DNA from: a virus
IMG/VR virus record: IMGVR_UViG_3300020437_000003
Span: 62,001-126,000 of that record
Reading direction: 5' to 3' (one strand)
DNA: 64,000 nt
In this document: positions 1-64,000 of the stretch, one piece after another
Numbering within the stretch: the first letter of the stretch is position 1
Layout of the letters: each line of letters starts with the position of its first letter
Notes under the pieces: generated by a model
The model's database searches: none
What the model was told of the DNA's origin: nothing
What the model saw: the letters and a program-made list of their open reading frames with translations, nothing else
Made by a program: the position numbers and the translations under genes

Positions 1-132
1 AACGCAACTGAAAAGTTTGTTCAATGGTATGGCGGAGATGCGGATGAAGAATCTATCAGAGCATCGTTTGCTGAATTTAAATTAACAGATCCTGCGATCA
101 ATGCAAAGATGACATCTATAGGTGGATTTTAA
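1..132 (+). CDS. C-terminal end of an unidentified protein (partial)
   Basis: An open frame enters from the left edge and stops at a TAA at 130-132, giving 43 residues that end in TSIGGF. The stop is followed after three bases by the ATG of the next gene, the tight spacing typical of this genome. The fragment has the acidic and aromatic composition of a real coding end, but nothing in it identifies a family. Its start and function lie outside the window. Confidence 0.6.
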   Translation, partial: NATEKFVQWYGGDADEESIRASFAEFKLTDPAINAKMTSIGGF

Positions 133-135
133 AAA

Positions 136-741
136 ATGAAAATTACTATCTCCGAACTTAAACAAATTATACAAGAGGAAATTGATTCTCTTAACGAAGG
201 TGGCTACGGTGAAGGTTCGATGGCTCGCAGCCAACTTGGCAGAACAGCAGAACTTGCACTGATGCTACAAGATATGATTGGAGACGACACAAACCTTGAA
301 GAGTGGGTTGAATCCAAGATTACTAAGTCGCAAGATTATCTTAGTTCAGTATTAAATTATATGAGGGGTGAACAACTGTCTGAAGGTTATTACTCTAAAG
401 GAAAGTGTGTTTATAAAAAAGAAGATAATTCAAAAGTTGGCTGCACAGATGGCCCAGTAAAAGATTATTTAGCTGCACTTTATGCAAATGTTGGTGATGC
501 CAATGAAAGTAAACTTGAAGAAGGACTTGAACAATTAACACCTGAAAATGTTGAGTTGCTATTTAACGTTATGAAAAAGATGGCTGAACAACCAGCAATT
601 ATATCTGCCCTTGCAATGGGTGGTTTAGCTGCAGCAGTTAATAAAATGGCAGAGACAATCAAAGGTCAATTGCCAGACCCAGCAGATATCACCACGACCA
701 CCAGCCCCACACCCCCAAGCGAAACTACTGAAACAACTTAA
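136..741 (+). CDS. Unknown protein with capsid-targeting-like N-terminus
   Basis: This 201-residue protein is not recognised. Its first 15 residues, MKITISELKQIIQEE, closely match the start of the protein at 2667 and recall the short N-terminal capsid-targeting peptides of T4 internal proteins, which the prohead protease removes after an (I/L)-x-E site. The middle is helical and acidic. Residues of about 150-175 are Ala-rich and could form a hydrophobic helix, and the last 25 residues are a Pro/Thr-rich, probably disordered tail. Its place upstream of the lysis and packaging genes fits an internal or core virion protein. That role is inferred from the N-terminus alone. Confidence 0.6.
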   Translation: MKITISELKQIIQEEIDSLNEGGYGEGSMARSQLGRTAELALMLQDMIGDDTNLEEWVESKITKSQDYLSSVLNYMRGEQLSEGYYSKGKCVYKKEDNSKVGCTDGPVKDYLAALYANVGDANESKLEEGLEQLTPENVELLFNVMKKMAEQPAIISALAMGGLAAAVNKMAETIKGQLPDPADITTTTSPTPPSETTETT

Positions 742-750
742 AGGTTCAAT

Positions 751-948
751 ATGGTAAAAGCACAAGCATTCTTAGACACTTGGTTAGCTAAGCTTACATC
801 ACGTAAATTAATGGTTTGGCTGGCAGCAACTGGCTTAACACTAGCAGGACATGTTACTAGCGAAGACTGGGTGATTATTTCAGCAATCTATATCGGGGGC
901 CAAACCATTATTGATGGCATCTCTAGATTGCGAGGTTACAATGATTAG
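751..948 (+). CDS. Small two-helix membrane protein, candidate holin
   Basis: A 65-residue protein with two hydrophobic stretches, about residues 20-37 and 42-58, separated by a short polar turn (SED). A charged N-terminus and the basic end SRLRGYND flank them. This is the layout of small class II holins, which form the inner-membrane lesion that releases endolysin. The next two genes are also membrane or exported proteins, so the three look like a lysis cassette, while the endolysin itself is far away at 46488. Many small phage membrane proteins share this shape, so holin is an inference. Confidence 0.5.
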   Translation: MVKAQAFLDTWLAKLTSRKLMVWLAATGLTLAGHVTSEDWVIISAIYIGGQTIIDGISRLRGYND

Positions 949-1324
949 AAAACAAATTTTAGAGTTTGTTATATCACACTGGAAAGAAATACTAATAGTT
1001 GTATTAGCAATCGTAGTTGTCGCTAAGACGAGGTATGACTACAATCTAATGCAGAAAACATATAAGACACAAATAGAATCTGCACAATCACAAATCGAAG
1101 GTCTTAAAGAAATACACAAGCAAGAGATTAAAGAAAAACAATTGCTAATGGAAAGTCATCTTGAATCAATTGCCGAAATAGAAAAAGACTACGAAGATGC
1201 TCTTGATATGATAGATGAACTAAGACAAGATAAAGCTGGCAAATACAAGAATAAGTTTAATAGTGACAGAGAAGAACTAATTAGAGATATAGAATCTAAG
1301 TTTGGTATCGAGTATGTTCCTTAA
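941..1324 (+). CDS. Membrane-anchored coiled-coil protein, candidate inner-membrane spanin
   Basis: The start is placed at the ATG at 941, which follows a GAGG-type ribosome site and overlaps the previous stop by 8 bases. The product has 127 residues: a short basic N-terminus, one transmembrane segment at about residues 16-30 (EILIVVLAIVVVA), then roughly 80 residues of charged Lys/Glu-rich coiled coil. An N-terminal anchor followed by a periplasmic coiled coil is the design of Rz-type i-spanins, which join the two membranes at lysis. Its position between a holin candidate and an exported protein supports this, but sequence identity cannot be shown here. Confidence 0.5.
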   Translation: MIRKQILEFVISHWKEILIVVLAIVVVAKTRYDYNLMQKTYKTQIESAQSQIEGLKEIHKQEIKEKQLLMESHLESIAEIEKDYEDALDMIDELRQDKAGKYKNKFNSDREELIRDIESKFGIEYVP

Positions 1325-1736
1325 ATTATTATTTCTGCTAACAATGGCCGCAAATGCCACAGAGCCTGCGAAGTTTACCGTATTAGAATATAAAGCCCCA
1401 GCACCCTTTGCTGGTGTTTTGTTTGACGAAAATGCAATAGCAAAGGTATTGTCAAGTTATGATATAGCATTATATTCCTGCGAGATAAAAACAGAGTACG
1501 AACTGAAAGTACTGAGAGAAGAATACGAATTTAAATTAGAGAATTTAAAAATTGAACACAATGCTTTAACAAAAGAATACGACTTGTTTATAATGGAGAA
1601 AGACAAGGAAATAAAAGCACTTGTAAACTCTCTAGAGAAAACAGCACCAAAATATAAATGGTGGTGGTTTGCTGGAGGTGTTGCTGTGGGAACTGCGAGT
1701 GCATACGGTGCTTATAAGGTATTTAATGAACAATAA
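1314..1736 (+). CDS. Exported coiled-coil protein with C-terminal membrane segment
   Basis: The likely start is the ATG at 1314, overlapping the upstream gene by 11 bases. The 140-residue product begins with a signal peptide (MFLKLLFLLTMAANA, predicted cleavage after ANA), followed by a Pro-rich segment, a coiled coil of about 50 residues (roughly 60-110) and a hydrophobic C-terminal helix after KWWW. Export, coiled coil and a membrane end next to the candidate i-spanin suggest a lysis partner or envelope-spanning protein. No lipobox Cys follows the signal, so it is not a standard o-spanin lipoprotein. Function is unproven. Confidence 0.5.
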   Translation: MFLKLLFLLTMAANATEPAKFTVLEYKAPAPFAGVLFDENAIAKVLSSYDIALYSCEIKTEYELKVLREEYEFKLENLKIEHNALTKEYDLFIMEKDKEIKALVNSLEKTAPKYKWWWFAGGVAVGTASAYGAYKVFNEQ

Positions 1737-2118
1737 AAATCTTAATCAAATTGCTGCTATTGAGAAAGCTATAAAAGAAAAGTATGGCGACGATGCAATT
1801 GCAAATCCCAGAGCATTTTGGGATGAAGATAAGGAAAAAGAATATCTTCAACAAATGAAAGAATTTTATGCTAAGACATCCAAAAATTCTGAATGGGAAG
1901 ATAAAATTGATGTAAATGGTATAAAGGTAAGCAAAAAACTACTTAATAAAGAACCGCGTAAAAATTGTCCTGTCTGTGGAAAGTTTCCAAAGACTTCGAT
2001 GGATGATGTCTGTTTAGTCAAATTTGAATGTTGCAACAATTGCTACATAAAATATGTCGAAGATAGAGAAGAGCGTTGGAAAAATGGTTGGAGACCAAAT
2101 TTAAAAAAGGATAATTAA
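1726..2118 (+). CDS. Zinc-ribbon-like small protein of unknown function
   Basis: The chosen ATG at 1726 overlaps the previous stop by 11 bases and has AAGG about 8 bases upstream. A longer open frame begins at 1669 but would cover the preceding membrane helix. The 130-residue product has a helical N-terminal half rich in Lys/Glu and a Cys cluster in the C-terminal half: CPVCG, then CC and C in ECCNNC. Two CxxC-like pairs suggest one structural zinc site. The protein ends in a basic Trp-containing tail. It lies just before the head and packaging genes. I do not recognise the family. Confidence 0.65.
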   Translation: MNNKNLNQIAAIEKAIKEKYGDDAIANPRAFWDEDKEKEYLQQMKEFYAKTSKNSEWEDKIDVNGIKVSKKLLNKEPRKNCPVCGKFPKTSMDDVCLVKFECCNNCYIKYVEDREERWKNGWRPNLKKDN

Positions 2119-2119
2119 A

Positions 2120-2662
2120 ATGGCAACAGTATATGAAATAGTACAAGGACTCTCTCAAGCAGCAGCTAATGTTTATGACGGCGCTCTTGATGAAAACAAC
2201 GAACCCATTGAGGCAGGCTTGCAGCGTGAGGCTGGCGATCCTATTTTAGATAGACGCATTATTGATGGCTTTAATGTTAGGTTTGCAGGCAACATTATGC
2301 ATCTTACATATATGTCTGAAGTTCATTTAAAGAAAGTTCATGAGAACGGTTTTGAAGATGATATTACTGCTATCATGTCAGAAGTTGTCAAGTTCTTAAA
2401 GAAAGAGTATCGTAAAATCACTGGTAGTTCTGTAACACTTACCGAAGTCGAAGAACCAGATATTAGAGTCGAGAATGTTTCCAACGTGCGTACTTTTTTG
2501 ACAGCAGTACAACAGTTTACTGTAGGTGGCTTAGATGAATCAATGAATAATGAAGATGCCTCAAAAGCACCTGATGCCTACTGGCAAGACTTTATGTCTC
2601 AAGGTGGTTGGACTGGTGATGGCGGTAAGCGCCCATCTAATGACACCAGAAAGAAGGAGTAG
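2120..2662 (+). CDS. Conserved-looking phage protein upstream of terminase, function unknown
   Basis: A 180-residue protein with a mixed alpha/beta composition and no membrane segment or Cys motif. It starts one base after the preceding stop and has a weak AAAGG-type site. The last 30 residues are Gly/Asp/Ser-rich and look flexible. In T4-type phages a small terminase subunit or head-completion protein often precedes the large terminase, but I see no helix-turn-helix or coiled-coil evidence to call this TerS. Best left as a virion or packaging-associated unknown. Confidence 0.6.
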   Translation: MATVYEIVQGLSQAAANVYDGALDENNEPIEAGLQREAGDPILDRRIIDGFNVRFAGNIMHLTYMSEVHLKKVHENGFEDDITAIMSEVVKFLKKEYRKITGSSVTLTEVEEPDIRVENVSNVRTFLTAVQQFTVGGLDESMNNEDASKAPDAYWQDFMSQGGWTGDGGKRPSNDTRKKE

Positions 2663-2666
2663 GGTA

Positions 2667-3113
2667 ATGCAGATTACTAAAAAGCAACTTCGTAGAATTA
2701 TTCTAGAAGAATACATGAAAGAAGAAAACATTACCGAGTATAGCGAAGAGGCTGAAGAACTTATTAGGCGAATGATTGGTGACGATGAGTATAGGCGTCG
2801 TAGAGAGCTTGAGATGCCCAGAGATCGAAATGATGGACAAACCGCACCAATGCAAAAACGATCTGATTCTATAGAGGATAAGATAGCTAGTTTAGTTCAG
2901 GGTATGCAACCAGATGATGTGGCCGAACTTTTTCAGTCTGTCTTTTCAAGATTACCCGGTGTAGAGATGCAGGATGATGAACCCGACCCACCTTCTTTGT
3001 ATGGCGATCCTAGAGACGATGGCAGATCTCCAATCACACTTGGTCCTGTTAGAGAAGATTTTGATTTGTCTGCACTGCAAGAAATGATTCGTACAATGAT
3101 TAGGGATGTATGA
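2667..3113 (+). CDS. Acidic unknown protein with capsid-targeting-like N-terminus
   Basis: The ATG at 2667 sits a few bases after AAGGAG and gives 148 residues. The N-terminus MQITKKQLRRIILEE matches that of the protein at 136 nearly position for position. The rest is acidic and Arg-rich (a YRRRREL run near residue 40), with predicted helices at about 65-90 and at the C-terminus, and a Pro/Asp-rich linker. Its last 4 bases overlap the terminase start, so the two are probably translationally coupled. The shared N-terminal peptide suggests a core or internal head protein; small terminase subunit is an alternative by position. Confidence 0.55.
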   Translation: MQITKKQLRRIILEEYMKEENITEYSEEAEELIRRMIGDDEYRRRRELEMPRDRNDGQTAPMQKRSDSIEDKIASLVQGMQPDDVAELFQSVFSRLPGVEMQDDEPDPPSLYGDPRDDGRSPITLGPVREDFDLSALQEMIRTMIRDV

Positions 3114-4693
3114 GTTTTGAACTTACCAAAAAACAAAAGTTTCAAGAAATATTAAAGTGCGGTAAAGACCCTGCATATTTCTTGAAAAATTACGCCCGTA
3201 TATCACATCCGATGCACGGGCTAATCCTTTTTGATACGTATGACTTTCAAGATGTGTTGTTAAATGATTTTAACGATTACAGATTCAACATTATTTTAAA
3301 AGCAAGACAGTTAGGTATTTCAACTATTACAGCCGGGTATATTTCTTGGCTTATGCTTTTTCACAAAGATAAGTCAATTCTTGTTATGGCAACCAAGTTT
3401 GCAACTGCTGGTAACCTTGTTAAAAAGGTTAAAAGCATTATGAAGAATTTGCCAGAGTGGATTCGCATAGCTACAATCTCGGTTGACAACCGAACATCAT
3501 TTGAACTGTCTAATGGTTCTTCGATTAAGGCGGCATCAACATCAGGTGATGCAGGTCGCTCTGAGGCACTGTCTTTATTGGTTCTTGATGAGGCTGCACA
3601 CATCGAAGGTCTTGATGAGTTGTGGACTGGTTTGTATCCCACATTGTCTACTGGTGGTCGTTGTATTGCACTTTCAACACCTAACGGTGTTGGTAATTGG
3701 TTTCATAAAAATTGTGTTGATGCTGAGAGTGGGGCAAATAATTTTAACCTTACAACACTACCATGGGACGTTCATCCCGATAGAGATGAAGAATGGTACA
3801 AGAAAGAAACTAAAAATATGTCCAAACGACAGATTGCCCAAGAATTAGAATGTAATTTCAACACTTCTGGTGAGACCGTAATTGACCCTGATTGTATGGA
3901 GTGGTTGCTTAGTAATGTGTGTGAACCAAAGTATAGAACTGGTTTTGATAGAAACTTTTGGATTTGGGAAGAGTATGATCCAAGCTGTAATTATCTTATG
4001 GTCGCTGATGTAGCTCGTGGTGATGGTGCTGATTATTCAACTTTTCATATGATAAAATTAGAAACTTTGCAAGTTGTTGGCGAATATCAAGGGAAGCCAA
4101 CACTCGATATGTATGCAAATATATTAAATCAAGTTGGTAGAGAGTTTGGTAATGCGATGCTTGTTGTTGAAAACAACAATGTTGGTTATTCAGTGTTAGA
4201 TAAATTATTAGATGCTGGATATCCAAACTTGTATCACTCTATCAAGTCAACACACGAATATATCGAACAACATCAAGCTGAATACAGAAACTCTGCAGTG
4301 CCCGGCTTCACAACGTCTTCTAAGACTCGACCTCTTATAGTAGCGAAATTAGAAGAGTTTATCAGAAATAAACTAATTACGGTATATTCATCTCGTACTA
4401 TTAATGAGATGAAAACTTTTATTTGGAGGAATGGTAGACCACAAGCAATGAAAGGTTATCATGATGATTTGATAATGGCATTAGCAATTGCTTGCTGGGT
4501 AAGAGACACTGCAATACAAAACAGCGCAAGAGATTTGAACTATCAAAAAGCTTTTGCGAATGCAATTATTACATCCAGAACTACTATGAACACACAAATA
4601 AAAGGACAGATTGGATACAAAGAAAAAGAATCATTTGATAAAATAGACGAAGCTAAAAGAATGTACAATCAATTTAATTGGATTATAAAGTGA
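3110..4693 (+). CDS. terL: Terminase large subunit (gp17-like)
   Basis: The 527-residue product is the packaging motor that pumps DNA into proheads and cuts the concatemer. The N-terminal ATPase has the adenine and Walker A region KARQLGIST (64-72), Walker B LLVLDEA (156-162) and coupling motif ALSTPNG (187-193). The C-terminal RNase H-like nuclease has acidic metal ligands in VADVARGDGADYS (D300, D305), VVENN (E354) and GYHDD (D452/D453). Length and motif order fit T4 gp17. It starts with a 4-base overlap on the preceding gene and is followed after 8 bases by the portal gene. Confidence 0.95.
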   Translation: MSFELTKKQKFQEILKCGKDPAYFLKNYARISHPMHGLILFDTYDFQDVLLNDFNDYRFNIILKARQLGISTITAGYISWLMLFHKDKSILVMATKFATAGNLVKKVKSIMKNLPEWIRIATISVDNRTSFELSNGSSIKAASTSGDAGRSEALSLLVLDEAAHIEGLDELWTGLYPTLSTGGRCIALSTPNGVGNWFHKNCVDAESGANNFNLTTLPWDVHPDRDEEWYKKETKNMSKRQIAQELECNFNTSGETVIDPDCMEWLLSNVCEPKYRTGFDRNFWIWEEYDPSCNYLMVADVARGDGADYSTFHMIKLETLQVVGEYQGKPTLDMYANILNQVGREFGNAMLVVENNNVGYSVLDKLLDAGYPNLYHSIKSTHEYIEQHQAEYRNSAVPGFTTSSKTRPLIVAKLEEFIRNKLITVYSSRTINEMKTFIWRNGRPQAMKGYHDDLIMALAIACWVRDTAIQNSARDLNYQKAFANAIITSRTTMNTQIKGQIGYKEKESFDKIDEAKRMYNQFNWIIK

Positions 4694-4701
4694 GAAAATA
4701 A

Positions 4702-6687
4702 ATGGCCGATAACAAAAACAATCCCAGAAATAATCAATCGCAATTATTTAAATCTTTAACGAGATTATTTTCTGGTCCTATTATTAATTACCGTTCTCAG
4801 TCGGGACGTAGGATTAGACGACAGCATCTTGATAAATTTTCGTCAAGATTTAAAACAGCATCTGGGCAACAATTTAAGAAGACTCACTACAGTCCGTTAG
4901 ATCAGATCGGTTCTAATGCTATCGCAAACCAGCGTCGTTCAGAACGTTATGTTGACTTTGATCAAATGGAATACACTCCTGAGATTGCTTCAACACTTGA
5001 TATTTATGCAGATGAGATGACAACTTATTCCGATCTTAGACCTATGCTTAATATTAGTTGTCCTAACGAAGAATTAAGAGCGGTTTTGGCAATCTTATAC
5101 GAGAACATTCTCAATGTAGAATATAATTTGTTTGGCTGGTCAAGAACAATGTGCAAGTATGGTGACTTCATGTTGTACTTGGATATTGATGATAAATACG
5201 GTGTACAGTCAGCTATCTCACTCCCTCCACAAGAAGTTGAGAGATTGGAAGGACAGGACGCTACAAACCCTAACTATGTACAATATCAGTGGAACTCGGC
5301 TGGCTTAACATTTGAAAATTGGCAAATTGCACATTTTAGAGTATTAGGTAACGACAAGTATGCACCTTATGGAACTTCTATTCTTGAGCCTTCACGTCGT
5401 ATCTGGCGTCAGCTTACCCTTATGGAAGACGCAATGATGGCCTACCGTGTTGTGCGTTCGTCAGAGAGACGTGTGTTTAAGATTGATGTTGGTGCTATTC
5501 CCCCGAATGAAGTTGAACAGTATATGGAAAAAGTAGTTACTCAACTTAAAAGAAATTCTGTTGTCAATCCTGACACCGGCCGGGTCGATTTACGCTACAA
5601 CCCGATGAGCATTGAAGAAGATTACTACATCCCAGTCCGTGCCGGTTCACAAACCGATATTGTATCATTAGCTGGTGCACAAAATATTACAGCGATTGAT
5701 GATGTCAAGTATCTTCGCGACAAGTTGTTCTCAGCACTAAAGATACCTCAATCGTATCTTACGATGGGTGAGGGAGCGACAGAAGATAAAACAACATTAG
5801 CACAAAAAGATATTCGTTTTGCCAGAACTATTCAAAGATTGCAGCGAGTAGTTATTTCTGAGCTTGAAAAGATAGGAATTATTCATCTTTATACACTTGG
5901 ATTCCGTGGTGATGACTTGCTTTCATTCAAGCTGTCACTCAACAACCCATCTAAGATTGCCGAGATACAAGAAATTGAACATTGGAAAGCGAAGTTTGAC
6001 ATTGCAGCATCGGCTACTGAAGGTTACTTCTCGCGCCGCTGGGTGTCTGAAAATATTTTTGGTATCAACCACGAGGAATTTGTACGTAATCAGCGTGAAA
6101 TGTATTACGACCGTAAACATGATGCATCATTGCAACAAGTTGCCGAAGGGGCAGCAGGTGCCGCCGGCGGAGGCGGTGATGCCCTTGGTGGCGGCTTAGG
6201 TGGCGATCTTGGAGGTGGTGACTTAGATCTTGGCGACGATGCCGGTGATGCCGCTGGTGGTCCAGCCGAAATACCAGCAACTGACGTAACAGACGCAACA
6301 CCAGCGCCAGATGATGCAGGAGATGATTCACCATTATTGGCAGTGCCTCCCGGTTCACGCCCATCAAAAAAACTAAGCGTGTATGACAAGAGCACTTATG
6401 TAAGAAAAGATGGTGTCAATGATAAGAGGCCACTAGGTAAAAGATCTCAATCATATGGGTCAATTGCTACACCAGAAACAAATACTATGAGAAAGAATAA
6501 TCTAGGCTATCCAGAGTTAAGATCATTGGGTAGAGGAGTTTTTACAGAACAAACATCTATATATTCTGATAGAGAATTAGACGAAGAACAAAAAATTCTT
6601 GAGATGAATAATTCTGTAAAATCATTAATTGATGTTTTAGATAAGAAAAATAAACTATTGACGGAGCAAAAAGATGAAACACAATAA
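4702..6687 (+). CDS. Portal protein (gp20-like)
   Basis: A 661-residue protein directly after terminase, where T4-type phages carry the portal. The dodecameric portal forms the head vertex through which DNA is packaged and to which the neck binds. Residues 1-480 look like the conserved gp20 core, including a Tyr/Asp-rich EYTPEIASTLDIYADE region and a long Arg/Ser-rich middle. From about residue 485 to 560 there is a Gly/Ala/Asp low-complexity linker, probably disordered, followed by a charged C-terminal tail that T4 gp20 lacks. The ATG follows the terminase stop with a GAGAAAAT spacer. Confidence 0.85.
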   Translation: MADNKNNPRNNQSQLFKSLTRLFSGPIINYRSQSGRRIRRQHLDKFSSRFKTASGQQFKKTHYSPLDQIGSNAIANQRRSERYVDFDQMEYTPEIASTLDIYADEMTTYSDLRPMLNISCPNEELRAVLAILYENILNVEYNLFGWSRTMCKYGDFMLYLDIDDKYGVQSAISLPPQEVERLEGQDATNPNYVQYQWNSAGLTFENWQIAHFRVLGNDKYAPYGTSILEPSRRIWRQLTLMEDAMMAYRVVRSSERRVFKIDVGAIPPNEVEQYMEKVVTQLKRNSVVNPDTGRVDLRYNPMSIEEDYYIPVRAGSQTDIVSLAGAQNITAIDDVKYLRDKLFSALKIPQSYLTMGEGATEDKTTLAQKDIRFARTIQRLQRVVISELEKIGIIHLYTLGFRGDDLLSFKLSLNNPSKIAEIQEIEHWKAKFDIAASATEGYFSRRWVSENIFGINHEEFVRNQREMYYDRKHDASLQQVAEGAAGAAGGGGDALGGGLGGDLGGGDLDLGDDAGDAAGGPAEIPATDVTDATPAPDDAGDDSPLLAVPPGSRPSKKLSVYDKSTYVRKDGVNDKRPLGKRSQSYGSIATPETNTMRKNNLGYPELRSLGRGVFTEQTSIYSDRELDEEQKILEMNNSVKSLIDVLDKKNKLLTEQKDETQ

Positions 6688-7474
6688 AAAAAGAAATACG
6701 GCATTTGTTTTTGAGTCGTTGGTAAAAGAGATTACCGCCGCGATTATCAAAAATGATACTGAAAGAAAAAATATTGCTGTATCGCTTGTGAAAAAACACT
6801 TTAAGCCCGGTAGCTACTTAAGACAGCATCTCAACTGCTACAAGTCACTCTACGAAAACCAGAACCTCCCAGTTGAAATATGTGAAAAAATATTAAAAGA
6901 AGCTAATATCTCAGCACGTTTAATCGATCCACACGGATTATTTAAGCAACAAACTGAGCTTATCAACGATATTAACAAAGAGCTTGACCCAACTGTATTT
7001 AATAACTTTGTGCCAAACTATAAAACATTGGCAACCATTGACCAGATCTTTAATATAAAAACAACGCCAAAGAATAAGGTCATGTTAGAAAATAAGATTA
7101 TTGAAGATATGTCAAAGAGTGTTGAATTAGAAACTGAAACGGAAATTGACACTCTCACTCTAACAACTTTTGTAAATAAGTTCAACCAGAAATACTCTGA
7201 TGAGTTGCTTGATGAGCAAAAAGAATTGTTAAACCATTACATCGCTTCTTTTGTTGACAATGCTGTTGAACTTAAGATGTTTCTGAATGAAGAATTGACC
7301 AGACTTAAGAAGACAATTGATTCAATTCCAGATAGTAAGCTTGATGGGCGTCGTAGTTTGATAAGTGAAAAGCTTGACTCTTTCCAAGCTACTGAAATTG
7401 ACGATAACTTATTGTTGACTGTCTTAAAAACTCAACAACTTGTAAAGGAAATTAGTGATGCCGGTAATCATTAA
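6674..7474 (+). CDS. Conserved-looking helical protein after the portal, function unknown
   Basis: The ATG at 6674 lies within the end of the portal gene (14-base overlap) behind GGAG. The 266-residue product is almost entirely helical, Lys/Glu/Asn-rich, with no membrane segment, Cys cluster or nucleotide motif. The N-terminus is basic (MKHNKKRNT). Overlap with portal and its place before the protease suggest a role in prohead assembly, perhaps as a core or portal-associated protein. I do not recognise a family and no residue points to an enzyme. Confidence 0.6.
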   Translation: MKHNKKRNTAFVFESLVKEITAAIIKNDTERKNIAVSLVKKHFKPGSYLRQHLNCYKSLYENQNLPVEICEKILKEANISARLIDPHGLFKQQTELINDINKELDPTVFNNFVPNYKTLATIDQIFNIKTTPKNKVMLENKIIEDMSKSVELETETEIDTLTLTTFVNKFNQKYSDELLDEQKELLNHYIASFVDNAVELKMFLNEELTRLKKTIDSIPDSKLDGRRSLISEKLDSFQATEIDDNLLLTVLKTQQLVKEISDAGNH

Positions 7475-7997
7475 GGTAGGTAAAAAGTCTAATCAAAAGA
7501 AAGTTAGATTAGAACTTGATTTACGCCGTTCATTAAACGGCGATTTAATGATTTTTGATCACGGAGATATTGATATTGTATTATCTCCAAATAAAAAGAA
7601 GGTCGTTGCTTTTCCAAAAGAAACAATGACTGACTTAGTGTATGGTGCACAAAATAGATTGTTTGCTTGCTTAAGAAAAAAGGGAATCGTAATTCCTGAA
7701 AGTATTCAAGCCGGCGCATTCTATGGTTCTTTTGAAGCCACACTTGAAGAGTCCACTGATCCTGACGCATCGTCAGCTAAGATGGCTTTGATTAATATAC
7801 ATAATTTTATTGAAGAAGAAAGACCTTACTTTGAACAGGTCGAAGCCATCGTCTCTATGGATGACAATCATGTACTAGATCCTGATAAAGAATACTCAAC
7901 AGAGCTTGGAGAAGTTCCCCAAGCTGCAGAGAAGGGTTCAATTAGACCCGGGTACATACGTGACCCATACGCCTATAACTATATGTATACTATTTGA
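7458..7997 (+). CDS. Unknown head-region protein
   Basis: Two adjacent starts are possible: GTG at 7455 and ATG at 7458. The ATG is preferred because AAGGAA at 7445-7450 is at ideal distance. The gene overlaps its predecessor by 17 bases. The 179-residue product starts with a beta-rich segment (VIIKVGKKS and IDIVLSP), then helices, and ends with a Pro/Tyr-rich tail (RDPYAYNYMYTI). No catalytic motif is visible. Its position between portal and prohead protease suggests a head assembly or structural role; nothing more can be supported. Confidence 0.6.
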   Translation: MPVIIKVGKKSNQKKVRLELDLRRSLNGDLMIFDHGDIDIVLSPNKKKVVAFPKETMTDLVYGAQNRLFACLRKKGIVIPESIQAGAFYGSFEATLEESTDPDASSAKMALINIHNFIEEERPYFEQVEAIVSMDDNHVLDPDKEYSTELGEVPQAAEKGSIRPGYIRDPYAYNYMYTI

Positions 7998-8004
7998 GGA
8001 ATTA

Positions 8005-8355
8005 ATGGAACTAATAACATTTATACTATGTGCATATGGATTAACGCAAATAGTAGTATACGGTAAAATTTTTAAAAACATTCGTCCCAAAGAGGGCCGT
8101 CTAGGTGAACTATTTAATTGCCCTATGTGTATGGGCTTTCACATAGGTTGGTTTTTATTGCTACTTTCTCCATTCACAGAACTATTTAATTTTGATGTAA
8201 CGGTAACCAATTTTTTCCTTATGGGATGGCTATCGTCAGGAACATCATATGTTCTTAATATGATTTTTGGAGATGAGGGAATTAAACATGAACACAAACA
8301 CGCAAACCCAGAGTCCTGCCACTTGGACAAACAAGTGGATGCTTCAGCCAGTTAG
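8005..8355 (+). CDS. DUF1360-like membrane protein with CPMCMGFHIGW motif
   Basis: The ATG at 8005 follows GAGGA. The 116-residue product has an N-terminal hydrophobic segment (residues 1-20), the motif CPMCMGFHIGW near residue 40 running into a second hydrophobic segment, and a third around residues 70-90. The C-terminus is His-rich (HEHKHANPESCH). A CPxCxGF/W motif beside membrane helices is the signature of DUF1360 proteins, which also occur in aquatic phages and whose function is unknown. It is odd to find an inner-membrane protein between head genes. The end of the gene overlaps a possible tiny gene in another frame. Confidence 0.6.
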   Translation: MELITFILCAYGLTQIVVYGKIFKNIRPKEGRLGELFNCPMCMGFHIGWFLLLLSPFTELFNFDVTVTNFFLMGWLSSGTSYVLNMIFGDEGIKHEHKHANPESCHLDKQVDASAS

Positions 8356-8377
8356 GCGTTGCTGTAAAGGATCTTAG
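8288..8377 (+). CDS. Possible 29-residue overlapping small protein
   Basis: An ATG-to-TAG frame overlaps the end of the DUF1360-like gene and ends two bases before the protease start. It has GAGGG about 7 bases upstream. The product begins MNTNTQTQSPATWTNKWM and ends RRCCKGS. The ribosome site of the protease lies inside it, so translation through it could couple to the protease. It is too short for confident calling and may be chance. Confidence 0.25.
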   Translation: MNTNTQTQSPATWTNKWMLQPVRRCCKGS

Positions 8378-8379
8378 CT

Positions 8380-8982
8380 ATGGGTAAGAAATTATTAAGA
8401 GAATTTTACGAACTTTGCGAGGGCGGTGTTTGCCAAGATTTACTAACCGAGGCTGAAAAGCGATTTGTTTCCGAAGGCGGTATGATTCTTTCAGGAATTA
8501 TGCAAATGTGTGAAACATTAAACGGTAATGGTCGGGTCTATACAAGACCGGTCCTTGAAAGAGAAGTCAAAAAGTATCAACAACTCGTTGAGCAAAACAG
8601 AGCTTTGGGTGAATTAGATCATCCTGATAAAGTTGAAGTATCACTTGAAAAAGTGTCTCACAAGGTCAATGAAATATGGATGGATGGTAACAAGGTAATG
8701 GGCAAGATTCAAGTCCTTGAAACACCGGCTGGTAAAACATTGCGTGCATTAGTAGAGGGCGGATGCTCTATTGGAATATCATCTCGTGGAACTGGCTCTG
8801 TCACTGAGCGCAATGGTAAATCTATAGTGCAAGAAGATTTTGAGTTAGTATGTTTCGATGTGGTATCAGAGCCATCAACTCCCGGTGCATTTATGATGCG
8901 AGAAGCAAAAGAGTTTGGACTGAAGGAAGGAAAGCAATCTAAAATCAATCAACTTATCGATGAGGTTTTAGATAAAAATTAA
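8380..8982 (+). CDS. Prohead core protease (gp21-like serine protease)
   Basis: This 200-residue protein carries the motif set of T4 gp21-type prohead proteases, which cleave scaffold, capsid and core proteins after (I/L)-x-E during maturation. Visible are NGNGRVY near residue 50, LDHPD with catalytic His81, GISSRG with the catalytic Ser at 134 or 135, and CFDVVSEPSTPGAF with probable Asp160. It is close to the usual family length. An AAGGA ribosome site lies about 8 bases before the ATG. Neighbouring genes are portal upstream and core-type proteins downstream, matching T4 head gene order. Confidence 0.9.
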   Translation: MGKKLLREFYELCEGGVCQDLLTEAEKRFVSEGGMILSGIMQMCETLNGNGRVYTRPVLEREVKKYQQLVEQNRALGELDHPDKVEVSLEKVSHKVNEIWMDGNKVMGKIQVLETPAGKTLRALVEGGCSIGISSRGTGSVTERNGKSIVQEDFELVCFDVVSEPSTPGAFMMREAKEFGLKEGKQSKINQLIDEVLDKN

Positions 8983-8991
8983 GAGAGTATA

Positions 8992-9381
8992 ATGAAAAAA
9001 TCAGAATTAAAAAAAGTTATCAAGCCACTCGTAAAAGAGTGCATTCATGAAGTTCTTATAGAAGAAGGGCTTTTGTCTAATGTTGTTTCTGAAGTAGTTA
9101 AGGGTGTGGGAGCCGCCCCTATTGTTGAAAGCAAAGAGCCCCCTAGGCAAATAGTTAGAGAGCCTAACAATACTAAATTGAAAGAACAACGTAAGAAATT
9201 AATGGATGCAATCAATAAAGATGCTTTCAATGGTGTAGACTTATTTGAAGGAACTACACCTGCCCCTGCTCAGCGTGAACAGGCTGCTGGTGCCGTCGAT
9301 TTAGGCGATCCTAGTGACGCCGGTGTTGATATTAGTTCTATTTTAGGTAAGTCATCTAAAATATGGGAAAGATTAAAGTAG
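8992..9381 (+). CDS. Small prohead-core-like protein
   Basis: A 129-residue protein directly after the protease. The N-terminal 30 residues (MKKSELKKVIKPLVKE and onward to IEE) form a Lys/Glu amphipathic helix reminiscent of the other capsid-targeting-like N-termini here. The middle is charged and the C-terminal third is Ala/Pro/Asp-rich and probably disordered, ending in SKIWERLK. Small helical charged proteins beside gp21 in T4 (gp67, gp68) are prohead core components cut by the protease. That role fits but is inferred from position and composition. Confidence 0.55.
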   Translation: MKKSELKKVIKPLVKECIHEVLIEEGLLSNVVSEVVKGVGAAPIVESKEPPRQIVREPNNTKLKEQRKKLMDAINKDAFNGVDLFEGTTPAPAQREQAAGAVDLGDPSDAGVDISSILGKSSKIWERLK

Positions 9382-9387
9382 GTAATA

Positions 9388-9630
9388 ATGAAAAAGAAAT
9401 CACAAGTTGTCACAAAAAGATTTAACAATAGAGAAAGCAATGAAAGATTAATTCGTCGTTTTCTTAAAAAAGTAAAAAAAGAAAGAATTGTAGAGGAAGT
9501 TAGAGATAGAAAGCACTATGAGAAACCCTCCGTGAAAAAGAAGATTAAAAAAGAAAGAGCCCAGCGAGCACGTCTTAGAGAAGAAAGAAAAAAGCAAAGG
9601 GCGATAGAAAGACGGCGTAGAAAAATTTAG
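9388..9630 (+). CDS. rpsU: Ribosomal protein bS21 homologue
   Basis: An 80-residue, extremely basic protein. RFNNRESNERLIRRFLKK followed by KPSVKKK matches the plan of bacterial small-subunit protein bS21: an NES/alRRF helix, a second helix, the YEKPS turn, then a Lys/Arg-rich tail. bS21 sits near the anti-Shine-Dalgarno end of 16S rRNA and helps initiation. Virus-encoded bS21 is known from aquatic phages and may replace the host copy in ribosomes. Here it follows prohead genes by 6 bases, so it is probably expressed with head genes. The tail is somewhat longer than in many bacterial versions. Confidence 0.85.
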   Translation: MKKKSQVVTKRFNNRESNERLIRRFLKKVKKERIVEEVRDRKHYEKPSVKKKIKKERAQRARLREERKKQRAIERRRRKI

Positions 9631-9632
9631 TA

Positions 9633-9640
9633 ACTATTTA
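9633..9640 (+). promoter_or_regulatory. Candidate late promoter motif ACTATTTA
   Basis: ACTATTTA lies 32 bases before the virion gene at 9672, in the gap after bS21. It is one of about 14 similar sites in short gaps. Confidence 0.5.
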
Positions 9641-9671
9641 CAATGTAAAACAAATTTTAAGGAGTTTAATA

Positions 9672-10091
9672 ATGGCACTACAAAACTGGAATACAAGAGT
9701 TGGACTAAACAACGTCGGTTCCTATCAAGTTAGCGGAAAGCCGTTTGCAACAGGTTCGTGCTTGGCACCTGTTAGTGGTTCAAATACATTAAAAATAACA
9801 TTCCCTAAAGTCACCAAGTGGGTTCAAATTTCCCCTCACCAAGATCAACTTAATCGTGAACTTCGCGTTGCGTTTAGTCAAGATGGTTTACATAGAAACG
9901 AAAACTTTAGAGTTTATAGTAGTGGAAGTTTTACCGGCCCTCTAGATCTTAAAGTTAGCGAATTGCATTTTATGTCTGAAGATAGCAGCGCGTTCACTTT
10001 TGATATTGTTGCTGGTTTAACCAATATTGATGCTTCATCAGTCGAAACCGATGCCGGTCCAAACTGGAAAGGCTCTGACGGAGTAGGCTAG
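9672..10091 (+). CDS. Virion structural protein candidate
   Basis: A 139-residue protein rich in Ser, Gly, Asn and aromatic residues with predicted beta strands and no helix-rich part, the composition of small beta-sandwich virion proteins. It is preceded by an ACTATTTA motif at 9633 and an AAGGAG site, so it seems to begin a late transcript. It is followed 5 bases later by a fibre-like gene. It could be a head decoration or a tail or fibre component. I do not recognise the family. Confidence 0.55.
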   Translation: MALQNWNTRVGLNNVGSYQVSGKPFATGSCLAPVSGSNTLKITFPKVTKWVQISPHQDQLNRELRVAFSQDGLHRNENFRVYSSGSFTGPLDLKVSELHFMSEDSSAFTFDIVAGLTNIDASSVETDAGPNWKGSDGVG

Positions 10092-10095
10092 GCCC

Positions 10096-10809
10096 GTGGC
10101 AAATTTTGGATGGGCATATGTAAATTGCACCGATGAGAGTGAAGGTGCTGGACAAGCTGCAGGGCCAACGGGTTCTGTTCAGTTTTTAACTGGCCATAAT
10201 TCTACTCTTGGTGTAGCAGCACTTGTTTATCATACTGCTTCTGATACATCGTTGCATCCTTATTCGCCAAATACGCTGGTGCTATCAGGAAACCTTCTAG
10301 TCACTGGTTCAGTGTCAGCAAGTGTTTTTCATTATGAAGATATCACTAGGATTGATGCAACTGGTTCTACATTTTTTGGTAATACAAATGATGACACTCA
10401 CATGCGGACAGGCAGCTTGGTTGTTACAGAAGCCGGTGCCGGCCCAGCAACAAATTTTGTTTTAAGTGCTAGTGCAACTCAAAAGGTTGTTAGTGTCGCC
10501 GGCTTTGCTGGCGGCTATACTGCTGTTAGTGCAACACCGACAACACTGACACAAGGCAGTCATATATATGGCGTGACTAGAACCACAGCCACTACACTAG
10601 TATTTCCATCTGCCTCAGCGGTGCCGGTTGGGCTTACGTGGATAATCAAAGACGAAGTTCCTGCAAGAACTGGTGGTGGTAATAATATTACGTTAACCGG
10701 CACTGCTGGCGGTAATCAATTGTTTGATAATGAAGGAACATATGTTCTTACTGGTACTATGCCAGCGATTAGTGTGTATTCAAACGGGACAAACTGGTTT
10801 GTCTTCTAA
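10096..10809 (+). CDS. Fibre-like structural protein with shared C-terminal beta domain
   Basis: Starts with GTG at 10096, four bases after the previous stop. The 237-residue product is Thr/Ser/Gly-rich beta structure. The C-terminal 75 residues (from LVFPSASAVPVG to NGTNWFVF) have the same pattern as the ends of the proteins at 10829, 11699 and 13569: a hydrophobic P-s-x-x-x-G strand, a V/I-K-D/N/K strand, an ILTGT-type strand and an aromatic NGxxW/KY end. This looks like a repeated tip or trimerisation domain. A role in fibres or whiskers on the virion is inferred from composition. Confidence 0.6.
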   Translation: MANFGWAYVNCTDESEGAGQAAGPTGSVQFLTGHNSTLGVAALVYHTASDTSLHPYSPNTLVLSGNLLVTGSVSASVFHYEDITRIDATGSTFFGNTNDDTHMRTGSLVVTEAGAGPATNFVLSASATQKVVSVAGFAGGYTAVSATPTTLTQGSHIYGVTRTTATTLVFPSASAVPVGLTWIIKDEVPARTGGGNNITLTGTAGGNQLFDNEGTYVLTGTMPAISVYSNGTNWFVF

Positions 10810-10828
10810 TTAAAGAAGGAGACACCGC

Positions 10829-11578
10829 ATGGCAAAAAACTCTTTCACCGGCTCAGTAATTGCACCCTTATACTTTGGCCCGGGCAAAGATCAAGCCCCG
10901 GGAAATATTGTATCTGGTAATCTAAGCACGTCGGACGGTGCAGAAGTTATTAATGTTCCTAGAGTTGGTAATGCAACAAATAATGCCATAATAACAAATG
11001 TAGATGGTAATGCCAATACATTAACTTGTGAGTCTAATCTTACATTTGATGGTGAAACATTAAATGTTACTGGAGAAATTACGGCTAGCACAGGTATCTC
11101 TGCTTCATATCTAATGGGTGATGGCAGCCTCCTCACAGGCATCAGTGCTGGTGGGGGTGGGAATGCTAATGCTCAAGGACCAGTCGGTGCACTTCAATTT
11201 CGCAATGACGCCGGAGCAGGCACAATTAGTGGCTCCAACAACCTTATTTTCAATAATAATATTTTACAGGTTTTTGGTGGCCTTAAACTTAACAGAAGAA
11301 ATGTAAATACCACTATAACGGCATCCACCACAGACTATTATATCGGCACTAACACTACCAATGGTGTGCTATCAATTAGACTACCTGATGCTGCTAATCT
11401 TTTAGATGGTCAAACCTATGTTGTGAAAGATGAGGCAGGTACAGCAGCATCCAATAACGTAACAATTTTAGCATCTGGTTCACAAACAATCGATGGTCAA
11501 AATTCAGTAATTTTGGAATCACCTTTTGCATCTATCCAGCTTTATTGTAACGGTGCAAATAAATACTTCATTACATAG
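10829..11578 (+). CDS. Fibre-like structural protein with shared C-terminal beta domain
   Basis: A 249-residue protein preceded by AAGGAG. Its N-terminal half has Ser/Thr/Asn-rich strands including an ITASTGISASYLMGDGS segment, similar to SASSFHGDGS in the protein at 14734, a repeat often seen in phage fibre shafts. A Gly-rich linker follows near residue 110. The C-terminal 80 residues match the shared domain (RLPDAANLLDGQTYVVKDE, then a TI-DGQ strand, ending CNGANKYFIT). It forms a cluster with neighbouring fibre-like genes. Which part of the virion it builds cannot be told from sequence alone. Confidence 0.6.
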   Translation: MAKNSFTGSVIAPLYFGPGKDQAPGNIVSGNLSTSDGAEVINVPRVGNATNNAIITNVDGNANTLTCESNLTFDGETLNVTGEITASTGISASYLMGDGSLLTGISAGGGGNANAQGPVGALQFRNDAGAGTISGSNNLIFNNNILQVFGGLKLNRRNVNTTITASTTDYYIGTNTTNGVLSIRLPDAANLLDGQTYVVKDEAGTAASNNVTILASGSQTIDGQNSVILESPFASIQLYCNGANKYFIT

Positions 11579-11598
11579 AAAAATACTACGCGGTACAT

Positions 11599-11606
11599 AC
11601 TATTTA
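11599..11606 (+). promoter_or_regulatory. Candidate late promoter motif ACTATTTA
   Basis: ACTATTTA lies in the 120-base gap before the large fibre gene at 11699. A T4-type TATAAATA is at 11665-11672, closer to the gene. Confidence 0.5.
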
Positions 11607-11664
11607 ATTGTGAGCGGTTTGCTATTTGTTCATACAAAATATGGATAGGTGTATCCCGTTCAGC

Positions 11665-11672
11665 TATAAATA
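11665..11672 (+). promoter_or_regulatory. T4-type late promoter element TATAAATA
   Basis: This exact match to the T4 late -10 element lies 27 bases before the ATG at 11699. A near copy, TATAAATG, is at 19702 before the gene after the capsid, but it abuts the ribosome site. Confidence 0.4.
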
Positions 11673-11680
11673 AAACTTAA

Positions 11681-11698
11681 AATGGAGGGTTTTTAAAC
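11681..11698 (+). promoter_or_regulatory. Strong ribosome-binding leader shared with the gene at 19723
   Basis: AATGGAGGGTTTTTAAAC sits directly before the ATG. An almost identical 17-base leader precedes the gene at 19723, differing by one T. Both genes appear highly expressed. Confidence 0.6.
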
Positions 11699-13243
11699 AT
11701 GGCTTACAAATTTCAATTCGGACAGGCAATCTTGTCCGGTGCTTTGGACCAAGAAGGTGACGTTCAAGTCAAGGCTCAAGACGGTTCCGTCAAGATCAAA
11801 CTTGATGACAACGGTATTATTTCTGGTTCTGGCAACTTTCAATTAAAGGGTGATCTCGTTATGTCAGAGGCCACTCGTATTAACGCTGCTGGTGCAGGTT
11901 CTTTCGTCGGTGTTGCTGCTGGTGGTGCAATCACTACCGCAACTGACATTGATGGTAGTGGTGATCTTACTATGGGCACTATTACTATGACTGGTTTTGC
12001 TGTCGATGCCGATGGTGATACCGCGCTTAAGTCTTTAGCTGTTGATAACAATTCAACTATTGGTTGTGATGCTGATACTGACATGATGACTTTTGCCGCT
12101 CAAACTTTGACTATTGCTAACGACGTTGACTTCAACGTTAATAAAGCAGGTGGTCTTCAGATTGCTGGTGCTGCAGTTACTTCAACTGCTGCAGAGCTTA
12201 ACTTTAACGATGGTGCTACTGCTGGTACCGCTGTTGCTTCTAAGACTGTTGTTCTTGATGCAAGCAAAGACATTGCTGGCTTAGGTCAGTTATCGGCTGT
12301 CGGTCTCAGTGGTTCGCTTCGCTTCTCGCTTGATGTTGAAGCTGACGGTGGTCTTGGAATGACACCATTCCAAAACAGTGCTAACGTTGCTGATCTTAAG
12401 ATTAGTGCTTCGTTCATGCCGGCTGCTGATGTTGCTGTCGCTGAAGATCAACTTATGATGCTTGATGCTGATGGTTCTGTTAAGCGTGAAAGCTTTGCTG
12501 ATTACGCTACTGCAATCGCTGGTGACGGTCTTGCTGCAACTTCTGGTGTTCTTTCTGTCGGTGTCGATGATTCGTCTATTGAGACTAACTCCGATGCTCT
12601 CAGAATTAAGGCTCTTGGTGTTACCAACGCTATGCTTGCTGGTTCAATCGCAGATAGCAAGCTTAACCAAATTACCACTGGTGATAAGGTTGCTGGTTCC
12701 GCTGTTCAGCTTGCTGGTACTACAGCATTAGAAGATGACTCTGGTTTAAAGCTTAAGGCTGCTACCGCAGGTGTTGGTCTTGCTATATCTTCTCAGGTTC
12801 TGAGTGTTGACCTCAACGAATTATCTGCTGCTGATATTGACGTTGCTGCCGACAGCATTGCTATTATTGACGCTAATGATGGCAATGCAAGTAAGAAAGA
12901 AAGCATTGCTGACCTTGTTGCTGGTATGGCTGGTGCTGGTCTCTCGGCTGCATCTGGACAACTTAGTGTTCAAGGCAACTCGGTTGCTATTGCAGTTGAT
13001 GGCTCCAACCTCTCGGAAGGTTATAACTTCGCTACTGGCTCTGCTGGTGGTACAGTTCTTCTTCCAGCTTCGCCATCTGTCGGTGATGTTGTCACAGTCA
13101 AGAACTCAACTTCTGGTATCCTTGTTGTTGCTCGCGGTGATGCGGGTCACGACATCGATGAACAGTCTGCTGTTGTTCTTGAGTCGCCACTTGCTGCTGT
13201 TACCTGTGTATACATGGTTGCAAACAAGTGGAAGATTGTGTAA
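11699..13243 (+). CDS. Large repetitive fibre-like virion protein
   Basis: A 514-residue protein made almost wholly of Ala/Gly/Ser/Asp/Val beta repeats. Segments such as TAAELNFNDGATAGTAVASK are typical of phage fibre shafts. The last 85 residues carry the shared C-terminal domain (VLLPASPSVGDVVTVKN to VANKWKIV). Codon use is strongly biased to GCT, GTT, CTT and GGT, unlike the fibre genes beside it, and the leader with AATGGAGGG is nearly identical to that of the gene after the capsid gene, so high expression is likely. A strong terminator follows at 13274. Confidence 0.65.
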   Translation: MAYKFQFGQAILSGALDQEGDVQVKAQDGSVKIKLDDNGIISGSGNFQLKGDLVMSEATRINAAGAGSFVGVAAGGAITTATDIDGSGDLTMGTITMTGFAVDADGDTALKSLAVDNNSTIGCDADTDMMTFAAQTLTIANDVDFNVNKAGGLQIAGAAVTSTAAELNFNDGATAGTAVASKTVVLDASKDIAGLGQLSAVGLSGSLRFSLDVEADGGLGMTPFQNSANVADLKISASFMPAADVAVAEDQLMMLDADGSVKRESFADYATAIAGDGLAATSGVLSVGVDDSSIETNSDALRIKALGVTNAMLAGSIADSKLNQITTGDKVAGSAVQLAGTTALEDDSGLKLKAATAGVGLAISSQVLSVDLNELSAADIDVAADSIAIIDANDGNASKKESIADLVAGMAGAGLSAASGQLSVQGNSVAIAVDGSNLSEGYNFATGSAGGTVLLPASPSVGDVVTVKNSTSGILVVARGDAGHDIDEQSAVVLESPLAAVTCVYMVANKWKIV

Positions 13244-13273
13244 TCTACCTTTTTCAACTTTGTTGAATCTTTT

Positions 13274-13306
13274 GGATGTCTCCCTTGTGGGGGCATCCTT
13301 TTTTTT
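13274..13306 (+). terminator. Rho-independent terminator after the fibre gene at 11699
   Basis: A 10-base-pair stem (13274-13283 with 13289-13298, some G.U pairs) is followed by eight T. It lies 30 bases after the stop of the fibre gene. Confidence 0.85.
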
Positions 13307-13308
13307 AT

Positions 13309-13316
13309 ACTACTTA
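13309..13316 (+). promoter_or_regulatory. Candidate late promoter motif ACTACTTA (variant)
   Basis: ACTACTTA directly follows the terminator T-run and lies 4 bases before the Smr gene start. If active, the message would be nearly leaderless. Confidence 0.4.
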
Positions 13317-13320
13317 TTGT

Positions 13321-13557
13321 GTGAAGGTTTTAGATTTACACGGAAAGACACACATTGAAGCACGTTATCTAGTTGAAGAGTTTATAATTTTAAATGAAAC
13401 TCCAATTAAGATTGTAACTGGTAATTCCGACCAAATGAAAATTATTGTCAAAGAAATAGTTGAAAAGCATCAGATGTATTATTTTCCAGAGCATTTCAGT
13501 AATTTTGGAGCCTACATAATACAAGACAAAACAATTAGTTCATCTATTTATGGTTGA
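13321..13557 (+). CDS. Smr-domain protein
   Basis: A 78-residue protein starting at GTG 13321: MKVLDLHGKTHIEA near the N-terminus and KIVTGNS in the middle match the LDxHG and (I/V)xTGxG signatures of the Smr (small MutS-related) domain, which in other proteins is a nicking endonuclease or RNA-binding module. The second signature reads TGNS rather than TGxG. The start has no visible Shine-Dalgarno site and lies only 5 bases after a candidate promoter motif (13309-13316), so the message may be leaderless. It sits alone among fibre genes, behind a terminator. Confidence 0.7.
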   Translation: MKVLDLHGKTHIEARYLVEEFIILNETPIKIVTGNSDQMKIIVKEIVEKHQMYYFPEHFSNFGAYIIQDKTISSSIYG

Positions 13558-13568
13558 GAGGGTTTGAA

Positions 13569-14702
13569 ATGGCATACAATGTTTTAAAAGGTAGTGTACA
13601 GGGTTCGGTTGATCAGCACGCAGATCAGGAGATTGGTGGTGTAAAAGTTTTTAAAAACACTGTCAGTGCAAGTGTATTCTGGGATACAGATGCACAAAGT
13701 CCTTGTGCAACTATGAAAGATGTTGCCATAAAAAGCATAAAAGGTAATGTAAATAATGGGTTAGTGATTTGTGATAAAGAGCACGGTGCGCGCACTCACC
13801 ATAACCTAACCTATAACCAAGATACAGAAACTTTAACTGCCAACACCATAGCGGCCAACACGTTTGTTGGTTCTGGTATTTATTTACAAGATATTCCCTC
13901 TGATGCATTTACAAGCCAAATAAATGCTAATTTTATAAATCACGGTTTAGGGTTGCAGAATGTTAGAGGTGTGCTGCAACTTAATACACACAATGGACTA
14001 TTATTAACTGATGAGGGTATAGGTGTTAATTTGTCACCGAACTCTGGTATTTCTGTTAAGTCAAACAAATTATCTATTGATCCTACTAATTTAGAGCCAA
14101 TTAATTCACAAGGCCAAAACTTGAGTGACAATGACTTAGTGATTGTTGGTGACATATCTAGAGGACAGCCTACTAGCACCACATTGTCTAATTTATATGA
14201 TTCATATATTAGAACAAAAGTTCCCCATCCAAGTGGCCAGCAAGGTAACTTACAATTTAGGGGAAAAAGAAATTTTGAATCGACAGACTCGCTGTCTTTT
14301 GACACAGAAAACAATGCATTAAACTTAAATGGTACTCTTAATGCGACTACAATTATCAATAAAGCCAAAATGATTTGTCAAGGTGCTGTTCATCACAATA
14401 TTACTAAAGTTAATTCTGAAACGTATAATGTCAACACTGCCGATTACACAATTATATGTGATGCACAAAAGAATCCTGTTAATGTAAATTTACCACCAGC
14501 ACAAAATAATATTGGAAGAGTTATCATTATTAAAAAAGCAGATTCAGGCAAAATCAAACTGACAGCCAATAAAGTTAATGTTGTTTGTGAAGATAGTAAA
14601 ATCGATTTAAACAATAGAACAGAAATCAAAATGAATTACTCTTCGAGAACTTTTCAATCCGATGGTGAAAACTGGTACATTATTGGCACCAAAGGAACTT
14701 GA
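13569..14702 (+). CDS. Fibre-like structural protein with shared C-terminal beta domain
   Basis: The ATG at 13569 follows GAGAGGG; a longer in-frame start at 13554 is unlikely because it would remove that site. The 377-residue product begins MAYNVLKGSVQGSVDQHAD, similar in style to the starts at 11699 and 14734 (MAY). The middle contains strand-turn repeats such as NGLLLTDEGIGVNLSPNSG. The C-terminal 80 residues carry the shared domain (NVNLPPAQNNIGRVIIIKK to DGENWYIIG). It is probably part of the same fibre or whisker group. The exact location in the particle is unknown. Confidence 0.6.
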   Translation: MAYNVLKGSVQGSVDQHADQEIGGVKVFKNTVSASVFWDTDAQSPCATMKDVAIKSIKGNVNNGLVICDKEHGARTHHNLTYNQDTETLTANTIAANTFVGSGIYLQDIPSDAFTSQINANFINHGLGLQNVRGVLQLNTHNGLLLTDEGIGVNLSPNSGISVKSNKLSIDPTNLEPINSQGQNLSDNDLVIVGDISRGQPTSTTLSNLYDSYIRTKVPHPSGQQGNLQFRGKRNFESTDSLSFDTENNALNLNGTLNATTIINKAKMICQGAVHHNITKVNSETYNVNTADYTIICDAQKNPVNVNLPPAQNNIGRVIIIKKADSGKIKLTANKVNVVCEDSKIDLNNRTEIKMNYSSRTFQSDGENWYIIGTKGT

Positions 14703-14704
14703 TT

Positions 14705-14712
14705 CCTATTTA
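14705..14712 (+). promoter_or_regulatory. Candidate late promoter motif CCTATTTA (variant)
   Basis: CCTATTTA lies 22 bases before the fibre gene at 14734, in the 31-base gap. Confidence 0.4.
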
Positions 14713-14733
14713 TAAACGAAGGAACCACTTAAC

Positions 14734-16158
14734 ATGGCATATAATAACAACAAAGGACCACAACACTCTGGAGATATTCAGTTTGAGGGCGATCCTGACG
14801 AAACAAAAATTGATTTTGAAGATGATACCATTAAACTTTTGACCGGTGGCTCTCAGCGTCTTGAAGTAATCAACACACATGTTTCTGCCTCAACTCCAAT
14901 TTCTGCCTCTTCGTTTCACGGTGATGGTTCACGTCTGCAAAATATTACTGGCTCTGGTGGAACTATGTCAGGCTGGACGCTTCAAGGAGATGCAGGTTCC
15001 AATCAGTCAATTACTGATGGCAATACAGTTGATATTGCTGGTGGTACAGGCATATCAACAACAGCGGCCGCTACAGATACCTTAACTATTAATCTTGATG
15101 ATACATCTGTCAGTGCTGGTTCTTATACATATACTTCTTTAACTGTTGATGCACAAGGTAGATTAACCGCTGCATCTAATGGCACCGCTCCGGCTCTTAC
15201 TAGTATTACAAATCAATCGGCTAACCGTGTAATTACCTCTGATGGTACCGGGCAAGCAAATGCCGAAGCTAATCTTACATTTAATGGAACAGTTTTATCT
15301 GTAACTGGTGATATTTCTGGCTCTAGTACCCTTCAAGCTGTTGGCGCCACCACTCTCGGTAACACTTTAAATGTTAGTGGTACTGTTCAAGCAGCCCAAG
15401 CAATCACAAGTTCCTTGGGAATGCATGTAACAGGCTCAACCCCAAGATTATCTATTGGAACTTTGGGAGGACATGGGCCAGCCGATGGAATGCTTTTTGT
15501 TAGACCGTCTGATGAAGCTGGGAATAATAGAGTTTTAGCTTTGTTCCAAGGAGCATCGAACGACGGACAACGAATTATTTTTGCTGTTACTGGCTCCGGT
15601 CAAGTTCTTGTGGGTGGTGGACATATCGATGGAGGCATACTTAGTGTAAGTGGCTCGACAGCAGAAACGCTGATCACAGCAAAGAGTGACTCACTCACCA
15701 ATGCTTTTCAGGTTGCTGGAAATGGTAACACAACCATATCAGGTTCATTAAGAGCTAAATCTTTACATATGACAAGTCACAAATTTGCACCCGGTGGATC
15801 TACTGCGCACTTTGTAAGATTTGATACGAATGGTTCTGATGCAGTGCAGAATGATAATAATAAATTAGTGGCACCATTTTCTGGAAAGCTTATTAAAGTT
15901 GTTGCTAGAGCAACATCAGCACCCGGAAGCACAGTTATTGGTTTGCACAGTAATGTAGACGGTGCACAAAATGTTAGCAGCACATCTACTGAAGACATAA
16001 CAGTTAATATGGCAAGCGCTAATACAACATATACCTTTAACTTTACAGATACTGCAAACTATGGCCCGGGCGACATTGTTGGCGTTAAATTTAATCCAAC
16101 TAGCAACCCCGGAACAGTGACTCTCACCTCTGTCTGGGAATTTGATCAAAATTCATAG
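14734..16158 (+). CDS. Fibre-like virion protein with distinct C-terminal domain
   Basis: A 474-residue protein behind a CTATTTA motif at 14705 and a GAAGG site. Residues 1-60 resemble a virion-attachment start (GDIQFEGDPDETKIDFED), followed by SASSFHGDGSRLQNITGSGGT and long Ser/Thr/Gly shaft repeats. Unlike its neighbours it lacks the shared terminal domain and ends with about 120 residues of a different beta-sandwich (from APGGSTAHFVRF to SVWEFDQNS). That swap suggests a different tip function such as receptor binding, which is inference. The next gene begins the scaffold and capsid module. Confidence 0.6.
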   Translation: MAYNNNKGPQHSGDIQFEGDPDETKIDFEDDTIKLLTGGSQRLEVINTHVSASTPISASSFHGDGSRLQNITGSGGTMSGWTLQGDAGSNQSITDGNTVDIAGGTGISTTAAATDTLTINLDDTSVSAGSYTYTSLTVDAQGRLTAASNGTAPALTSITNQSANRVITSDGTGQANAEANLTFNGTVLSVTGDISGSSTLQAVGATTLGNTLNVSGTVQAAQAITSSLGMHVTGSTPRLSIGTLGGHGPADGMLFVRPSDEAGNNRVLALFQGASNDGQRIIFAVTGSGQVLVGGGHIDGGILSVSGSTAETLITAKSDSLTNAFQVAGNGNTTISGSLRAKSLHMTSHKFAPGGSTAHFVRFDTNGSDAVQNDNNKLVAPFSGKLIKVVARATSAPGSTVIGLHSNVDGAQNVSSTSTEDITVNMASANTTYTFNFTDTANYGPGDIVGVKFNPTSNPGTVTLTSVWEFDQNS

Positions 16159-16210
16159 CAGTTAGTTAATAAATAATGAATGATTAAAATGGCTTTCCGT
16201 CCATAATAAT

Positions 16211-16218
16211 ACTATTTA
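16211..16218 (+). promoter_or_regulatory. Candidate late promoter motif ACTATTTA
   Basis: ACTATTTA lies 34 bases before the scaffold gene at 16252, in a 93-base gap that holds no gene. Confidence 0.5.
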
Positions 16219-16251
16219 TTTCTGAATTATTGTCAATTTAGGAGTAAATTC

Positions 16252-17742
16252 ATGTCTAATCTTCTTAACGAATCCATCGTGGATGCAAAAGCACTTCGCG
16301 AATCAGCACTCAAAAATGCTGAATCTGTTGTTATTGAAAAGTATGCCGAAGAGGTAAAGAAAACACTTGAAAGCTTATTGGAGCAAGAAGAAGATTTAGG
16401 CTTGGGTGCACCAGCCGCTGAAGAGGCAACTCAAGCAAATGGTGAAGATGTAGTAGAGCAGCAGAGTGATGACGTGCCTCTTGCCGCTACAGACGGCTTG
16501 GCAGAGAATGATGGTGTCAATCTCGACTCTTTACAGTCTGAAGGTGAAGATGTGGAAGTGACTCTTGACTTAGGCGCTTTACAAGAAGCAATTGAAGCAC
16601 TCTCAAACGAACTTGATGAAGAAGTTGATTTAACACTCGAAGAAGATGAAAAGCCAGACTTCCCTGATGTAGATGGTGATGGTGATAGAGATGAGCCGAT
16701 TACAAAAGCTCAAAAGGATAAAGAAGCTAAAGAAGGTGATGACGATGACAAGGATGACAAAGATTTAAGTAAAGTTCCACCGCAACTTCGTAAACACGTA
16801 GCCAAGAAGAGAACAAATGAGGAAGTTCAAGTAGGTACGGTGTCTGAACAACAACCAGCCGGCTTTGATGGCTATGACATTGATAGGGTGTTGCCAAGTG
16901 TACTAGATAAAGCAGCAGATCAAATGAGGAATCCCATTGGCAAAGTCTTTGGTCAGACCGGTACAGCGCAAATCGCATTCATGGTTGCTAAGGCACTCGG
17001 ACTCACCCCCGCTCAAGGCCAAATCGATCGAAACATAATTGGGCAAATCGTAGACATGCTTGAGAATGAAGAACTCGCACACATAAAAACAATTAGAAAT
17101 CACGAAATCGGCCCCGCCGTTCGCCGCACTCGCGATGCAAAGCCGCTTGAAGAAAGATTATTTGATGCAGTAATGGAAAAGCTCACTGCAGATATGGGTG
17201 CAGAGTTATCCGGCTGGGCCGGCCGCCCCACTTCCCAATTAAAACACGAGCAAGAAAGGGAGCTTGCTCACGAAGCCTCAACCGAAAGCGAAGATGATGC
17301 TGCGCTTGAAGAAGAGCAAGAAGAACTTAATGAGTCTAACACACAACTTCAAGAAGTGCTCACCGATAATGAGAACTTAAAAGAAGAGTTAGCAACCTAT
17401 CAGTCTACGATTGAAGGATTAAAGGAAAACTTATTTGACGTTAATCTTTCCAATGCAAGACTACTTTATACGAACCGTGTATTAAGAAATTCCTCCTTAA
17501 ATGAGCGACAAAAAGATAAAATTGTCGAAGCAATTTCCGGTGCTGGTTCTGTCACAGAAGCAAAAACAATCTATGAAACGCTTCAAAGCACAGTGGAGGC
17601 CAAGCCTAAGCGAAGCCCACAATCACTTAGCGAAGCAATAAGTAATAGATCTTCTGTATTAACCGCGTCTCGTAAAGAGACCAAAGCAACTTCTCAGGAT
17701 CCTTTTGCGGATCGTATGAGAAGACTAGCTGGAATAAAATAA
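16252..17742 (+). CDS. Prohead core scaffold protein (gp22-like)
   Basis: A 496-residue acidic protein directly before the major capsid gene, where T4 has scaffold gp22. Residues 1-45 form an amphipathic helix, residues 45-185 are Glu/Asp-rich and low in complexity, and residues 350-440 are a coiled coil, all typical of scaffold. Between them, about residues 205-345, sits a less charged segment containing RNPIGKVFGQTGTAQIAF and a Gly/Trp patch, which T4 gp22 lacks. Scaffold is degraded by the gp21-type protease at 8380. An ACTATTTA motif at 16211 and a GGAG site precede it. Confidence 0.8.
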   Translation: MSNLLNESIVDAKALRESALKNAESVVIEKYAEEVKKTLESLLEQEEDLGLGAPAAEEATQANGEDVVEQQSDDVPLAATDGLAENDGVNLDSLQSEGEDVEVTLDLGALQEAIEALSNELDEEVDLTLEEDEKPDFPDVDGDGDRDEPITKAQKDKEAKEGDDDDKDDKDLSKVPPQLRKHVAKKRTNEEVQVGTVSEQQPAGFDGYDIDRVLPSVLDKAADQMRNPIGKVFGQTGTAQIAFMVAKALGLTPAQGQIDRNIIGQIVDMLENEELAHIKTIRNHEIGPAVRRTRDAKPLEERLFDAVMEKLTADMGAELSGWAGRPTSQLKHEQERELAHEASTESEDDAALEEEQEELNESNTQLQEVLTDNENLKEELATYQSTIEGLKENLFDVNLSNARLLYTNRVLRNSSLNERQKDKIVEAISGAGSVTEAKTIYETLQSTVEAKPKRSPQSLSEAISNRSSVLTASRKETKATSQDPFADRMRRLAGIK

Positions 17743-17753
17743 ATCATATATAA

Positions 17754-17765
17754 AAGGAGGTGATA
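17754..17765 (+). promoter_or_regulatory. Strong Shine-Dalgarno site of the major capsid gene
   Basis: AAGGAGGTGAT is nearly the full anti-Shine-Dalgarno complement and ends a few bases before the ATG at 17770. It fits very high capsid expression. Confidence 0.75.
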
Positions 17766-17769
17766 AATT

Positions 17770-19581
17770 ATGTCTAGCATTATCGAAAGATTGACCGAAG
17801 GTGTTGTCAATCGTGATATGCGTGCCGAAGGTCATGCTCTTCTTTCCAAGTGGGAGAAGACCGGACTTCTTGAGGGACTTGAAACTGATGTTTCTCGCAA
17901 GAACATGGCACGATTGCTTGAAAACCAAGCAAAGGAATTACTCCGCGAGAGTTCTTCTATGGCTGGTGGCGATGTTGAAGGTTTCGCTGCCGTAGCTTTC
18001 CCAATTGTTCGTCGCGTTTTCGCTGGCCTCATTGCCAACGATCTCGTCGCCGTTCAACCTATGAGTCTCCCATCGGGTCTCATTTTCTTCCTCGACTTTA
18101 CTGTCGATAGCTTGCGCCCAACCCCTGCAAAGCCGGGTTACGCTGCTGATTCGTCGTTCTACGGCGGCGGTGTTGTTGGTTCGCAAATCACTGGTGGTAT
18201 CAGCTTAACCGGTGACAACGCTGAAGCAGGTCCTTACGGACTTAACAATGGGTACGCATCGCCAACCGGCTCTGCTGTTCGTTGTGCAACTGCAGATCTT
18301 GTTCTCATTGCTTCGGGTACCGCTGGTGCTGTCGCTGGAGAAGGTGCTGCACCACTCAGCGCTGCTGATCAGGCAACTCTTGACAGCCTTACCCAATACG
18401 ATCCAGATCTTTCTGGTACATTGGTTGCTGTTGTCGAGCAAACTGGTTCAACCCAATTTGAACAATTAGCAGTTGATAACTTAGTTACCATTCAGCTTGG
18501 TGCCGGTACTTCGGATGACATTAAGAACACAGCTAAAATCGTTCGTCGCTTGACTTCGGTTTCCTCTGGTTCTACATCGCAAGATCCCGCTACTGCAAAC
18601 TACAAGATTACTCTTGTTCTTGCCCAAGCTTCTGGTTCCGTTCTTCTTGATAACGGTGACCAAGATTCGCTTTTGGGTGCACTCACTGGTGCTGCAGCGT
18701 CTCACGTTGACTACGAGTTCCACATTAAGGATGACTTCCAAAATGGTGGTTCACTTGGTTCGGTTATTGGTGATGCAACTTGGGGCTTGGAAGGAAATGA
18801 AGATATTCCCGAAATCAACATTAAGGTTGACTCGGTTGCTGTTACCGCAGCTACCAAGAAGCTCAAGGCTAAGTGGACACCGGAGTTAGGTCAAGACCTT
18901 AACGCCTACCACAACCTTGACGCAGAAGTTGAGTTGACCTCGATCCTTTCGGAGCAAATTGCTCTTGAGATTGATCGTGAGATTCTTGAAGATCTCGTCC
19001 GCGGTGCAACTGCTGGTACATTCTACTGGTCTCGTTCGCCCGGTATGTTCCTTAACCGTGAAACTGGTCAAGAAGTTGGTGCTGCTTCGGCTGCTCCCGA
19101 TTTCACCGGTACTGTTTCGGAATGGTATGAAACCCTCGTTGAAACCATTAACGATGTTTCTGCTCAAATTCACCGCAAGACTCTTCGTGGTGGCGCTAAC
19201 TTCATCGTCTGCGGACCTGAAGTTGCGAACATCCTTGAGTTCACCGCTGGTTTCCGTGCTTCCGTCACTGCTGATGATGAGCGTGGTTCCGTTGGTGCTG
19301 TGAGAATCGGAGCACTTACTAAGAAGTTCGATGTTTACGTCGATCCTTACTTCTTGCGTAACGTGATTCTTGTTGGTCGTCGCGGTACCTCTTTCCTTGA
19401 AAGTGGTTATGTGTACGCACCATACGTACCACTCCAAACTACTCCTACGATCTTCGGACCTGAAGACTTCGTGCCACGTAAGGGTGTCATGACCCGTTAC
19501 GCGAAGAAGATGGTTCGTCCAGATCTTTACGGGTTAGTTATCTGCCGTGGTCTCTTAGGTGAGTCTGGCGCTAAAGCTTAA
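17770..19581 (+). CDS. Major capsid protein (gp23-like)
   Basis: A 603-residue protein after scaffold, preceded by a strong AAGGAGGTGAT site at 17755. The N-terminal 60 residues are helical and contain ARLLENQAKELLRE, resembling the gp23 propeptide end. LRE at residues 58-60 is a plausible prohead protease site, close to the T4 cleavage at residue 65. The remainder has the alternating Gly/Val/Ala beta pattern of an HK97-fold shell with RYAKKMVRPDLYG near the C-terminus. Codons are strongly biased (CGT, GGT, TTC, CTT), as expected for the most abundant protein. A terminator follows at 19606. Confidence 0.9.
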   Translation: MSSIIERLTEGVVNRDMRAEGHALLSKWEKTGLLEGLETDVSRKNMARLLENQAKELLRESSSMAGGDVEGFAAVAFPIVRRVFAGLIANDLVAVQPMSLPSGLIFFLDFTVDSLRPTPAKPGYAADSSFYGGGVVGSQITGGISLTGDNAEAGPYGLNNGYASPTGSAVRCATADLVLIASGTAGAVAGEGAAPLSAADQATLDSLTQYDPDLSGTLVAVVEQTGSTQFEQLAVDNLVTIQLGAGTSDDIKNTAKIVRRLTSVSSGSTSQDPATANYKITLVLAQASGSVLLDNGDQDSLLGALTGAAASHVDYEFHIKDDFQNGGSLGSVIGDATWGLEGNEDIPEINIKVDSVAVTAATKKLKAKWTPELGQDLNAYHNLDAEVELTSILSEQIALEIDREILEDLVRGATAGTFYWSRSPGMFLNRETGQEVGAASAAPDFTGTVSEWYETLVETINDVSAQIHRKTLRGGANFIVCGPEVANILEFTAGFRASVTADDERGSVGAVRIGALTKKFDVYVDPYFLRNVILVGRRGTSFLESGYVYAPYVPLQTTPTIFGPEDFVPRKGVMTRYAKKMVRPDLYGLVICRGLLGESGAKA

Positions 19582-19605
19582 TAGCTAGCTAGTTAGTCAC
19601 AGTGC

Positions 19606-19632
19606 AAAGCCCTCGTTTTTAACGAGGGCTTT
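19606..19632 (+). terminator. Terminator after the major capsid gene
   Basis: A perfect 12-base-pair stem AAAGCCCTCGTT / AACGAGGGCTTT with a 3-base T loop, ending in TTT, lies 25 bases after the capsid stop. Confidence 0.85.
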
Positions 19633-19645
19633 CCTGTATCTTAAA

Positions 19646-19653
19646 ACTACTTA
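19646..19653 (+). promoter_or_regulatory. Candidate late promoter motif ACTACTTA (variant)
   Basis: ACTACTTA lies after the capsid terminator, 69 bases before the gene at 19723. Confidence 0.35.
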
Positions 19654-19722
19654 TAGACAAGGCTACAACAGTAGTCTTTCCTATTATGTTTTTGACATGA
19701 TTATAAATGGAGGGTTTTAAAC

Positions 19723-20256
19723 ATGGGAAGTAAAAGAGTTGGTCTCGCAAGAATTGAGGCTTTGATTGAAAATTTAAGAAGAGAGTTAACAATGAATGGC
19801 ACAAGACTCACTGCCACTAAGGGAGTTGAGATGGCTGCTTACTCTGACGAAATCTCTGCAGATGGAACCGGTGGATTTGGAGATACATCAGGAATCTCTA
19901 TTCCCGCTAATTCTATTATTACTGAGGTTGGTCTGGTTGTGACAACTCAATTCACTTTGAGCGGCGCGGCAAAACTTGGTGCCACATTTGGTACCCAAGC
20001 CGCAGGCGAAGAAATCGTTGCTGATGATGATGATTCTATCCGAGCTTCTTCGGGCGCTGCATTGGCGGTTGGAAAGGGCAATAGCTCTAACCCAGTCACT
20101 CAAGCGGCTCTTGGCGGCGCAACGGCGCTAGCGCTTGTCGCTGACTCAGCGTTTAGCGCCTCAGCTAGAAATGTATATGGTGCAATCACAATTAGCGCTA
20201 ACAACATTACTGCTGGTGCTGTAAGGTTCTACGTCAAGTACATCACTGTTGTTTAA
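19723..20256 (+). CDS. Candidate head decoration or minor virion protein
   Basis: A 177-residue protein directly after the capsid terminator. The first 35 residues (MGSKRVGLARIEALIENL and on) form a basic helix, and the rest is Ala/Gly/Ser-rich beta structure ending AVRFYVKYITVV. Its leader AATGGAGGGTTTTAAAC almost duplicates that of the abundant protein at 11699, so it is probably made in large amounts. Position after the capsid gene and small beta-rich size fit a capsid decoration protein, but this is inferred. A GC-rich terminator ends the unit at 20279. Confidence 0.6.
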   Translation: MGSKRVGLARIEALIENLRRELTMNGTRLTATKGVEMAAYSDEISADGTGGFGDTSGISIPANSIITEVGLVVTTQFTLSGAAKLGATFGTQAAGEEIVADDDDSIRASSGAALAVGKGNSSNPVTQAALGGATALALVADSAFSASARNVYGAITISANNITAGAVRFYVKYITVV

Positions 20257-20278
20257 TAAATTAAACTTTTAAATTTTG

Positions 20279-20308
20279 CCCCCCTTCCCTTTCGGGTTGG
20301 GGGGTTTT
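20279..20308 (+). terminator. GC-rich terminator after the gene at 19723
   Basis: A C6-TT-CCC / GGG-TT-G6 stem with a TTTC loop is followed by TTTT, 23 bases after the stop codon. Confidence 0.8.
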
Positions 20309-20327
20309 ACTTTTTAAATATTTTGAT

Positions 20328-20335
20328 ACTATTTA
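20328..20335 (+). promoter_or_regulatory. Candidate late promoter motif ACTATTTA
   Basis: ACTATTTA lies 20 bases before the basic-protein gene at 20355, right after the terminator. Confidence 0.5.
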
Positions 20336-20354
20336 CTACTAACAGGAGGCCATA

Positions 20355-20660
20355 ATGGGCAAAAAACGCAGACTTCGTATTAGTCAAAAATTCAATGCAA
20401 AGCATTCTAATCATCCAGTGTTAAAAGCAATTAATAGCGTATCAAGCACTGATGAAGAACCTGCAACAATAGTTGAGGAGACAATTTCAACTCCGATAGT
20501 TGCTAAAGTGAATACAGTTGAGCAGACCGTTGTTAAAACTGCAGGCTCTGCAGGTGTTAAGGTTAAAGAGACTACTACCAAAACAACTAGTAAAACTAGA
20601 AAAACGCGAACCAGAAAGACTACCAAGAAAACTACTCAGAAGAAACAAACAACTGAATAG
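20355..20660 (+). CDS. Basic Lys/Thr-rich protein with histone-tail-like C-terminus
   Basis: A 101-residue protein with its own ACTATTTA motif (20328) and AGGAGG site. Residues 1-25 are basic (MGKKRRLRISQKF), residues 30-65 are acidic and Val/Thr-rich, and residues 66-101 are a Thr/Lys/Arg-rich tail without aromatic residues (for example TRKTRTRKTTKKTTQKK). Such tails resemble histone H1 and bacterial H1-like proteins and would bind DNA or neutralise it. Its place beside capsid genes suggests a packaged or head-interior protein. A simple low-complexity virion linker is the alternative. Confidence 0.55.
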   Translation: MGKKRRLRISQKFNAKHSNHPVLKAINSVSSTDEEPATIVEETISTPIVAKVNTVEQTVVKTAGSAGVKVKETTTKTTSKTRKTRTRKTTKKTTQKKQTTE

Positions 20661-20704
20661 TTTAAAACTTATGTATTTTAAAGGTGGTCATTGATTGCCT
20701 CTTT

Positions 20705-20712
20705 ACTAATTA
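20705..20712 (+). promoter_or_regulatory. Candidate late promoter motif ACTAATTA (variant)
   Basis: ACTAATTA lies 19 bases before the neck gene at 20731. Confidence 0.35.
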
Positions 20713-20730
20713 ATTTGAGGAACCTAATCA

Positions 20731-22005
20731 ATGCCAACAAATTTAAATCCTAAATCTCAACAAAGCGCCATTGTCTTAACGTCCACTGGTTCTACTGATG
20801 ATGTCGCATCCGCAGTTCCGTTTGGTATTTACACTGGCTCAATTGAATTTTTAAGTGGCGCATCTGACCAAGTAGCTTATACATATAAAAAGCTTGGTGG
20901 CGACGTTGTCGATATAGAACTAACAACAGACAATGTTTATGCTGCATATGAAGAGGCTGTACTAGAGTACTCTTATATTGTAAACCTTCATCAAAGTAAA
21001 AACAGTATCTCGAATGCACTTGGAAATGTAACGGGTACATTTGATCACAATGGTAATAGAATGTCTGGTCCTGTTAGTGCAAGCATGAAGTATCCAAGAT
21101 TTCAAGCACAACAGGAAAGAAGAATTGGCGACTCTATGGCTGCAATGGCTGGTTTTGGTGGAACTATTCAACAATACTCCGCATCGTTTAATTCAGTTAG
21201 CGGTCAACAAGATTATGACTTGCAGCAAATTTTAGAAACACAATCAACAAATGGTGTTGATGATAATGGGAATGTAGTTCCATTTGCAGGCAAAGTAGAA
21301 AATAAAAGAATTATTGTTAACAAAGTCTTCTTCAAAACGCCAAGAGCAATGTGGCGATTCTTTGGTTATTATGGTGGTATCAATGTTATTGGTAACTATT
21401 CAACATATGGACAGTTTGCAGATGATTCTACATTTGAAATTGTGCCTACGTGGCAAAACAAGATGCAAGCTATAATGTATGAGGACTCAATCTATACAAG
21501 AACATCTCATTTTTCTTACGAGATCATAGACAACAAGTTAAGAATATATCCAAGACCCGGTGATTACGGATTTGATTCTATTAAGACTATGTGGTTTAGG
21601 TTTTACATTGATGATCAGAATGTATTTGAATCTAACTCTGGTTATGATGATGGTGTCGATGGTATAAACAATATCAACACTCTGCCATTTGGCAACATAC
21701 CATTTGAGAATATAAATTCAATAGGTAAACAATGGATTAGAAAATATGCGCTAGCATTGTGCAAAGAAATGCTTGGACAAATTAGAGGTAAATTTACTAC
21801 TATTCCTATTCCGGGTGAAAGTGTAACGTTAAACCACAGTGAACTCTTAGCTCAAGCTAAAGATGAGCAGCAACAACTTAAGGACAAATTGATGGAGATG
21901 CTTAAAGAGGTCGAATACAAAGAGCTTGTTAAATACGATGCCGAGTCTGCTGCAGCAACAGAGACAGTTTTCAAATCTTCTCCATTACCAATTTTTGTAG
22001 GGTAA
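20731..22005 (+). CDS. Neck or head-completion protein (gp13 position)
   Basis: A 424-residue protein that opens the neck genes between capsid and sheath. Residues 60-90 contain DNVYAAYEEAVLEYSYIVNLHQSKN, of which the EEA-LEYSY pattern recalls head-tail adaptor proteins. The centre is aromatic and beta-rich (MWRFFGYYGG), and residues 360-400 form a charged helix. By order (this gene, gp14-like, gp15-like, sheath) it occupies the position of T4 gp13, the head completion or neck protein. Homology to gp13 itself is inferred from order, not seen. Confidence 0.6.
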   Translation: MPTNLNPKSQQSAIVLTSTGSTDDVASAVPFGIYTGSIEFLSGASDQVAYTYKKLGGDVVDIELTTDNVYAAYEEAVLEYSYIVNLHQSKNSISNALGNVTGTFDHNGNRMSGPVSASMKYPRFQAQQERRIGDSMAAMAGFGGTIQQYSASFNSVSGQQDYDLQQILETQSTNGVDDNGNVVPFAGKVENKRIIVNKVFFKTPRAMWRFFGYYGGINVIGNYSTYGQFADDSTFEIVPTWQNKMQAIMYEDSIYTRTSHFSYEIIDNKLRIYPRPGDYGFDSIKTMWFRFYIDDQNVFESNSGYDDGVDGINNINTLPFGNIPFENINSIGKQWIRKYALALCKEMLGQIRGKFTTIPIPGESVTLNHSELLAQAKDEQQQLKDKLMEMLKEVEYKELVKYDAESAAATETVFKSSPLPIFVG

Positions 22006-22010
22006 AGTAG

Positions 22011-22499
22011 ATGGCAGATGAATGGAACAGACCAGAGCAGCCGCCACCACCTCTCTTTCTGGGTAAGAAGGAGAGAGACCTTGTTAAGCAAGTCAATGAT
22101 GAATTAATTGAAAAAGTCATTGGACAGCAGATTCTATACTATTCTATCGACATAGAAAGAACTGACTTTCATGATATGTATGGTGAGGCTGTGGAAAAAA
22201 CATTCTTACCACCAATAAGAATATATGCTCTTGTTAATGTTGAAGAAGAGACTACATCATATCTTGAAGGCGTTGGTGTAGATGCGAATGCAATGATTAA
22301 CGTATATTTTCACGAAAGACGTTTGACTGATGATCAGGATGTTTTTGTTCGACAAGGTGATTTTGTTTTATACGGAGATTTATATTACGAGATAGTTAAG
22401 TTAACGTCACCAAGAAAACTTTTTGGTCAAGTTGAACACACGTTTGAGACAATGGCAATCTGCAAGCGTGCTAGAAGAGGATTATTCGATGCTACCTGA
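22011..22499 (+). CDS. Neck protein (gp14-like)
   Basis: A 162-residue protein starting 5 bases after the previous stop. After a Pro-rich N-terminus, residues 30-60 (LIEKVIGQQILYYSIDIER) and an FLPPIRIYALV strand precede a beta-rich region with VYFHERRL and GDFVLYGDLYYEIVKL. The plan, an N-terminal helix followed by IxxYIxV-type strands and a terminal strand pair, resembles T4 gp14, which joins head and tail neck. It is shorter than T4 gp14 (about 256 residues). The assignment rests on this pattern and on gene order. Confidence 0.6.
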   Translation: MADEWNRPEQPPPPLFLGKKERDLVKQVNDELIEKVIGQQILYYSIDIERTDFHDMYGEAVEKTFLPPIRIYALVNVEEETTSYLEGVGVDANAMINVYFHERRLTDDQDVFVRQGDFVLYGDLYYEIVKLTSPRKLFGQVEHTFETMAICKRARRGLFDAT

Positions 22500-23364
22500 T
22501 AACTTTGATTTTGCACAATTACCACCAACCAAAGACAGATTTACACTAAAAGAGATCGGAATGCTTGGCTCGTCTATAGAAGATATAGATTACTCAATTG
22601 TTTCTTGGCTCAAGGAAGATCTTGAATTAATAGCTAAAACAAATGCTGGGTATACAAAAGTGCCAGTATTCTGGCAATCACCAGAGCGTTCATTCCAAGT
22701 CAAGAATGATCGTTCGTTAAGAGATGACGAAGGTTCTATTATCTTGCCTGTTGTCAGCATTGAAAGAACAGGAATTGTTAAGGATCCTGCTGCCAAAGGA
22801 TCATTTCAAGCCCATCTTTTTTCTGATAAAGGCAATGGCCGAAGCGGAAGAATGGTGATTGCTAAGAAAATCAAGCAAGATAAGACTAGAAACTTTGCTG
22901 TTGCTTCAGGAACACGTTCATATAACTCAGGTAAGATACAGCAAAACTTTCCGAGAGTAAATCACAAAGTTGTAATTCAAACCTTGTCCATTCCTATTCC
23001 TGTATATGTTAATTTAGAATACAAAATAACTATTCGTTCTGAGTACCAACAACAGATGAATTCATTAATGCAACCTTTTATCGCAAGGACTGGACAAATT
23101 AATTCGTTTTTGTTAAGAAGAAATGGACACATTTACGAGGCATTTATAGATCAAAGCTTTGCCCACAACAATAATGTTGCGACTTTAAACGAAGAAGTAA
23201 GAATGTTTCAAACCGATATAGTTATACGAGTTTTAGGTTACCTAATAGGCGAAGGCCCCAATGATGATAGAGAATTAGTAAGGGTTGAGGAAAACTTTGT
23301 TGAGGTAACTTTTCCAAGAGAGTCTGAGCCATTTCCGGGGGAAGCCAGCTTTTTTGAAGATTAA
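22489..23364 (+). CDS. Tail terminator or sheath stabiliser (gp15-like)
   Basis: The start is placed at ATG 22489, behind AGAAGAGG and overlapping the neck gene by 11 bases. The 291-residue product has a VPVFWQSPERSFQVKND segment near residue 60, then ILPVVSIER and IPIPVYVNLEYKITIRSEY. This VP(I/V)-x-F, LP-x-I and Y-x-L-x-I-x-T/R order is like T4 gp15, the hexamer that caps the tube and sheath before head joining. Placement directly before the sheath gene agrees. An ACTATTTA motif follows in the downstream gap. Confidence 0.6.
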   Translation: MLPDNFDFAQLPPTKDRFTLKEIGMLGSSIEDIDYSIVSWLKEDLELIAKTNAGYTKVPVFWQSPERSFQVKNDRSLRDDEGSIILPVVSIERTGIVKDPAAKGSFQAHLFSDKGNGRSGRMVIAKKIKQDKTRNFAVASGTRSYNSGKIQQNFPRVNHKVVIQTLSIPIPVYVNLEYKITIRSEYQQQMNSLMQPFIARTGQINSFLLRRNGHIYEAFIDQSFAHNNNVATLNEEVRMFQTDIVIRVLGYLIGEGPNDDRELVRVEENFVEVTFPRESEPFPGEASFFED

Positions 23365-23419
23365 ATCAGGAACTGAACGTTATTTTGTCGTTTCTCTTCC
23401 TCCTTTTGAAGATAGAAAT

Positions 23420-23427
23420 ACTATTTA
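23420..23427 (+). promoter_or_regulatory. Candidate late promoter motif ACTATTTA
   Basis: ACTATTTA lies 57 bases before the tail sheath gene, in a 119-base gap with no other feature. Confidence 0.5.
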
Positions 23428-23483
23428 AGTTATGATATACCCGTCATTATGACAAATTCATTCTAAAGAAGGAAAGCAACACT

Positions 23484-26438
23484 ATGTCAGTAAAGAAATT
23501 TAAATTTGTATCCCCGGGAGTTTTTATTAATGAAATTGATAACTCGTTTATCCCCCGCTCTGCAGATACAATAGGCCCTGCAGTTATTGGCCGCGCAAAG
23601 AGAGGTATCTCTATGCAGCCAGTCAGAGTAGAGTCTTATTCTCAATTCGTTGAAAACTTTGGCGAAACAGTCGCCGGCCGCTCAGGTGGCGATGTCTACC
23701 GTGATGGAAATTATCTTTCGCCTATGTACGGAACATATGCTGCCAAAGCATTCTTACGACCCAACGTTGCACCTTTAACATACATGAGACTTTTAGGACA
23801 TCAACATCCTGAGGCTGAAGAGGAAGCAGATGCTTTGGCAGGCTGGAGAACTAAAAACCGTGCCGGCACCGGTGATGGTGGAGGAGCTTTCGGATTGTTC
23901 ATCGCACCCTCATCGTCTTTTGACGCCGCGTCGGGCGGTGGTTTAGGAACTCAAGCAACTGCCTCTTTAGCTGCTGTGTGGTATCTTCAAGATAGTCGTA
24001 TCGAATTATCTGGTACAGTTTACGGTACCGAGACCGGACGCGCACCAGCTTTAGGAACTACTTCTTCCTTTGGTATGCCGATTGTGTCCGATGGTAATGG
24101 ATTGTTTACTGCTAGAATTATTACTGGTTCTACAGATGTCGTAGAAGAGATTCCATTCTCTCTCGATCCAAACAACAGAAATTATATTCGTAAGGTTTTC
24201 AACACCAACCCAACAATTGTAAAAGATGGTAACTTCTACCCCACAAGTGTTGAAAGAGATTACTGGCTTGGTGAAACATACGAGCAAGAAGCAAGAGACA
24301 TCACTGGTGATCAGTTAGGTAGTACCACACTTGTCGGATTTATTGGAGTAGTCGCTTTGAGTGGAACCAACCCTGATTCTAATACTCCTGCGAATATGAA
24401 GGACGTTGCAGCCAAGGGAGCCACAGAAGCTAAGGCTGGTTGGTTTATCAGTCAAGATTTACAAGTTCCCGGTGGTAATCTTGCACCTCAAAGATTGTTC
24501 CGACTTAAAGGTCGAGGTCACGGTGAATACATTAACCGGAACTTAAAAGTTTCAATTGAGAACATCTTGCAGTCCACTACTTCTACAACAGAGTACGGAA
24601 CTTTCTCTGTAGTATTGAGAATGATTAGCGATTCTGATGGTGCAGTTCAAGTTGTTGAAAGATTTGATAAGTGTACTTTAGATCCAGCGTCTCCAAACTT
24701 TGTTGCGAGAAAGATTGGTGATCAATTCTTTGAGTGGAATAATCATGAACGTAGACTTAGGTTATACGGCGAATATGCAAATCAGTCTAAGTTTGTTTAT
24801 GTTGAGATGAACCCTGATGTCGAAGCCGCAGCTACTGATCCACTTCTTCTTCCATTCGGCTTCTATGGGCCGCCTAGATACAGTGAAGGCAAGGTTACCA
24901 TCTTTGGACACGCATCTGATGAAACACCACCAAATGCACCTTCAACGCCTAATCAATACTTCTTCTTAAACGGCGATGGCATTGGCTCGCCTGCAAAGTA
25001 TCACTTATCTGGTGGATTTGCACTTAAAGGAACTGATGAAGGGCAAGCCGCAATTACAGCTTCTTTAAGATATCCTGATCTTAGACTTAGAGTCTCGGCA
25101 TCGGCTGGCGCATTGTCTTCGGAAAGCACCTACTTCGGTATCCAAACTACTCAAACCAGTGGTTCTGATAGATTCGACCCGAGCACACGTATGGTCAACA
25201 GACTCTTGAATAATTCTATTCCTGATGATCCTCTTGAGTCATCTACGACTGGTATCGACCCTTATTCATACGTCTTCACCTTGGATGATATCGTCTTGGG
25301 TGATAACGGAGCTTATTACGATTCTGGCTCTAGAGGCTCTGACGGTCGTGGTGGTCGCTCAATTACATCTGCGTCGTATGTGGCCGCACTCGAAGCAGGT
25401 TACGATAAGTTCACAGCGCCATTCTGGGGTGGATTTGACGGACTTGATATTACCAAGCCTGACCCATTCTTCAACAATGGTAGAGGCGCTGCCGCAACTG
25501 AGCAGAACAGCTACACATACTACACGCTTCTTAGAGCAATTGATACATTAGCAGATCCCGAGTTTGTTGATATCAACTTGTTAACTGCACCCGGTATTAC
25601 TACTGATTCATTGACAAGGAGAATGATTAGTGTCTGTGAAGATAGAGGTGATGCAATGGCACTTATTGATCTTGAAAACGCATACTTACCATTCGCAGAA
25701 GGTGAGTATTCCACAAGAAAAACAAAGCCATCACGCATTCCTAACACCCCAACACAGTTGGCCACCAACTTGAAGAACAGAGCAATTGATTCTTCCTATG
25801 GTGCAACTTTCTATCCTTGGGTTCAAACACGCGAAGATGCTAACGGACAGTTGCTTTGGATTCCACCTTCCGTAGCCATGATGGGTGTTCTCGCCTCGTC
25901 TGAGCGCAAGTCGCACCTCTGGTTTGCACCAGCCGGCTTTAACCGCGGTGGACTCACTGAGGGTGCTGCAGGATTACCAATTCTTGGTGTCACAGCTAAG
26001 TTAACTTCTAAGGAAAGAGATGTGTTGTATGATTCTAATATCAACCCAATCGCCTCGTTCCCATCGACTGGAATCGTAGTATTTGGTCAGAAGACATTAC
26101 AAGAGCGTCAAAGCGCACTTGACAGAATTAATGTTCGCAGACTTGTAATCTACTTGAAGAAGCAGATCTCGATTATCTCTTCTCAAATTCTTTTTGAACA
26201 AAATGTTCCCACAACTTGGAACAGATTCAAGGGTCTTGTTGAGCCATTCTTGGCAAACGTTAAGACCAACTTTGGTATCTCGGACTACAAGTTAATTCTT
26301 GATGAATCGACTACTACCCCCGATCTCGTTGATCAGAATATTCTTTATGCGAAGATCATGGTTAAGCCAGCACGTGCGATTGAATTTATTGCAATCGACT
26401 TCGTTGTTGCATCAACTGGAGCGTCTTTTGACGACTAA
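23484..26438 (+). CDS. Contractile tail sheath protein (gp18-like)
   Basis: A 984-residue protein beginning VSPGVFINEID, the start shared by contractile sheath subunits. The C-terminal part contains SSERKSHLWFAPAGFNRGG and NVRRLVIYLKKQI, also characteristic. The sheath surrounds the tube and contracts to drive it through the envelope. At 984 residues it is far longer than T4 gp18 (659), with the extra sequence in the middle, so surface insertion domains are likely. It has its own ACTATTTA motif (23420) and an AAGAAGG site, and is followed by the tube gene with a separate motif. Confidence 0.92.
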   Translation: MSVKKFKFVSPGVFINEIDNSFIPRSADTIGPAVIGRAKRGISMQPVRVESYSQFVENFGETVAGRSGGDVYRDGNYLSPMYGTYAAKAFLRPNVAPLTYMRLLGHQHPEAEEEADALAGWRTKNRAGTGDGGGAFGLFIAPSSSFDAASGGGLGTQATASLAAVWYLQDSRIELSGTVYGTETGRAPALGTTSSFGMPIVSDGNGLFTARIITGSTDVVEEIPFSLDPNNRNYIRKVFNTNPTIVKDGNFYPTSVERDYWLGETYEQEARDITGDQLGSTTLVGFIGVVALSGTNPDSNTPANMKDVAAKGATEAKAGWFISQDLQVPGGNLAPQRLFRLKGRGHGEYINRNLKVSIENILQSTTSTTEYGTFSVVLRMISDSDGAVQVVERFDKCTLDPASPNFVARKIGDQFFEWNNHERRLRLYGEYANQSKFVYVEMNPDVEAAATDPLLLPFGFYGPPRYSEGKVTIFGHASDETPPNAPSTPNQYFFLNGDGIGSPAKYHLSGGFALKGTDEGQAAITASLRYPDLRLRVSASAGALSSESTYFGIQTTQTSGSDRFDPSTRMVNRLLNNSIPDDPLESSTTGIDPYSYVFTLDDIVLGDNGAYYDSGSRGSDGRGGRSITSASYVAALEAGYDKFTAPFWGGFDGLDITKPDPFFNNGRGAAATEQNSYTYYTLLRAIDTLADPEFVDINLLTAPGITTDSLTRRMISVCEDRGDAMALIDLENAYLPFAEGEYSTRKTKPSRIPNTPTQLATNLKNRAIDSSYGATFYPWVQTREDANGQLLWIPPSVAMMGVLASSERKSHLWFAPAGFNRGGLTEGAAGLPILGVTAKLTSKERDVLYDSNINPIASFPSTGIVVFGQKTLQERQSALDRINVRRLVIYLKKQISIISSQILFEQNVPTTWNRFKGLVEPFLANVKTNFGISDYKLILDESTTTPDLVDQNILYAKIMVKPARAIEFIAIDFVVASTGASFDD

Positions 26439-26451
26439 AAAAAACTTACAC

Positions 26452-26459
26452 ACTATTTA
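26452..26459 (+). promoter_or_regulatory. Candidate late promoter motif ACTATTTA
   Basis: ACTATTTA lies 26 bases before the tail tube gene, in the 46-base gap after sheath. Confidence 0.5.
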
Positions 26460-26484
26460 AAAATATACAAGGAGAACCCCAAAA

Positions 26485-27081
26485 ATGCCATTCTGGTCAG
26501 ACGATTATCGCTCATCAACTGAGTTGAAAGATCCAAAGAGACAATTTAGATTCAAAGTAGAGATTACAGGTATCAATGCAGATACCGGTGGTCCTCTCGT
26601 GTGGTATGCTAAAACCGTTAACAAGCCATCTTTCGAGGTTTCAACCGGTGAACATGTTTACCTTAACCACAAGTTTTACTACCCCGGTGGTGTTACTTGG
26701 AGCCCAGTGTCTATGACCTTGGTCGATCCGAGAGACCCTGATATGTCTGCAACCTTGTCAGACATTGTTAGTCAGTCGGGCTATCGTCCACCGGATAATC
26801 CCAACGATTTAGGTTCGATGTCCAAGTCTCGTTCTGCCGGTGCTCTTGGTACTGTATATATTGTCCAGTTAGATGGTGATGGCAACGAGATTGAGAAGTG
26901 GACACTTTGGAACTCTTTTATCACTAAGGTTGATTATGGCCAATTGCAATATGAAGGTGGCGAAGGCTTGGTTGAGATTTCTCTTGACATTGCATACGAT
27001 TGGGCTCGACTTGAAGTATTGAACAGCAAGGGCTCGATGGCTACCGCAGGTAACCAAGGCACTGAGTTCTTTAACGGTTAA
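26485..27081 (+). CDS. Tail tube protein (gp19-like)
   Basis: A 198-residue protein right after sheath, as in T4. It has the tube-protein pattern: an F-R-F-K-V-E-I strand at about residues 21-27, WYAKTVNKPSFEVSTGEH, a YPGGVTW turn, LVDPRDPDM and a terminal SLDIAYDWARLE strand. Tube subunits stack as hexameric rings to make the conduit for DNA. It is preceded by an ACTATTTA motif (26452) and AAGGAG. Length is slightly above T4 gp19 (163). Confidence 0.88.
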   Translation: MPFWSDDYRSSTELKDPKRQFRFKVEITGINADTGGPLVWYAKTVNKPSFEVSTGEHVYLNHKFYYPGGVTWSPVSMTLVDPRDPDMSATLSDIVSQSGYRPPDNPNDLGSMSKSRSAGALGTVYIVQLDGDGNEIEKWTLWNSFITKVDYGQLQYEGGEGLVEISLDIAYDWARLEVLNSKGSMATAGNQGTEFFNG

Positions 27082-27106
27082 AAAAACTCTAAAACAATTA
27101 AAATTG

Positions 27107-27115
27107 TGATATAAT
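27107..27115 (+). promoter_or_regulatory. Extended -10 promoter candidate
   Basis: TGATATAAT combines a TGn extension with a perfect TATAAT, about 30 bases before the TTG start at 27145. No -35 box is visible. Confidence 0.45.
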
Positions 27116-27144
27116 AAATCTATCTAGAAACAAAGAGGTGTATA

Positions 27145-28014
27145 TTGTCTAGAAATAGTAAGCGCGTAACCGGTGGCGGCGGCGCAACGGAACAGGATAC
27201 TGCCCCACCACAACAGAACGTACAAGCCACGAATAATTTTAGCTTTGTAGTTCCAACGGAATTTGTTGAATTACCATCTAATGGTATCTATTACGACCCC
27301 AGCCATCCGCTCCATAATCAGTCAACGATTGAAATTAAGCAGATGACAGCAAAAGAAGAAGATATGCTAACTTCACGCAGTCTTCTCAAGAAAGGTGTTG
27401 CACTTGAGCGTGTAATTTCCAGCTTGATCATTGATAACTCAATTGATCCAGAAACTTTGCTAGTGGGTGATAGAAATGCCATTGTGATTGCTGCTAGAAT
27501 ATCTGCATATGGCAGTGACTACACAACTAAGGTCGTATGTCCTAACTGTTCTACTCAACAAGAGCACACATTCAATTTAGGTGAGCTTACAGTTGGCAAA
27601 AACCTTGTTGATAGAGTTGTTTCTAGTGCAGTTAAGCAGCGAGAAGATGGCACATTTGTAGTAGAATTACCAAGATCAGGATTAAACATTGGTTTCCGCT
27701 TATTAACCGGTGCTGATGAAAGAGTACTGCTAGCTGGTCTTGAAATGGATAAAAAAGCTAAAGGCGATTATGAGAAGAATGTGACCAGACAACTTAAGAA
27801 CATCATTATTGATGTTAATGGTAATACTACTTCCGAGGCCATTAACTATGTTGTTGACAATATGCCTTCAATCGATGCGAGATATCTTAGGCAGGCATTC
27901 CAGTCCGTTAGTCCAAATATCGACATGACTCAGGATTTCGAGTGTATTAACTGTTCCTATGAAGCGGACTTGGAGGTGCCGCTCACCGCGGACTTTTTTT
28001 GGCCTGACCGATGA
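27145..28014 (+). CDS. Baseplate hub assembly protein (gp26-like) with zinc site
   Basis: Starts with TTG at 27145 behind AGAGGTG, with an extended -10 (27107-27115) upstream. The 289-residue product contains FVELPSNGIYYDPSHPL near residue 40 and IKQMTAKEEDMLTS near residue 70, the signature of the T4 gp26-type baseplate protein family. Two cysteine pairs, CPNC (about 133-136) and CINC (about 268-271), could bind one zinc. T4 gp26 helps assemble the baseplate hub. The end contains a run of seven T bases and its stop overlaps the context of the next gene's start. Confidence 0.75.
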   Translation: MSRNSKRVTGGGGATEQDTAPPQQNVQATNNFSFVVPTEFVELPSNGIYYDPSHPLHNQSTIEIKQMTAKEEDMLTSRSLLKKGVALERVISSLIIDNSIDPETLLVGDRNAIVIAARISAYGSDYTTKVVCPNCSTQQEHTFNLGELTVGKNLVDRVVSSAVKQREDGTFVVELPRSGLNIGFRLLTGADERVLLAGLEMDKKAKGDYEKNVTRQLKNIIIDVNGNTTSEAINYVVDNMPSIDARYLRQAFQSVSPNIDMTQDFECINCSYEADLEVPLTADFFWPDR

Positions 28015-28018
28015 ATAT

Positions 28019-28261
28019 ATGGAAAACATCTATGAGCAATTTTTCTATTTGAAATATGCTGGTGGGTGGTCATTTTCTGAAGCGTATAATTTGCCAATTG
28101 GTTTGCGTAGGTGGTTTGTTCAAAGACTCTCTAGACAACTAAAGGAAGAGCAAGAAGCAATTGAGGAGGCATCAAAAGGTGGCTCAAAATCTCAAACTTT
28201 AACATCAAATAATGCTCCTCCCGTACCGGCAGAGTATCGTAAAAAATATGGACAGGGTTAA
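28019..28261 (+). CDS. Small baseplate or tail assembly protein (gp51 position)
   Basis: The likely start is ATG 28019, five bases after the upstream stop, with no clear Shine-Dalgarno site, so translation may be coupled. The frame stays open upstream to 27959. The 80-residue product is helical and aromatic at the start (MENIYEQFFYLKYAGGW) with NLPIGLRRWFVQRL, then a charged helix and a Pro-rich end. It sits between a gp26-like gene and the tape measure, the position of T4 gp51, which catalyses hub assembly. The assignment is positional. A terminator overlaps its stop. Confidence 0.6.
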   Translation: MENIYEQFFYLKYAGGWSFSEAYNLPIGLRRWFVQRLSRQLKEEQEAIEEASKGGSKSQTLTSNNAPPVPAEYRKKYGQG

Positions 28262-28277
28262 AGCCCTGTCTTTTTTT
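28251..28277 (+). terminator. Terminator before the tape measure gene
   Basis: GACAGGG and CCCTGTC pair around a TTAAAG loop, followed by seven T. The stem overlaps the stop codon of the gene ending at 28261. Confidence 0.85.
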
Positions 28278-28283
28278 ATTGTA

Positions 28284-28291
28284 ACTAATTA
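28284..28291 (+). promoter_or_regulatory. Candidate late promoter motif ACTAATTA (variant)
   Basis: ACTAATTA lies between the terminator and the tape measure start 22 bases downstream. Confidence 0.35.
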
Positions 28292-28312
28292 ATAAAGCAA
28301 GGTAATAATCCT

Positions 28313-30919
28313 ATGTCTGATGATATTAAAACATTTAAAAGCATTGAAAAACTCCTAAAGAGCATCAATAGAGAACAGACTGACTATAGAGACACTTTAC
28401 GGGACAATGAAGCTTTACTTGATAGTATTCTTAACATTTCACAGAAGACCGCAGAACAAAATCTTGCGACGAGTAGACAAGAATTAGAAGCCTTAAAGCA
28501 ACGACATCAAGCAATCATGGATAATGAACAACGTACCGCTGACGAATTCATTGAGGCCACAAAGCTTAATGATATGATCAAAGAAAAAACTGAGTCTTTA
28601 GCGAAAGATACCGTTGCTGTTAAGGAAAATGCCAAAGCATTAGCGCAACAAAACGCTTCCATTAGAACCACCCTTGGAAGATTCAAACAATTGACAACTG
28701 TTTACGAACGTCATGAGGAAGTCAATTCGGATTTGATATTCCGTATGAAGGATTTTTTCTTGACAATGGGTACCGTCCGCGGCGGTATAGCGATGAGCCT
28801 TGTGGCCCTAACAGGACTTGTTGATTCATTTATCAGCTTGGCTTTCTCTGCTGATGAATCATCAAAAGCATTAGCAAGACAAACTGGGATCACCGTAGAA
28901 TTTGGTGATAAGCTCGCAGTCTCCCGAGACGAAGTGACTCGATTTGGTGTTTCATTAGATGATCAGTCTAAATCATTTCAAGCTTTAAGATCTACGTTTA
29001 CAGACTTTTCGCTTTCTAACGAAGATTTACAGGTAAAATTAACAAACTCAACTGCAGTCTTAAATCAACTCGGCATCGCAAATCAAGATCTTGCAGCCGG
29101 TTTTCAAAATACAACAAAGTTTTTTGGTCAAACTGCCGAAGCGGCTCTCTCCACAGCTAGTGATTTAGCAGATTTTTCAACCATCATAGGTGAATCTCCC
29201 AGCAAAATAGCCTCTGACTTTGCAAGTGTTGGAACCTCAATAGCAAAATTAGGTTCGGATGGCCCAAGAGCGTTTAAAGACTTAGCAGTAGCAGCTAAGA
29301 TTACTGGTATTGAAATTGGTCGTTTGGTACAGATTACTGATAAATTTGATACATTTGACGGTGCTGCCGCGCAAGCCGGTAAATTGAATGCTGCATTGGG
29401 AGGCAATTTTGTAAATGCTATGGATCTGATGATGGCGACAGATCCCATAGAACGTTTTGAAATGTTGCGTGATTCAATTTTAAATACGGGTATGACATTT
29501 GATGACATGTCATATTTTCAACGTAAATTCTTTACAGAAGCTGCAGGACTAAATGATGTTGGCGAACTTGCTAAGTTAATGAGTGGAGATTTTACAGATC
29601 TTGCTGGGGCAACTCAAATGTCTTCTGCGGATTTTGCGAAACAAGCAGAAAGAGCAAAAGAAGTGCAAAATGTGCAAGAAAGTTTACAAGCATCATTACG
29701 ATCTCTTATAACAGTTAGCGCGCCACTTGTTGAATTATTTAGAGAATTTACTGTTGCACTTGAAGATAATAGGGAAGATATTAAGAAAGTTGCAGACATC
29801 GCCAAGATGCTAGCCGAGAATTCTCTAATTCCACTTCTTAAAGTTATGGCTGAATTTCCTAAGACAACACTTGCCGCCGGGGTTGCCTTTGGTGCATTTC
29901 GCGGCGCAATAATGAAAGGTTCAGCATCTATGCTTGGTATTGAATTAGGTGGCAAAGGCAAAGGTGGATTTAATTTATTTGGTAAAATTCTTGGTGGTTT
30001 TAGCAAAAAGGGCGCCACTCAGGCCGCTGTTGGACAAATGAAGATGGCTGGTGGAGCAATGCAGCCTCTCTCAGACGCTGCAACTCAACTAGCAGAAAAC
30101 GGTGAAGATGCAGCCGGTGCTATTGAAGCGATGGGCGAAGCATCTGGCGATGCCGCATCTAATCTTTCTAAAATGGTTAAGCCAATTCTTGCGATTGGCG
30201 CTTCGATCGCTATGGCAGCATTTGGTGTATCATTCTTAGTAAAAGCATTTAGTGAACTTACAGGCGATCAAATTATAGGTGCTGTTGGTGGTATCGCAGC
30301 ACTTGGGATAGCACTTGCAGTATTTGCTAAAATCGCATTTGCTGCTGCAGCACCGACCGGCGTACTTGCACTTGCAGTTTTGTCTATTGGTGCCGCGGTT
30401 GGTATAGCAGCAGTTGGTATGTCCTATTTAGTTGAATCATTTAAAGGGCTAGAAACAACTTTTGATACTATAACTGGTATATCAGTATTCTTGGCTGTAT
30501 TCACGTCTTCAGCCATTCTATTGGGACTAGCTGGTCCTGCTGCTGCAGGCGGAATTGTAGTCTTAGCTGGGGCTCTAGCTCTCCTATCACTGTCATTTGG
30601 TAGTCTTGGCGAGAAAATGACCCCATTTAACACGTTTGTTACTGGCTTAGCAACATTAACAGAGAACGTATCAAACCTTGGGCTTGTAAAAGCAGAGATA
30701 GAAGCAATCGCCAATGCAATGGAAAAAATCCCAACAGGTGCTGGGATGTCAATTAATGCTGTTGCTGGTGCTGCGGCCAACTTCTCTGCTGCTCCAGCAA
30801 ATATCACATACCAACCAAAACAAACAATTCAATTAGAAATCAATGGTAAACAATTTAACACTTATATAAAGAATGTGATTGGTGAAAGCGTTCAAGAATA
30901 TATGAGACAACAAAAGTAG
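28313..30919 (+). CDS. Tail tape measure protein
   Basis: An 868-residue protein in the right place after tube and hub genes. Residues 1-130 are coiled coil. After a short hydrophobic stretch at about 150-170 come long helical Ala-rich segments, and residues 625-760 contain several strongly hydrophobic helices typical of tape measures, which line the tail and are ejected into the envelope. The C-terminus is polar. By the usual rule of about 0.15 nm per residue, the tail would be roughly 130 nm long. An ACTAATTA motif (28284) lies between the upstream terminator and the start. Confidence 0.82.
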   Translation: MSDDIKTFKSIEKLLKSINREQTDYRDTLRDNEALLDSILNISQKTAEQNLATSRQELEALKQRHQAIMDNEQRTADEFIEATKLNDMIKEKTESLAKDTVAVKENAKALAQQNASIRTTLGRFKQLTTVYERHEEVNSDLIFRMKDFFLTMGTVRGGIAMSLVALTGLVDSFISLAFSADESSKALARQTGITVEFGDKLAVSRDEVTRFGVSLDDQSKSFQALRSTFTDFSLSNEDLQVKLTNSTAVLNQLGIANQDLAAGFQNTTKFFGQTAEAALSTASDLADFSTIIGESPSKIASDFASVGTSIAKLGSDGPRAFKDLAVAAKITGIEIGRLVQITDKFDTFDGAAAQAGKLNAALGGNFVNAMDLMMATDPIERFEMLRDSILNTGMTFDDMSYFQRKFFTEAAGLNDVGELAKLMSGDFTDLAGATQMSSADFAKQAERAKEVQNVQESLQASLRSLITVSAPLVELFREFTVALEDNREDIKKVADIAKMLAENSLIPLLKVMAEFPKTTLAAGVAFGAFRGAIMKGSASMLGIELGGKGKGGFNLFGKILGGFSKKGATQAAVGQMKMAGGAMQPLSDAATQLAENGEDAAGAIEAMGEASGDAASNLSKMVKPILAIGASIAMAAFGVSFLVKAFSELTGDQIIGAVGGIAALGIALAVFAKIAFAAAAPTGVLALAVLSIGAAVGIAAVGMSYLVESFKGLETTFDTITGISVFLAVFTSSAILLGLAGPAAAGGIVVLAGALALLSLSFGSLGEKMTPFNTFVTGLATLTENVSNLGLVKAEIEAIANAMEKIPTGAGMSINAVAGAAANFSAAPANITYQPKQTIQLEINGKQFNTYIKNVIGESVQEYMRQQK

Positions 30920-30930
30920 GAGACTGAAAA

Positions 30931-32097
30931 ATGGCAGAAAGTGATGATGGATTAGGTTTTGATAGTCAAAAATATTTTCCTGTAGTTTTGGACGAAGATA
31001 TATCAAGTCTTAGAAACCGTAGTACAATTATCGAGGACGACCCCTTCGATATCGTCGATGTCGATGCACGTCGTGGCCGTCGTATTGAGTATTCTTCGGC
31101 TACTGATAATATAGCAAATCAACATGAAGCTGTGATATCCCTTTTACATTTACCAAGCGGTCAAGATCTGTATTTCAAAGCATTCATCACTTCGTTTAAT
31201 GATTCCATTGCCCCATCGTACAATGAAGAAACTGTCTTCGGAAGGACAGATTCAATCTATACGTATAAAAACACAACCAGAAATATTACTCTCAACTGGA
31301 AAATACCTGCGTCAACATATAGTGAGGCTTATGAAAATTTAGCTAAGGCACAAAAGCTGGCTCAATTTGTATACCCAACCTATAAAAGAATACCTGCGGC
31401 ACAGACAATTTCTCAGACTTCTTTAGTCAGATTAAAAGTTATGAATCTTCTTGCCAAGCAAGGTTCAAATCTAGCAGTGTCGTCCGATGACGCCGCGTTG
31501 GCCGCCGGCCAAGAGCGTGGTGATCTTCAGAAATTTGCTGGCTACAGATCTAATTCAGACTCTTCACAGGGCGCTATGGGCGTTATTAAAAGCTTGACAA
31601 TATCGCACAATATCGAAAACCCTGATAATGGTGGTGGTGTTTTGTATTTAGGTAAAAATACTGTTTTACCAAAGCTGATTGAAGTGAATATGTCTTTTGA
31701 TGTTATTCACGAGAACACTCTTGGGTATCAAAATGGTAAATTTATGGCTGGTGGGTTTCCATATAATACAACTGATGGTTTAGTACCAGAGCAAACACCA
31801 GAGACTTTAGCACAATTTGCTGATTTCAATGAAGAACTCCAACGAGAGAGACAAAATGAAGCAGATCGTGCGAATGCATTGGCACGGTACAGTGGGTTAG
31901 GTGGTAAGGCGCGCTTTAACAAGGATGAAAATAGAATAAATAGACTTAGAGACAAAGAAAACTTAAGCGAGAGACAACAAGAAAAACTTGATTATTTAGA
32001 ATCATCAAGGAGAGGTCAGGAATCCATCAATAAACAGGAAAGGGCGGCTGCCTATATTGAATCAGGAGATCCTGAAGACCTTTTGAGAGGTATATAA
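30931..32097 (+). CDS. Baseplate tube-junction protein (gp48/gp54-like)
   Basis: A 388-residue protein after the tape measure, behind AGGAG. The region from about 75 to 140 (LYFKAFITSFNDSIAPSYN, then VFGRTDSIYTYKNTTRNI and NWKIPA) has the F-x-A-x-I-x-S-F and Y-K-N-T-R-x-I pattern of tube-like proteins that start tube polymerisation on the baseplate, such as T4 gp48 and gp54. The C-terminal 90 residues are a charged, helical, probably flexible tail unlike T4. Neighbouring genes (tape measure, gp53-like) agree. Confidence 0.6.
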   Translation: MAESDDGLGFDSQKYFPVVLDEDISSLRNRSTIIEDDPFDIVDVDARRGRRIEYSSATDNIANQHEAVISLLHLPSGQDLYFKAFITSFNDSIAPSYNEETVFGRTDSIYTYKNTTRNITLNWKIPASTYSEAYENLAKAQKLAQFVYPTYKRIPAAQTISQTSLVRLKVMNLLAKQGSNLAVSSDDAALAAGQERGDLQKFAGYRSNSDSSQGAMGVIKSLTISHNIENPDNGGGVLYLGKNTVLPKLIEVNMSFDVIHENTLGYQNGKFMAGGFPYNTTDGLVPEQTPETLAQFADFNEELQRERQNEADRANALARYSGLGGKARFNKDENRINRLRDKENLSERQQEKLDYLESSRRGQESINKQERAAAYIESGDPEDLLRGI

Positions 32098-32100
32098 ACC

Positions 32101-32439
32101 ATGTCAAGATACAAAAATTTCAGAGTATTAAATAACTCCAACGAGTATTATCGTAAACTCAGACAGAAAAGAAACAATACTAAAAACATTGTTCAATATG
32201 AAACTCCGATACTTAGGCACCCTACCGTTGCAGAGCGCGCTAGTATGGCTACCACACAACACATTTGGGTGCTTGGGGATAGATACTACAAATTGGCTAA
32301 CAAATTCTACAATGATCCTACATTATGGTGGATAATAGCTTGGTATAATGCCCGTCCAACCGAAGCGGATATTTTACCCGGTGACTTAATATTGATTCCC
32401 CTTAGTGTGGAAGATGTCTTAGATAATTTTGGAATTTAA
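32101..32439 (+). CDS. Baseplate wedge protein with LysM-like region (gp53-like)
   Basis: A 112-residue protein 3 bases after the previous gene. The segment from residue 58 on, GDRYYKLANKFYNDPTLWW, followed by YNARPTEADILPGDLILIP, has the LysM-type pattern: a G-D-x-x-x-x-I-A start, W at the middle and PG-x-x-x-x-IP at the end. T4 baseplate wedge protein gp53 carries such a region and binds the wedge rather than peptidoglycan. The basic N-terminal 50 residues are unlike LysM. It overlaps no neighbour but is clearly in the baseplate operon. Confidence 0.7.
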   Translation: MSRYKNFRVLNNSNEYYRKLRQKRNNTKNIVQYETPILRHPTVAERASMATTQHIWVLGDRYYKLANKFYNDPTLWWIIAWYNARPTEADILPGDLILIPLSVEDVLDNFGI

Positions 32440-32442
32440 GCT

Positions 32443-35400
32443 ATGAGTAGAATTGATGAATTAATCAAAGAATTAAAAGATAATGGTGCAACGTCTGACC
32501 TTTTAACAGCAAAAGTTCTCGAAGAAAATAAAAGCACCTTAGACAATATAGGCTTGATATTCGATGATGGAAAAATAACATCCAACAAGGTCAGCAAAGC
32601 AAAAAATGCCCTCGCTGAAGCAGAGAGAATATTGGCTGAAAACAATCTCTTAGGTTCACCTAATGATGATGGTTACACACCCAGCGGCACTACTTTCACT
32701 GTAAAATTACCAGATCGTAACGCTTTTCAACCGCCCGGCCTAGCACCTAATTTTGATGCCACTGTATTTTCAGATACGGCAGGAACATTAGTTTCAAGAC
32801 TAACAGAAGCAGAAAATAAATTAAAAGAAATAGATATAATTTTAAATGGCCCACCCGATTTTATAAGTTTAAACGCACAGAAATCTAAAATTGAACAAGC
32901 CATCGCTGCCCTTAATACCCCCGGTGGTGATCCTGATGCCAAAATTGAGCCTCTTAAAAAAGCCCTCGACCAACTCTACTTAGCAATCGGTGCTTTTCTA
33001 AATTTAAGAAATCAAATATCCCCGTTAGTCGAAGTGCTAGCCTTAATTCAAGCAGCAATTCAAGCCGAAGCTGCCTCAATTGAAGAAGAAGCAAATCTAG
33101 CTGGCATCCAAGCAAAAGGCGAATTTGTTGGCCCACTTCTTGCTAGCAGATTAGAAGATCAACTCGCAGAGCTAAATGAAAGAAGAGCGGCCCTTATAAG
33201 GATCCAAAGAGAATTAATTAATACTTTAGGTTTAGATCCTGAACTTCGCACCACTTTCAAAGAACAGTGTTTTCTTCAAAGATATGCATTCGATTTAATG
33301 AAAATTAGACAAGATGATGAGGCTAATGGTGTATTTACCAATCTTTTACCTTATGAAGAAGGGCCTGAATCTGGTAGAAATAGACCCCTAGCAATTTCAG
33401 GGATACCCTTCGGTTTTATGAACACAATGACAATGCCAAAATCAACCGCAGCCTTGTTTGATTTACCAACAAGCATTTTGTCACAGCTTCAGCCAAAAAT
33501 AAGTCTTTTCAAAGTATATACAGATCCAGAAAACGATAAAGAATATGAAGTGGAAATTGATTTTCCATCATCAATTGAATTTTTGAACAGTGAAGGCTCA
33601 AAAATAACTGCTGAAAATGCTCTAAGAAACCAATCAAGAAGAGGGTACGGAGTAGGAATAAAAAACTTTGGTTTTAGTTATGAGGGTTCTGACCCGTTTA
33701 GTGTCAAAAAGAGTATATCTGCTGATTTGTCAATATTTGCATCTTCCTTTGAAGAAATTTTACAAGAAAGACGAACTAAAAACGGTAAAGTTTATTCATA
33801 TGCTGATTTAGCCCTTAAAACTGGTTCCAGTAAGATGAAAAAATATACTTCTGTTAATCCACAAAGTAAAATAAACACAGACGCTGTGATAGATAATCTT
33901 GATAAACTAAAATTTAGACTAAAAGCCATTGTTGGTTATGAAATGCCAACCAATTTAATTATTGGAGGCACCGGTGGCTTGACTCGTAAGGAAATTAGTG
34001 ATGCAATTTATAACAGTTTTGTAACTCTGAACCTGACACCAACAACTCATGAATTTAAATTTGATGACTCTGGCCGTGTTAATTTTAAAATTAATTATTT
34101 AGCTTACGTGGATGATTATTTTGATATTTCATACTTCAATATTTTCTCTGACCCAAGAGTGACTTCGGGTATATTTAAAAGAAAGGTATTGAGAAAGTAC
34201 TATGAACAGGAGTGCTTGTTTGAAAAAATTAAAGACTTAAAAGATCAAGAGGATAAACTTACACCCGAAAATCAACGTGCTTCTTTGAGACGCATACTTG
34301 AAAAATTATTGATAAAGGAGAAAATACAACTAATCAACGTTAATTATAGCGAGTTAGGAAACTTTGTCCTTAATCCACTTGTTGATCTCAACTCAATTGT
34401 TAGTATTGCAGCGTCTCCAGTAGAGACACCATCGACTCCTACACCCGATACACCTAAAGCAGCATCGACTAACTCTCCTCCTGAATCAGAAGCCTCCGGC
34501 GGCTCTCTTCTTGATTCTATTAAAGATGTTGTCACATCGGCCGCAAGAGCAGTTGCTGACGCCACCCTTGGGGAACGTAATGAAGATCTCGTTGGATTAG
34601 AAGGTAGAGGCCGCGGCCCTGTTTCATCCAGTGGCCCAGCAGTTTCACCAAGTGCTGGAATAAATTCTAATGTTGACGAACAAATTGCATACTTTTATTT
34701 GTATGATTTAGTTGAAGTTGTTATGGACAACATAGAAGAATCACTATCTGAGTCTGGTTACGCAAAAGTATTGGATCAAATAGATAATGTTCCTTTGGAA
34801 TTTCTCAACGCTGAAAGAAAAATACTGAAATCTATGAGAGAAAATTTTAAAAGATATCGCGTTGTGTTAGGGCCTGTAGAACTTCGTGATCCTGCATTTC
34901 CGGGTGCTTATAATAATGGCTCATTGGCTGATATTCCAATATCGGTATCTTACTTTGTTGAATGGATGACTGAAAAAGTAGTAGCCCGTGATAGACTAGA
35001 ATATAATATCAATTCTTTTGTTTCTGATATTGTAAAGAATTATGTTAGAAGTTTTTTGAACTCTGAAGATTGTTTTAATGGAGAAGTAAAACAAAGAATA
35101 TCAACATTTTCGACAGCCGTTACATCTTATCGCCCTCCGGGTGCAGAAAATGACGAAATAAGCGAGAAAATTCTTGATCAAATAAAGAAGACCGGGGAAC
35201 TAGATGCAAGATTAAAATTGTTTTATCAAGGGACAGTAACCGTCTTTTCTGACTCTCTTTTAAATACAATGGGAGTTCGTAACGACAGTCGCTCTAAACG
35301 TGACATAAGTAGGGAGACTAATTATCAAATATATTATGCTGGTCGTTCCCAGCCTCATGATGCAAAAGTTGGTGATTACGCTATGGATAAAGAAAACGGT

Positions 35401-35928
35401 ATATTCCACTATGTTTTAGGAAAAGATTCTGGTATTATAAAAAATATTGATTTGACTAGAACAGATGCTCAAGGTTTAAAGGAGTTAAGGTTTGAACAAG
35501 AGGGTTTTGATGGATTGCAACAATTAAGAGAAGTGTATAATGCATCTGTCACTACATTTGCATTTCCATCTGCATATCCGGGCACTTATATTTTTATAGA
35601 CCCTAGAGGTTTTGCGCCCGATACAAACCAAGCTACAGCCACATTCAATAAATATGATCTTTCTAAGTATGGAATCGGTGGCTACTTTATGATTACTCGC
35701 GCTGAAACAGATTTCAGCGAAGGTTTAGCAGAAACAAAACTATCTGCTGTCTGGGTTCATCAGATTGATGGTGATGACACAGATTCTAATATGCGCGGTA
35801 AAATAGAAAATAATAGCTCTAGAAGTAAAAAGTGTAAGTCTAAAAGATCAATAAACAAAGGCTCATCTAAGGCCGCGCCTACTGGTGAAACAGCAGCATC
35901 GCCCAAAGATGAAGTTGGTGTACCGTAA
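32443..35928 (+). CDS. Very large baseplate protein, C-terminus hub-like
   Basis: At 1161 residues this is the longest baseplate gene seen. Residues 1-270 are helical and charged, with repeated coiled-coil segments. The middle, about 300-620, is mixed alpha/beta with TTHEFKFDDSGRVNFKIN. A Ser/Pro-rich low-complexity linker covers about 655-740. The end (YPGTYIFIDPRGF, then YGIGGYFMITRAETDF and AVWVHQIDG) resembles the closing strands of hub or late-control proteins, followed by a basic Ser-rich tail. I take it as a baseplate or hub structural protein; a specific T4 counterpart is not identifiable. Confidence 0.55.
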   Translation: MSRIDELIKELKDNGATSDLLTAKVLEENKSTLDNIGLIFDDGKITSNKVSKAKNALAEAERILAENNLLGSPNDDGYTPSGTTFTVKLPDRNAFQPPGLAPNFDATVFSDTAGTLVSRLTEAENKLKEIDIILNGPPDFISLNAQKSKIEQAIAALNTPGGDPDAKIEPLKKALDQLYLAIGAFLNLRNQISPLVEVLALIQAAIQAEAASIEEEANLAGIQAKGEFVGPLLASRLEDQLAELNERRAALIRIQRELINTLGLDPELRTTFKEQCFLQRYAFDLMKIRQDDEANGVFTNLLPYEEGPESGRNRPLAISGIPFGFMNTMTMPKSTAALFDLPTSILSQLQPKISLFKVYTDPENDKEYEVEIDFPSSIEFLNSEGSKITAENALRNQSRRGYGVGIKNFGFSYEGSDPFSVKKSISADLSIFASSFEEILQERRTKNGKVYSYADLALKTGSSKMKKYTSVNPQSKINTDAVIDNLDKLKFRLKAIVGYEMPTNLIIGGTGGLTRKEISDAIYNSFVTLNLTPTTHEFKFDDSGRVNFKINYLAYVDDYFDISYFNIFSDPRVTSGIFKRKVLRKYYEQECLFEKIKDLKDQEDKLTPENQRASLRRILEKLLIKEKIQLINVNYSELGNFVLNPLVDLNSIVSIAASPVETPSTPTPDTPKAASTNSPPESEASGGSLLDSIKDVVTSAARAVADATLGERNEDLVGLEGRGRGPVSSSGPAVSPSAGINSNVDEQIAYFYLYDLVEVVMDNIEESLSESGYAKVLDQIDNVPLEFLNAERKILKSMRENFKRYRVVLGPVELRDPAFPGAYNNGSLADIPISVSYFVEWMTEKVVARDRLEYNINSFVSDIVKNYVRSFLNSEDCFNGEVKQRISTFSTAVTSYRPPGAENDEISEKILDQIKKTGELDARLKLFYQGTVTVFSDSLLNTMGVRNDSRSKRDISRETNYQIYYAGRSQPHDAKVGDYAMDKENGIFHYVLGKDSGIIKNIDLTRTDAQGLKELRFEQEGFDGLQQLREVYNASVTTFAFPSAYPGTYIFIDPRGFAPDTNQATATFNKYDLSKYGIGGYFMITRAETDFSEGLAETKLSAVWVHQIDGDDTDSNMRGKIENNSSRSKKCKSKRSINKGSSKAAPTGETAASPKDEVGVP

Positions 35929-35946
35929 CAGTGAGGAATTATTAAT

Positions 35947-37224
35947 ATGTCATTCTTTTTTAAAAGCAGCAATGAAGAAGGCGCTAAAGATTTATATCAA
36001 AAAAGTCAAATTTACAATTTAGAAATTAGCGAAGACGAGTACAATAACCTGATTGATTTCGAGGTCGCAGAAAAATACCTGTACGGCCGTGTTAATTACT
36101 CATATGTTCCAATAGTCTATAATTCAAACGCCGTACCACTGGCTGGACTAAATAATACTAATACTAATAACAACAATTTTGTTGCTGCACCTTATGTTGT
36201 CAAAGCGTTCAATGATTTAAATAATAAATTTTTAACCAAGACATTATCGGGAGAACTCAATACAAATGATCAATTTCTTGGTGTGCTGGAAGTTAAAAAA
36301 GCATATATCGATCCACGTGTGGTATACGATGCACATTTGACAAATATATTAAGCTTTTTGACCAATGCTATGTCCGAGAGAAGTCGAAAATTTTCCAACA
36401 TTCAAGAATTCATCCCCTTTTTCAATGATTCACTGCAGGCGATTTCTAAAGAAATACCAATTACCCTATCAGGATTTATAAAAAGTCGATTTTGCCCAGT
36501 TCATGTCAGTGGATTAGTAATTGAAATTGCAGATATTGATTATGCTAACGACGAAGAAAAAATTAGAAGTTTTAAGCAAAGCCCCAACTGGAAATTTTAC
36601 CTAAATACTTGTAGATCATATGGTTTCCTTGTTGATTCTTCTAATCCATTTAGACTAATTGCAAACATTGGATCTGATGAAATGATTGAATATGCAAAAA
36701 ATGAACAAACGTGTGGCTTTAACAATACGGTCTCACTCTTATCAAACAATTATACCCCAGCATATCTCAACTATCTTGAGTTTTATAAAAGATTTATTTA
36801 TGATGCCTACAACCTGATGAAATTAGAGAGGTATCTAGAGAGAGAAATGTGCGCTGATGGCACAACCATCACAAAAGAAATTGAAACCCTAAATTATAGT
36901 TTTAACGACTTTAAAAAAATCGTAAGCGACACTTATTGTTTAGAGAGCTATATTCAACTTAGGATCAATGAAGAGAACGCAGGCTTAGAGGATTATGAAA
37001 TACTTAAATTAACAAAAGATACAATATCGCTCTCTGAGGTGAGAGGTGTGAATTTTGCCCTTAATCGTTTTGAAAAGATAGTGGGCCAAACATATAATTA
37101 CAGTGGTTCCTTGACAGACTTATTTAATCGTGTTAAAATTAAAAACGAAGGTCTAGAGGAAACTTCAAGCGAAACTTTTGCTAGCGAAACTTCTACAACT
37201 AGTACTAATACATCGGGTTATTAA
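35947..37224 (+). CDS. Virion-region protein of unknown function
   Basis: A 425-residue protein behind GAGGAA, last gene of the tail block. The N-terminal 60 residues are acidic and aromatic, followed by an Asn/Thr run (NNTNTNNNN) near residue 75. The middle is helical with scattered Cys, and the end is a Ser/Thr-rich tail with repeated SETxxSET. Its stop overlaps by one base the start of the family A polymerase domain, so structural and replication genes are joined without a gap. No enzyme motif is seen; it may be a baseplate component. Confidence 0.55.
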   Translation: MSFFFKSSNEEGAKDLYQKSQIYNLEISEDEYNNLIDFEVAEKYLYGRVNYSYVPIVYNSNAVPLAGLNNTNTNNNNFVAAPYVVKAFNDLNNKFLTKTLSGELNTNDQFLGVLEVKKAYIDPRVVYDAHLTNILSFLTNAMSERSRKFSNIQEFIPFFNDSLQAISKEIPITLSGFIKSRFCPVHVSGLVIEIADIDYANDEEKIRSFKQSPNWKFYLNTCRSYGFLVDSSNPFRLIANIGSDEMIEYAKNEQTCGFNNTVSLLSNNYTPAYLNYLEFYKRFIYDAYNLMKLERYLEREMCADGTTITKEIETLNYSFNDFKKIVSDTYCLESYIQLRINEENAGLEDYEILKLTKDTISLSEVRGVNFALNRFEKIVGQTYNYSGSLTDLFNRVKIKNEGLEETSSETFASETSTTSTNTSGY

Positions 37225-38417
37225 TGTATTTTCAAACACTTGACGACAAGTCTGAATGTGTCGGCATATACAAAGATGGAAAACTACACTTTGATAATTT
37301 TCCTACAGACTTAAAAAGAACTTGGAGATACTCAGGTTCTATCAAAGATGATGACATTGAGTATGCGTGGCTTTATTGTCAAGGGAGAACACTAAGAGAT
37401 GTATGTCCACCAGAATTTGAGAAAGAACTAAACTCAAGTATGAAAAAGATGGAGGCATTCTTTAAATCATTTCAGATAGCAAAGTTAGACATGACACAAC
37501 ATTGTATATTTGACTTAATACCTGAAGATTCATTGGCAAGTTTTTGTGAAATAAAAAACAAGATAACTGAATATGTTTTCGCAATGAATGATAAGCCTGA
37601 AAACTACGATTTTTTGAATGATGCTCACAAATTGATTTACAATATTGGGGAACAAGAACTTAATATTGACACTTTAGACTGCAAGAGCTTGTTTACTACA
37701 ACCAACAACAGGCTTGGTTTGCAAAAGATTTTAAAAGGATCCAAATATATTGATTATAACTTGTTTGGCACTGCCACAGGCCGCCTTACCACTTACCCTA
37801 GGTCTTTCCCCATACTAACGATGAAAAAGGATTTTAGGCGTATTATAAAGCCACATAACGACTGGTTCCTATCCTTGGATTATAATGGTGCAGAAGTTAG
37901 AACTGTTCTATCGCTTCTTGGACAACCACAGCCGTCCGAAGATATTCACGCTTGGAATATGGCTAATATTTTTAGCTCGTCTGAGGTATCAATTAGTAGA
38001 GACGATGCAAAGGTGATGTTTTTTGGCTGGCTGTACAACCCAGAATCTGAGGTAATTCAGTCTGAGCTATATGATAGAAACTCTATAATTGATCAATACT
38101 ATGCTAACGGCAGTGTTAAAACGATATTTGGTAGAGAAATAGAGATTGACAGAAGAAGGGCGCTAAGTTATATTGTTCAAAGCACAACGTCTGATTTGGT
38201 GCTGGAGCGTGCTGTGGCAATATCAAAAATGCTAGACGACAAAAAGAGTTTTGTATCACACATTATTCACGATGAGATTGTGATTGATTTAGCGGATGAG
38301 GACAAAAATATTGTCCCTGATATTAAGGCTGTATTTGCGAGTAATAAGCTTGACACATTTAAAGTTAACTTAAGCGCCGGAAAGAACTTTTATGATCTTG
38401 AGGAGCTTAAGTTATGA
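37224..38417 (+). CDS. Minimal family A DNA polymerase domain
   Basis: A 397-residue protein with the Pol I palm and fingers signatures. ATGRLTT (184-190) precedes motif A DYNGAEVR with Asp219. Motif B RDDAKVMFFGWLY keeps the O-helix residues Arg259, Lys263, Phe267 and Tyr271 at four-residue spacing. YIVQSTTSDL (317-326) and motif C HDE (349-351) follow. No 3'-5' exonuclease is present, and the part between motifs B and C is much shorter than in E. coli Pol I. All key catalytic residues remain, so activity is plausible. A complete family C polymerase lies 12 kb downstream. It overlaps both neighbours by 1 to 4 bases. Confidence 0.85.
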   Translation: MYFQTLDDKSECVGIYKDGKLHFDNFPTDLKRTWRYSGSIKDDDIEYAWLYCQGRTLRDVCPPEFEKELNSSMKKMEAFFKSFQIAKLDMTQHCIFDLIPEDSLASFCEIKNKITEYVFAMNDKPENYDFLNDAHKLIYNIGEQELNIDTLDCKSLFTTTNNRLGLQKILKGSKYIDYNLFGTATGRLTTYPRSFPILTMKKDFRRIIKPHNDWFLSLDYNGAEVRTVLSLLGQPQPSEDIHAWNMANIFSSSEVSISRDDAKVMFFGWLYNPESEVIQSELYDRNSIIDQYYANGSVKTIFGREIEIDRRRALSYIVQSTTSDLVLERAVAISKMLDDKKSFVSHIIHDEIVIDLADEDKNIVPDIKAVFASNKLDTFKVNLSAGKNFYDLEELKL

Positions 38418-39280
38418 TTTCAATTGTTGGAATTGGCAATGCCGCATCAGCCATTGCTACGAAATTTCAAAGCATCCCCCAGTATGATGTTTATTTGTTA
38501 AACGACAAGATTAAAAAAAATACCAAGCAAAAATATAAATTAAAATCATATGAAAAACCAGAAGATTATGAGAAGAACATACCAGATTTAACTAAATTTT
38601 TTAGTAATTGTCACGATCGTGTGCAAGTCTTTGTTACCGGTGCGTCTTTAAGTTCTATTTACAGTCTTGGGATTCTTGAGCAGATTAAAGAAAAAGATAT
38701 TGATGTCTTTTATATTAAACCTGATACCGAATTGTTAACCGGTATACCGCGTTTAGTTGAGAATATGGTATTCGGTGTTCTACAAGAATACGCCCGCTCA
38801 GGTATGTTACGTAGTTTTACAATTTTCTCTAACGAGAGCATTGAAAAAATTCACTCCTCTATCAACTTAAAAACATACTATGATACGCTAAATGATACGA
38901 TCTATTCTTCTGTTCATTATTTAAATTATTTTGAGCACACTGAGCCGCATATTGGGAACATGTCGAAGCCAAGCGAGATCAGTCGAATCCGCACAGTAGG
39001 AATGCTCGATATGAAAAAACTTTCTGAAATGTGGCTTTACGACCTTGACATGGAGCGAGAATTGTGCTATTATATGTGTATAAATTCTGACCGACTTGAG
39101 GGGGAAGTGGGTCTACATAAAAAGCTTGTGGATATCTTGAAAAGTAAGCCAAGGAATGCTTTTCGCAAGATTTCATATTCAATTTATGAAACAGAATTAC
39201 CAGACTTTGGGTTTGTCGTGGCCCATACAAATGCGACACAATCAAACAAAAATACTCTTGACAAGCTAGAGCAAGAGTGA
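38414..39280 (+). CDS. Possible divergent FtsZ/tubulin-superfamily protein
   Basis: A 288-residue protein overlapping the polymerase gene by 4 bases. It starts with a strand and glycine loop, ISIVGIGNAASAIATKF. Then VFVTGASLSSIYSLGILEQI is followed by DVFYIKPDTELLTGIPRLVE and FTIFSNESIEKI. This order matches FtsZ: the GGGTGTG loop, an AEIARELG helix, AVVTKPF-F-EG, a helix, then IVIPND-L. The glycine loop is degenerate (TGASLSS), so GTP binding is doubtful. Phage tubulins are known to form filaments that position DNA. A plain Rossmann-like fold is the alternative. The gene lies in the replication block beside SSB. Confidence 0.45.
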   Translation: MISIVGIGNAASAIATKFQSIPQYDVYLLNDKIKKNTKQKYKLKSYEKPEDYEKNIPDLTKFFSNCHDRVQVFVTGASLSSIYSLGILEQIKEKDIDVFYIKPDTELLTGIPRLVENMVFGVLQEYARSGMLRSFTIFSNESIEKIHSSINLKTYYDTLNDTIYSSVHYLNYFEHTEPHIGNMSKPSEISRIRTVGMLDMKKLSEMWLYDLDMERELCYYMCINSDRLEGEVGLHKKLVDILKSKPRNAFRKISYSIYETELPDFGFVVAHTNATQSNKNTLDKLEQE

Positions 39281-39286
39281 TACATT
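39258..39286 (+). promoter_or_regulatory. Sigma70-type promoter of the gp32-like gene
   Basis: TTGACA (39258-39263), a 17-base spacer and TACATT (39281-39286) lie inside the end of the upstream gene, 51 bases before the SSB start. Confidence 0.6.
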
Positions 39287-39288
39287 AG

Positions 39289-39309
39289 ATTCTGTGGAAC
39301 GCACAGAAT
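39289..39309 (+). promoter_or_regulatory. Perfect hairpin in the SSB leader
   Basis: ATTCTGTG and CACAGAAT form an 8-base-pair stem around GAACG, 29 bases before the ATG. T4 gp32 controls its own translation through a structured leader, so this could be a similar element. An operator overlapping the transcription start is the alternative. Confidence 0.45.
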
Positions 39310-39337
39310 ACTTTAACAAACAATAGGAGAAAAACTA

Positions 39338-40111
39338 ATGTCAATCAATATGGAACTAATGCGAAAGAAACTTGCCACATTGCGTGGTGAAGGGCAACGA
39401 GACGGCGATTCGCTGTTTTTTAAACCAGATGAGGGAGATACTGATATTCGTATCGTGCCAACAAGTGATGGTGATCCTCTAAAGGAGATGTTCTTTCATT
39501 ATAATGTAGGCGAGCACAAGGGTGGTATTTTGTGTCCGAAGCGTAACTTTGGAGAACGCTGCCCTGTGTGTGATTTTGCCTCTGCAGTATGGAGGGATGG
39601 CACAGAAAATAATGATGAGGAAGCTAAGAAGCTTGCAAAGTCACTATTTGTTCGCGGCCGCTACTTCTCGCCAGTTGTTGTTCGAGGACGCGAGAGTGAA
39701 GGTATCAAGGTTTATGGTTATGGTAAGAAGGCTTACGAACTTCTCCTTGGCTACATTCTTGATCCAGAATACGGAGATATCACCGATATTGGAGAAGGCA
39801 CAGACATTACACTCACCTATACCAAGCCAACAGCCCCCGGAGCTTATCCGCAGACTAGCATGAAAATGCGGCGTAACACATCTTCACTTTTAGAAGATAC
39901 AGAAGCGATCCCTGCCCTCCTCGATCGTATGCCGGATTTTTCTTCGCTCTTCGAGCGCAAAACCCCCGAAGAAATCGACGCGATTCTCGATGAACAATTA
40001 GTAAACCCATCATCTGCAGAATCTCTGTCCAGTGAGACTACAGCGTATGGAAAAGGTAGCTCCACTAGTGATGTCGATCGAGCGTTTGATGAACTTATGA
40101 GCAATAAGTAA
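39338..40111 (+). CDS. Single-stranded DNA-binding protein (gp32-like)
   Basis: A 257-residue protein that coats single-stranded DNA during replication and recombination. HYNVGEHKGGILCPKR with FGERCPVCDF (Cys66, Cys75, Cys78 and His60 or His54) matches the zinc-binding His-Cys3 set of T4 gp32. The N-terminus (MELMRKKLATLRGE) resembles the gp32 basic domain for cooperativity. The C-terminus is acidic and Ser-rich, ending DRAFDELMSNK, like the gp32 tail that binds partner proteins. A sigma70 promoter (39258-39286) and a perfect hairpin lie upstream, and UvsX follows. Confidence 0.88.
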   Translation: MSINMELMRKKLATLRGEGQRDGDSLFFKPDEGDTDIRIVPTSDGDPLKEMFFHYNVGEHKGGILCPKRNFGERCPVCDFASAVWRDGTENNDEEAKKLAKSLFVRGRYFSPVVVRGRESEGIKVYGYGKKAYELLLGYILDPEYGDITDIGEGTDITLTYTKPTAPGAYPQTSMKMRRNTSSLLEDTEAIPALLDRMPDFSSLFERKTPEEIDAILDEQLVNPSSAESLSSETTAYGKGSSTSDVDRAFDELMSNK

Positions 40112-40137
40112 ATAGTCTAGTGTGTGGGAAACCGCTG

Positions 40138-40157
40138 GCAGACCGGTCAAAGTCTGC
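40138..40157 (+). promoter_or_regulatory. Weak hairpin in the UvsX leader
   Basis: GCAGAC and GTCTGC pair around an 8-base loop, 25 bases before the UvsX start. A T-rich stretch TGCTTTATTT follows, so it might be a weak terminator or attenuator. Confidence 0.3.
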
Positions 40158-40181
40158 TGCTTTATTTCAAAAGGAGTTAGA

Positions 40182-41324
40182 ATGGCAAAAGCCACAAAAG
40201 CAGGTCGTGTAGATATGCAAGATTTGATGAAGATTGTTAATAAAAAAGCAGGACAGAATGTAGCACACAATCTGACGGGTGATAACCCAACTGCTGTAAA
40301 AGAGTGGATTCCAACTGGTTCACGATGGCTTGATTCTATCATTGCCAAAGGGCAAGTAGCTGGTATTCCAGTTGGCAAGATTACCGAGATTGCAGGATTG
40401 GAAGCAACTGGTAAGTCTTATATGGCAACGCAGATTGCTGCAAATGCCCAGAAAGCGGGCAAGATGGTCGTTTATTTTGATTCTGAGTCTGCTATCGATC
40501 CAATGTTTTTGGAGCGAGCAGGCTGCGATTTAGATCGCCTTATGTATGTGCAAGCTTCCTCCGTAGAGTTTGTGCTTGAGACTATCGAAGAACTATTGGG
40601 TGCAACCGACGAACAACTAGTGTTCATTTGGGATTCGTTGGCATTCACACCATCAATTTCAGATGTTGAGGGCGATTTCAATCCTCAATCATCAATGGCT
40701 GTCAAAGCCCGCATTCTCGCGAAGGGAATGTCAAAGCTTGTTATTCCGATTGCGGATAAACGAGCAACATTCATTGTCCTCAATCAGTTGAAGACAAATA
40801 TTCCACAGGGTCCGATGGCCCGACAAATAGCAATGACAACACCTTATATCACCCCCGGTGGTAAGGCGATGCACTATGCTTATTCACTTCGTATTTGGTT
40901 GACTGGCCGAAAAGCTAAGTCAGCATTTATTGAAGATGAACGAGGGTTCCGTATCGGCTCCGAAGTTAAGGTGAAGCTTGAGAAGTCTCGTTTCGGCACT
41001 CAAGGTCGCTCTTGTGCTTTCCGTATCATGTGGGGCACTGACGATGTTGGGATCCGAGATGAGGAGTCTTGGTTTGATGCAATCAAAGGTTCGGAACACC
41101 TAACTTCCGCAGGTGCGTGGTATACATTCGCCACTCCTGACGGATATACAAAAAAGTTTCAACCATCCAAGTGGACCAGTATCATTACTTCCGATCAGGA
41201 GTTTAGGAATCGTGTCCTCAAAGTAATGGATGAAGAGATCGTGCAGAAGTTCGATCAGCGGCAAGGGAACGCAAAAGAGTTTTACGAAGATCCAGAAGAT
41301 ATATCAGTTCCTGTAAAAGAGTAA
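40182..41324 (+). CDS. uvsX: UvsX/RecA-like recombinase
   Basis: A 380-residue strand-exchange ATPase. The ATG at 40182 follows AAAAGGAG. Walker A GLEATGKS occupies residues 72-79, FDSESAID near 99-106 matches the RecA E-S loop, Walker B is LVFIWD with Asp151, and TITPGGKAMHYA-type sequence (YITPGGKAMHYAYSLR) covers the L2 and Arg region. Length and the start of the core fit T4 UvsX. It follows the SSB gene after a 70-base leader with a weak hairpin, and a strong terminator (41344-41384) ends the unit. Confidence 0.92.
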   Translation: MAKATKAGRVDMQDLMKIVNKKAGQNVAHNLTGDNPTAVKEWIPTGSRWLDSIIAKGQVAGIPVGKITEIAGLEATGKSYMATQIAANAQKAGKMVVYFDSESAIDPMFLERAGCDLDRLMYVQASSVEFVLETIEELLGATDEQLVFIWDSLAFTPSISDVEGDFNPQSSMAVKARILAKGMSKLVIPIADKRATFIVLNQLKTNIPQGPMARQIAMTTPYITPGGKAMHYAYSLRIWLTGRKAKSAFIEDERGFRIGSEVKVKLEKSRFGTQGRSCAFRIMWGTDDVGIRDEESWFDAIKGSEHLTSAGAWYTFATPDGYTKKFQPSKWTSIITSDQEFRNRVLKVMDEEIVQKFDQRQGNAKEFYEDPEDISVPVKE

Positions 41325-41333
41325 AGAAAATAC

Positions 41334-41362
41334 TTGACTCTGGCCCTCCGATTGGTTATAAT
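41334..41362 (+). promoter_or_regulatory. Sigma70 promoter nested in a terminator hairpin
   Basis: TTGACT (41334-41339), a 17-base spacer and perfect TATAAT (41357-41362) drive the gene at 41385. The -10 box lies at the apex of the hairpin 41344-41377. Confidence 0.75.
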
Positions 41363-41384
41363 AAATCAGTCGGAGGGTTTTTTT
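41344..41384 (+). terminator. Terminator after uvsX enclosing a promoter
   Basis: A 14-base-pair stem (41344-41357 with 41364-41377, two G.U pairs) and hexaloop ATAATA is followed by seven T. Its right arm CGGAGGG is also the ribosome site of the next gene. Confidence 0.8.
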
Positions 41385-41585
41385 ATGAAGAAGACACACC
41401 ACCATATTTGTGGTGCTTGTGAAAAAGTGCCACTTGATTGGACACCGGATGAATTTCCTCAGCCCGGCGAAATAGCTGAGAGGATATTGTCAAAAAATCC
41501 TGAGTGGGCTAAATTGCACCATATGATTTCAATGGCTATTTCAATGCGAGATAAATTATGGAGAGAATATTATGACAACAGATAA
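41385..41585 (+). CDS. Small Cys/His-containing protein of unknown function
   Basis: A 66-residue protein whose start (ATG 41385) directly follows a seven-T run. Its ribosome site CGGAGGG is the right arm of the terminator hairpin at 41344. The product has HHHICGAC near the N-terminus, possibly half a metal site, then a helical charged C-terminus. It overlaps the 5' nuclease gene by 14 bases. I do not recognise it. As first gene of this transcript it may be expressed early. Confidence 0.6.
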   Translation: MKKTHHHICGACEKVPLDWTPDEFPQPGEIAERILSKNPEWAKLHHMISMAISMRDKLWREYYDNR

Positions 41586-42543
41586 GAAAAGAGTCATCAT
41601 TATTGATGCCCTCAATATGTTTCTGAGGGCTTACATTGTGGACCCGTCGCTATCAACCAATGGTGATCCTATCGGCGGTATTAAGGGCTCGTTTAAGATT
41701 CTTCAGAAACTTGTGAGAATGACAAAGCCAGACTCAGTTGTGATTGTCTGGGACGGTCCAAATGGATCTAGAAAACGTCGCAGTATGGACAAAAATTATA
41801 AGGCCGGCCGTAAGCCACTCCGCCTTAACCGTTCTGTTAATAATCTAACTGACGATCAGATAACAGAAAATAAGATTTGGCAACAGAGTAGGACAATTGA
41901 CTACATTAACCAGATGCCTATTGTTCAGATCATGATTCCAGAGGTAGAGGCCGACGATGTTATTGCGTATGTGACTAAAATGAGTCATTACGATGGATGG
42001 CAAAAAGTTATTATTTCCAATGACAAAGATTTCCTTCAGCTTTGCGATGAGGATACAATTCTTTATCGACCCACTGTTGATGAAGTAATGAATACCAAGC
42101 GTGTTATTGAAACCTTTGGCGTACACCCCACTAATATGGCCTTGGCACGCTCAATTGTTGGTGATGCATCCGATAATCTACCGGGTATCAAAGGTGCTGG
42201 CATTACATCAGTAAAGAAAAGATTGTCATTCTTAGCATCTGAAAAAGATTATACGATTGATGATGTAATATTATTCTGTGAAAATGCAGATAGTAAACTA
42301 AAATTCTTCACAAATATTATTGACGGCCGTCAAGTGATCGAACATAATTACAAAATGATGCAACTGTATTCTCCACAACTCTCGATTCAGTCTAAGACGT
42401 TTATTGACAATGCAATTGAGAACTTTGAATGTAATTTCAACCAGTTAGAAATCTATCGGAAAATGATGGAAGATGGTTTCGGTGAACTTAACTGGGAAGA
42501 CTTAAAAACTAATATGAATCGAATCAAAATTGATTGTTTCTAA
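41572..42543 (+). CDS. 5'-3' exonuclease / flap endonuclease (T4 RNase H-like)
   Basis: A 323-residue nuclease of the FEN/5'-nuclease family, which removes RNA primers and flaps. Visible metal-binding acids lie in IIIDALNMF (N-terminal Asp), VVIVWDGP (Asp near 62), VEADDVIAY and SNDKDFLQL, then VGDASDNLPGIKGAG with the helix-hairpin-helix that grips DNA. This combination matches the T4 rnh product and the small domain of Pol I. It is separate from the family A polymerase at 37224 but might work with it. The start overlaps the small gene upstream. Confidence 0.88.
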   Translation: MTTDKKRVIIIDALNMFLRAYIVDPSLSTNGDPIGGIKGSFKILQKLVRMTKPDSVVIVWDGPNGSRKRRSMDKNYKAGRKPLRLNRSVNNLTDDQITENKIWQQSRTIDYINQMPIVQIMIPEVEADDVIAYVTKMSHYDGWQKVIISNDKDFLQLCDEDTILYRPTVDEVMNTKRVIETFGVHPTNMALARSIVGDASDNLPGIKGAGITSVKKRLSFLASEKDYTIDDVILFCENADSKLKFFTNIIDGRQVIEHNYKMMQLYSPQLSIQSKTFIDNAIENFECNFNQLEIYRKMMEDGFGELNWEDLKTNMNRIKIDCF

Positions 42544-42545
42544 GT

Positions 42546-42573
42546 TTGACTTTACACCGAATTGAGTTATACT
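42546..42573 (+). promoter_or_regulatory. Sigma70-type promoter of the helicase gene
   Basis: TTGACT (42546-42551), a 16-base spacer and TATACT (42568-42573) lie in the 51-base gap before the TTG start of helicase. Confidence 0.65.
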
Positions 42574-42594
42574 TATTAATCGACGGGAGCAACT

Positions 42595-44004
42595 TTGCAG
42601 AGTAAGCCTAATTTCGCAGACTATGGTAAATCGTTTCAAGAAAACCTAGTTCAACTGATTTACCAAGATCGACCGTTTGCGGACCAGATTACGGAAGTCT
42701 TAGATCTTAACTTTCTAGATCTTGAATACCTGCGCGTGTTTTCAAGCAAAATCATCAACTACAGACAGCGTTATGGCTCGCATCCCTCATCAAATGCAAT
42801 CGCCACCATTTTAAACACTGAGCTTGAAGATGAAGAAGAAATAGTAGTTCATCAAGTCAAAGAATACTTTACGAGAATACTATCGAAAGATATTGATAAT
42901 GACGCGGACTACGTTAAAGAAACATCGCTTGATTTTTGTAGGAAACAAAACTTAAAAGAAGCAATGATGAAATCTGTAGGTCTACTGCAGACTTGCTCTT
43001 TTGATGAAATATCTAAAATCATTAATGACTCATTAATATTAGGTTCTGAAAACAATTTTGGTCATGACTATCTGGCTGATTTTGAAGAACGATTTAAGCC
43101 TCGTTATCGAAAGCCAATAACAACCGGTTGGGACGATATTGATAAAATTTGTGGTGGTGGCTTGGGAATGCAAGAGTTGGGTGTCGTTGTCGCACCCACC
43201 GGTGCTGGAAAATCTATGGTTCTTGTTCACTTGGGAGCACAAGCAGTGCTTGAAGGCAAGACCGTCGTTCATTACACCTTGGAACTGCAAGACACAGTTG
43301 TTGCCTCAAGATACGATAGTTGCATTACTGGTTATCCTCTTTCAAACCTTATGTCTTTTAAAGAAGAGATTTATGAATCTGTTAAAGACATTGAAGGTCG
43401 TCTAATCGTAAAAGAGTATCCTACAAAGTCAGCATCTACCAATTCAATACGTTCTCACTTGACTAAGCTTAAGAAGCGTGGAACTGTGCCGGGTATGATT
43501 ATTGTGGATTATGCAGATCTGCTGAAGCCAGTTGTTGTGAGAAAAGAAAAACGAGCAGAGCTAGAATCAATCTACGAAGAACTCAGAGCTTTGTCGTCTG
43601 AGTTTGAGTGTCCAATATGGACTGCCTCACAAACGAATCGTTCCGGTCTTAATGCTGAGGTGATCACAATGGAACAAATTTCCGAAGCATTTAATAAATG
43701 CTTTGTGGCGGACTTTATTATGTCCGTGTCCCGCACTGTTGAGGACAAACAAAATAATACTGGTAAGATTTTTATTGCAAAAAATCGTAATGGACCAGAC
43801 GGAATGATATATAATATATTCATGGATACTTCTTGTGTTAAAATTAAGGTTCTACCAAAAAGTAACACGGTTATACCGACAAATCCATCAAGCCCGGTGC
43901 CGGCAGTAGCGACTAGTCCGGTCGCTTTGACACCAAAAGAACAGAGAGAAGTCTTACAAGACAAATATGCTAAATTCAGAAATATAAAAAGGAAAAACAA
44001 ATAA
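42595..44004 (+). CDS. DnaB-type replicative helicase (gp41-like)
   Basis: A 469-residue helicase starting with TTG 42595, preceded by GGGAG and a sigma70-type promoter (42546-42573). The N-terminal 160 residues are helical, as in the DnaB/gp41 collar. The RecA-like core has Walker A APTGAGKS (200-207), LELQDTVVASRY (helicase motif H1a region), Walker B MIIVDYADLL with Asp305, and WTASQTNRSGL (H3 Gln). The last 40 residues are Pro/Ser- then Lys-rich. It unwinds the fork. No primase is seen in the window. Its final base overlaps the ribonucleotide reductase start. Confidence 0.88.
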   Translation: MQSKPNFADYGKSFQENLVQLIYQDRPFADQITEVLDLNFLDLEYLRVFSSKIINYRQRYGSHPSSNAIATILNTELEDEEEIVVHQVKEYFTRILSKDIDNDADYVKETSLDFCRKQNLKEAMMKSVGLLQTCSFDEISKIINDSLILGSENNFGHDYLADFEERFKPRYRKPITTGWDDIDKICGGGLGMQELGVVVAPTGAGKSMVLVHLGAQAVLEGKTVVHYTLELQDTVVASRYDSCITGYPLSNLMSFKEEIYESVKDIEGRLIVKEYPTKSASTNSIRSHLTKLKKRGTVPGMIIVDYADLLKPVVVRKEKRAELESIYEELRALSSEFECPIWTASQTNRSGLNAEVITMEQISEAFNKCFVADFIMSVSRTVEDKQNNTGKIFIAKNRNGPDGMIYNIFMDTSCVKIKVLPKSNTVIPTNPSSPVPAVATSPVALTPKEQREVLQDKYAKFRNIKRKNK

Positions 44005-45971
44005 TGAGAACTTTAGACACAATTAGAAAATTTAGATTATCCGACTCCTTTGTGGAGCCATACAAAACAGCAGAAGTGCCTTGGGGCCCGCTTGGTTACG
44101 TCACGTTCAAAAGAACATATGCTAGACGTTTAAGCGAGTTTGAAGCCGGCGCCACTGGAACTGAGGAGTGGTGGCAAACTTGTCGCCGTGTAATTGAGGG
44201 TATGTTCCATATTCAAAAACAGCACGTTGTTAGTCTTGGTCTTGAGTGGAATGATAACAAAGCACAAAAGACTGCTAAGGATGCTTTTGACCGATTGTTC
44301 AATCTTAAGTGGACACCTCCCGGCCGTGGTTTATGGATGATGGGTACTAAGTTTGTTGAAGAGAGGACGGGTGCTGCTTTATTTAATTGTGCTTTTCGTT
44401 CAACTCAAGATATAGATCGAAAAGGTGGATATATATTTTCTTGGATTATGGATGCATTGATGGTCGGTGTCGGTGTTGGCTTCGATACCAAAGGTGCGGG
44501 CACTATCACCATCAAAGAACCAACATATACAAATGATACTCTTGTAATTGATGATTCTCGTGAAGGGTGGGTAAATTCTGTTCATGTCTTGCTTGATGGT
44601 TTCTTTCACGGCTCCAATGTACCTAGATTTGATTACTCTGCAATCAGGCCAGAGGGTGCTCCAATTTTAGGATTTGGTGGTACTTCGTCAGGTGCACAAC
44701 CGCTTATTGAATTACACGATAATCTGAAAGCTCTTTATTCTGAGAAAATTGGAGAACCGATCACCTCTGTTGATATTGTAGACACTGAAAACTTGATTGG
44801 TCGATGCGTGGTGGCTGGCAATGTCCGACGCTCTGCAGCTTTAGCTATTGGCGAACACGATGATATCCGTTATCTTGAAATGAAGAATGATCAAGAAAAG
44901 CTTTATCATCATCGTTGGGGCTCTAATAACTCTTTTAACGCTGAAGTTGGGATGACTTATGACTGGCATGCTGAACAATCACAAAAGAACGGTGAGCCGG
45001 GATATATTTGGCTTGAAAACGCCCGGGCATTTGGCCGTATGAAGGATGGTGTCAATTATGACGATGCAGAGGTTATGGGCTTTAATCCTTGTGTGGAGCA
45101 AAGTCTACATAATGCTGAAATGTGTTGTCTGGTTGAGACTTTTCCGGCGAAACACGAAGACTATGATGACTATGTTAAGACATTGAAGTGTGCCTATCTA
45201 TATGGAAAGACCGTCACGCTTGTAAATACACACTGGCCAGAGACAAATGCCAAGATGTTAAAGAATCGCCGCATTGGACTTTCACAGTCAGGTATTGTGC
45301 AGGCATTTAACAAGCATGGTCGTCGCACTATGATGGACTGGTGTGATGATGCTTACGACTATGTTCGAGAGCTAGATACTGAATATTCCAATTGGTTGTG
45401 TGTACCTAGATCAATCAAGATGACCTCAATTAAGCCTTCCGGTACTGTATCACTATTAAACGGCTCTACACCGGGAATACACTTCCCAGAGAGTGAGTTC
45501 TACATTCGTCGTATTAGGTTTTCAAACTCATCTCCTATTGTGCCGCAGTTACAAAAAGCAGGCTATAAGACAGAAAAAGATAAATACTCACCGAATACAA
45601 CCGTTGTTGAGTTTCCGATCCATGAAGAATTCTTTACAAAAGGAAAGAAAGATGTTAGTATGTGGGAGCAGTTAGAGATTGCAGCACAGTACCAGAACTA
45701 TTGGGCTGACAATGCAGTATCGGTTACTGTGACGTTTAGAGAGGATGAAGCACTGCAATTGAAAAACGCATTAGAAATGTATGAAACTAGACTTAAAGCG
45801 GTATCATTTCTTAAATACCAAGATACTGGATACGAGCAGGCACCATACGAACCTATCACCGAAGAACAATACAGGGAAATGTCCGCAAATATTACACCAA
45901 TCCACAGAATTGAAACTGACGTTGCAGGTGTTGGCACAAAGTATTGTGATGGGGAATCTTGCGAAATCTGA
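44004..45971 (+). CDS. nrdJ: Adenosylcobalamin-dependent ribonucleotide reductase (class II)
   Basis: A 655-residue single-subunit enzyme that reduces ribonucleotides to deoxyribonucleotides with a B12-derived radical. It resembles monomeric class II triphosphate reductase in length and by FNPCVEQSL, where Cys363 is the likely thiyl radical site, by SGTVSLLNGSTPGIH, and by the C-terminal redox pair CDGESC (Cys648, Cys653), which is recycled by thioredoxin. The thioredoxin-like gene at 59661 could serve. The gene overlaps helicase by one base. It needs host B12 or B12 uptake. Confidence 0.92.
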   Translation: MRTLDTIRKFRLSDSFVEPYKTAEVPWGPLGYVTFKRTYARRLSEFEAGATGTEEWWQTCRRVIEGMFHIQKQHVVSLGLEWNDNKAQKTAKDAFDRLFNLKWTPPGRGLWMMGTKFVEERTGAALFNCAFRSTQDIDRKGGYIFSWIMDALMVGVGVGFDTKGAGTITIKEPTYTNDTLVIDDSREGWVNSVHVLLDGFFHGSNVPRFDYSAIRPEGAPILGFGGTSSGAQPLIELHDNLKALYSEKIGEPITSVDIVDTENLIGRCVVAGNVRRSAALAIGEHDDIRYLEMKNDQEKLYHHRWGSNNSFNAEVGMTYDWHAEQSQKNGEPGYIWLENARAFGRMKDGVNYDDAEVMGFNPCVEQSLHNAEMCCLVETFPAKHEDYDDYVKTLKCAYLYGKTVTLVNTHWPETNAKMLKNRRIGLSQSGIVQAFNKHGRRTMMDWCDDAYDYVRELDTEYSNWLCVPRSIKMTSIKPSGTVSLLNGSTPGIHFPESEFYIRRIRFSNSSPIVPQLQKAGYKTEKDKYSPNTTVVEFPIHEEFFTKGKKDVSMWEQLEIAAQYQNYWADNAVSVTVTFREDEALQLKNALEMYETRLKAVSFLKYQDTGYEQAPYEPITEEQYREMSANITPIHRIETDVAGVGTKYCDGESCEI

Positions 45972-45981
45972 AGAGGTATTG

Positions 45982-46209
45982 ATGAATTTTAATCATTTGA
46001 TGAAAAAGGCAGAACTTAGGGATAAATGTGGTGATTTAGATACATGTTGCTACTATGTTCCACGTGGCCCTGTAAGGACTATGCTGGGTGAAAACGTACA
46101 TCTCACAATGGTCTGTAAGCGCTGTGCAAAGCGAAAAGATGTATTTTTGACAAAAGAAGAATACTTTACACAACAAAACTTAATTCATAAGGAGACAGGA
46201 TATGTTTAA
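45982..46209 (+). CDS. Small Cys-rich protein, possible zinc ribbon
   Basis: The chosen start is ATG 45982, ten bases after GAAGAGG; a longer frame upstream overlaps the reductase and is not credible. The 75-residue product has CGDLDTCC and CKRCAKR, two cysteine groups spaced about 29 residues apart, suggesting one zinc site. The rest is basic. It overlaps the GroES-like gene by 8 bases, so the two are translated together. Function unknown. Confidence 0.6.
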   Translation: MNFNHLMKKAELRDKCGDLDTCCYYVPRGPVRTMLGENVHLTMVCKRCAKRKDVFLTKEEYFTQQNLIHKETGYV

Positions 46210-46471
46210 TCCAGTTAACAGGTATATACTTATTAAAATGCCGCCCAAGCAAACAGAGACAAATTCGGTTGTATTACTACCAGAGGATTACAAGCCTGAA
46301 GAACAAAGATATTCTGAAGTTACTGTAGTTAAAGCTGCTAGTGATGTTAGATTTGATTTGCATCAAAACAATAAAATCATCATTGATCGCTCGATGGTAG
46401 AGCAAATTACTATTGGCAGTACTAATTATGATGTAATTTTAGACAACTATGTTATAGGAATTACTGAATAA
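46202..46471 (+). CDS. GroES-like co-chaperonin (gp31 analogue)
   Basis: An 89-residue protein with the GroES plan: NRYILIKMPP strand at the start, a mobile-loop region with hydrophobic VVLLPEDY (compare the GGIVL loop), RYSEVTVVKAAS (G-V-V-A-V-G region), then a Y-x-V-I-L-D-N-Y-V-I-G closing strand. Such lids close the host GroEL chamber; T4 gp31 plays this part to fold the capsid protein. A GroEL partner is not present, so it would use the host's. Sequence match is moderate and rests on fold pattern. Confidence 0.7.
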   Translation: MFNPVNRYILIKMPPKQTETNSVVLLPEDYKPEEQRYSEVTVVKAASDVRFDLHQNNKIIIDRSMVEQITIGSTNYDVILDNYVIGITE

Positions 46472-46487
46472 AATAAAGTAATATGTA

Positions 46488-47408
46488 ATGGATAAGAATT
46501 TCTACAATGAGGCTTCCGCCAAGAAGCTTGGGTGGGAACCTTCTTGGTTTGGAGAGAAATATTTTGATGACAAATTAGTCAGAGAAATTAAAAAATGGCA
46601 GAGAGCAAGAAACCTAACAGCGGATGGCCTATGCGGACCTGCGACATTTAGAAGACTGTGGACTGAGAGACAGTCCGAAATTACTAATTACAAGCCTGAA
46701 AGCAAACACTTCTCCAATTATATTGTTTACAACGGTGATTTTGTACCAATTGATTGGGACAAGTTTGTCTTGTGGTCCGAGAAGGGTGGGATAGAGACAC
46801 CGGCTGGTAATTACTACGATTATTCCGGCCGACCAAAAAGACAAATCAGATATTTTGTTAATCATTGGGATGTCTGCTTAAACTCTAAATCTTGTCAAAA
46901 TGTGCTCAATCGACGAGGAGCATCAGTTCATTTTCTTATCGATAACGATGGAACTATCTATCAAACTATGGATCTTCAACACGCAGCTTGGCATGCTGGT
47001 TCAAATAGAACTAACAGACCTTCTGTCGGTGTTGAAATATCAAACGCTTATTATTTAAAATATCAAAACTGGTATACTAAACACGGCTTTGGTGAACGCC
47101 CTGTCATTGACGATGCTTGGGTGCACGGTGAAAAGCTTGAACCATTTACTGGGTTTTACCCTGTTCAGCTTGAAGCGTTAAAGAAACTTTGGGAAGCGAT
47201 TCATCACGCAACAAATATCCCGTATCAAACACCCTTAAACCAGTTTGGTAGTACATCAACTAAATACGAGCAGCAGGTCGCTTATGGCAAGTTCTCTGGC
47301 TTTGTAAGTCATTATCACGTTAGTAAAAGAAAGATAGATTGTGCCGGTTTAGATATAAAAAGTCTATTAGATGAAATATCTTGCACCAGTGAGGTGTTAG
47401 ATGAATGA
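46488..47408 (+). CDS. Endolysin: N-acetylmuramoyl-L-alanine amidase with PG-binding domain
   Basis: A 306-residue enzyme that cuts peptidoglycan between muramic acid and L-Ala. Residues 1-60 form a PG_binding_1-type helical domain (WQRARNLTADGLCGPAT). Residues 120-290 are an Amidase_2 domain: zinc ligands His in FVNHWD, and a second His and Cys in SHYHVSKRKIDCAG, spaced as in T7 lysozyme. No signal peptide is present, so release depends on a holin; the holin candidate is at 751. The next gene overlaps by 4 bases. Confidence 0.92.
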   Translation: MDKNFYNEASAKKLGWEPSWFGEKYFDDKLVREIKKWQRARNLTADGLCGPATFRRLWTERQSEITNYKPESKHFSNYIVYNGDFVPIDWDKFVLWSEKGGIETPAGNYYDYSGRPKRQIRYFVNHWDVCLNSKSCQNVLNRRGASVHFLIDNDGTIYQTMDLQHAAWHAGSNRTNRPSVGVEISNAYYLKYQNWYTKHGFGERPVIDDAWVHGEKLEPFTGFYPVQLEALKKLWEAIHHATNIPYQTPLNQFGSTSTKYEQQVAYGKFSGFVSHYHVSKRKIDCAGLDIKSLLDEISCTSEVLDE

Positions 47409-47920
47409 TGTTTGTCAATTTATTATTTCTGATGATGGGACTACAGTCAGCAAACTACGCTGAGATAGTGAGGACTCGCACGCACGAATGGCAGATGGCA
47501 CCCGGTATAACAGTATGCAACAATTCTGGTGTGCATAGTTATCGTGTTTCTCAGTCTGTAAAATACTGGGAAAGACTTGGCTATAAATTTGATTACATTA
47601 GATACGATGACAGTATTAGTTGCGGTGAGCCCAGATATGGTGAGATTATTATAACGTTGCCAAATCAAGAATTTGACTTTGGAAATCATTTGGCTTCCAC
47701 AAGGATTACAATCTCAAACAAAACAAAAGAAATTGTTAAGGCAAAAATATTTGTATTTCCTAAAACTGCTAATAAAGAAAGAGTCATTGAGCACGAATTA
47801 GGACACGCTCTTGGTTGGCCACATATCAATCAGCCCTTTCATATAATGAACTCTAATTGGCACACCGGCGGCCATAATTCAAGTGGTTTGAAACTTTTCT
47901 ATAAAAATTATGTGGATTAA
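47405..47920 (+). CDS. Secreted metzincin-type metalloprotease
   Basis: A 171-residue protein with a signal peptide (residues 1-19, MMFVNLLFLMMGLQSANYA) and the metzincin zinc motif HELGHALGWPH at residues 130-140 (His130, Glu131, His134, His140). IMNSNW, with Met148, is a candidate Met-turn. It is therefore a compact exported zinc protease. It overlaps the endolysin by 4 bases, so it may act in lysis, by cutting envelope proteins, or after release on host or competitor proteins. Phage metzincins of this size are not standard T4 genes. Role unknown. Confidence 0.82.
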   Translation: MMFVNLLFLMMGLQSANYAEIVRTRTHEWQMAPGITVCNNSGVHSYRVSQSVKYWERLGYKFDYIRYDDSISCGEPRYGEIIITLPNQEFDFGNHLASTRITISNKTKEIVKAKIFVFPKTANKERVIEHELGHALGWPHINQPFHIMNSNWHTGGHNSSGLKLFYKNYVD

Positions 47921-47935
47921 AGTTATAATATTTTA

Positions 47936-48802
47936 ATGAAGTTTGAATACGATAATATCGTGATTGGCAGCGATTTAAAATCTTTATTATTTGCATTTAT
48001 CAATCAATACCCAATTTTCTTCACAGAGCAAAACAAGCCACATCAATTTGATTTCTTTGTTGACTATCACAATGACGGTTCCAACAGTTTTAAATCCTTT
48101 AACAATATTTATAAGTTTGGAATACAAAAGATTGATATGTGGGAAAGGTTATATTTTCTATTGTCTATGCAAGGACTATTGCCACTCGCAGATATTTGTG
48201 ATACAATAAGATATGATGGCGAAAGATTAGTTTGTTCAACAGAGTATTCAAAATTATGCGAGATAAAATTTAAAAATTGTTTTTATGGTGGGGATAATAA
48301 AACATACAAATTAATTAATTTAAAGGAGCCCAAAAATGTTAGATATAAGGTCTACGATAAAATTGCTTTTACATCAGGTGGCAAACACGATATCGACTAC
48401 TTCCAGACAGACGATGATTTTGTTAGCAAAGTATGGTTTTTCTCAAGTGACAGAATTTGCGGGAATACTGGTGTTAAAGATGCTTATGTTTTATCAACAC
48501 TCACTTATGAGCAGTTGAATGATCCGTCATTTACTAACACAATGGCAAGATTTAAGCTATTATCGATTATGAAAGAGAACGGGATGCGGGGCAAACAAAA
48601 CGGCTTTACTAAGAATGGAACACCGCGACACTATGATTTCAAGGCTCACAATATTGAACGCAAAAAATTAAAGATAGAGCAGCCACATTGGATTGAGAAT
48701 GATCGAATAAAAAAAATTAATTCCGATGTGTCTAAATTATTAAATCAAATCAATCATGATGTTTTGATGAACTATGAGTATCTAAATGGAAACAAGCTTT
48801 AG
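47936..48802 (+). CDS. Unknown protein with Rossmann-like N-terminus
   Basis: A 288-residue protein beginning with a strand-loop-helix, YDNIVIGSDLKSLLFAF, reminiscent of FAD/NAD-binding starts (I-I-G-x-G-x-x-x) but with only one of the usual glycines kept. The middle is aromatic and charged and the C-terminal 80 residues are basic and helical. It overlaps the next gene by 17 bases, which suggests a joint function with that nucleotidyltransferase-like protein. No Shine-Dalgarno site is visible. I would not assign an enzyme activity. Confidence 0.5.
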   Translation: MKFEYDNIVIGSDLKSLLFAFINQYPIFFTEQNKPHQFDFFVDYHNDGSNSFKSFNNIYKFGIQKIDMWERLYFLLSMQGLLPLADICDTIRYDGERLVCSTEYSKLCEIKFKNCFYGGDNKTYKLINLKEPKNVRYKVYDKIAFTSGGKHDIDYFQTDDDFVSKVWFFSSDRICGNTGVKDAYVLSTLTYEQLNDPSFTNTMARFKLLSIMKENGMRGKQNGFTKNGTPRHYDFKAHNIERKKLKIEQPHWIENDRIKKINSDVSKLLNQINHDVLMNYEYLNGNKL

Positions 48803-49673
48803 GCTACATATGGCTGGGATTATCCCCATAGCTAATATTAAAACAGATCACGATAACCCACTGCCAGAGGTTATGTTACCGGTTGACAATGGCTTCACCG
48901 CCATACAGAAGTCGGTGTATGAATGTGCACTGGCTGGTTGTAGCACAATATGGATTGTTGCTAATGATGATATGGCGCCAATTATACGTCACACAGTTGG
49001 TGATTGGATATATGACCCGGTTTATTACAATAGAATGTCAAAATTCTCAAGCCAAGAAAGAAAAGAGATACCTATTTACTACGTTCCTATTCACCCGAAG
49101 GACAGAGACAGAAGAGACTCTTATGGATGGTCGGTCCTTTGTGGCCAGTTAACAGCTTGGCATACAGCTAACAAAATATCGTCTTGGTTAACGCCAGATA
49201 AGTATTATGTATCATTTCCGTTAGGTTTTTTCGATTTTTCGGTCGTTAGGGAAAATAGAAAACTAATTCGAGACAAGAAAAACAACTTTTTCTTTACATT
49301 TAATAACAAAAACATTAAAAATGATTTGCCACTTTCATTTACAATGTTTGGAGAGGATTTTAAAAAATGCAGAAAGCACATCAACAGAGAAACCACAAGG
49401 GAGTTTTTACCCCCTTCACCCGACCAGCCTTTTCCTTCGGAAAAACTCCCCTTGAAGGAGAGGTGGACGGCTCGCCACTTCCCTTTGAGCGTTGTTTTCC
49501 ATTCGGTGATGACGAACAGCAAGACGACGAAGATTGAAACTCCGTGGTTTTATGATGCACACCAGTGGACACAGTATAAAGAATATATGTCCTCCGATAA
49601 TCTTATTAAAAAGCCTTATTCAGAACTGATTAGACCACATACGCACGAAAAGTTTCCTTTTGAAGAAATTTAG
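48786..49673 (+). CDS. Nucleotidyltransferase-like protein
   Basis: A 295-residue protein starting at ATG 48786 (an alternative start is ATG 48810). The N-terminus MAGIIPIANIK, then PLPEVMLPVDNGFTAIQKSV and GCSTIWIVANDD resemble the GT-A nucleotidyltransferase plan (lPAAG, PK-LLPV, I-x-x-L, aG-x-x-I-x-I-V). The usual RxTPxTK fingerprint is missing, so activity on sugar phosphates is only a suggestion. The C-terminal half is aromatic and charged. A sigma70-type promoter for the polymerase gene begins 3 bases after the stop codon. Confidence 0.45.
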   Translation: METSFRLHMAGIIPIANIKTDHDNPLPEVMLPVDNGFTAIQKSVYECALAGCSTIWIVANDDMAPIIRHTVGDWIYDPVYYNRMSKFSSQERKEIPIYYVPIHPKDRDRRDSYGWSVLCGQLTAWHTANKISSWLTPDKYYVSFPLGFFDFSVVRENRKLIRDKKNNFFFTFNNKNIKNDLPLSFTMFGEDFKKCRKHINRETTREFLPPSPDQPFPSEKLPLKERWTARHFPLSVVFHSVMTNSKTTKIETPWFYDAHQWTQYKEYMSSDNLIKKPYSELIRPHTHEKFPFEEI

Positions 49674-49675
49674 AC

Positions 49676-49704
49676 TTGCAATGTACGGTCATATTGATTA
49701 TACT
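49676..49704 (+). promoter_or_regulatory. Sigma70-type promoter of the DnaE-type polymerase gene
   Basis: TTGCAA (49676-49681), a 17-base spacer and TATACT (49699-49704) lie before the polymerase. TATACT overlaps an ACTATTTA motif (49702-49709), so two classes may share the site. Confidence 0.6.
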
Positions 49705-49734
49705 ATTTAAATACATTTATTTCAGGAGGGATGT

Positions 49735-52700
49735 ATGGCAGAGCGGGTTTACTCTAAAATTAAATTTGTAGGACTGCACGCGCACAGTGTGGCTGGTTCT
49801 ATCTTTGATGCTATTGGATATCCACAGGATCATATGGATTTTGCATATGAGAACGGATGTGAAGCACTAGCACTAACAGATCACGGTAATATGAACGGGC
49901 TAGCTTATCAGGTGTTGCATGCCAAGAAAATGCAAGAGGCCGGTAAAGAGTTCAAGCCGATTTTTGGTTGTGAAGCATATTTCACTCCCTCCATTACAGA
50001 GTGGCGCGATGCCTATGAGCAAGCTATGGCAGACAAGAAGCGCGCCCGTTCAATCAAGAAAGACGCTCAATCTGGCGCTACCGTTGAGGACGAGGGCAAT
50101 AGTAAACAAGTTCAAGATATTTTACGTCGCCGGCGTCACCTTGTCCTGCTAGCGCAGAATCAAACTGGGCTGAACAATCTATTTAAGTTGGTATCCGAAT
50201 CATATCAACCGGAGAATTTTTACCGCTACCCACGTATTGACTATGCGCTATTGGAAAAGTACAATGAGGGCATCATCGCTTCTTCTGCTTGTCTTGGCGG
50301 GGTGTATGCAGGTAACTACTGGGAAAATCGAGAGGAAGGCGATGAAGCCGTGCTTGAAGCTATGCGTGAAACAACAGCACGTATGGTGGACATTTTCGGT
50401 GATCGCTGGTATGCCGAGATCCAGTGGAATAATATTAAAGAGCAACATGAATTGAACAAATATGTAATTCAAGTTGCCAAAGAGTTTGGCGTTGGACTGG
50501 TTTCTACAGCCGATAGCCATTACCCCAACCCTGACGCTTGGAAGGACCGTGAGCTTTACAAGCGTCTTGGTTGGCTTGGCAAAGGCACTCCATCTTGGGC
50601 TGAAGGCGAATCAGAGTTGCCAGATGGCGTCGAAGAGATTGGTTACGAGCTATACCCTAAGAATGGGGATCAGATGTGGGAGAGTTACAAGCAATACTCT
50701 AAGGAACAAGGTTTTGATTATGATGATGACTTGGTTTTGCAAAGTATTGAAGAAACGCACCGTATCGCCTTTGAGCGCATTGAAAAGTTTTTGCCGGATA
50801 ATACCGTTCGTTTGCCTGAATTCGTCGTTCCAGCAGGGTTTACGGCCACGCAAGCACTTGTAAACTATGCGCTTGAGGGACTAAAAGACAAAGGACTTCA
50901 TACAAACAAAGAATATACCGATCGTCTGCGTCAAGAACTCAACGTTATTGATGACCGAGGATTCTCAAAGTATTTCTTAACAATGAAGTCCATTGTTGAT
51001 GTGGCAACTGATATGATGCTCACAGGCCCCGGTCGAGGATCTGCTGCAGGTTCGTTAGTTGCATACGCTCTTAATATCACAACAGTTGACCCGATTAAAC
51101 ACGGACTGCTGTTCTCTCGGTTTTTGCGATCAGACGCAACAGACTATCCAGATATCGATTATGATGTGTCTGATAGTATGACCTTGAAGGAGAAGCTGGT
51201 CGAAATGTGGGGTGAGGACTGTGTTGCTCCCATTTCTAATTGGAATACTCTGCAACTCAAGTCACTGATCAAAGATATTTCAAAATTGTACAACATCGAA
51301 TTTACAGAAGTTAATACTGTAACCTCTATTATGATTCGAGAGGCTACACCCGCCGCTAAGCAGAAACACGGCATTCGAGCCGGTGTTTATAGTCCCACGT
51401 GGGAAGAGGTGATTGAATTCTCGCCAACATTGCGTGCATACCTTGATAAGTATCCAGCGGTTAAAACACACGTTGAAGGTCTGGTTGGTCAGGTTCGTTC
51501 TTGTTCTCGACATGCTGGCGGTGTGGTCATCGCAGAGGACCTTGATAAGAGTATGCCCTTAATTAATTCAGGCGGCGTCCGTCAGGCTCCGTGGGCTGAA
51601 GGTCAGAACGTCAGGCACCTCGAACCGATGGGATTTATTAAGTTCGACTTACTCGGTCTCTCTACGCTCAAGATGATGGAAGGTGCTATTTATCACATCC
51701 TCAAGCGTCATCACGGAGTTGAGGAGCCAACCTTCGCTCAAGTGCGCGAATATTACGAAAAGAACTTACACCCTGATGTAATCGATTTGAATGATCAGAA
51801 TGTGTATAAAAATATCTTTCATAAGGGTAAATGGGCAGGTATCTTCCAGTTCACAGAGCACGGAGCACAACAGTTCTGTACTCGAGTGAAGCCAACCAAC
51901 ATCATTGATGTGTCAGCTATCACATCTATTTATCGTCCGGGTCCACTAGCTGCTAATGTACACGACGAATATGTTGAGGCAAAGGAAAGCCCACACTATA
52001 TCCAGTATCTAAATGAAGACGCTCGCGAAATCACTGAGGAAACTTTTGGCTTTCTAATCTTTCAAGAACAGATTGCACTGCTTGCTCACAAGCTTGGCGG
52101 CTTAACACTTGATGAAGGTAATATGCTTCGTAAAGTGTTGACAAAGAAGGGTACGGGTAAAGGCTCAGTGAAGAATAAACTTCATAGTAAGTTTATTGAT
52201 GGATGCGTATCCAAGAAGATCCCACGAGATGAAGCGCAAGCTCTTTGGGATAAGTTTGAATATTTCTCTGGATACGGTTTCAATAAGTCTCACGCCGTAA
52301 GTTATTCAATTATCTCCTACCAGTGTGCTTGGCTATTCAACTACTACCCTGCTGAATGGATGGCAGCTTTCTTGGACAAAGAGCCAGAATCTCGTAAGGA
52401 AAAAGCAATCAACATTGCCAAGAAATATGGATTCGAGATTGCCGCCTTAGATATTAATAAATCTGGTACTGTCTGGGAGATTAGTGACGATGGTAAAACA
52501 CTTATTCAACCATTGACATCGATTAAGGGCCTAGGTATGGCAGCCATCGAGCAAGTGTTGGAAAATAGACCATTCATGAATGCCGAAGATCTTCTATTCC
52601 GCGAAGATATTTCGTATAGCAAACTCAATAAGAAAGCGCTCGATGCACTTTGCCGCGGCGGTGCACTAGACAATATTGTAGATGATCGTTTTACGGGACG

Positions 52701-53169
52701 TAAACATTTCTGGTCTGCTTGTATTGTTGAGCGTCCTAAGAACTTGAAGAAATTTAGCGAGAACATTGATATCTTTGCCCCCGAGGGTGACTTCTCTGAA
52801 GAGGAGATCATCCAGTTCAAAACCGAACTGATCGGTGTTTTCCCTATCAACCTCGTTATTTCTACAGAAACTATTGAAAAGCTTAAGGAAAAGTACATTC
52901 CACCCATCTCTGAATTTGATGAAGAGTTGCAAATTTGTTGGTTTATCCCACGTAAGATTGTTGAGAAGAAAACTAAGAATGGTAAACTTTATTGGATTAT
53001 TGAGGCGATTGACTCAAACAATGAACTAACTAGAATTAGGTGCTGGGGAGTTAAGCCTGATAAAGATCAAGTTCATATCAACAGACCTTATATGAGCCGG
53101 CTTGACTACAATGAGCAGTGGGGATTTTCCACTCGTTCTATTCGGCACAATTTTAGATTGTTAGGATAA
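49735..53169 (+). CDS. dnaE: DNA polymerase III alpha-type replicative polymerase (family C)
   Basis: A 1144-residue replicase. The PHP domain is at the N-terminus: LHAHS (His15, His17) and LTDHGN (Asp49, His50). Family C palm signatures include GPGRGSAAGSLVAY and the catalytic PDIDYD (Asp473, Asp475, Asp477). Further on come CSRHAGGVVIAED, FQFTEHGAQQF and GYGFNKSHAVSYS, which are all DnaE hallmarks. Length matches bacterial DnaE (1160). T4-type phages usually carry a family B polymerase, so this is a replacement. It has its own sigma70-type promoter (49676-49704). Clamp and loader genes were not seen in the window. Confidence 0.95.
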   Translation: MAERVYSKIKFVGLHAHSVAGSIFDAIGYPQDHMDFAYENGCEALALTDHGNMNGLAYQVLHAKKMQEAGKEFKPIFGCEAYFTPSITEWRDAYEQAMADKKRARSIKKDAQSGATVEDEGNSKQVQDILRRRRHLVLLAQNQTGLNNLFKLVSESYQPENFYRYPRIDYALLEKYNEGIIASSACLGGVYAGNYWENREEGDEAVLEAMRETTARMVDIFGDRWYAEIQWNNIKEQHELNKYVIQVAKEFGVGLVSTADSHYPNPDAWKDRELYKRLGWLGKGTPSWAEGESELPDGVEEIGYELYPKNGDQMWESYKQYSKEQGFDYDDDLVLQSIEETHRIAFERIEKFLPDNTVRLPEFVVPAGFTATQALVNYALEGLKDKGLHTNKEYTDRLRQELNVIDDRGFSKYFLTMKSIVDVATDMMLTGPGRGSAAGSLVAYALNITTVDPIKHGLLFSRFLRSDATDYPDIDYDVSDSMTLKEKLVEMWGEDCVAPISNWNTLQLKSLIKDISKLYNIEFTEVNTVTSIMIREATPAAKQKHGIRAGVYSPTWEEVIEFSPTLRAYLDKYPAVKTHVEGLVGQVRSCSRHAGGVVIAEDLDKSMPLINSGGVRQAPWAEGQNVRHLEPMGFIKFDLLGLSTLKMMEGAIYHILKRHHGVEEPTFAQVREYYEKNLHPDVIDLNDQNVYKNIFHKGKWAGIFQFTEHGAQQFCTRVKPTNIIDVSAITSIYRPGPLAANVHDEYVEAKESPHYIQYLNEDAREITEETFGFLIFQEQIALLAHKLGGLTLDEGNMLRKVLTKKGTGKGSVKNKLHSKFIDGCVSKKIPRDEAQALWDKFEYFSGYGFNKSHAVSYSIISYQCAWLFNYYPAEWMAAFLDKEPESRKEKAINIAKKYGFEIAALDINKSGTVWEISDDGKTLIQPLTSIKGLGMAAIEQVLENRPFMNAEDLLFREDISYSKLNKKALDALCRGGALDNIVDDRFTGRKHFWSACIVERPKNLKKFSENIDIFAPEGDFSEEEIIQFKTELIGVFPINLVISTETIEKLKEKYIPPISEFDEELQICWFIPRKIVEKKTKNGKLYWIIEAIDSNNELTRIRCWGVKPDKDQVHINRPYMSRLDYNEQWGFSTRSIRHNFRLLG

Positions 53170-53174
53170 AAAAT

Positions 53175-53777
53175 ATGAACGTAATGAGATATTATAGCCC
53201 GCTTCTCAAAGAGCCAGAGCTAAAAAATGAACCTGTCATTGTTAGGATTAATAAATTCGACGAAGCCACAGCAAAAGCTTTTTCAACAGCAATTATGAAG
53301 GCTCAAAACACAGGCCAGAACATAATACCAGTTATTATCGACAGTTATGGTGGTCAAGTTTATAGTTTGATGTCAATGATATCCGATATCAAACACTCCA
53401 AAGTTCCAGTGGCAACAATAGTTCAAGGCAAGGCGATGTCTTGCGGTGCTATATTGTTTAGTTTTGGTGCTGAAGGTCATAGATATATGGATCCTGATTC
53501 GACGCTTATGATTCATGATGTTAGTTCTATGGGCTGGGGCAAAGTCGAAGAGATTAAAGCATCTGCTGAGGAAACTGATCGTCTTAATACGAAGATATAT
53601 CATATGATGGCGGAAAACTGCGGTCATCACTCAGACTATTTTCTCGATATTGTGCACGATAAGGGGCATTCTGATTGGTTTTTAGAGCATGACGAGTGCC
53701 TGAAGCATAATTTAGCTAATCACAGCTACGTCCCAGACTTTAGTGTATCTATCAAGGTTGAATTTGGACTTCATTAA
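53175..53777 (+). CDS. ClpP-like serine protease 1
   Basis: A 200-residue protein of the ClpP/crotonase fold. IDSYGGQVYSLMSM (residues 56-69) forms the oxyanion strand, GKAMSCGAILFSFG places catalytic Ser at 89, and STLMIHDVSSMGWG places catalytic His at 114. The third member is unclear. The N-terminus is short and lacks a typical propeptide. It starts 5 bases after the polymerase stop. Together with the ClpP-like protein at 62839 the phage has two. T4 uses gp21 for the prohead, so these may act on other proteins or pair with a host Clp ATPase. Confidence 0.82.
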   Translation: MNVMRYYSPLLKEPELKNEPVIVRINKFDEATAKAFSTAIMKAQNTGQNIIPVIIDSYGGQVYSLMSMISDIKHSKVPVATIVQGKAMSCGAILFSFGAEGHRYMDPDSTLMIHDVSSMGWGKVEEIKASAEETDRLNTKIYHMMAENCGHHSDYFLDIVHDKGHSDWFLEHDECLKHNLANHSYVPDFSVSIKVEFGLH

Positions 53778-53786
53778 TCACTTAGC

Positions 53787-53794
53787 TCTACTTA
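53787..53794 (+). promoter_or_regulatory. Candidate late promoter motif TCTACTTA (weak variant)
   Basis: TCTACTTA lies 17 bases before the J-domain gene. This is the weakest match of the set. Confidence 0.2.
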
Positions 53795-53811
53795 TATATG
53801 AGGGCTAACAA

Positions 53812-54525
53812 GTGTCAAATATTGATATCATAAGATGGAAAAGACTTATTAACGAGTTGACATTTTTAAATGAAGAAGCTGAGTTAGTAGACTCTATAAT
53901 TTACGAGTATAATAAGCACTTTCAAGCTTATTACGAGGAATTTTGTAGAAGAAACAATATCGATATCGATAAATTGAATAGAGAAAATCACGATAAGATT
54001 ACGGAACTCTATTCAATAAATGAAGACAAAGAAACTGACGAGCAAAAAGTAATAGATATTGACCCCGAACACGATAACGAAAATTTACCTTCAACATTTG
54101 CAAATTCACCGAACAATAATAAACAAACTGAATATGAGATGACTCAAGAAGAGCTTGAGATGCACGAGTCATTTGTGAAGCTCTTTCGAGCGTTGGCATT
54201 AAAATTACATCCAGATAAGCTTAGTTCTTCCTTGACAACTGAAGAACGTGATGATATGATTGATATGTTCAATAAAGCTAAAGAAGCTTTAGATGAAAGA
54301 AAATATTTTGTGTTGCTTGATTTAGCTTCCAAGTTTAAAATTAAGAGTCCTAAAAATTATAAACAGCAAATCCGCTGGATGAAAAAAGAACTAAAAATGA
54401 TGAAAGAACAAGTTAGCAAAAAGAAAACAACATATAATTATTCATTCTCTGAATGCGAAACTGATGAACAGAAAGACAATCTGATTCGTAAGTTTATCAA
54501 ACATCTTTTCAATATAAACGTTTAG
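53812..54525 (+). CDS. J-domain (DnaJ-like) protein
   Basis: A 237-residue protein starting with GTG 53812, with GAGGG 8 bases upstream. Residues 1-110 are acidic and coiled. At residues 121-170 lies a J-domain: LFRALALKLHPDK (HPD at 133-135), then F-N-K-A-K-E-A-L and LLDLASKF. J-domains stimulate Hsp70 ATPase. The C-terminal 60 residues are basic and helical. The domain is C-terminal, as in some viral J proteins, and no Gly/Phe or zinc region follows. A TCTACTTA variant of the late motif (53787) lies upstream. It probably recruits host DnaK. Confidence 0.8.
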   Translation: MSNIDIIRWKRLINELTFLNEEAELVDSIIYEYNKHFQAYYEEFCRRNNIDIDKLNRENHDKITELYSINEDKETDEQKVIDIDPEHDNENLPSTFANSPNNNKQTEYEMTQEELEMHESFVKLFRALALKLHPDKLSSSLTTEERDDMIDMFNKAKEALDERKYFVLLDLASKFKIKSPKNYKQQIRWMKKELKMMKEQVSKKKTTYNYSFSECETDEQKDNLIRKFIKHLFNINV

Positions 54526-54533
54526 GAGGCAAC

Positions 54534-55520
54534 TTGATTACAGATATTGTTTTGGGCATACAGCACGGTGATGAGGGTAAAGGAAAGGTAACTCATCATT
54601 TACTTAAGAATGGCGACTACACACATTGCATACGCTTTAACGGTGGGTGTAACGCGGGCCACACTATCTTTCACAACGATAAGAAATTTGTTACCCACCA
54701 TATTCCAGCATCGGTATTCTTTGGGATCCCGGCGATCATTGGGCCCGGATGTGTGGTTAACATTGACAAGTTTCTTAAAGAGCTAAACTATCTAGCAGAA
54801 AACGGGATTGACATTGAGAACAATGTTAAGATTGCTAGAAACGCTCATATTATTACTAAAGAACACGTAACCGAAGATTCTAAAGACTATAAGATTGGCA
54901 CCACTAAGTCTGGTAATGGTCCTGCGTATAGAGATAAGTTTCACAGATCAGGTGTTCGTGCCGAGAACGTACCGCTGCTAGCTCCTTTTATTGTGGATAT
55001 GCAAGAAGAATTATACGGTGGTGAGGAATCAGTTATTCTAATGGAAGGGGCCCAAGGCTTTTGGCTTGATGTGGATTGGGGTGATTACCCATTTGTGACA
55101 AGTAGCAACTGTGGTGTTGGTGCAGCCATCAATAATGGGATTGATCCTCGATCAATTCGTAATGTGTGGGGTGTTGCAAAAGTTTACGAAACTTATGTTG
55201 GAATGAAAAAATTTCAGCCAGAAGACAAAATATTTGAGACTATTCAAAAAGCAGGTTCAGAATTTGGTGCAACGACCGGCCGCGTTCGGCAATGTAACTG
55301 GCTTGACTTTGAGAAACTTACTAGAGCTATTCGTATGAATGGAGTAAACAAGCTGATCTTTAATAAAGTTGATGTACTACGTGAAGTTAAAAGTTGGGGT
55401 ATGAAAAATCCAGACGCTTTCTTTGCTGATGGTGAAGACGGCTTTATGAAATTTATCACCGACAATGCCCCAGAATGTGTAGATGAAATTTTCTTCTCTG
55501 CATCCCCAAAAACTATTTGA
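54534..55520 (+). CDS. purA: Short adenylosuccinate synthetase
   Basis: A 328-residue enzyme that joins IMP and aspartate using GTP. TTG start at 54534 follows AGGAGG. IQHGDEGKGK places catalytic Asp13 in the GDEGKG loop, and GGCNAGHT carries His43. TTKSGNGPAYRDK and EGAQGFWLDVD match the IMP loops, FGATTGR lies before the specificity part, and NKVDVL the GTP site. It is about 100 residues shorter than bacterial PurA, similar to phage PurZ (diaminopurine synthesis), but keeps Asp13, which PurZ lacks. It therefore probably uses IMP. A sigma70 promoter starts at its stop. Confidence 0.85.
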   Translation: MITDIVLGIQHGDEGKGKVTHHLLKNGDYTHCIRFNGGCNAGHTIFHNDKKFVTHHIPASVFFGIPAIIGPGCVVNIDKFLKELNYLAENGIDIENNVKIARNAHIITKEHVTEDSKDYKIGTTKSGNGPAYRDKFHRSGVRAENVPLLAPFIVDMQEELYGGEESVILMEGAQGFWLDVDWGDYPFVTSSNCGVGAAINNGIDPRSIRNVWGVAKVYETYVGMKKFQPEDKIFETIQKAGSEFGATTGRVRQCNWLDFEKLTRAIRMNGVNKLIFNKVDVLREVKSWGMKNPDAFFADGEDGFMKFITDNAPECVDEIFFSASPKTI

Positions 55521-55545
55521 CTTCCCCGTCAATACTGATTATAAT
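55517..55545 (+). promoter_or_regulatory. Sigma70 promoter of the dUTPase and methyltransferase operon
   Basis: TTGACT (55517-55522), a 17-base spacer and perfect TATAAT (55540-55545) precede the gene at 55569. The -35 box overlaps the purA stop codon. All genes to 61658 follow without a terminator. Confidence 0.75.
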
Positions 55546-55568
55546 TTAGGTACACTTAGGAGGTAAAA

Positions 55569-55820
55569 GTGTCAAACGAAGACCAACGTATGCAATACGT
55601 TAAAGAATATATCCGTTCCCTTGTGGCAATTGAAGAAGCAATGGAGCCTTACAAAGAACAAAAGCGCGAACTCCGAGCTGAATTTAGGGAGAATGGCTGG
55701 CTTAGCACTGACGAAATTCGTGCTGCTGTGAAGGCATACCGTCTTTTTAAGGATAACGTGGACATTGATGAAGTCGTTGAAAACTTTAACATGTTTAGGG
55801 GAGGTCAAAATGATAATTGA
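55569..55820 (+). CDS. Small coiled-coil protein, weak resemblance to GapR/DUF2312
   Basis: An 83-residue protein starting with GTG 55569 behind AGGAGG, first gene of the transcript from the promoter at 55517. The product is helical: residues 5-45 form a coiled coil (YVKEYIRSLVAIEEAME) followed by ENGWLSTDEIRAAVKAYRLF, a pattern like the DNA-binding GapR/DUF2312 family (E-x-x-GF-x-x-K-x-x-R-K-x-x-x-L-R). The match is weak. It overlaps dUTPase by 11 bases. If GapR-like, it could act on overtwisted DNA near forks. Confidence 0.4.
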   Translation: MSNEDQRMQYVKEYIRSLVAIEEAMEPYKEQKRELRAEFRENGWLSTDEIRAAVKAYRLFKDNVDIDEVVENFNMFRGGQNDN

Positions 55821-56271
55821 GTATGCCCGTACACGTCCTGATGCACACGATCCACAGAGGGCCAATCCTTCTGACGCAGGGCTTGATGTTTTTTATTCAC
55901 CAGTAAACGAAGGACAAGCAATATCAGTAAATCCCGGTGAAAGTCGCATTATCCCTACAGGACTGCGATTCGGTATTCCACACGGGTATATGCTGGAGGT
56001 AAAGAATCGAAGCTCTGTGGCTTCTAAGCGCTCATTGCTTGTTGGTGCTTGTGTTATTGATTCTGGATATGATGGAGAGGTCTTTATCAATCTACACAAC
56101 GTCGGAAAAAGCCCACAGTTTTTACAGTCAGGCGACAAGATTGCACAAGTTGTAATGATTCCAGTTGTAAATTTTAGGGCCGTACACAGTACATCAGGTG
56201 ATTTGTATCGTAGTGCGATTACTATTAGCGATAGAGGTGATGGAGCCTTGGGGAGCACTGATGAGTCCTGA
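55810..56271 (+). CDS. dut: dUTPase
   Basis: A 153-residue enzyme starting at ATG 55810 behind GGAGG that hydrolyses dUTP to dUMP and PPi. All five trimeric dUTPase motifs are present: SDAGLDVF (1), NRSSVASKR (2), GACVIDSGYDGE (3), GDKIAQVV (4) and the C-terminal RGDGALGST (5, a variant of RGxGGFGS). Motif 2 has NRSS where PRSG is usual. It fits with ribonucleotide reductase in keeping dTTP up and uracil out of DNA. The final bases overlap the next gene by 11. Confidence 0.93.
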   Translation: MIIEYARTRPDAHDPQRANPSDAGLDVFYSPVNEGQAISVNPGESRIIPTGLRFGIPHGYMLEVKNRSSVASKRSLLVGACVIDSGYDGEVFINLHNVGKSPQFLQSGDKIAQVVMIPVVNFRAVHSTSGDLYRSAITISDRGDGALGSTDES

Positions 56272-56755
56272 GCAACGTTATCAAATGCTTTATGAGGAAT
56301 TGGCACAAGTCTGCAAAGAGGAAGGGTGGGGCGATCCTTTTAGTTACGCACGTAGCAAAGAAATCTATGCAGCTACAGTTCTAGGACATACGGTTGCCGA
56401 CACATTTTCTGGTGCCGATGCTGTCAATGCAGAGGGTCAGGAGGTAGAATACAAGTCTACTATTTCAAGTAAGTGTAAAGGTTCTTATACTGGCATCTCA
56501 GTTCAGTCATCTTGGCAAGAACAAAAGCGATATTTATTTGAAGAAAAGCTTGCAAAATACCCTGAACACTATTATAATAGGTTTAAAGACGGCAAGCTTG
56601 TTGAGTCTTGGAAAATGAGCGGCATTGATGTCTACAATATCTTGCTGCCGAAGCTTGAGCAAAAATACGATACTGTCTTAGATAAAAAAGATCCACGTCT
56701 AAGCGCAAACATTACGTGGTCTGAAATTCAACAATATGGGACAAAGGTAATTTAA
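56261..56755 (+). CDS. Possible PD-(D/E)XK-type endonuclease
   Basis: The chosen ATG at 56261 overlaps dUTPase by 11 bases. The 164-residue product has GADAVNAEGQEVEYKST at about residues 48-64, which fits a nuclease core with an early Asp followed by E-x-K after a turn. It is aromatic and charged elsewhere (EHYYNRFKDGK). It heads a tight run with a ParB-like protein and two DNA methyltransferases, which is why a restriction-type role is considered. The motif is short, so an unrelated protein is possible. I see no known recognition domain. Confidence 0.45.
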   Translation: MSPEQRYQMLYEELAQVCKEEGWGDPFSYARSKEIYAATVLGHTVADTFSGADAVNAEGQEVEYKSTISSKCKGSYTGISVQSSWQEQKRYLFEEKLAKYPEHYYNRFKDGKLVESWKMSGIDVYNILLPKLEQKYDTVLDKKDPRLSANITWSEIQQYGTKVI

Positions 56756-56756
56756 A

Positions 56757-57728
56757 ATGAGAGAACAAATTTACGATGATCTTAAAGGTAAGATTTCTAA
56801 TTTTGACATCCTATACACACAACTTGTACCCACAAGTTCACTAAAGTATAGTAAAAGCAAATCACAAATTAGATCTGCTGGTCATATGACGAGTAAAATT
56901 CCTGCTTATACGGCCACCTTTCGACAAGATGGTCCTAAAGCATTTCCTCCTGCATCAGTCCGCAAGCTGCCGGGTGGAGAATATGAGCTAAAAGATGGAA
57001 ATACACGAGCTTTAGCCGCAGAGGCTGCCGGAACACATTTATGGGTTAGCTGGTATCATGATACTCAGCTTACTCCTACTCCTGATGAGTGGGAAGATCT
57101 GCAGTTGCAATTTAACGATCACCCTAAAAGCTCACCTAACGCTTCACAAGATATTAAAGATTATCTTTGTCGTCAGCAATCGTCTGGGGCGATGACTTTA
57201 AAGGTTGGATTTGCCTACACTGGAAACGAAGACAAATATATCGAACAGGCTGTAGATATTTATCGGAAGAAACTGCCCAACGCTGGAAAGGAAAAAGATT
57301 GGTGGGTTCGCTCTATTGAGGGTTCCCTTAAAGGACACATTGGTGTGCGATATGAAACATACACTAAGAAGCAGCTTTTTGAAATGTACAAGACACTGCA
57401 TAACTTTTCAGGCACAAAGGTGGGCGAGATCTCAAGCGGCGAGGCAGTCTTCCCTTTTATGAACTTGAGTCATACAAATCCAAATGTTATTGGTTTCATC
57501 GCGTCTAAGGCTATGGATAATTTAAACATCACTTATACATTAATATATTGTGTGGGTAATATGGCTGGCAAGAATGATGCTAAGCTAAAAGCTGAAAGAC
57601 AAAAGGTTCTTGATTGGGCAAAGAAAGTATCTAAGCATTATGGCTGGAACATTAATGTATACTTTGCGCCACAAATTAAGAGTGGCACAAACAAAGAAAA
57701 TATGTACCAACTTAAAACCACACCATGA
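56757..57728 (+). CDS. ParB-like N-terminal domain protein
   Basis: A 323-residue protein starting 1 base after the previous stop. Residues 15-110 match the ParB/Srx N-terminal domain plan: LVPTSSLKYS at the start, then GGEYELKDGNTRALAAEAAG (the D-G-N-x-R-x-x-A box) and WVSWYHD. ParB-type domains bind CTP or act as nucleases. The C-terminal 200 residues are unfamiliar, mixed alpha/beta and rich in Lys. ParB-like domains are often found beside phage DNA methyltransferases, as here. The next gene starts 4 bases before its stop. Confidence 0.7.
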   Translation: MREQIYDDLKGKISNFDILYTQLVPTSSLKYSKSKSQIRSAGHMTSKIPAYTATFRQDGPKAFPPASVRKLPGGEYELKDGNTRALAAEAAGTHLWVSWYHDTQLTPTPDEWEDLQLQFNDHPKSSPNASQDIKDYLCRQQSSGAMTLKVGFAYTGNEDKYIEQAVDIYRKKLPNAGKEKDWWVRSIEGSLKGHIGVRYETYTKKQLFEMYKTLHNFSGTKVGEISSGEAVFPFMNLSHTNPNVIGFIASKAMDNLNITYTLIYCVGNMAGKNDAKLKAERQKVLDWAKKVSKHYGWNINVYFAPQIKSGTNKENMYQLKTTP

Positions 57729-58600
57729 ACAGTATAGTCTTTAAACATCAAGAAGGTCTACAGTTTCTGTCGGATATACCCGATAACTCTGTAGATCTAA
57801 TCTTGACAGACCCGCCTTATATCACATCGCGTGATTCAGGTATGGACAAGTGGGTTAATCATATCGCTAAACAAGATACATCTGGCTCCGTCAATGTAAT
57901 GACTGAGAAGGATTGGAATGAGTATAAGACCACTGAACAATGGAATCAGTGGTTTGAAAACTCAAATGTTGATGTATTAAAGCGTCCAAATGCCTTGAAG
58001 AAAATGAAAGCAGACTTTCTTAAGTATGGTAGCATCTATGGTAAAAAATATGCTGTTAAAACCAACTACGGTAAATGGGATTCAGAATTTACGATGGAGC
58101 AGCTTGAGCTATTTGTAAAGCATTTTTATCGCATTCTTCGTCCCGGTGGCACGTGTATTATGTTTTTTGATTTGTGGAAGATTACCAACCTCAAGGACAT
58201 GCTTGAGGGCGAGAAGTTTAAGCAAATAAGAATGATTGAGTGGTTGAAAACAAACCCGCAACCGATCAACAGCAAAGTTAATTATCTTACAAACTGTAGA
58301 GAGATTGCGTTACTCGGCATTAAAAAATCTAAGCCCACATTCAATAGTAAGTATGACAAGGGGGTATACGAATACCCATTGCAGGGCGGTAAAGATCGCT
58401 TTCACCCTACACAGAAAAGTCTACCACTGTTCGAGGATTTGATCAAGAAACACTCGAATGAGGGTGATACTGTATTAGATTGCTTTGCCGGCTCTGCCAC
58501 CACTGCAATTGCTGCGATGAGAAATAATCGTAACTTTATTGGTTGCGAGATGGATGAAACATATTATATTAAATCTATGGAGAGAATAAAAAATGGATAA
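57725..58600 (+). CDS. DNA methyltransferase (beta class, N6/N4 type)
   Basis: A 291-residue enzyme that methylates adenine or cytosine amino groups with S-adenosylmethionine. The catalytic DPPY motif is at residues 29-32 (LTDPPYITS), then RPGGTCIMFF, PTQKSLPLF (the HPTQKP-type motif) and DCFAGSATT (the SAM-binding motif I, variant of D-P-F-x-G-S-G-T-T) near residue 265. With DPPY before the SAM loop it belongs to the beta class. It overlaps the ParB-like gene by 4 bases and the Dam-like gene by 8. The recognition sequence is unknown. Confidence 0.88.
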   Translation: MNSIVFKHQEGLQFLSDIPDNSVDLILTDPPYITSRDSGMDKWVNHIAKQDTSGSVNVMTEKDWNEYKTTEQWNQWFENSNVDVLKRPNALKKMKADFLKYGSIYGKKYAVKTNYGKWDSEFTMEQLELFVKHFYRILRPGGTCIMFFDLWKITNLKDMLEGEKFKQIRMIEWLKTNPQPINSKVNYLTNCREIALLGIKKSKPTFNSKYDKGVYEYPLQGGKDRFHPTQKSLPLFEDLIKKHSNEGDTVLDCFAGSATTAIAAMRNNRNFIGCEMDETYYIKSMERIKNG

Positions 58601-59066
58601 GAATACACAAGTTGTTATGTTTAGTTCAAAAACAGGTAACTGGGCAACACCACACGATTTCTTTTTAAAATTGGATTGGAGATTTGGCCCTTTTGATCTT
58701 GACCCTTGTGCTAGTCACAGTAACGCTAAATGTGATAAGTACTTTACTGAAGAAGAGAATGGTCTTGATAAAGATTGGACTGGTAACAATGTTTTTGTAA
58801 ACCCACCATATGGGCGAGGTATTGATAAGTGGATTAAGAAAGCTTACGAGTCAGCGTTAGAGCCTGACACTAAAGTTGTGATGCTTATTCCAGCACGTAC
58901 AGATACAAAGTATTGGCATAACTATGTAATGAAGGCATCAGAGATTTATTTTGTTAGAGGTAGACTTAAATTCGGTGATAGCGACAACTCCGCACCATTT
59001 CCATCTGCCGTTGTAGTATTCAATGGCAAGTCTGGGCCGTGGAGAGTCGAAGGCATTAACAGATAG
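58593..59066 (+). CDS. Dam-like phage DNA N6-adenine methyltransferase
   Basis: A 157-residue protein of the phage N6-adenine methyltransferase family (PF05869 type). The N-terminus contains WATPHDFFLKL, then FDLDPCASHSNAKC (SAM-binding region) and VFVNPPYGRGIDKW (catalytic N-P-P-Y motif), followed by VVMLIPARTDTKYW. It is the usual family length. Overlapping by 8 bases with the beta-class methyltransferase, it is likely made at the same time, so the phage DNA may carry two methyl marks. Confidence 0.88.
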   Translation: MDKNTQVVMFSSKTGNWATPHDFFLKLDWRFGPFDLDPCASHSNAKCDKYFTEEENGLDKDWTGNNVFVNPPYGRGIDKWIKKAYESALEPDTKVVMLIPARTDTKYWHNYVMKASEIYFVRGRLKFGDSDNSAPFPSAVVVFNGKSGPWRVEGINR

Positions 59067-59075
59067 GAGATTATT

Positions 59076-59432
59076 ATGACTGAAGAAGGATTAAATGCAT
59101 CTATACTTAGACTTCAATCGTTTGTGATTGAGACCTATGGAATGATAAAAGATATATACAGACGAGAGCAACAGGAAGGCGACGTAGATAAGGTTGCCCA
59201 GCTTAGTATGAAATTGGCTCAATATGAAGGCGCCCTGCTCACTTTGAGGGGCTACAAGCAAGACATTATTGATTCTGCTGCAGTTGAAGAAGAACCGGAA
59301 GAAGAGCCCGAAGAGGAGCAGATTCCTGAAGAAAAAAATGAAGGTTTTATTACTGAAGAATATCTTGAAAAAGAGTCAAAAACATTCAGAAATTCACAAG
59401 CTCACCAGAAAAAGAAAAAGGGTAAGAAGTGA
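59076..59432 (+). CDS. Acidic small protein of unknown function
   Basis: A 118-residue protein behind AGGAG. Residues 1-65 form a helical hairpin-like segment (LRLQSFVIETYGMI to LAQYEGALLTLRGYKQ). Residues 70-90 are Glu/Pro-rich (EEEPEEEPEEEQIPEE), and the end is Lys-rich (HQKKKKGKK). Charge-segregated and small, it might bind nucleic acid or a partner protein. No family recognised. It overlaps the next gene by 4 bases. Confidence 0.55.
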   Translation: MTEEGLNASILRLQSFVIETYGMIKDIYRREQQEGDVDKVAQLSMKLAQYEGALLTLRGYKQDIIDSAAVEEEPEEEPEEEQIPEEKNEGFITEEYLEKESKTFRNSQAHQKKKKGKK

Positions 59433-59695
59433 ATCGCCAGCAACGTAGAGCAATGAAAAAGCATGCAGGTAAAAAGGCCACAGATGCAATGGCTAACAAG
59501 GTCGCACTATTTGGCCAACTACCTCAATCTTGTAATGCTTGTGAGAAAGAGTTTGACAAGAAAGACAAAGAGATGGTAAAATCTTGGAGTGTCGTTGTGA
59601 AGCAAGAAGTTGTAAGACTGTTTTGTCCTGATTGTATTGAAAAAACGAGGGAGGTGATAAGTGAGCGTAACGAGACTATCGACCGAGGGCCTTAA
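59429..59695 (+). CDS. Small zinc-ribbon-like protein
   Basis: An 88-residue protein starting with GTG 59429. MNRQQRRAMKKHAGKK is a basic N-terminus found on many phage small proteins. CNAC and CPDC, about 30 residues apart (roughly residues 35-38 and 66-69), suggest a zinc ribbon of two CxxC pairs. It overlaps the thioredoxin gene by 35 bases in another frame. A transcription or nucleic-acid-binding role would fit but is not shown. Confidence 0.6.
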   Translation: MNRQQRRAMKKHAGKKATDAMANKVALFGQLPQSCNACEKEFDKKDKEMVKSWSVVVKQEVVRLFCPDCIEKTREVISERNETIDRGP

Positions 59696-60032
59696 AAAGA
59701 TATTAGGCGGAGAAGTCAAGGAAGATGCTACCTGTGTGATTAAGTTTTATTCTAATGGTTGTCATTTGTGTCATAACTTGAAAGATTATTATGAAGATAT
59801 ATCGAATAATGATCAATTTTCTGACATCCATTTTTTTGCTTTTAATGTTGACAACTATCCCGACATTGAAAAGCAATTAAAGTTCAATGGCGTACCAACG
59901 ATATCCCTAGTGAAAACTTATACAGAAGACGTAAGTCCTAAAGTTCGGATTTTAAAAGATCCAGATAAGCCCAATGAGCAAACTTGGTATCGCTCTAGGG
60001 ATATAAAACAATTTATAACGGAGATGAAATGA
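59661..60032 (+). CDS. Thioredoxin-like protein
   Basis: A 123-residue thioredoxin-fold protein starting with GTG 59661, behind GGGAGG. FYSNGCHLCHNLK places the redox pair at Cys34-Cys37 (CHLC), and FNGVPT gives the cis-Pro turn. The active site differs from WCGPC, so redox potential may differ. It is a plausible reductant for the class II ribonucleotide reductase at 44004, whose C-terminal CDGESC needs recycling. It overlaps the preceding gene and the IMPDH/GMP reductase gene. Confidence 0.78.
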   Translation: MSVTRLSTEGLKKILGGEVKEDATCVIKFYSNGCHLCHNLKDYYEDISNNDQFSDIHFFAFNVDNYPDIEKQLKFNGVPTISLVKTYTEDVSPKVRILKDPDKPNEQTWYRSRDIKQFITEMK

Positions 60033-61087
60033 TGCCACTTACAAATTCCAGAGAAATGTTATCATATGATGATGTTCTTTTGGTACCACAATATTCTGAT
60101 ATTCGTAGCAGGTCCGAGGTCAGTACTACAACCGATCTAGGCAACGGCTTGGTCTTGAATCTGCCTGTTCTGGCCTCACCTATGGATACTATTTCTGAGA
60201 CAGCTATGGCTGTCTCTCTGGGTCGTCTTGGCGGCGCCGCTATCATTCACAGGTATAACAGCGCCGAGAATCAATGCCGTATGGTATCTATGGCCTGCGA
60301 GATTGCAAAGACAAAGTATAATATGTCTATTGACATTGGTGCAGCAGTCGGTATTTCAGGAGACTTCGTTGAAAGAGCGACAGCGCTAATTGATGCGGGT
60401 GCAACATTTTTATGTGTTGATGTTGCTCACGGCCACCATATTTTAATGAAGGAGGCTATTACAAAAATTCGACAAGCGGCTGGCAGTAATGTTCATATCA
60501 TGGCTGGTAATGTTGCTACACTAGAGGGGATCAACGATCTAGCAGATTGGGGTGCTGACTCTATTCGTTGCAACATTGGTGGTGGTTCTATTTGTTCGAC
60601 TAGGGTACAGACGGGCCATGGTGTCCCGGGCCTGCAAACCATCTTAGATTGCTCGCAAACCGACCGAAATGTGACAATTATCGCTGATGGTGGAATTAGA
60701 AACTCTGGTGATATTGTAAAAGCTTTCGCCTGTGGCGCTGACGCGGTTATGTGCGGCTCTCTTTTGGCAGGAACAGATGAAAGTCCCGGTAAGATTCAGG
60801 AAGACTTGAATGGCTCTAGATGGAAAACTTATCGAGGTATGGCCTCAAAAGAGGCACAAGTTAGCTGGCGAGGTAATTATTCTTCATTTGAGGGTGTTTC
60901 TGCAAGGGTTCCATATAGAGGATCGGTTGTCAAGATTCTTCAAGACTTAGAACGTGGTATTCGTTCTGGCTTCTCATACAGTGGTGCTAGAACGCTCACA
61001 GAGTTTCAGTCAGTAGCAGAACTAATCAAGCAGACGCCGGCCGGAATGGGCGAGAGCAGAACGCATATATTAGGGAGAAAGTGGTGA
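60029..61087 (+). CDS. CBS-less IMPDH/GMP reductase family enzyme, probably GMP reductase
   Basis: A 352-residue TIM-barrel purine enzyme. GGGSICSTRVQTGHG places the active Cys at 189, close to GMP reductase Cys186. IADGGIRNSGDI and the phosphate loop ADAVMCGSLLAGTDE are conserved. No CBS domains interrupt it, and length fits GMP reductase (about 347). Between YRGMAS and VPYRG the flap is only about 20 residues, lacking a long IMPDH flap with its Arg-Tyr pair, which favours GMP reductase (GMP to IMP, NADPH). YRGMAS and EGVSARVPYRG are more IMPDH-like, so the direction is uncertain. Confidence 0.8.
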   Translation: MMPLTNSREMLSYDDVLLVPQYSDIRSRSEVSTTTDLGNGLVLNLPVLASPMDTISETAMAVSLGRLGGAAIIHRYNSAENQCRMVSMACEIAKTKYNMSIDIGAAVGISGDFVERATALIDAGATFLCVDVAHGHHILMKEAITKIRQAAGSNVHIMAGNVATLEGINDLADWGADSIRCNIGGGSICSTRVQTGHGVPGLQTILDCSQTDRNVTIIADGGIRNSGDIVKAFACGADAVMCGSLLAGTDESPGKIQEDLNGSRWKTYRGMASKEAQVSWRGNYSSFEGVSARVPYRGSVVKILQDLERGIRSGFSYSGARTLTEFQSVAELIKQTPAGMGESRTHILGRKW

Positions 61088-61410
61088 GCGACGAGCCAAA
61101 ATACGGTAGAAACGATAAGCGTATTGTTTTTACTGATACGGATCATCGGCATGCCCAACTGTTGGTGCGTTTACGTACCGACGGTATGAAACAAGCACAG
61201 TTTTTTCGTAGTTTAATCACAGGTTACATTGAACAAGATGATAGAATAGTCAGTTTTTTTGATGATATTAAAGATCAATCTATAAAGAGAAAAGATAAAT
61301 CGAATAGGTTGCGTAAATCTGGGCAAAAACTTCTAAATGACTCAGGCTTTTCCGATGAGCAGATTCAAGATATTTTTGATTTAATTGCAGAGGAACACCC
61401 AGAGCTATGA
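61081..61410 (+). CDS. Small basic protein with ribbon-helix-helix-like start
   Basis: A 109-residue protein with tandem GTG starts (61081 and 61084) that overlaps the previous gene by 7 bases. Residues 10-55 (RIVFTDTDHRHAQLLVRLR and QFFRSLITGYIEQD) have a strand-helix-helix pattern like ribbon-helix-helix DNA-binding proteins. The rest is basic then acidic and helical. It overlaps the sigma-region-4 gene by 4 bases, so a transcription role, such as a late co-activator, is worth considering, but no specific match is seen. Confidence 0.5.
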   Translation: MVSDEPKYGRNDKRIVFTDTDHRHAQLLVRLRTDGMKQAQFFRSLITGYIEQDDRIVSFFDDIKDQSIKRKDKSNRLRKSGQKLLNDSGFSDEQIQDIFDLIAEEHPEL

Positions 61411-61658
61411 AAAACTTTGATGGTCTCAGACCATGTTCCAGAAAATGTATAGAACTTAATACTAGTTGTCCTGTGGAAAGTTGTAGAATGTGGATTGATT
61501 ACCCAGATGAGAAAAATTGTACGCTCATTTCAATCAATGAAAACGACTCAATGACCCTTAGAGAAATAGGTGAGCGACTGTCAATTTCGTTTGCCAGAGT
61601 TAAACAAATAGAGCAAAAAGCTCTTATGAAGTTACGCCGCTTAGGCGTAGAATGGTAA
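61407..61658 (+). CDS. Sigma factor region 4-like protein with Cys-rich N-terminus
   Basis: An 83-residue protein. Residues 49-83 (MTLREIGERLSISFARVKQIEQKALMKLRRLG) carry the region 4.2 helix-turn-helix of sigma70 factors; shown in two parts, MTLREIGERLSIS and ARVKQIEQKALMKLRR. In full sigma factors this part contacts the -35 box. The N-terminal 40 residues have Cys10, Cys14, Cys21, Cys26 and Cys38, perhaps a metal site, and no sigma region 2 is present. It could be a fragmentary late sigma or a co-activator acting at the promoter motif found upstream of virion genes. Confidence 0.72.
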   Translation: MKNFDGLRPCSRKCIELNTSCPVESCRMWIDYPDEKNCTLISINENDSMTLREIGERLSISFARVKQIEQKALMKLRRLGVEW

Positions 61659-61684
61659 TTTTATTAGTTTTTGTAAAATACAGG

Positions 61685-61692
61685 ACTATTTA
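61685..61692 (+). promoter_or_regulatory. Candidate late promoter motif ACTATTTA
   Basis: ACTATTTA lies 58 bases before the acidic core-like gene at 61751, in a 92-base gap, far from the other virion genes. Confidence 0.5.
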
Positions 61693-61750
61693 TTACTGAC
61701 TTATTTTGATGCCAAAATTGTAAATTTACACATTTTAAAGGAGAAATATA

Positions 61751-62365
61751 ATGGCTCGCAAAACACTTTTAACCGAGGCTGAACTTCGTAGCTTTATGAA
61801 GCTTGCTGAACTTAGACCCATCGGTGATGATAAAATTAGAGAAATGTATGGTCAAGATGAAGACGATACTATGGAAGAGGGTGAAAACGTTCAAGACGAT
61901 GATCCTGCCGGCGAAGCTGGTGTAACTTCCGAAGAAATGGATATGGATATGGGCGATGATGACGATGATGCCCCAAAAATGGATATGGACATGGATATGA
62001 AAATGGACGCCCCTGCTGGCGGTGCCAAGATGGTGTCTATCGATGACTTTATGGGAGCGCTTGAATCTGCCCTCGAAGACGTTTTAGATGATGAAGTTGA
62101 GGTTGATATGGATGACGATGCTGAAATGGATATGGATCGTGAGGATGAGCCCGGTGGTATGGAAATGGACGCCGCGGTAGATGCGATGGATGACGGTGAC
62201 GATGATCCTATGATGGAAGAAGAACACGATGATGATATCAATGAAGAAGAAGTTGTCAATGAAATCGCACGTCGAGTTGCTGAGAGACTTCAGGCAAAAA
62301 ACGAAAATGCAGAGATGATTGATCAACTCGCAGAAAGAATTTTAAACAGATTAACATCAAAATAG
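61751..62365 (+). CDS. Extremely acidic Met/Asp-repeat protein, probable prohead core component
   Basis: A 204-residue protein with a basic amphipathic N-terminus (MARKTLLTEAELRSFMKL) and then about 120 residues dominated by Asp, Glu and Met, including MDMDMDMKMD and DMDDDAEMDMDRED. A helix from residue 165 on (VVNEIARRVAERLQAK) closes it. The composition suits a disposable scaffold or core protein like T4 gp67/gp68. An ACTATTTA motif (61685) and AAAGGAG site precede it, so it is probably late. A terminator with nested promoter follows at 62366. Confidence 0.6.
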   Translation: MARKTLLTEAELRSFMKLAELRPIGDDKIREMYGQDEDDTMEEGENVQDDDPAGEAGVTSEEMDMDMGDDDDDAPKMDMDMDMKMDAPAGGAKMVSIDDFMGALESALEDVLDDEVEVDMDDDAEMDMDREDEPGGMEMDAAVDAMDDGDDDPMMEEEHDDDINEEEVVNEIARRVAERLQAKNENAEMIDQLAERILNRLTSK

Positions 62366-62394
62366 TTGACAAAACTGTTGTGAGTCATTATAAT
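62366..62394 (+). promoter_or_regulatory. Perfect sigma70 promoter overlapping a terminator
   Basis: TTGACA (62366-62371), a 17-base spacer and TATAAT (62389-62394) are an exact consensus. The -10 box overlaps the foot of the hairpin starting at 62392. Confidence 0.8.
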
Positions 62395-62428
62395 AACCAT
62401 TAGCAGCAATGCTAGTGGTTATTTTTTT
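62392..62428 (+). terminator. Terminator after the acidic core-like gene
   Basis: A 14-base-pair stem (62392-62405 with 62410-62423) closed by a GCAA loop, with a T-run to 62428. The predicted transcription start from the nested promoter lies inside the left arm. Confidence 0.85.
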
Positions 62429-62438
62429 CGGGGGTATT

Positions 62439-62846
62439 GTGGATCCATTTTGGTTATATGCGCTAGTTTTTTTGTTTGGATATGTCACATGTCAAACGTT
62501 TTATTTTTTTAAGTCAACGAGGGTTTCACTTAAATTAATGAAATCAGGTAGAGTCATCTACTTATTGATGATGGCAAAAGCAATGGAAAATTATAAAATT
62601 GCAGAAGAAGTAATGCTCACAAATCTTAAAGATTCTGAGAGTGATCAAATTGTTATTGATAGGTTTAAAAGAGGCGTAGAAGACGAAAGAAAAAGTTTTA
62701 AAAGTAAGAGTGTAATGTGGTTAATTAATAACACACCTCAAACATTTAGAGATATCATAGGATTTGATGATTGGGATTCTGCAATGCAATACCTTGTTCT
62801 CCATCAAGAAGAGGCATATAAATTTTGGAGAATAGATAATGATTAA
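62439..62846 (+). CDS. Membrane-anchored helical protein of unknown function
   Basis: The start is placed at GTG 62439, after GGGGG; an ATG at 62409 lies inside the terminator hairpin and is rejected. The 135-residue product has one hydrophobic segment at residues 3-24 (FWLYALVFLFGYVTC) and a basic turn, followed by a 100-residue helical cytoplasmic part. It overlaps the second ClpP-like gene by 8 bases and may hold a partner at the membrane. No family recognised. Confidence 0.55.
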   Translation: MDPFWLYALVFLFGYVTCQTFYFFKSTRVSLKLMKSGRVIYLLMMAKAMENYKIAEEVMLTNLKDSESDQIVIDRFKRGVEDERKSFKSKSVMWLINNTPQTFRDIIGFDDWDSAMQYLVLHQEEAYKFWRIDND

Positions 62847-63471
62847 TAGAATATTGGATAGGATTGCAGGTGGTAAAAAGGTTAGTGACAAAGAAAAGAA
62901 ACTTTTAGAAAGTGAACTTGAAAAACTACTTGCTTCTCCTCCGCAACCGGACTTGCGAGTGATAGGTTTGTTCTCTGATGTTTCAGACGACAAAATAGCT
63001 GAGTTGATACACGCGCTGATATATCTCGACGAGATTAACAGAATCACTGACGAAAATAGACCAGTAGAATTTTATATCTCAACGTATGGTGGCTCCGCTG
63101 ATGATATGTTTGGGATGTATGATATAATGCGTGTAATAAGAGAGCGCACCCCAATTCAAACTATTGGTTTGGGCAAGGTTATGTCAGCAGGCGTCTTGTT
63201 ATTAGCTGCCGGCACCAAAGGAAAGCGTTGTATTGGTAAAAACTGTAGAGTAATGGTTCACTCTGTTATTGGTGGTAGCCATGGCCCACTTCACAATCTT
63301 ATAAATGAAATGGATGCCATCGAGCAGATACAAAAAATGTACAGTGACGCCCTCATAGCAGAGACCAACTTGACAAAGAAAGATTTAAAGAAGCTTCTGG
63401 AGAAGAAAGTAAATGTCTATTTATCTGCAGAAGAAGCGGTAGAACTAGGGATCGCAGACATTATTGTATAA
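62839..63471 (+). CDS. ClpP-like serine protease 2
   Basis: A 210-residue ClpP-fold protein. ISTYGGSADDMFGMYD (residues 80-95) is the oxyanion loop, GLGKVMSAGVLLLAAG places Ser at 116, and CRVMVHSVIGGSHG places His at 141. LSAEEAVELGIADII is the C-terminal ClpP signature. The third acid is not evident: where ClpP has Asp, this has Glu or Lys. The first 40 residues form a charged helix. It differs clearly from the ClpP-like protein at 53175, so the two are distinct lineages rather than a recent duplication. It overlaps the membrane protein gene by 8 bases. Confidence 0.82.
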   Translation: MINRILDRIAGGKKVSDKEKKLLESELEKLLASPPQPDLRVIGLFSDVSDDKIAELIHALIYLDEINRITDENRPVEFYISTYGGSADDMFGMYDIMRVIRERTPIQTIGLGKVMSAGVLLLAAGTKGKRCIGKNCRVMVHSVIGGSHGPLHNLINEMDAIEQIQKMYSDALIAETNLTKKDLKKLLEKKVNVYLSAEEAVELGIADIIV

Positions 63472-63481
63472 GGAGTATGAA

Positions 63482-64000
63482 GTGTCAAATTATTTAAAAG
63501 ATATGTTTATCGAGGTTCGAGAAAACACAAAAGAAGCCTCACCATTAAATGAATTGGAACAGATCATTGATAGTGTTACCAAAGTGATTTACGATAAAGC
63601 TATTGTGTCCGAAAAGAAATCACGAGATTTAACGTTTAAACTTTCTATGATCCCTGAAATCGAAGTTTCAGAATTAGGCTGGTCTGATGTACGCACTCCC
63701 GATGGTGGAGGCGCGCCAGTTAAGGGTCGCGAACGTCAGCTTCTTGAGAGTTATTTAGAGAACATACTTGGTGCAGATTCTGTCCGCGGACTTAATTCGT
63801 TGCCTGAACAACTTAGTAAACTATCAAATTTTTATAACAATCCCGAACAATATCTTCAATCTGCGAAAACAAGATCTGCTAAGGTCCAACAGGCTGTATC
63901 AATGCTTGTTTTCTATAAAACGCTGACAAAAATCATTGCTAATTTCAACGCATCATCAGCCGGTTTCAGTTTTGAATCTTTCCTAGCAACACTATTAGAT
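63482..64000 (+). CDS. Unidentified protein, start only (partial)
   Basis: A GTG start at 63482 follows AAGGAG and the frame stays open to the right edge, giving 173 residues. The product is helical with charged and Leu-rich stretches, a conserved-looking GWSDVRTPDGGG loop near residue 66, and an Asn/Ser-rich end. No membrane segment or enzyme motif is seen. Its full length is unknown. Confidence 0.65.
   Translation, partial: MSNYLKDMFIEVRENTKEASPLNELEQIIDSVTKVIYDKAIVSEKKSRDLTFKLSMIPEIEVSELGWSDVRTPDGGGAPVKGRERQLLESYLENILGADSVRGLNSLPEQLSKLSNFYNNPEQYLQSAKTRSAKVQQAVSMLVFYKTLTKIIANFNASSAGFSFESFLATLLD

Follow-up and report, generated by a model that had tools for sequence, protein, structure and literature searches.

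In phage T4, late genes are preceded by TATAAATA or a form with A/T at -13, a single conserved 8-bp element read by gp55 together with gp33 and gp45; there is no conservation at -35, and gp55 recognises the lone -10-like element (PMC2988020, PMC7892883). The late promoter of Aeh1, an Aeromonas phage nearer to T4 than the phage described here, is CTAAATA, a divergent T4-type element with a C before TA that is accompanied by a divergent gp55 (PMC1524935). For the Far-T4 phages (RM378 and others), Roux et al. 2015 did not detect the T4 core genes for transcription regulation (PMC4360716). In the literature searched, promoters of Immutovirus (Flavobacterium phage immuto) and its relatives are not described, and nothing relevant turned up on a phage promoter with the sequence ACTATTTA or CTATTTA.

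We analysed a 64,000-nt stretch (the window, to which coordinates refer unless the record is named) that spans positions 62,001-126,000 of the 146-kb virus record IMGVR_UViG_3300020437_000003. Judged by the matches of its gp23 capsid to RM378 and immuto, the phage is a Far-T4 relative. The gp23 gene (17770..19581, +; phrog_138, E 3e-71) is nearest to RM378/immuto-type capsids, the structural block is T4-like, and the gp23, portal, terminase and tail genes are of the same clade type as those of Far-T4 phages; unlike that earlier Far-T4 work (PMC4360716), we describe a gp55-like factor and a likely promoter.

Distribution of the octamer in the record and its relatives

Between genes, ACTATTTA is the commonest 8-mer of the record, found 11 times in 4.0 kb of noncoding sequence. 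An earlier note on this DNA had judged its abundance to lie beyond chance, and the counts agree: the window holds 11 matches against 3.5 expected, and the whole record 21 on the plus strand versus 2 on the minus strand, while the reversed word, used as a control, occurs 12 and 11 times on the two strands. Of 20 copies tested, 15 are placed 15-110 nt ahead of a start codon, a zone that makes up 10.2% of positions (binomial P 1.3e-11), and against 280 permutations of its letters, with a mean of 0.9 near starts, ACTATTTA ranks top. The comparison of gaps with coding DNA on both strands that the note had proposed found the motif gathered in gaps, ahead of starts and strand-specific. All eight exact sites that it listed are at their coordinates and in gene gaps, and the letters of its six variants are as given, but three further exact matches had been missed: one on the minus strand at 40109 and two on the plus strand, at 8109 and 8181, which fall within a gene, each as codons for E-L-F-N, and are ruled out as promoters for being coding. 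The T4 octamer TATAAATA, said to occur only once, does so on the plus strand (11665) but is found twice more on the minus strand; these 3 copies versus 4.7 expected amount to no enrichment. Run on T4 as a control, the method of the motif search returns TATAAATA.

The pattern extends to 80 relatives, in which ACTATTTA lies 266 times on the plus and 6 times on the minus strand; 218 copies are near starts, where permuted words average 5.5. It is also their top noncoding 8-mer, with a gap copy in 75 of the 80 loci and its reverse complement in none, and the pattern was seen again in a distant relative, G004. Per 100 kb, capsid loci hold 27 copies of the motif, gp55 loci 5.6 and polymerase loci 2.7. 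The same orthologs are preceded by the motif across relatives, namely the scaffold-position gene, neck, sheath, tube and baseplate wedge (the last at 31 sites in another locus set). Terminators immediately precede 78 of 301 motif sites and only 3 after shuffling, in line with the earlier remark that several sites follow them directly; at such sites transcription has to restart. Immutovirus and its relatives share a gap motif, (A/C)TATTTATA, in which, unlike here, an extended TATA tail is favoured, and the genome of immuto, a cultured relative, carries ACTATTTA 21 times on the plus versus 6 times on the minus strand. The gap word of RM378 is a different one, TTATTTAA.

Putative late promoters and sigma-70 promoters of the window

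The candidate sites described here are on the plus strand. Exact copies stand at 9633..9640, 39 nt ahead of gene 9672-10091 (12 sites in relatives, ortholog g71672; also in G004), and at 11599..11606, 100 nt ahead of gene 11699-13243 (8 ortholog sites). Variant ACTACTTA follows at 13309..13316 with a terminator immediately upstream and related sites ahead of the 13321/13569 orthologs, whereas CCTATTTA at 14705..14712, ahead of the tail-fibre-like gene 14734-16158, lies outside the enriched ACTA[TAC]TTA set and is a weaker candidate. The exact copy at 16211..16218 lies 41 nt ahead of the scaffold-position gene 16252-17742 and has 60 ortholog sites in the 80 relatives, 51 of them exact. That gene adjoins the gp23 gene on its upstream side; gp23, as a point against the late-promoter reading, has no motif immediately upstream and must share the promoter that lies further upstream. 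Beyond gp23, ACTACTTA recurs at 19646..19653 between a terminator hairpin and gene 19723-20256, and ACTATTTA at 20328..20335, after a terminator and 27 nt ahead of gene 20355-20660. The gp13-like neck gene 20731-22005 is preceded at 26 nt by ACTAATTA (20705..20712; 50 ortholog sites, 27 of them ACTATTTA), the tail sheath gene 23484-26438 at 64 nt by ACTATTTA (23420..23427; 56 ortholog sites, 52 exact) and the tail tube gene 26485-27081 at 33 nt by ACTATTTA (26452..26459; 30 ortholog sites). Further downstream, ACTAATTA at 28284..28291 follows a terminator ahead of gene 28313-30919 (6 ortholog sites; also in G004), and TCTACTTA at 53787..53794, ahead of gene 53812-54525, is a weak candidate whose G004 ortholog (32% identical) is preceded by ACTACTTA. 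The last exact copy, 61685..61692, lies 66 nt ahead of gene 61751-62365, which is predicted to be late, and is kept at the G004 ortholog.

The claim that nearly all sites precede virion genes is supported by the motif's conservation ahead of orthologous virion genes in the relatives. An exception is ACTATTTA at 49702..49709 (+), which precedes DNA polymerase III alpha. This copy overlaps a sigma-70 promoter, TTGCAA-17-TATACT at 49676-49704; the overlap is coincidental, the site is not conserved and the orthologs have sigma-70 promoters, and it was ruled out as a late promoter. Since several motif-bearing genes are without known function, we argue for late use in the virion subset only. Ahead of the replication genes, canonical sigma-70 promoters stand in place of the motif. 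Sigma-70 promoters lie on the plus strand at 39258..39286 (gp32-like gene 39338), 41334..41362 (TTGACT-17-TATAAT, gene 41385), 42546..42573 (DnaB-like helicase gene 42595) and 55517..55545 (TTGACT-17-TATAAT, gene 55569). Bacteroidota promoters have the form TTG / TAnnTTTG, which the canonical sigma-70 sites found here do not match. The motif was present in 22 of 53 upstream regions and a strong sigma-70 promoter in 8; no region had both (P 0.009).

A gp55-like factor as the probable reader

With considerable confidence, we interpret ACTA[T/A/C]TTA as the -10-position element of late promoters in a marine Far-T4 phage clade, read by a gp55-type sigma on the host core. That the ACTATTTA element is a promoter, that the gp55-like factor is its reader and that its use is late, we infer. 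In this scheme the phage would make a divergent gp55-type sigma factor whose sigma domain 2 would bind the host RNA polymerase core and bring it to ACTATTTA. Transcripts of the virion and tail genes, and of other late genes, would then start some 6-8 nt downstream of the motif; ordinary host sigma-70 promoters would serve the early and replication genes. As in T4, a single conserved 8-bp element lies at the presumed -10 ahead of virion genes, with an nnTAnnTA frame and an encoded gp55-type factor, but positions 1, 2, 5 and 6 of the octamer differ. In Aeh1 the corresponding word is CTAAATA, against CTATTTA here. The earlier proposal of a new late promoter is supported in substance, and as the motif is not the T4 octamer yet shares the TA-nn-TA frame with it, divergent T4-type late promoter is the better name than an unrelated new one.

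The gp55-like protein encoded in the record, a divergent putative late sigma factor, carries a helical domain at its C-terminus. Its gene lies outside the window (record coordinates 13037-13750) and specifies 237 aa. Homology to T4 gp55 is weak: the match to phrog_234 has E 1.7e-4, and the profile compared with T4 and Syn33 gp55 gives E 2e-5 (probability 77%). The structure was predicted with middling confidence (pLDDT 74, pTM 0.43), its best fold matches, to sigma-32, sigma-E region 2 and sigma-A domain 2, being weak (E 0.08 or weaker). The factor is highly conserved (73-100% identity), and immuto encodes a counterpart of about 30% identity. The two clades have the C-terminal domain in common, and it is not in T4 gp55. 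The fold search with this domain gave no significant match, and sigma region 4, found only at E above 2, lacks significant support as its identity. The hydrophobic-acidic clamp-binding C-terminal tail (T4-like SLDFLYE) is absent from the clade proteins, which end in W-x-x-G.

Searches for partner proteins, in which the T4 controls were found, yielded no gp33 (PF16805) in four clade genomes or immuto, though a very divergent gp33 could escape, and no gp45 sliding clamp (PF02916) in the clade; DnaN was not found in the clade either. Both gp33 and gp45 are needed for activated T4 late transcription, and the failure to find them speaks against the reading proposed above. A phage RNA polymerase was rejected as the reader, as none was found, the sole PF00940 match lying within the terminase gene and Rpb2 being absent; in the 3713-aa protein only a lectin-like domain was detected.

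A second element is visible upstream. In 13 orthologous promoter groups, the fraction of T at -15/-14/-13 is 0.57-0.61 (background 0.30, sd 0.065) and that of G at -19 is 0.45 (background 0.18, sd 0.029); ahead of the 16211 motif the element reads GGCTTTC (16191..16197, +; -20 to -14 from the motif start). The element (G at -19, T-run about -15 to -13) is soft. A homology artefact of one promoter was rejected at group level, as several unrelated promoters have it, and the terminator tail was ruled out as its sole source, as it is kept at motif sites without hairpins. The element, for which T4 has no counterpart, may add a contact absent there.

The gp55-type reading can be extended to a bipartite, clamp-independent promoter, in which the C-terminal helical (helix-turn-helix-like) domain would read the upstream G..TTT in place of gp33/gp45. 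The group-level enrichment and its persistence without hairpins are consistent with this, as are the conservation of a domain that T4 gp55 lacks, the missing clamp-binding tail and the searches for gp33, a T4-type clamp and DnaN. The element is missing, however, where promoters overlap coding DNA, its T-run coincides with the terminator tail at part of the sites, and the domain resembles nothing significantly; we regard the extension as tentative, somewhat short of an even chance. With slightly more reserve, we suggest that gp55-gp33-gp45 might be replaced in Far-T4 phages by a two-domain gp55-type sigma acting with host RNA polymerase on a bipartite promoter (G..TTT plus ACTATTTA), which would uncouple late transcription from the replication clamp.

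A reader made up of host RNA polymerase and a host sigma, with no phage factor, has a precedent in Ma-LMM01 and some other T4-related phages, which lack gp55 and apparently use sigma-70 throughout (PMC5780444), and other genes of this phage clearly use host-type promoters. Yet no TTGACA stands at sigma-70 spacing from ACTATTTA, strong sigma-70 sites and the motif do not occur together, and the phage retains a highly conserved gp55-like factor, all of which makes this reading very unlikely. The motif is moreover common to Flavobacterium-phage relatives, and the hosts of Flavobacterium phages follow other promoter rules. An RNA leader element (a translation enhancer, processing site or part of a terminator) would share the strand specificity and closeness to start codons, and a processing site would look alike; but the distance to the start codon varies from about 23 to 100 nt, a terminator often stands just ahead of the motif, strong sigma-70 promoters and the motif exclude each other, and it shows the T4 late frame, so that we give this reading only a slim chance. 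A chance or codon-usage artefact of AT-rich DNA, as the two coding E-L-F-N repeats might suggest, is refuted by the strand ratio in the relatives and conservation at orthologous positions, with the permutation tests also against it.

Implications for Far-T4 phages

Far-T4 phages are widespread in water and hardly any are cultured. In this widespread uncultivated marine group, ACTATTTA most likely marks the start of late gene reading by a phage-made factor. With a clade-wide late promoter and a probable sigma factor, gene timing would become readable from sequence, and the motif would flag functionally unassigned genes as late, among them the gene at 61751 and a 1165-aa gene at record position 131570. 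It also offers a natural setting in which to test how promoter and sigma factor change jointly, and if the coupling of late transcription to the clamp is ancestral or was added on the T4 side.

Distribution of the word in the record and its relatives

The eight exact copies of the candidate late promoter word ACTATTTA and the six variants that the earlier note had placed in the window all lie where it put them, and we found three further exact matches, two that code for E-L-F-N within a gene (8109 and 8181) and one on the minus strand (40109). Its view that the motif is far beyond chance was borne out by the strand and gap counts over the whole IMG/VR virus record (145,971 bases, of which the window is 62001-126000; all called genes on the plus strand): ACTATTTA occurs 21 times on the plus versus 2 times on the minus strand, the backwards word 12 versus 11 times, and the noncoding DNA, just 4.0 kb, carries 11 copies, more than of every other 8-mer. 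Enrichment ahead of genes was also confirmed, as the pieces tested hold 20 copies, 15 of them in the zone 15-110 nt upstream of a start codon, which comprises 10.2% of positions (P 1.3e-11). Same-letter permutations (n=280) average 0.9 near starts, and the next-best words are shifted ACTATTTA. Certain copies fall within the 3' end of the preceding gene, yet 23-66 nt ahead of the next start. One copy lies 17 nt downstream of the last of four tRNA genes (Leu-TAA, Met-CAT, Arg-TCT, Ile-TAT; record 142737-144455, L016:2737-4455).

Among 80 relatives with capsid identity of 59-82%, ACTATTTA is the top noncoding 8-mer (266 on the plus versus 6 on the minus strand); it stands in a gap in 75 of the 80 loci, its reverse complement in none, and 218 copies lie near starts versus a permutation mean of 5.5. 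Since ACTAATTA and ACTACTTA are enriched there as well, the word reads ACTA[T/A/C]TTA. Sorted by downstream ortholog, 60 sites precede w16252 (the gene at window 16252, ahead of gp23), 56 sheath, 50 neck and 30 tube; a second locus set has 31 ahead of a baseplate wedge gene. In a distant relative, G004, the word precedes the same orthologs, among them w9672, w13569, w28313, w61751 and that at record position 131570. Complete or long relatives have strand ratios of e.g. 28 to 2 and 27 to 0.

Separation from sigma-70 promoters

Word density per 100 kb is 27 near capsid, 5.6 near gp55 and 2.7 near DNA polymerase. Gaps ahead of replication and metabolic genes hold canonical sigma-70 promoters, scoring 10/12 for the gp32-like gene and DnaB, 11/12 for w41385 and w55569 and 12/12 for GroEL, where the promoter is perfect (TTGACA-17-TATAAT). 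This phage-encoded chaperonin lies at record 127216-128802 (L015:7216-8802; phrog_5725, E 3e-139). Of 53 upstream regions, 22 contain the late word and 8 a strong sigma-70 site (at least 10/12), with zero overlap (P 0.009). The single odd case, the word at 49702 ahead of DNA polymerase III alpha, overlaps TTGCAA-17-TATACT; because 79 of the 80 tested orthologs do not have the word at that place and a strong sigma-70 promoter is present in 24 of 35 examined (3 after shuffling), we removed this site, which the earlier note had included, from the late set.

An RNA element would be a poor explanation of the word, as 78 of 301 sites lie directly downstream of a terminator-like hairpin (3 in shuffled sequence), word and start codon stand at no fixed distance (about 23 to 100 nt), and the word takes the place of sigma-70 promoters and is not added to them. 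For a promoter, we infer function, late timing and start position. The gap-word method was validated on T4, returning the T4 late element TATAAATA as top match. The late promoter had been proposed as new and not that of T4: it has its own word, not TATAAATA, but appears to be a T4-type variant, since both read in an nnTAnnTA frame.

The virus and a candidate reader of the word

Judged from sequence, the virus is a distant T4 relative and belongs to the Far-T4 group (PMC4360716). It encodes gp23 (phrog_138, E 3e-71), sheath, tube, gp13-like neck, portal, terminase and baseplate, together with UvsX, a gp32-like protein, DnaB-like helicase, ribonucleotide reductase and DNA polymerase III alpha; its closest named capsids are those of Flavobacterium phage immuto, Microcystis phage Mel-JY01 and Rhodothermus phage RM378, beside one uncultured phage record. 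The polymerase (window 49735-53169) is bacterial-type with a PHP domain, in a T4-related phage with no sliding clamp gene detected, and the phage may replicate with the clamp of its host. A gene at window 54534-55520 matches 2-aminooxy adenylosuccinate synthetase (phrog_1211, E 3e-63), possibly of a 2-aminoadenine (Z-base) pathway. The tail/baseplate region encodes a 3713-aa protein (record 27984-39125, L010:7984-19125) that has a lectin-like domain close to the N-terminus, and record 1960-12277 (L009) carries four nucleotide-sugar epimerase-like genes, a glycosyltransferase and sulfotransferase-like and aminotransferase-like genes, perhaps for surface sugar or DNA decoration.

The likely reader is a gp55-like protein (phrog_234, E 1.7e-4), initially called as 182 aa; relatives place its start further upstream, giving 237 aa (record 13037-13750). 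With the 182-aa query, identity is 73-100% among 80 relatives; the protein aligns to immuto-like proteins with about 30% identity. The query is matched identically in L105, a contig of 187,393 bases, of which the record may be a partial version. Profile alignment to T4 and Syn33 gp55 gave E 2e-5 (probability 77%), and the predicted fold best matches sigma factors, chiefly domain 2, with modest significance. Unlike T4 gp55, the protein has no SLDFLYE-like clamp tail and has a conserved C-terminal helical domain, for which a separate fold search gave no significant match. Searches for gp33, T4-type gp45 and DnaN found none (T4 controls were positive for gp33 and gp45), nor was a phage RNA polymerase found. 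On this sequence evidence, the gp55-like protein would recognise the late word.

A possible upstream element and reach of the word

When relatives are aligned on the motif, position -19 from its start favours G, and a run of T occupies about -16 to -13. As means over 13 ortholog groups, G at -19 reaches 0.45 versus 0.18 (sd 0.029) and T at -15/-14/-13 reaches 0.57-0.61 versus 0.30 (sd 0.065). The element is missing from promoters overlapping coding DNA and is therefore optional at best. The T4 late promoter has no comparable upstream conservation (PMC2988020). Together with the clamp and gp33 not being found, this suggests that the C-terminal domain of the gp55-like protein may supply an upstream contact.

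Further afield, CTATTTAT occurs in gaps of 74 of 80 immuto-like loci versus 11 for its reverse complement, with a large share of matches concentrated at few orthologous places, and the favoured gap words are ATATTTAT in Mel-JY01 and TTATTTAA in RM378. We conclude that the late word is a real clade-wide variant of the T4-type late promoter, with putative promoter function, undescribed before in the literature searched. From the words of these three phage types, a TATTTA core may be general to Far-T4 phages.
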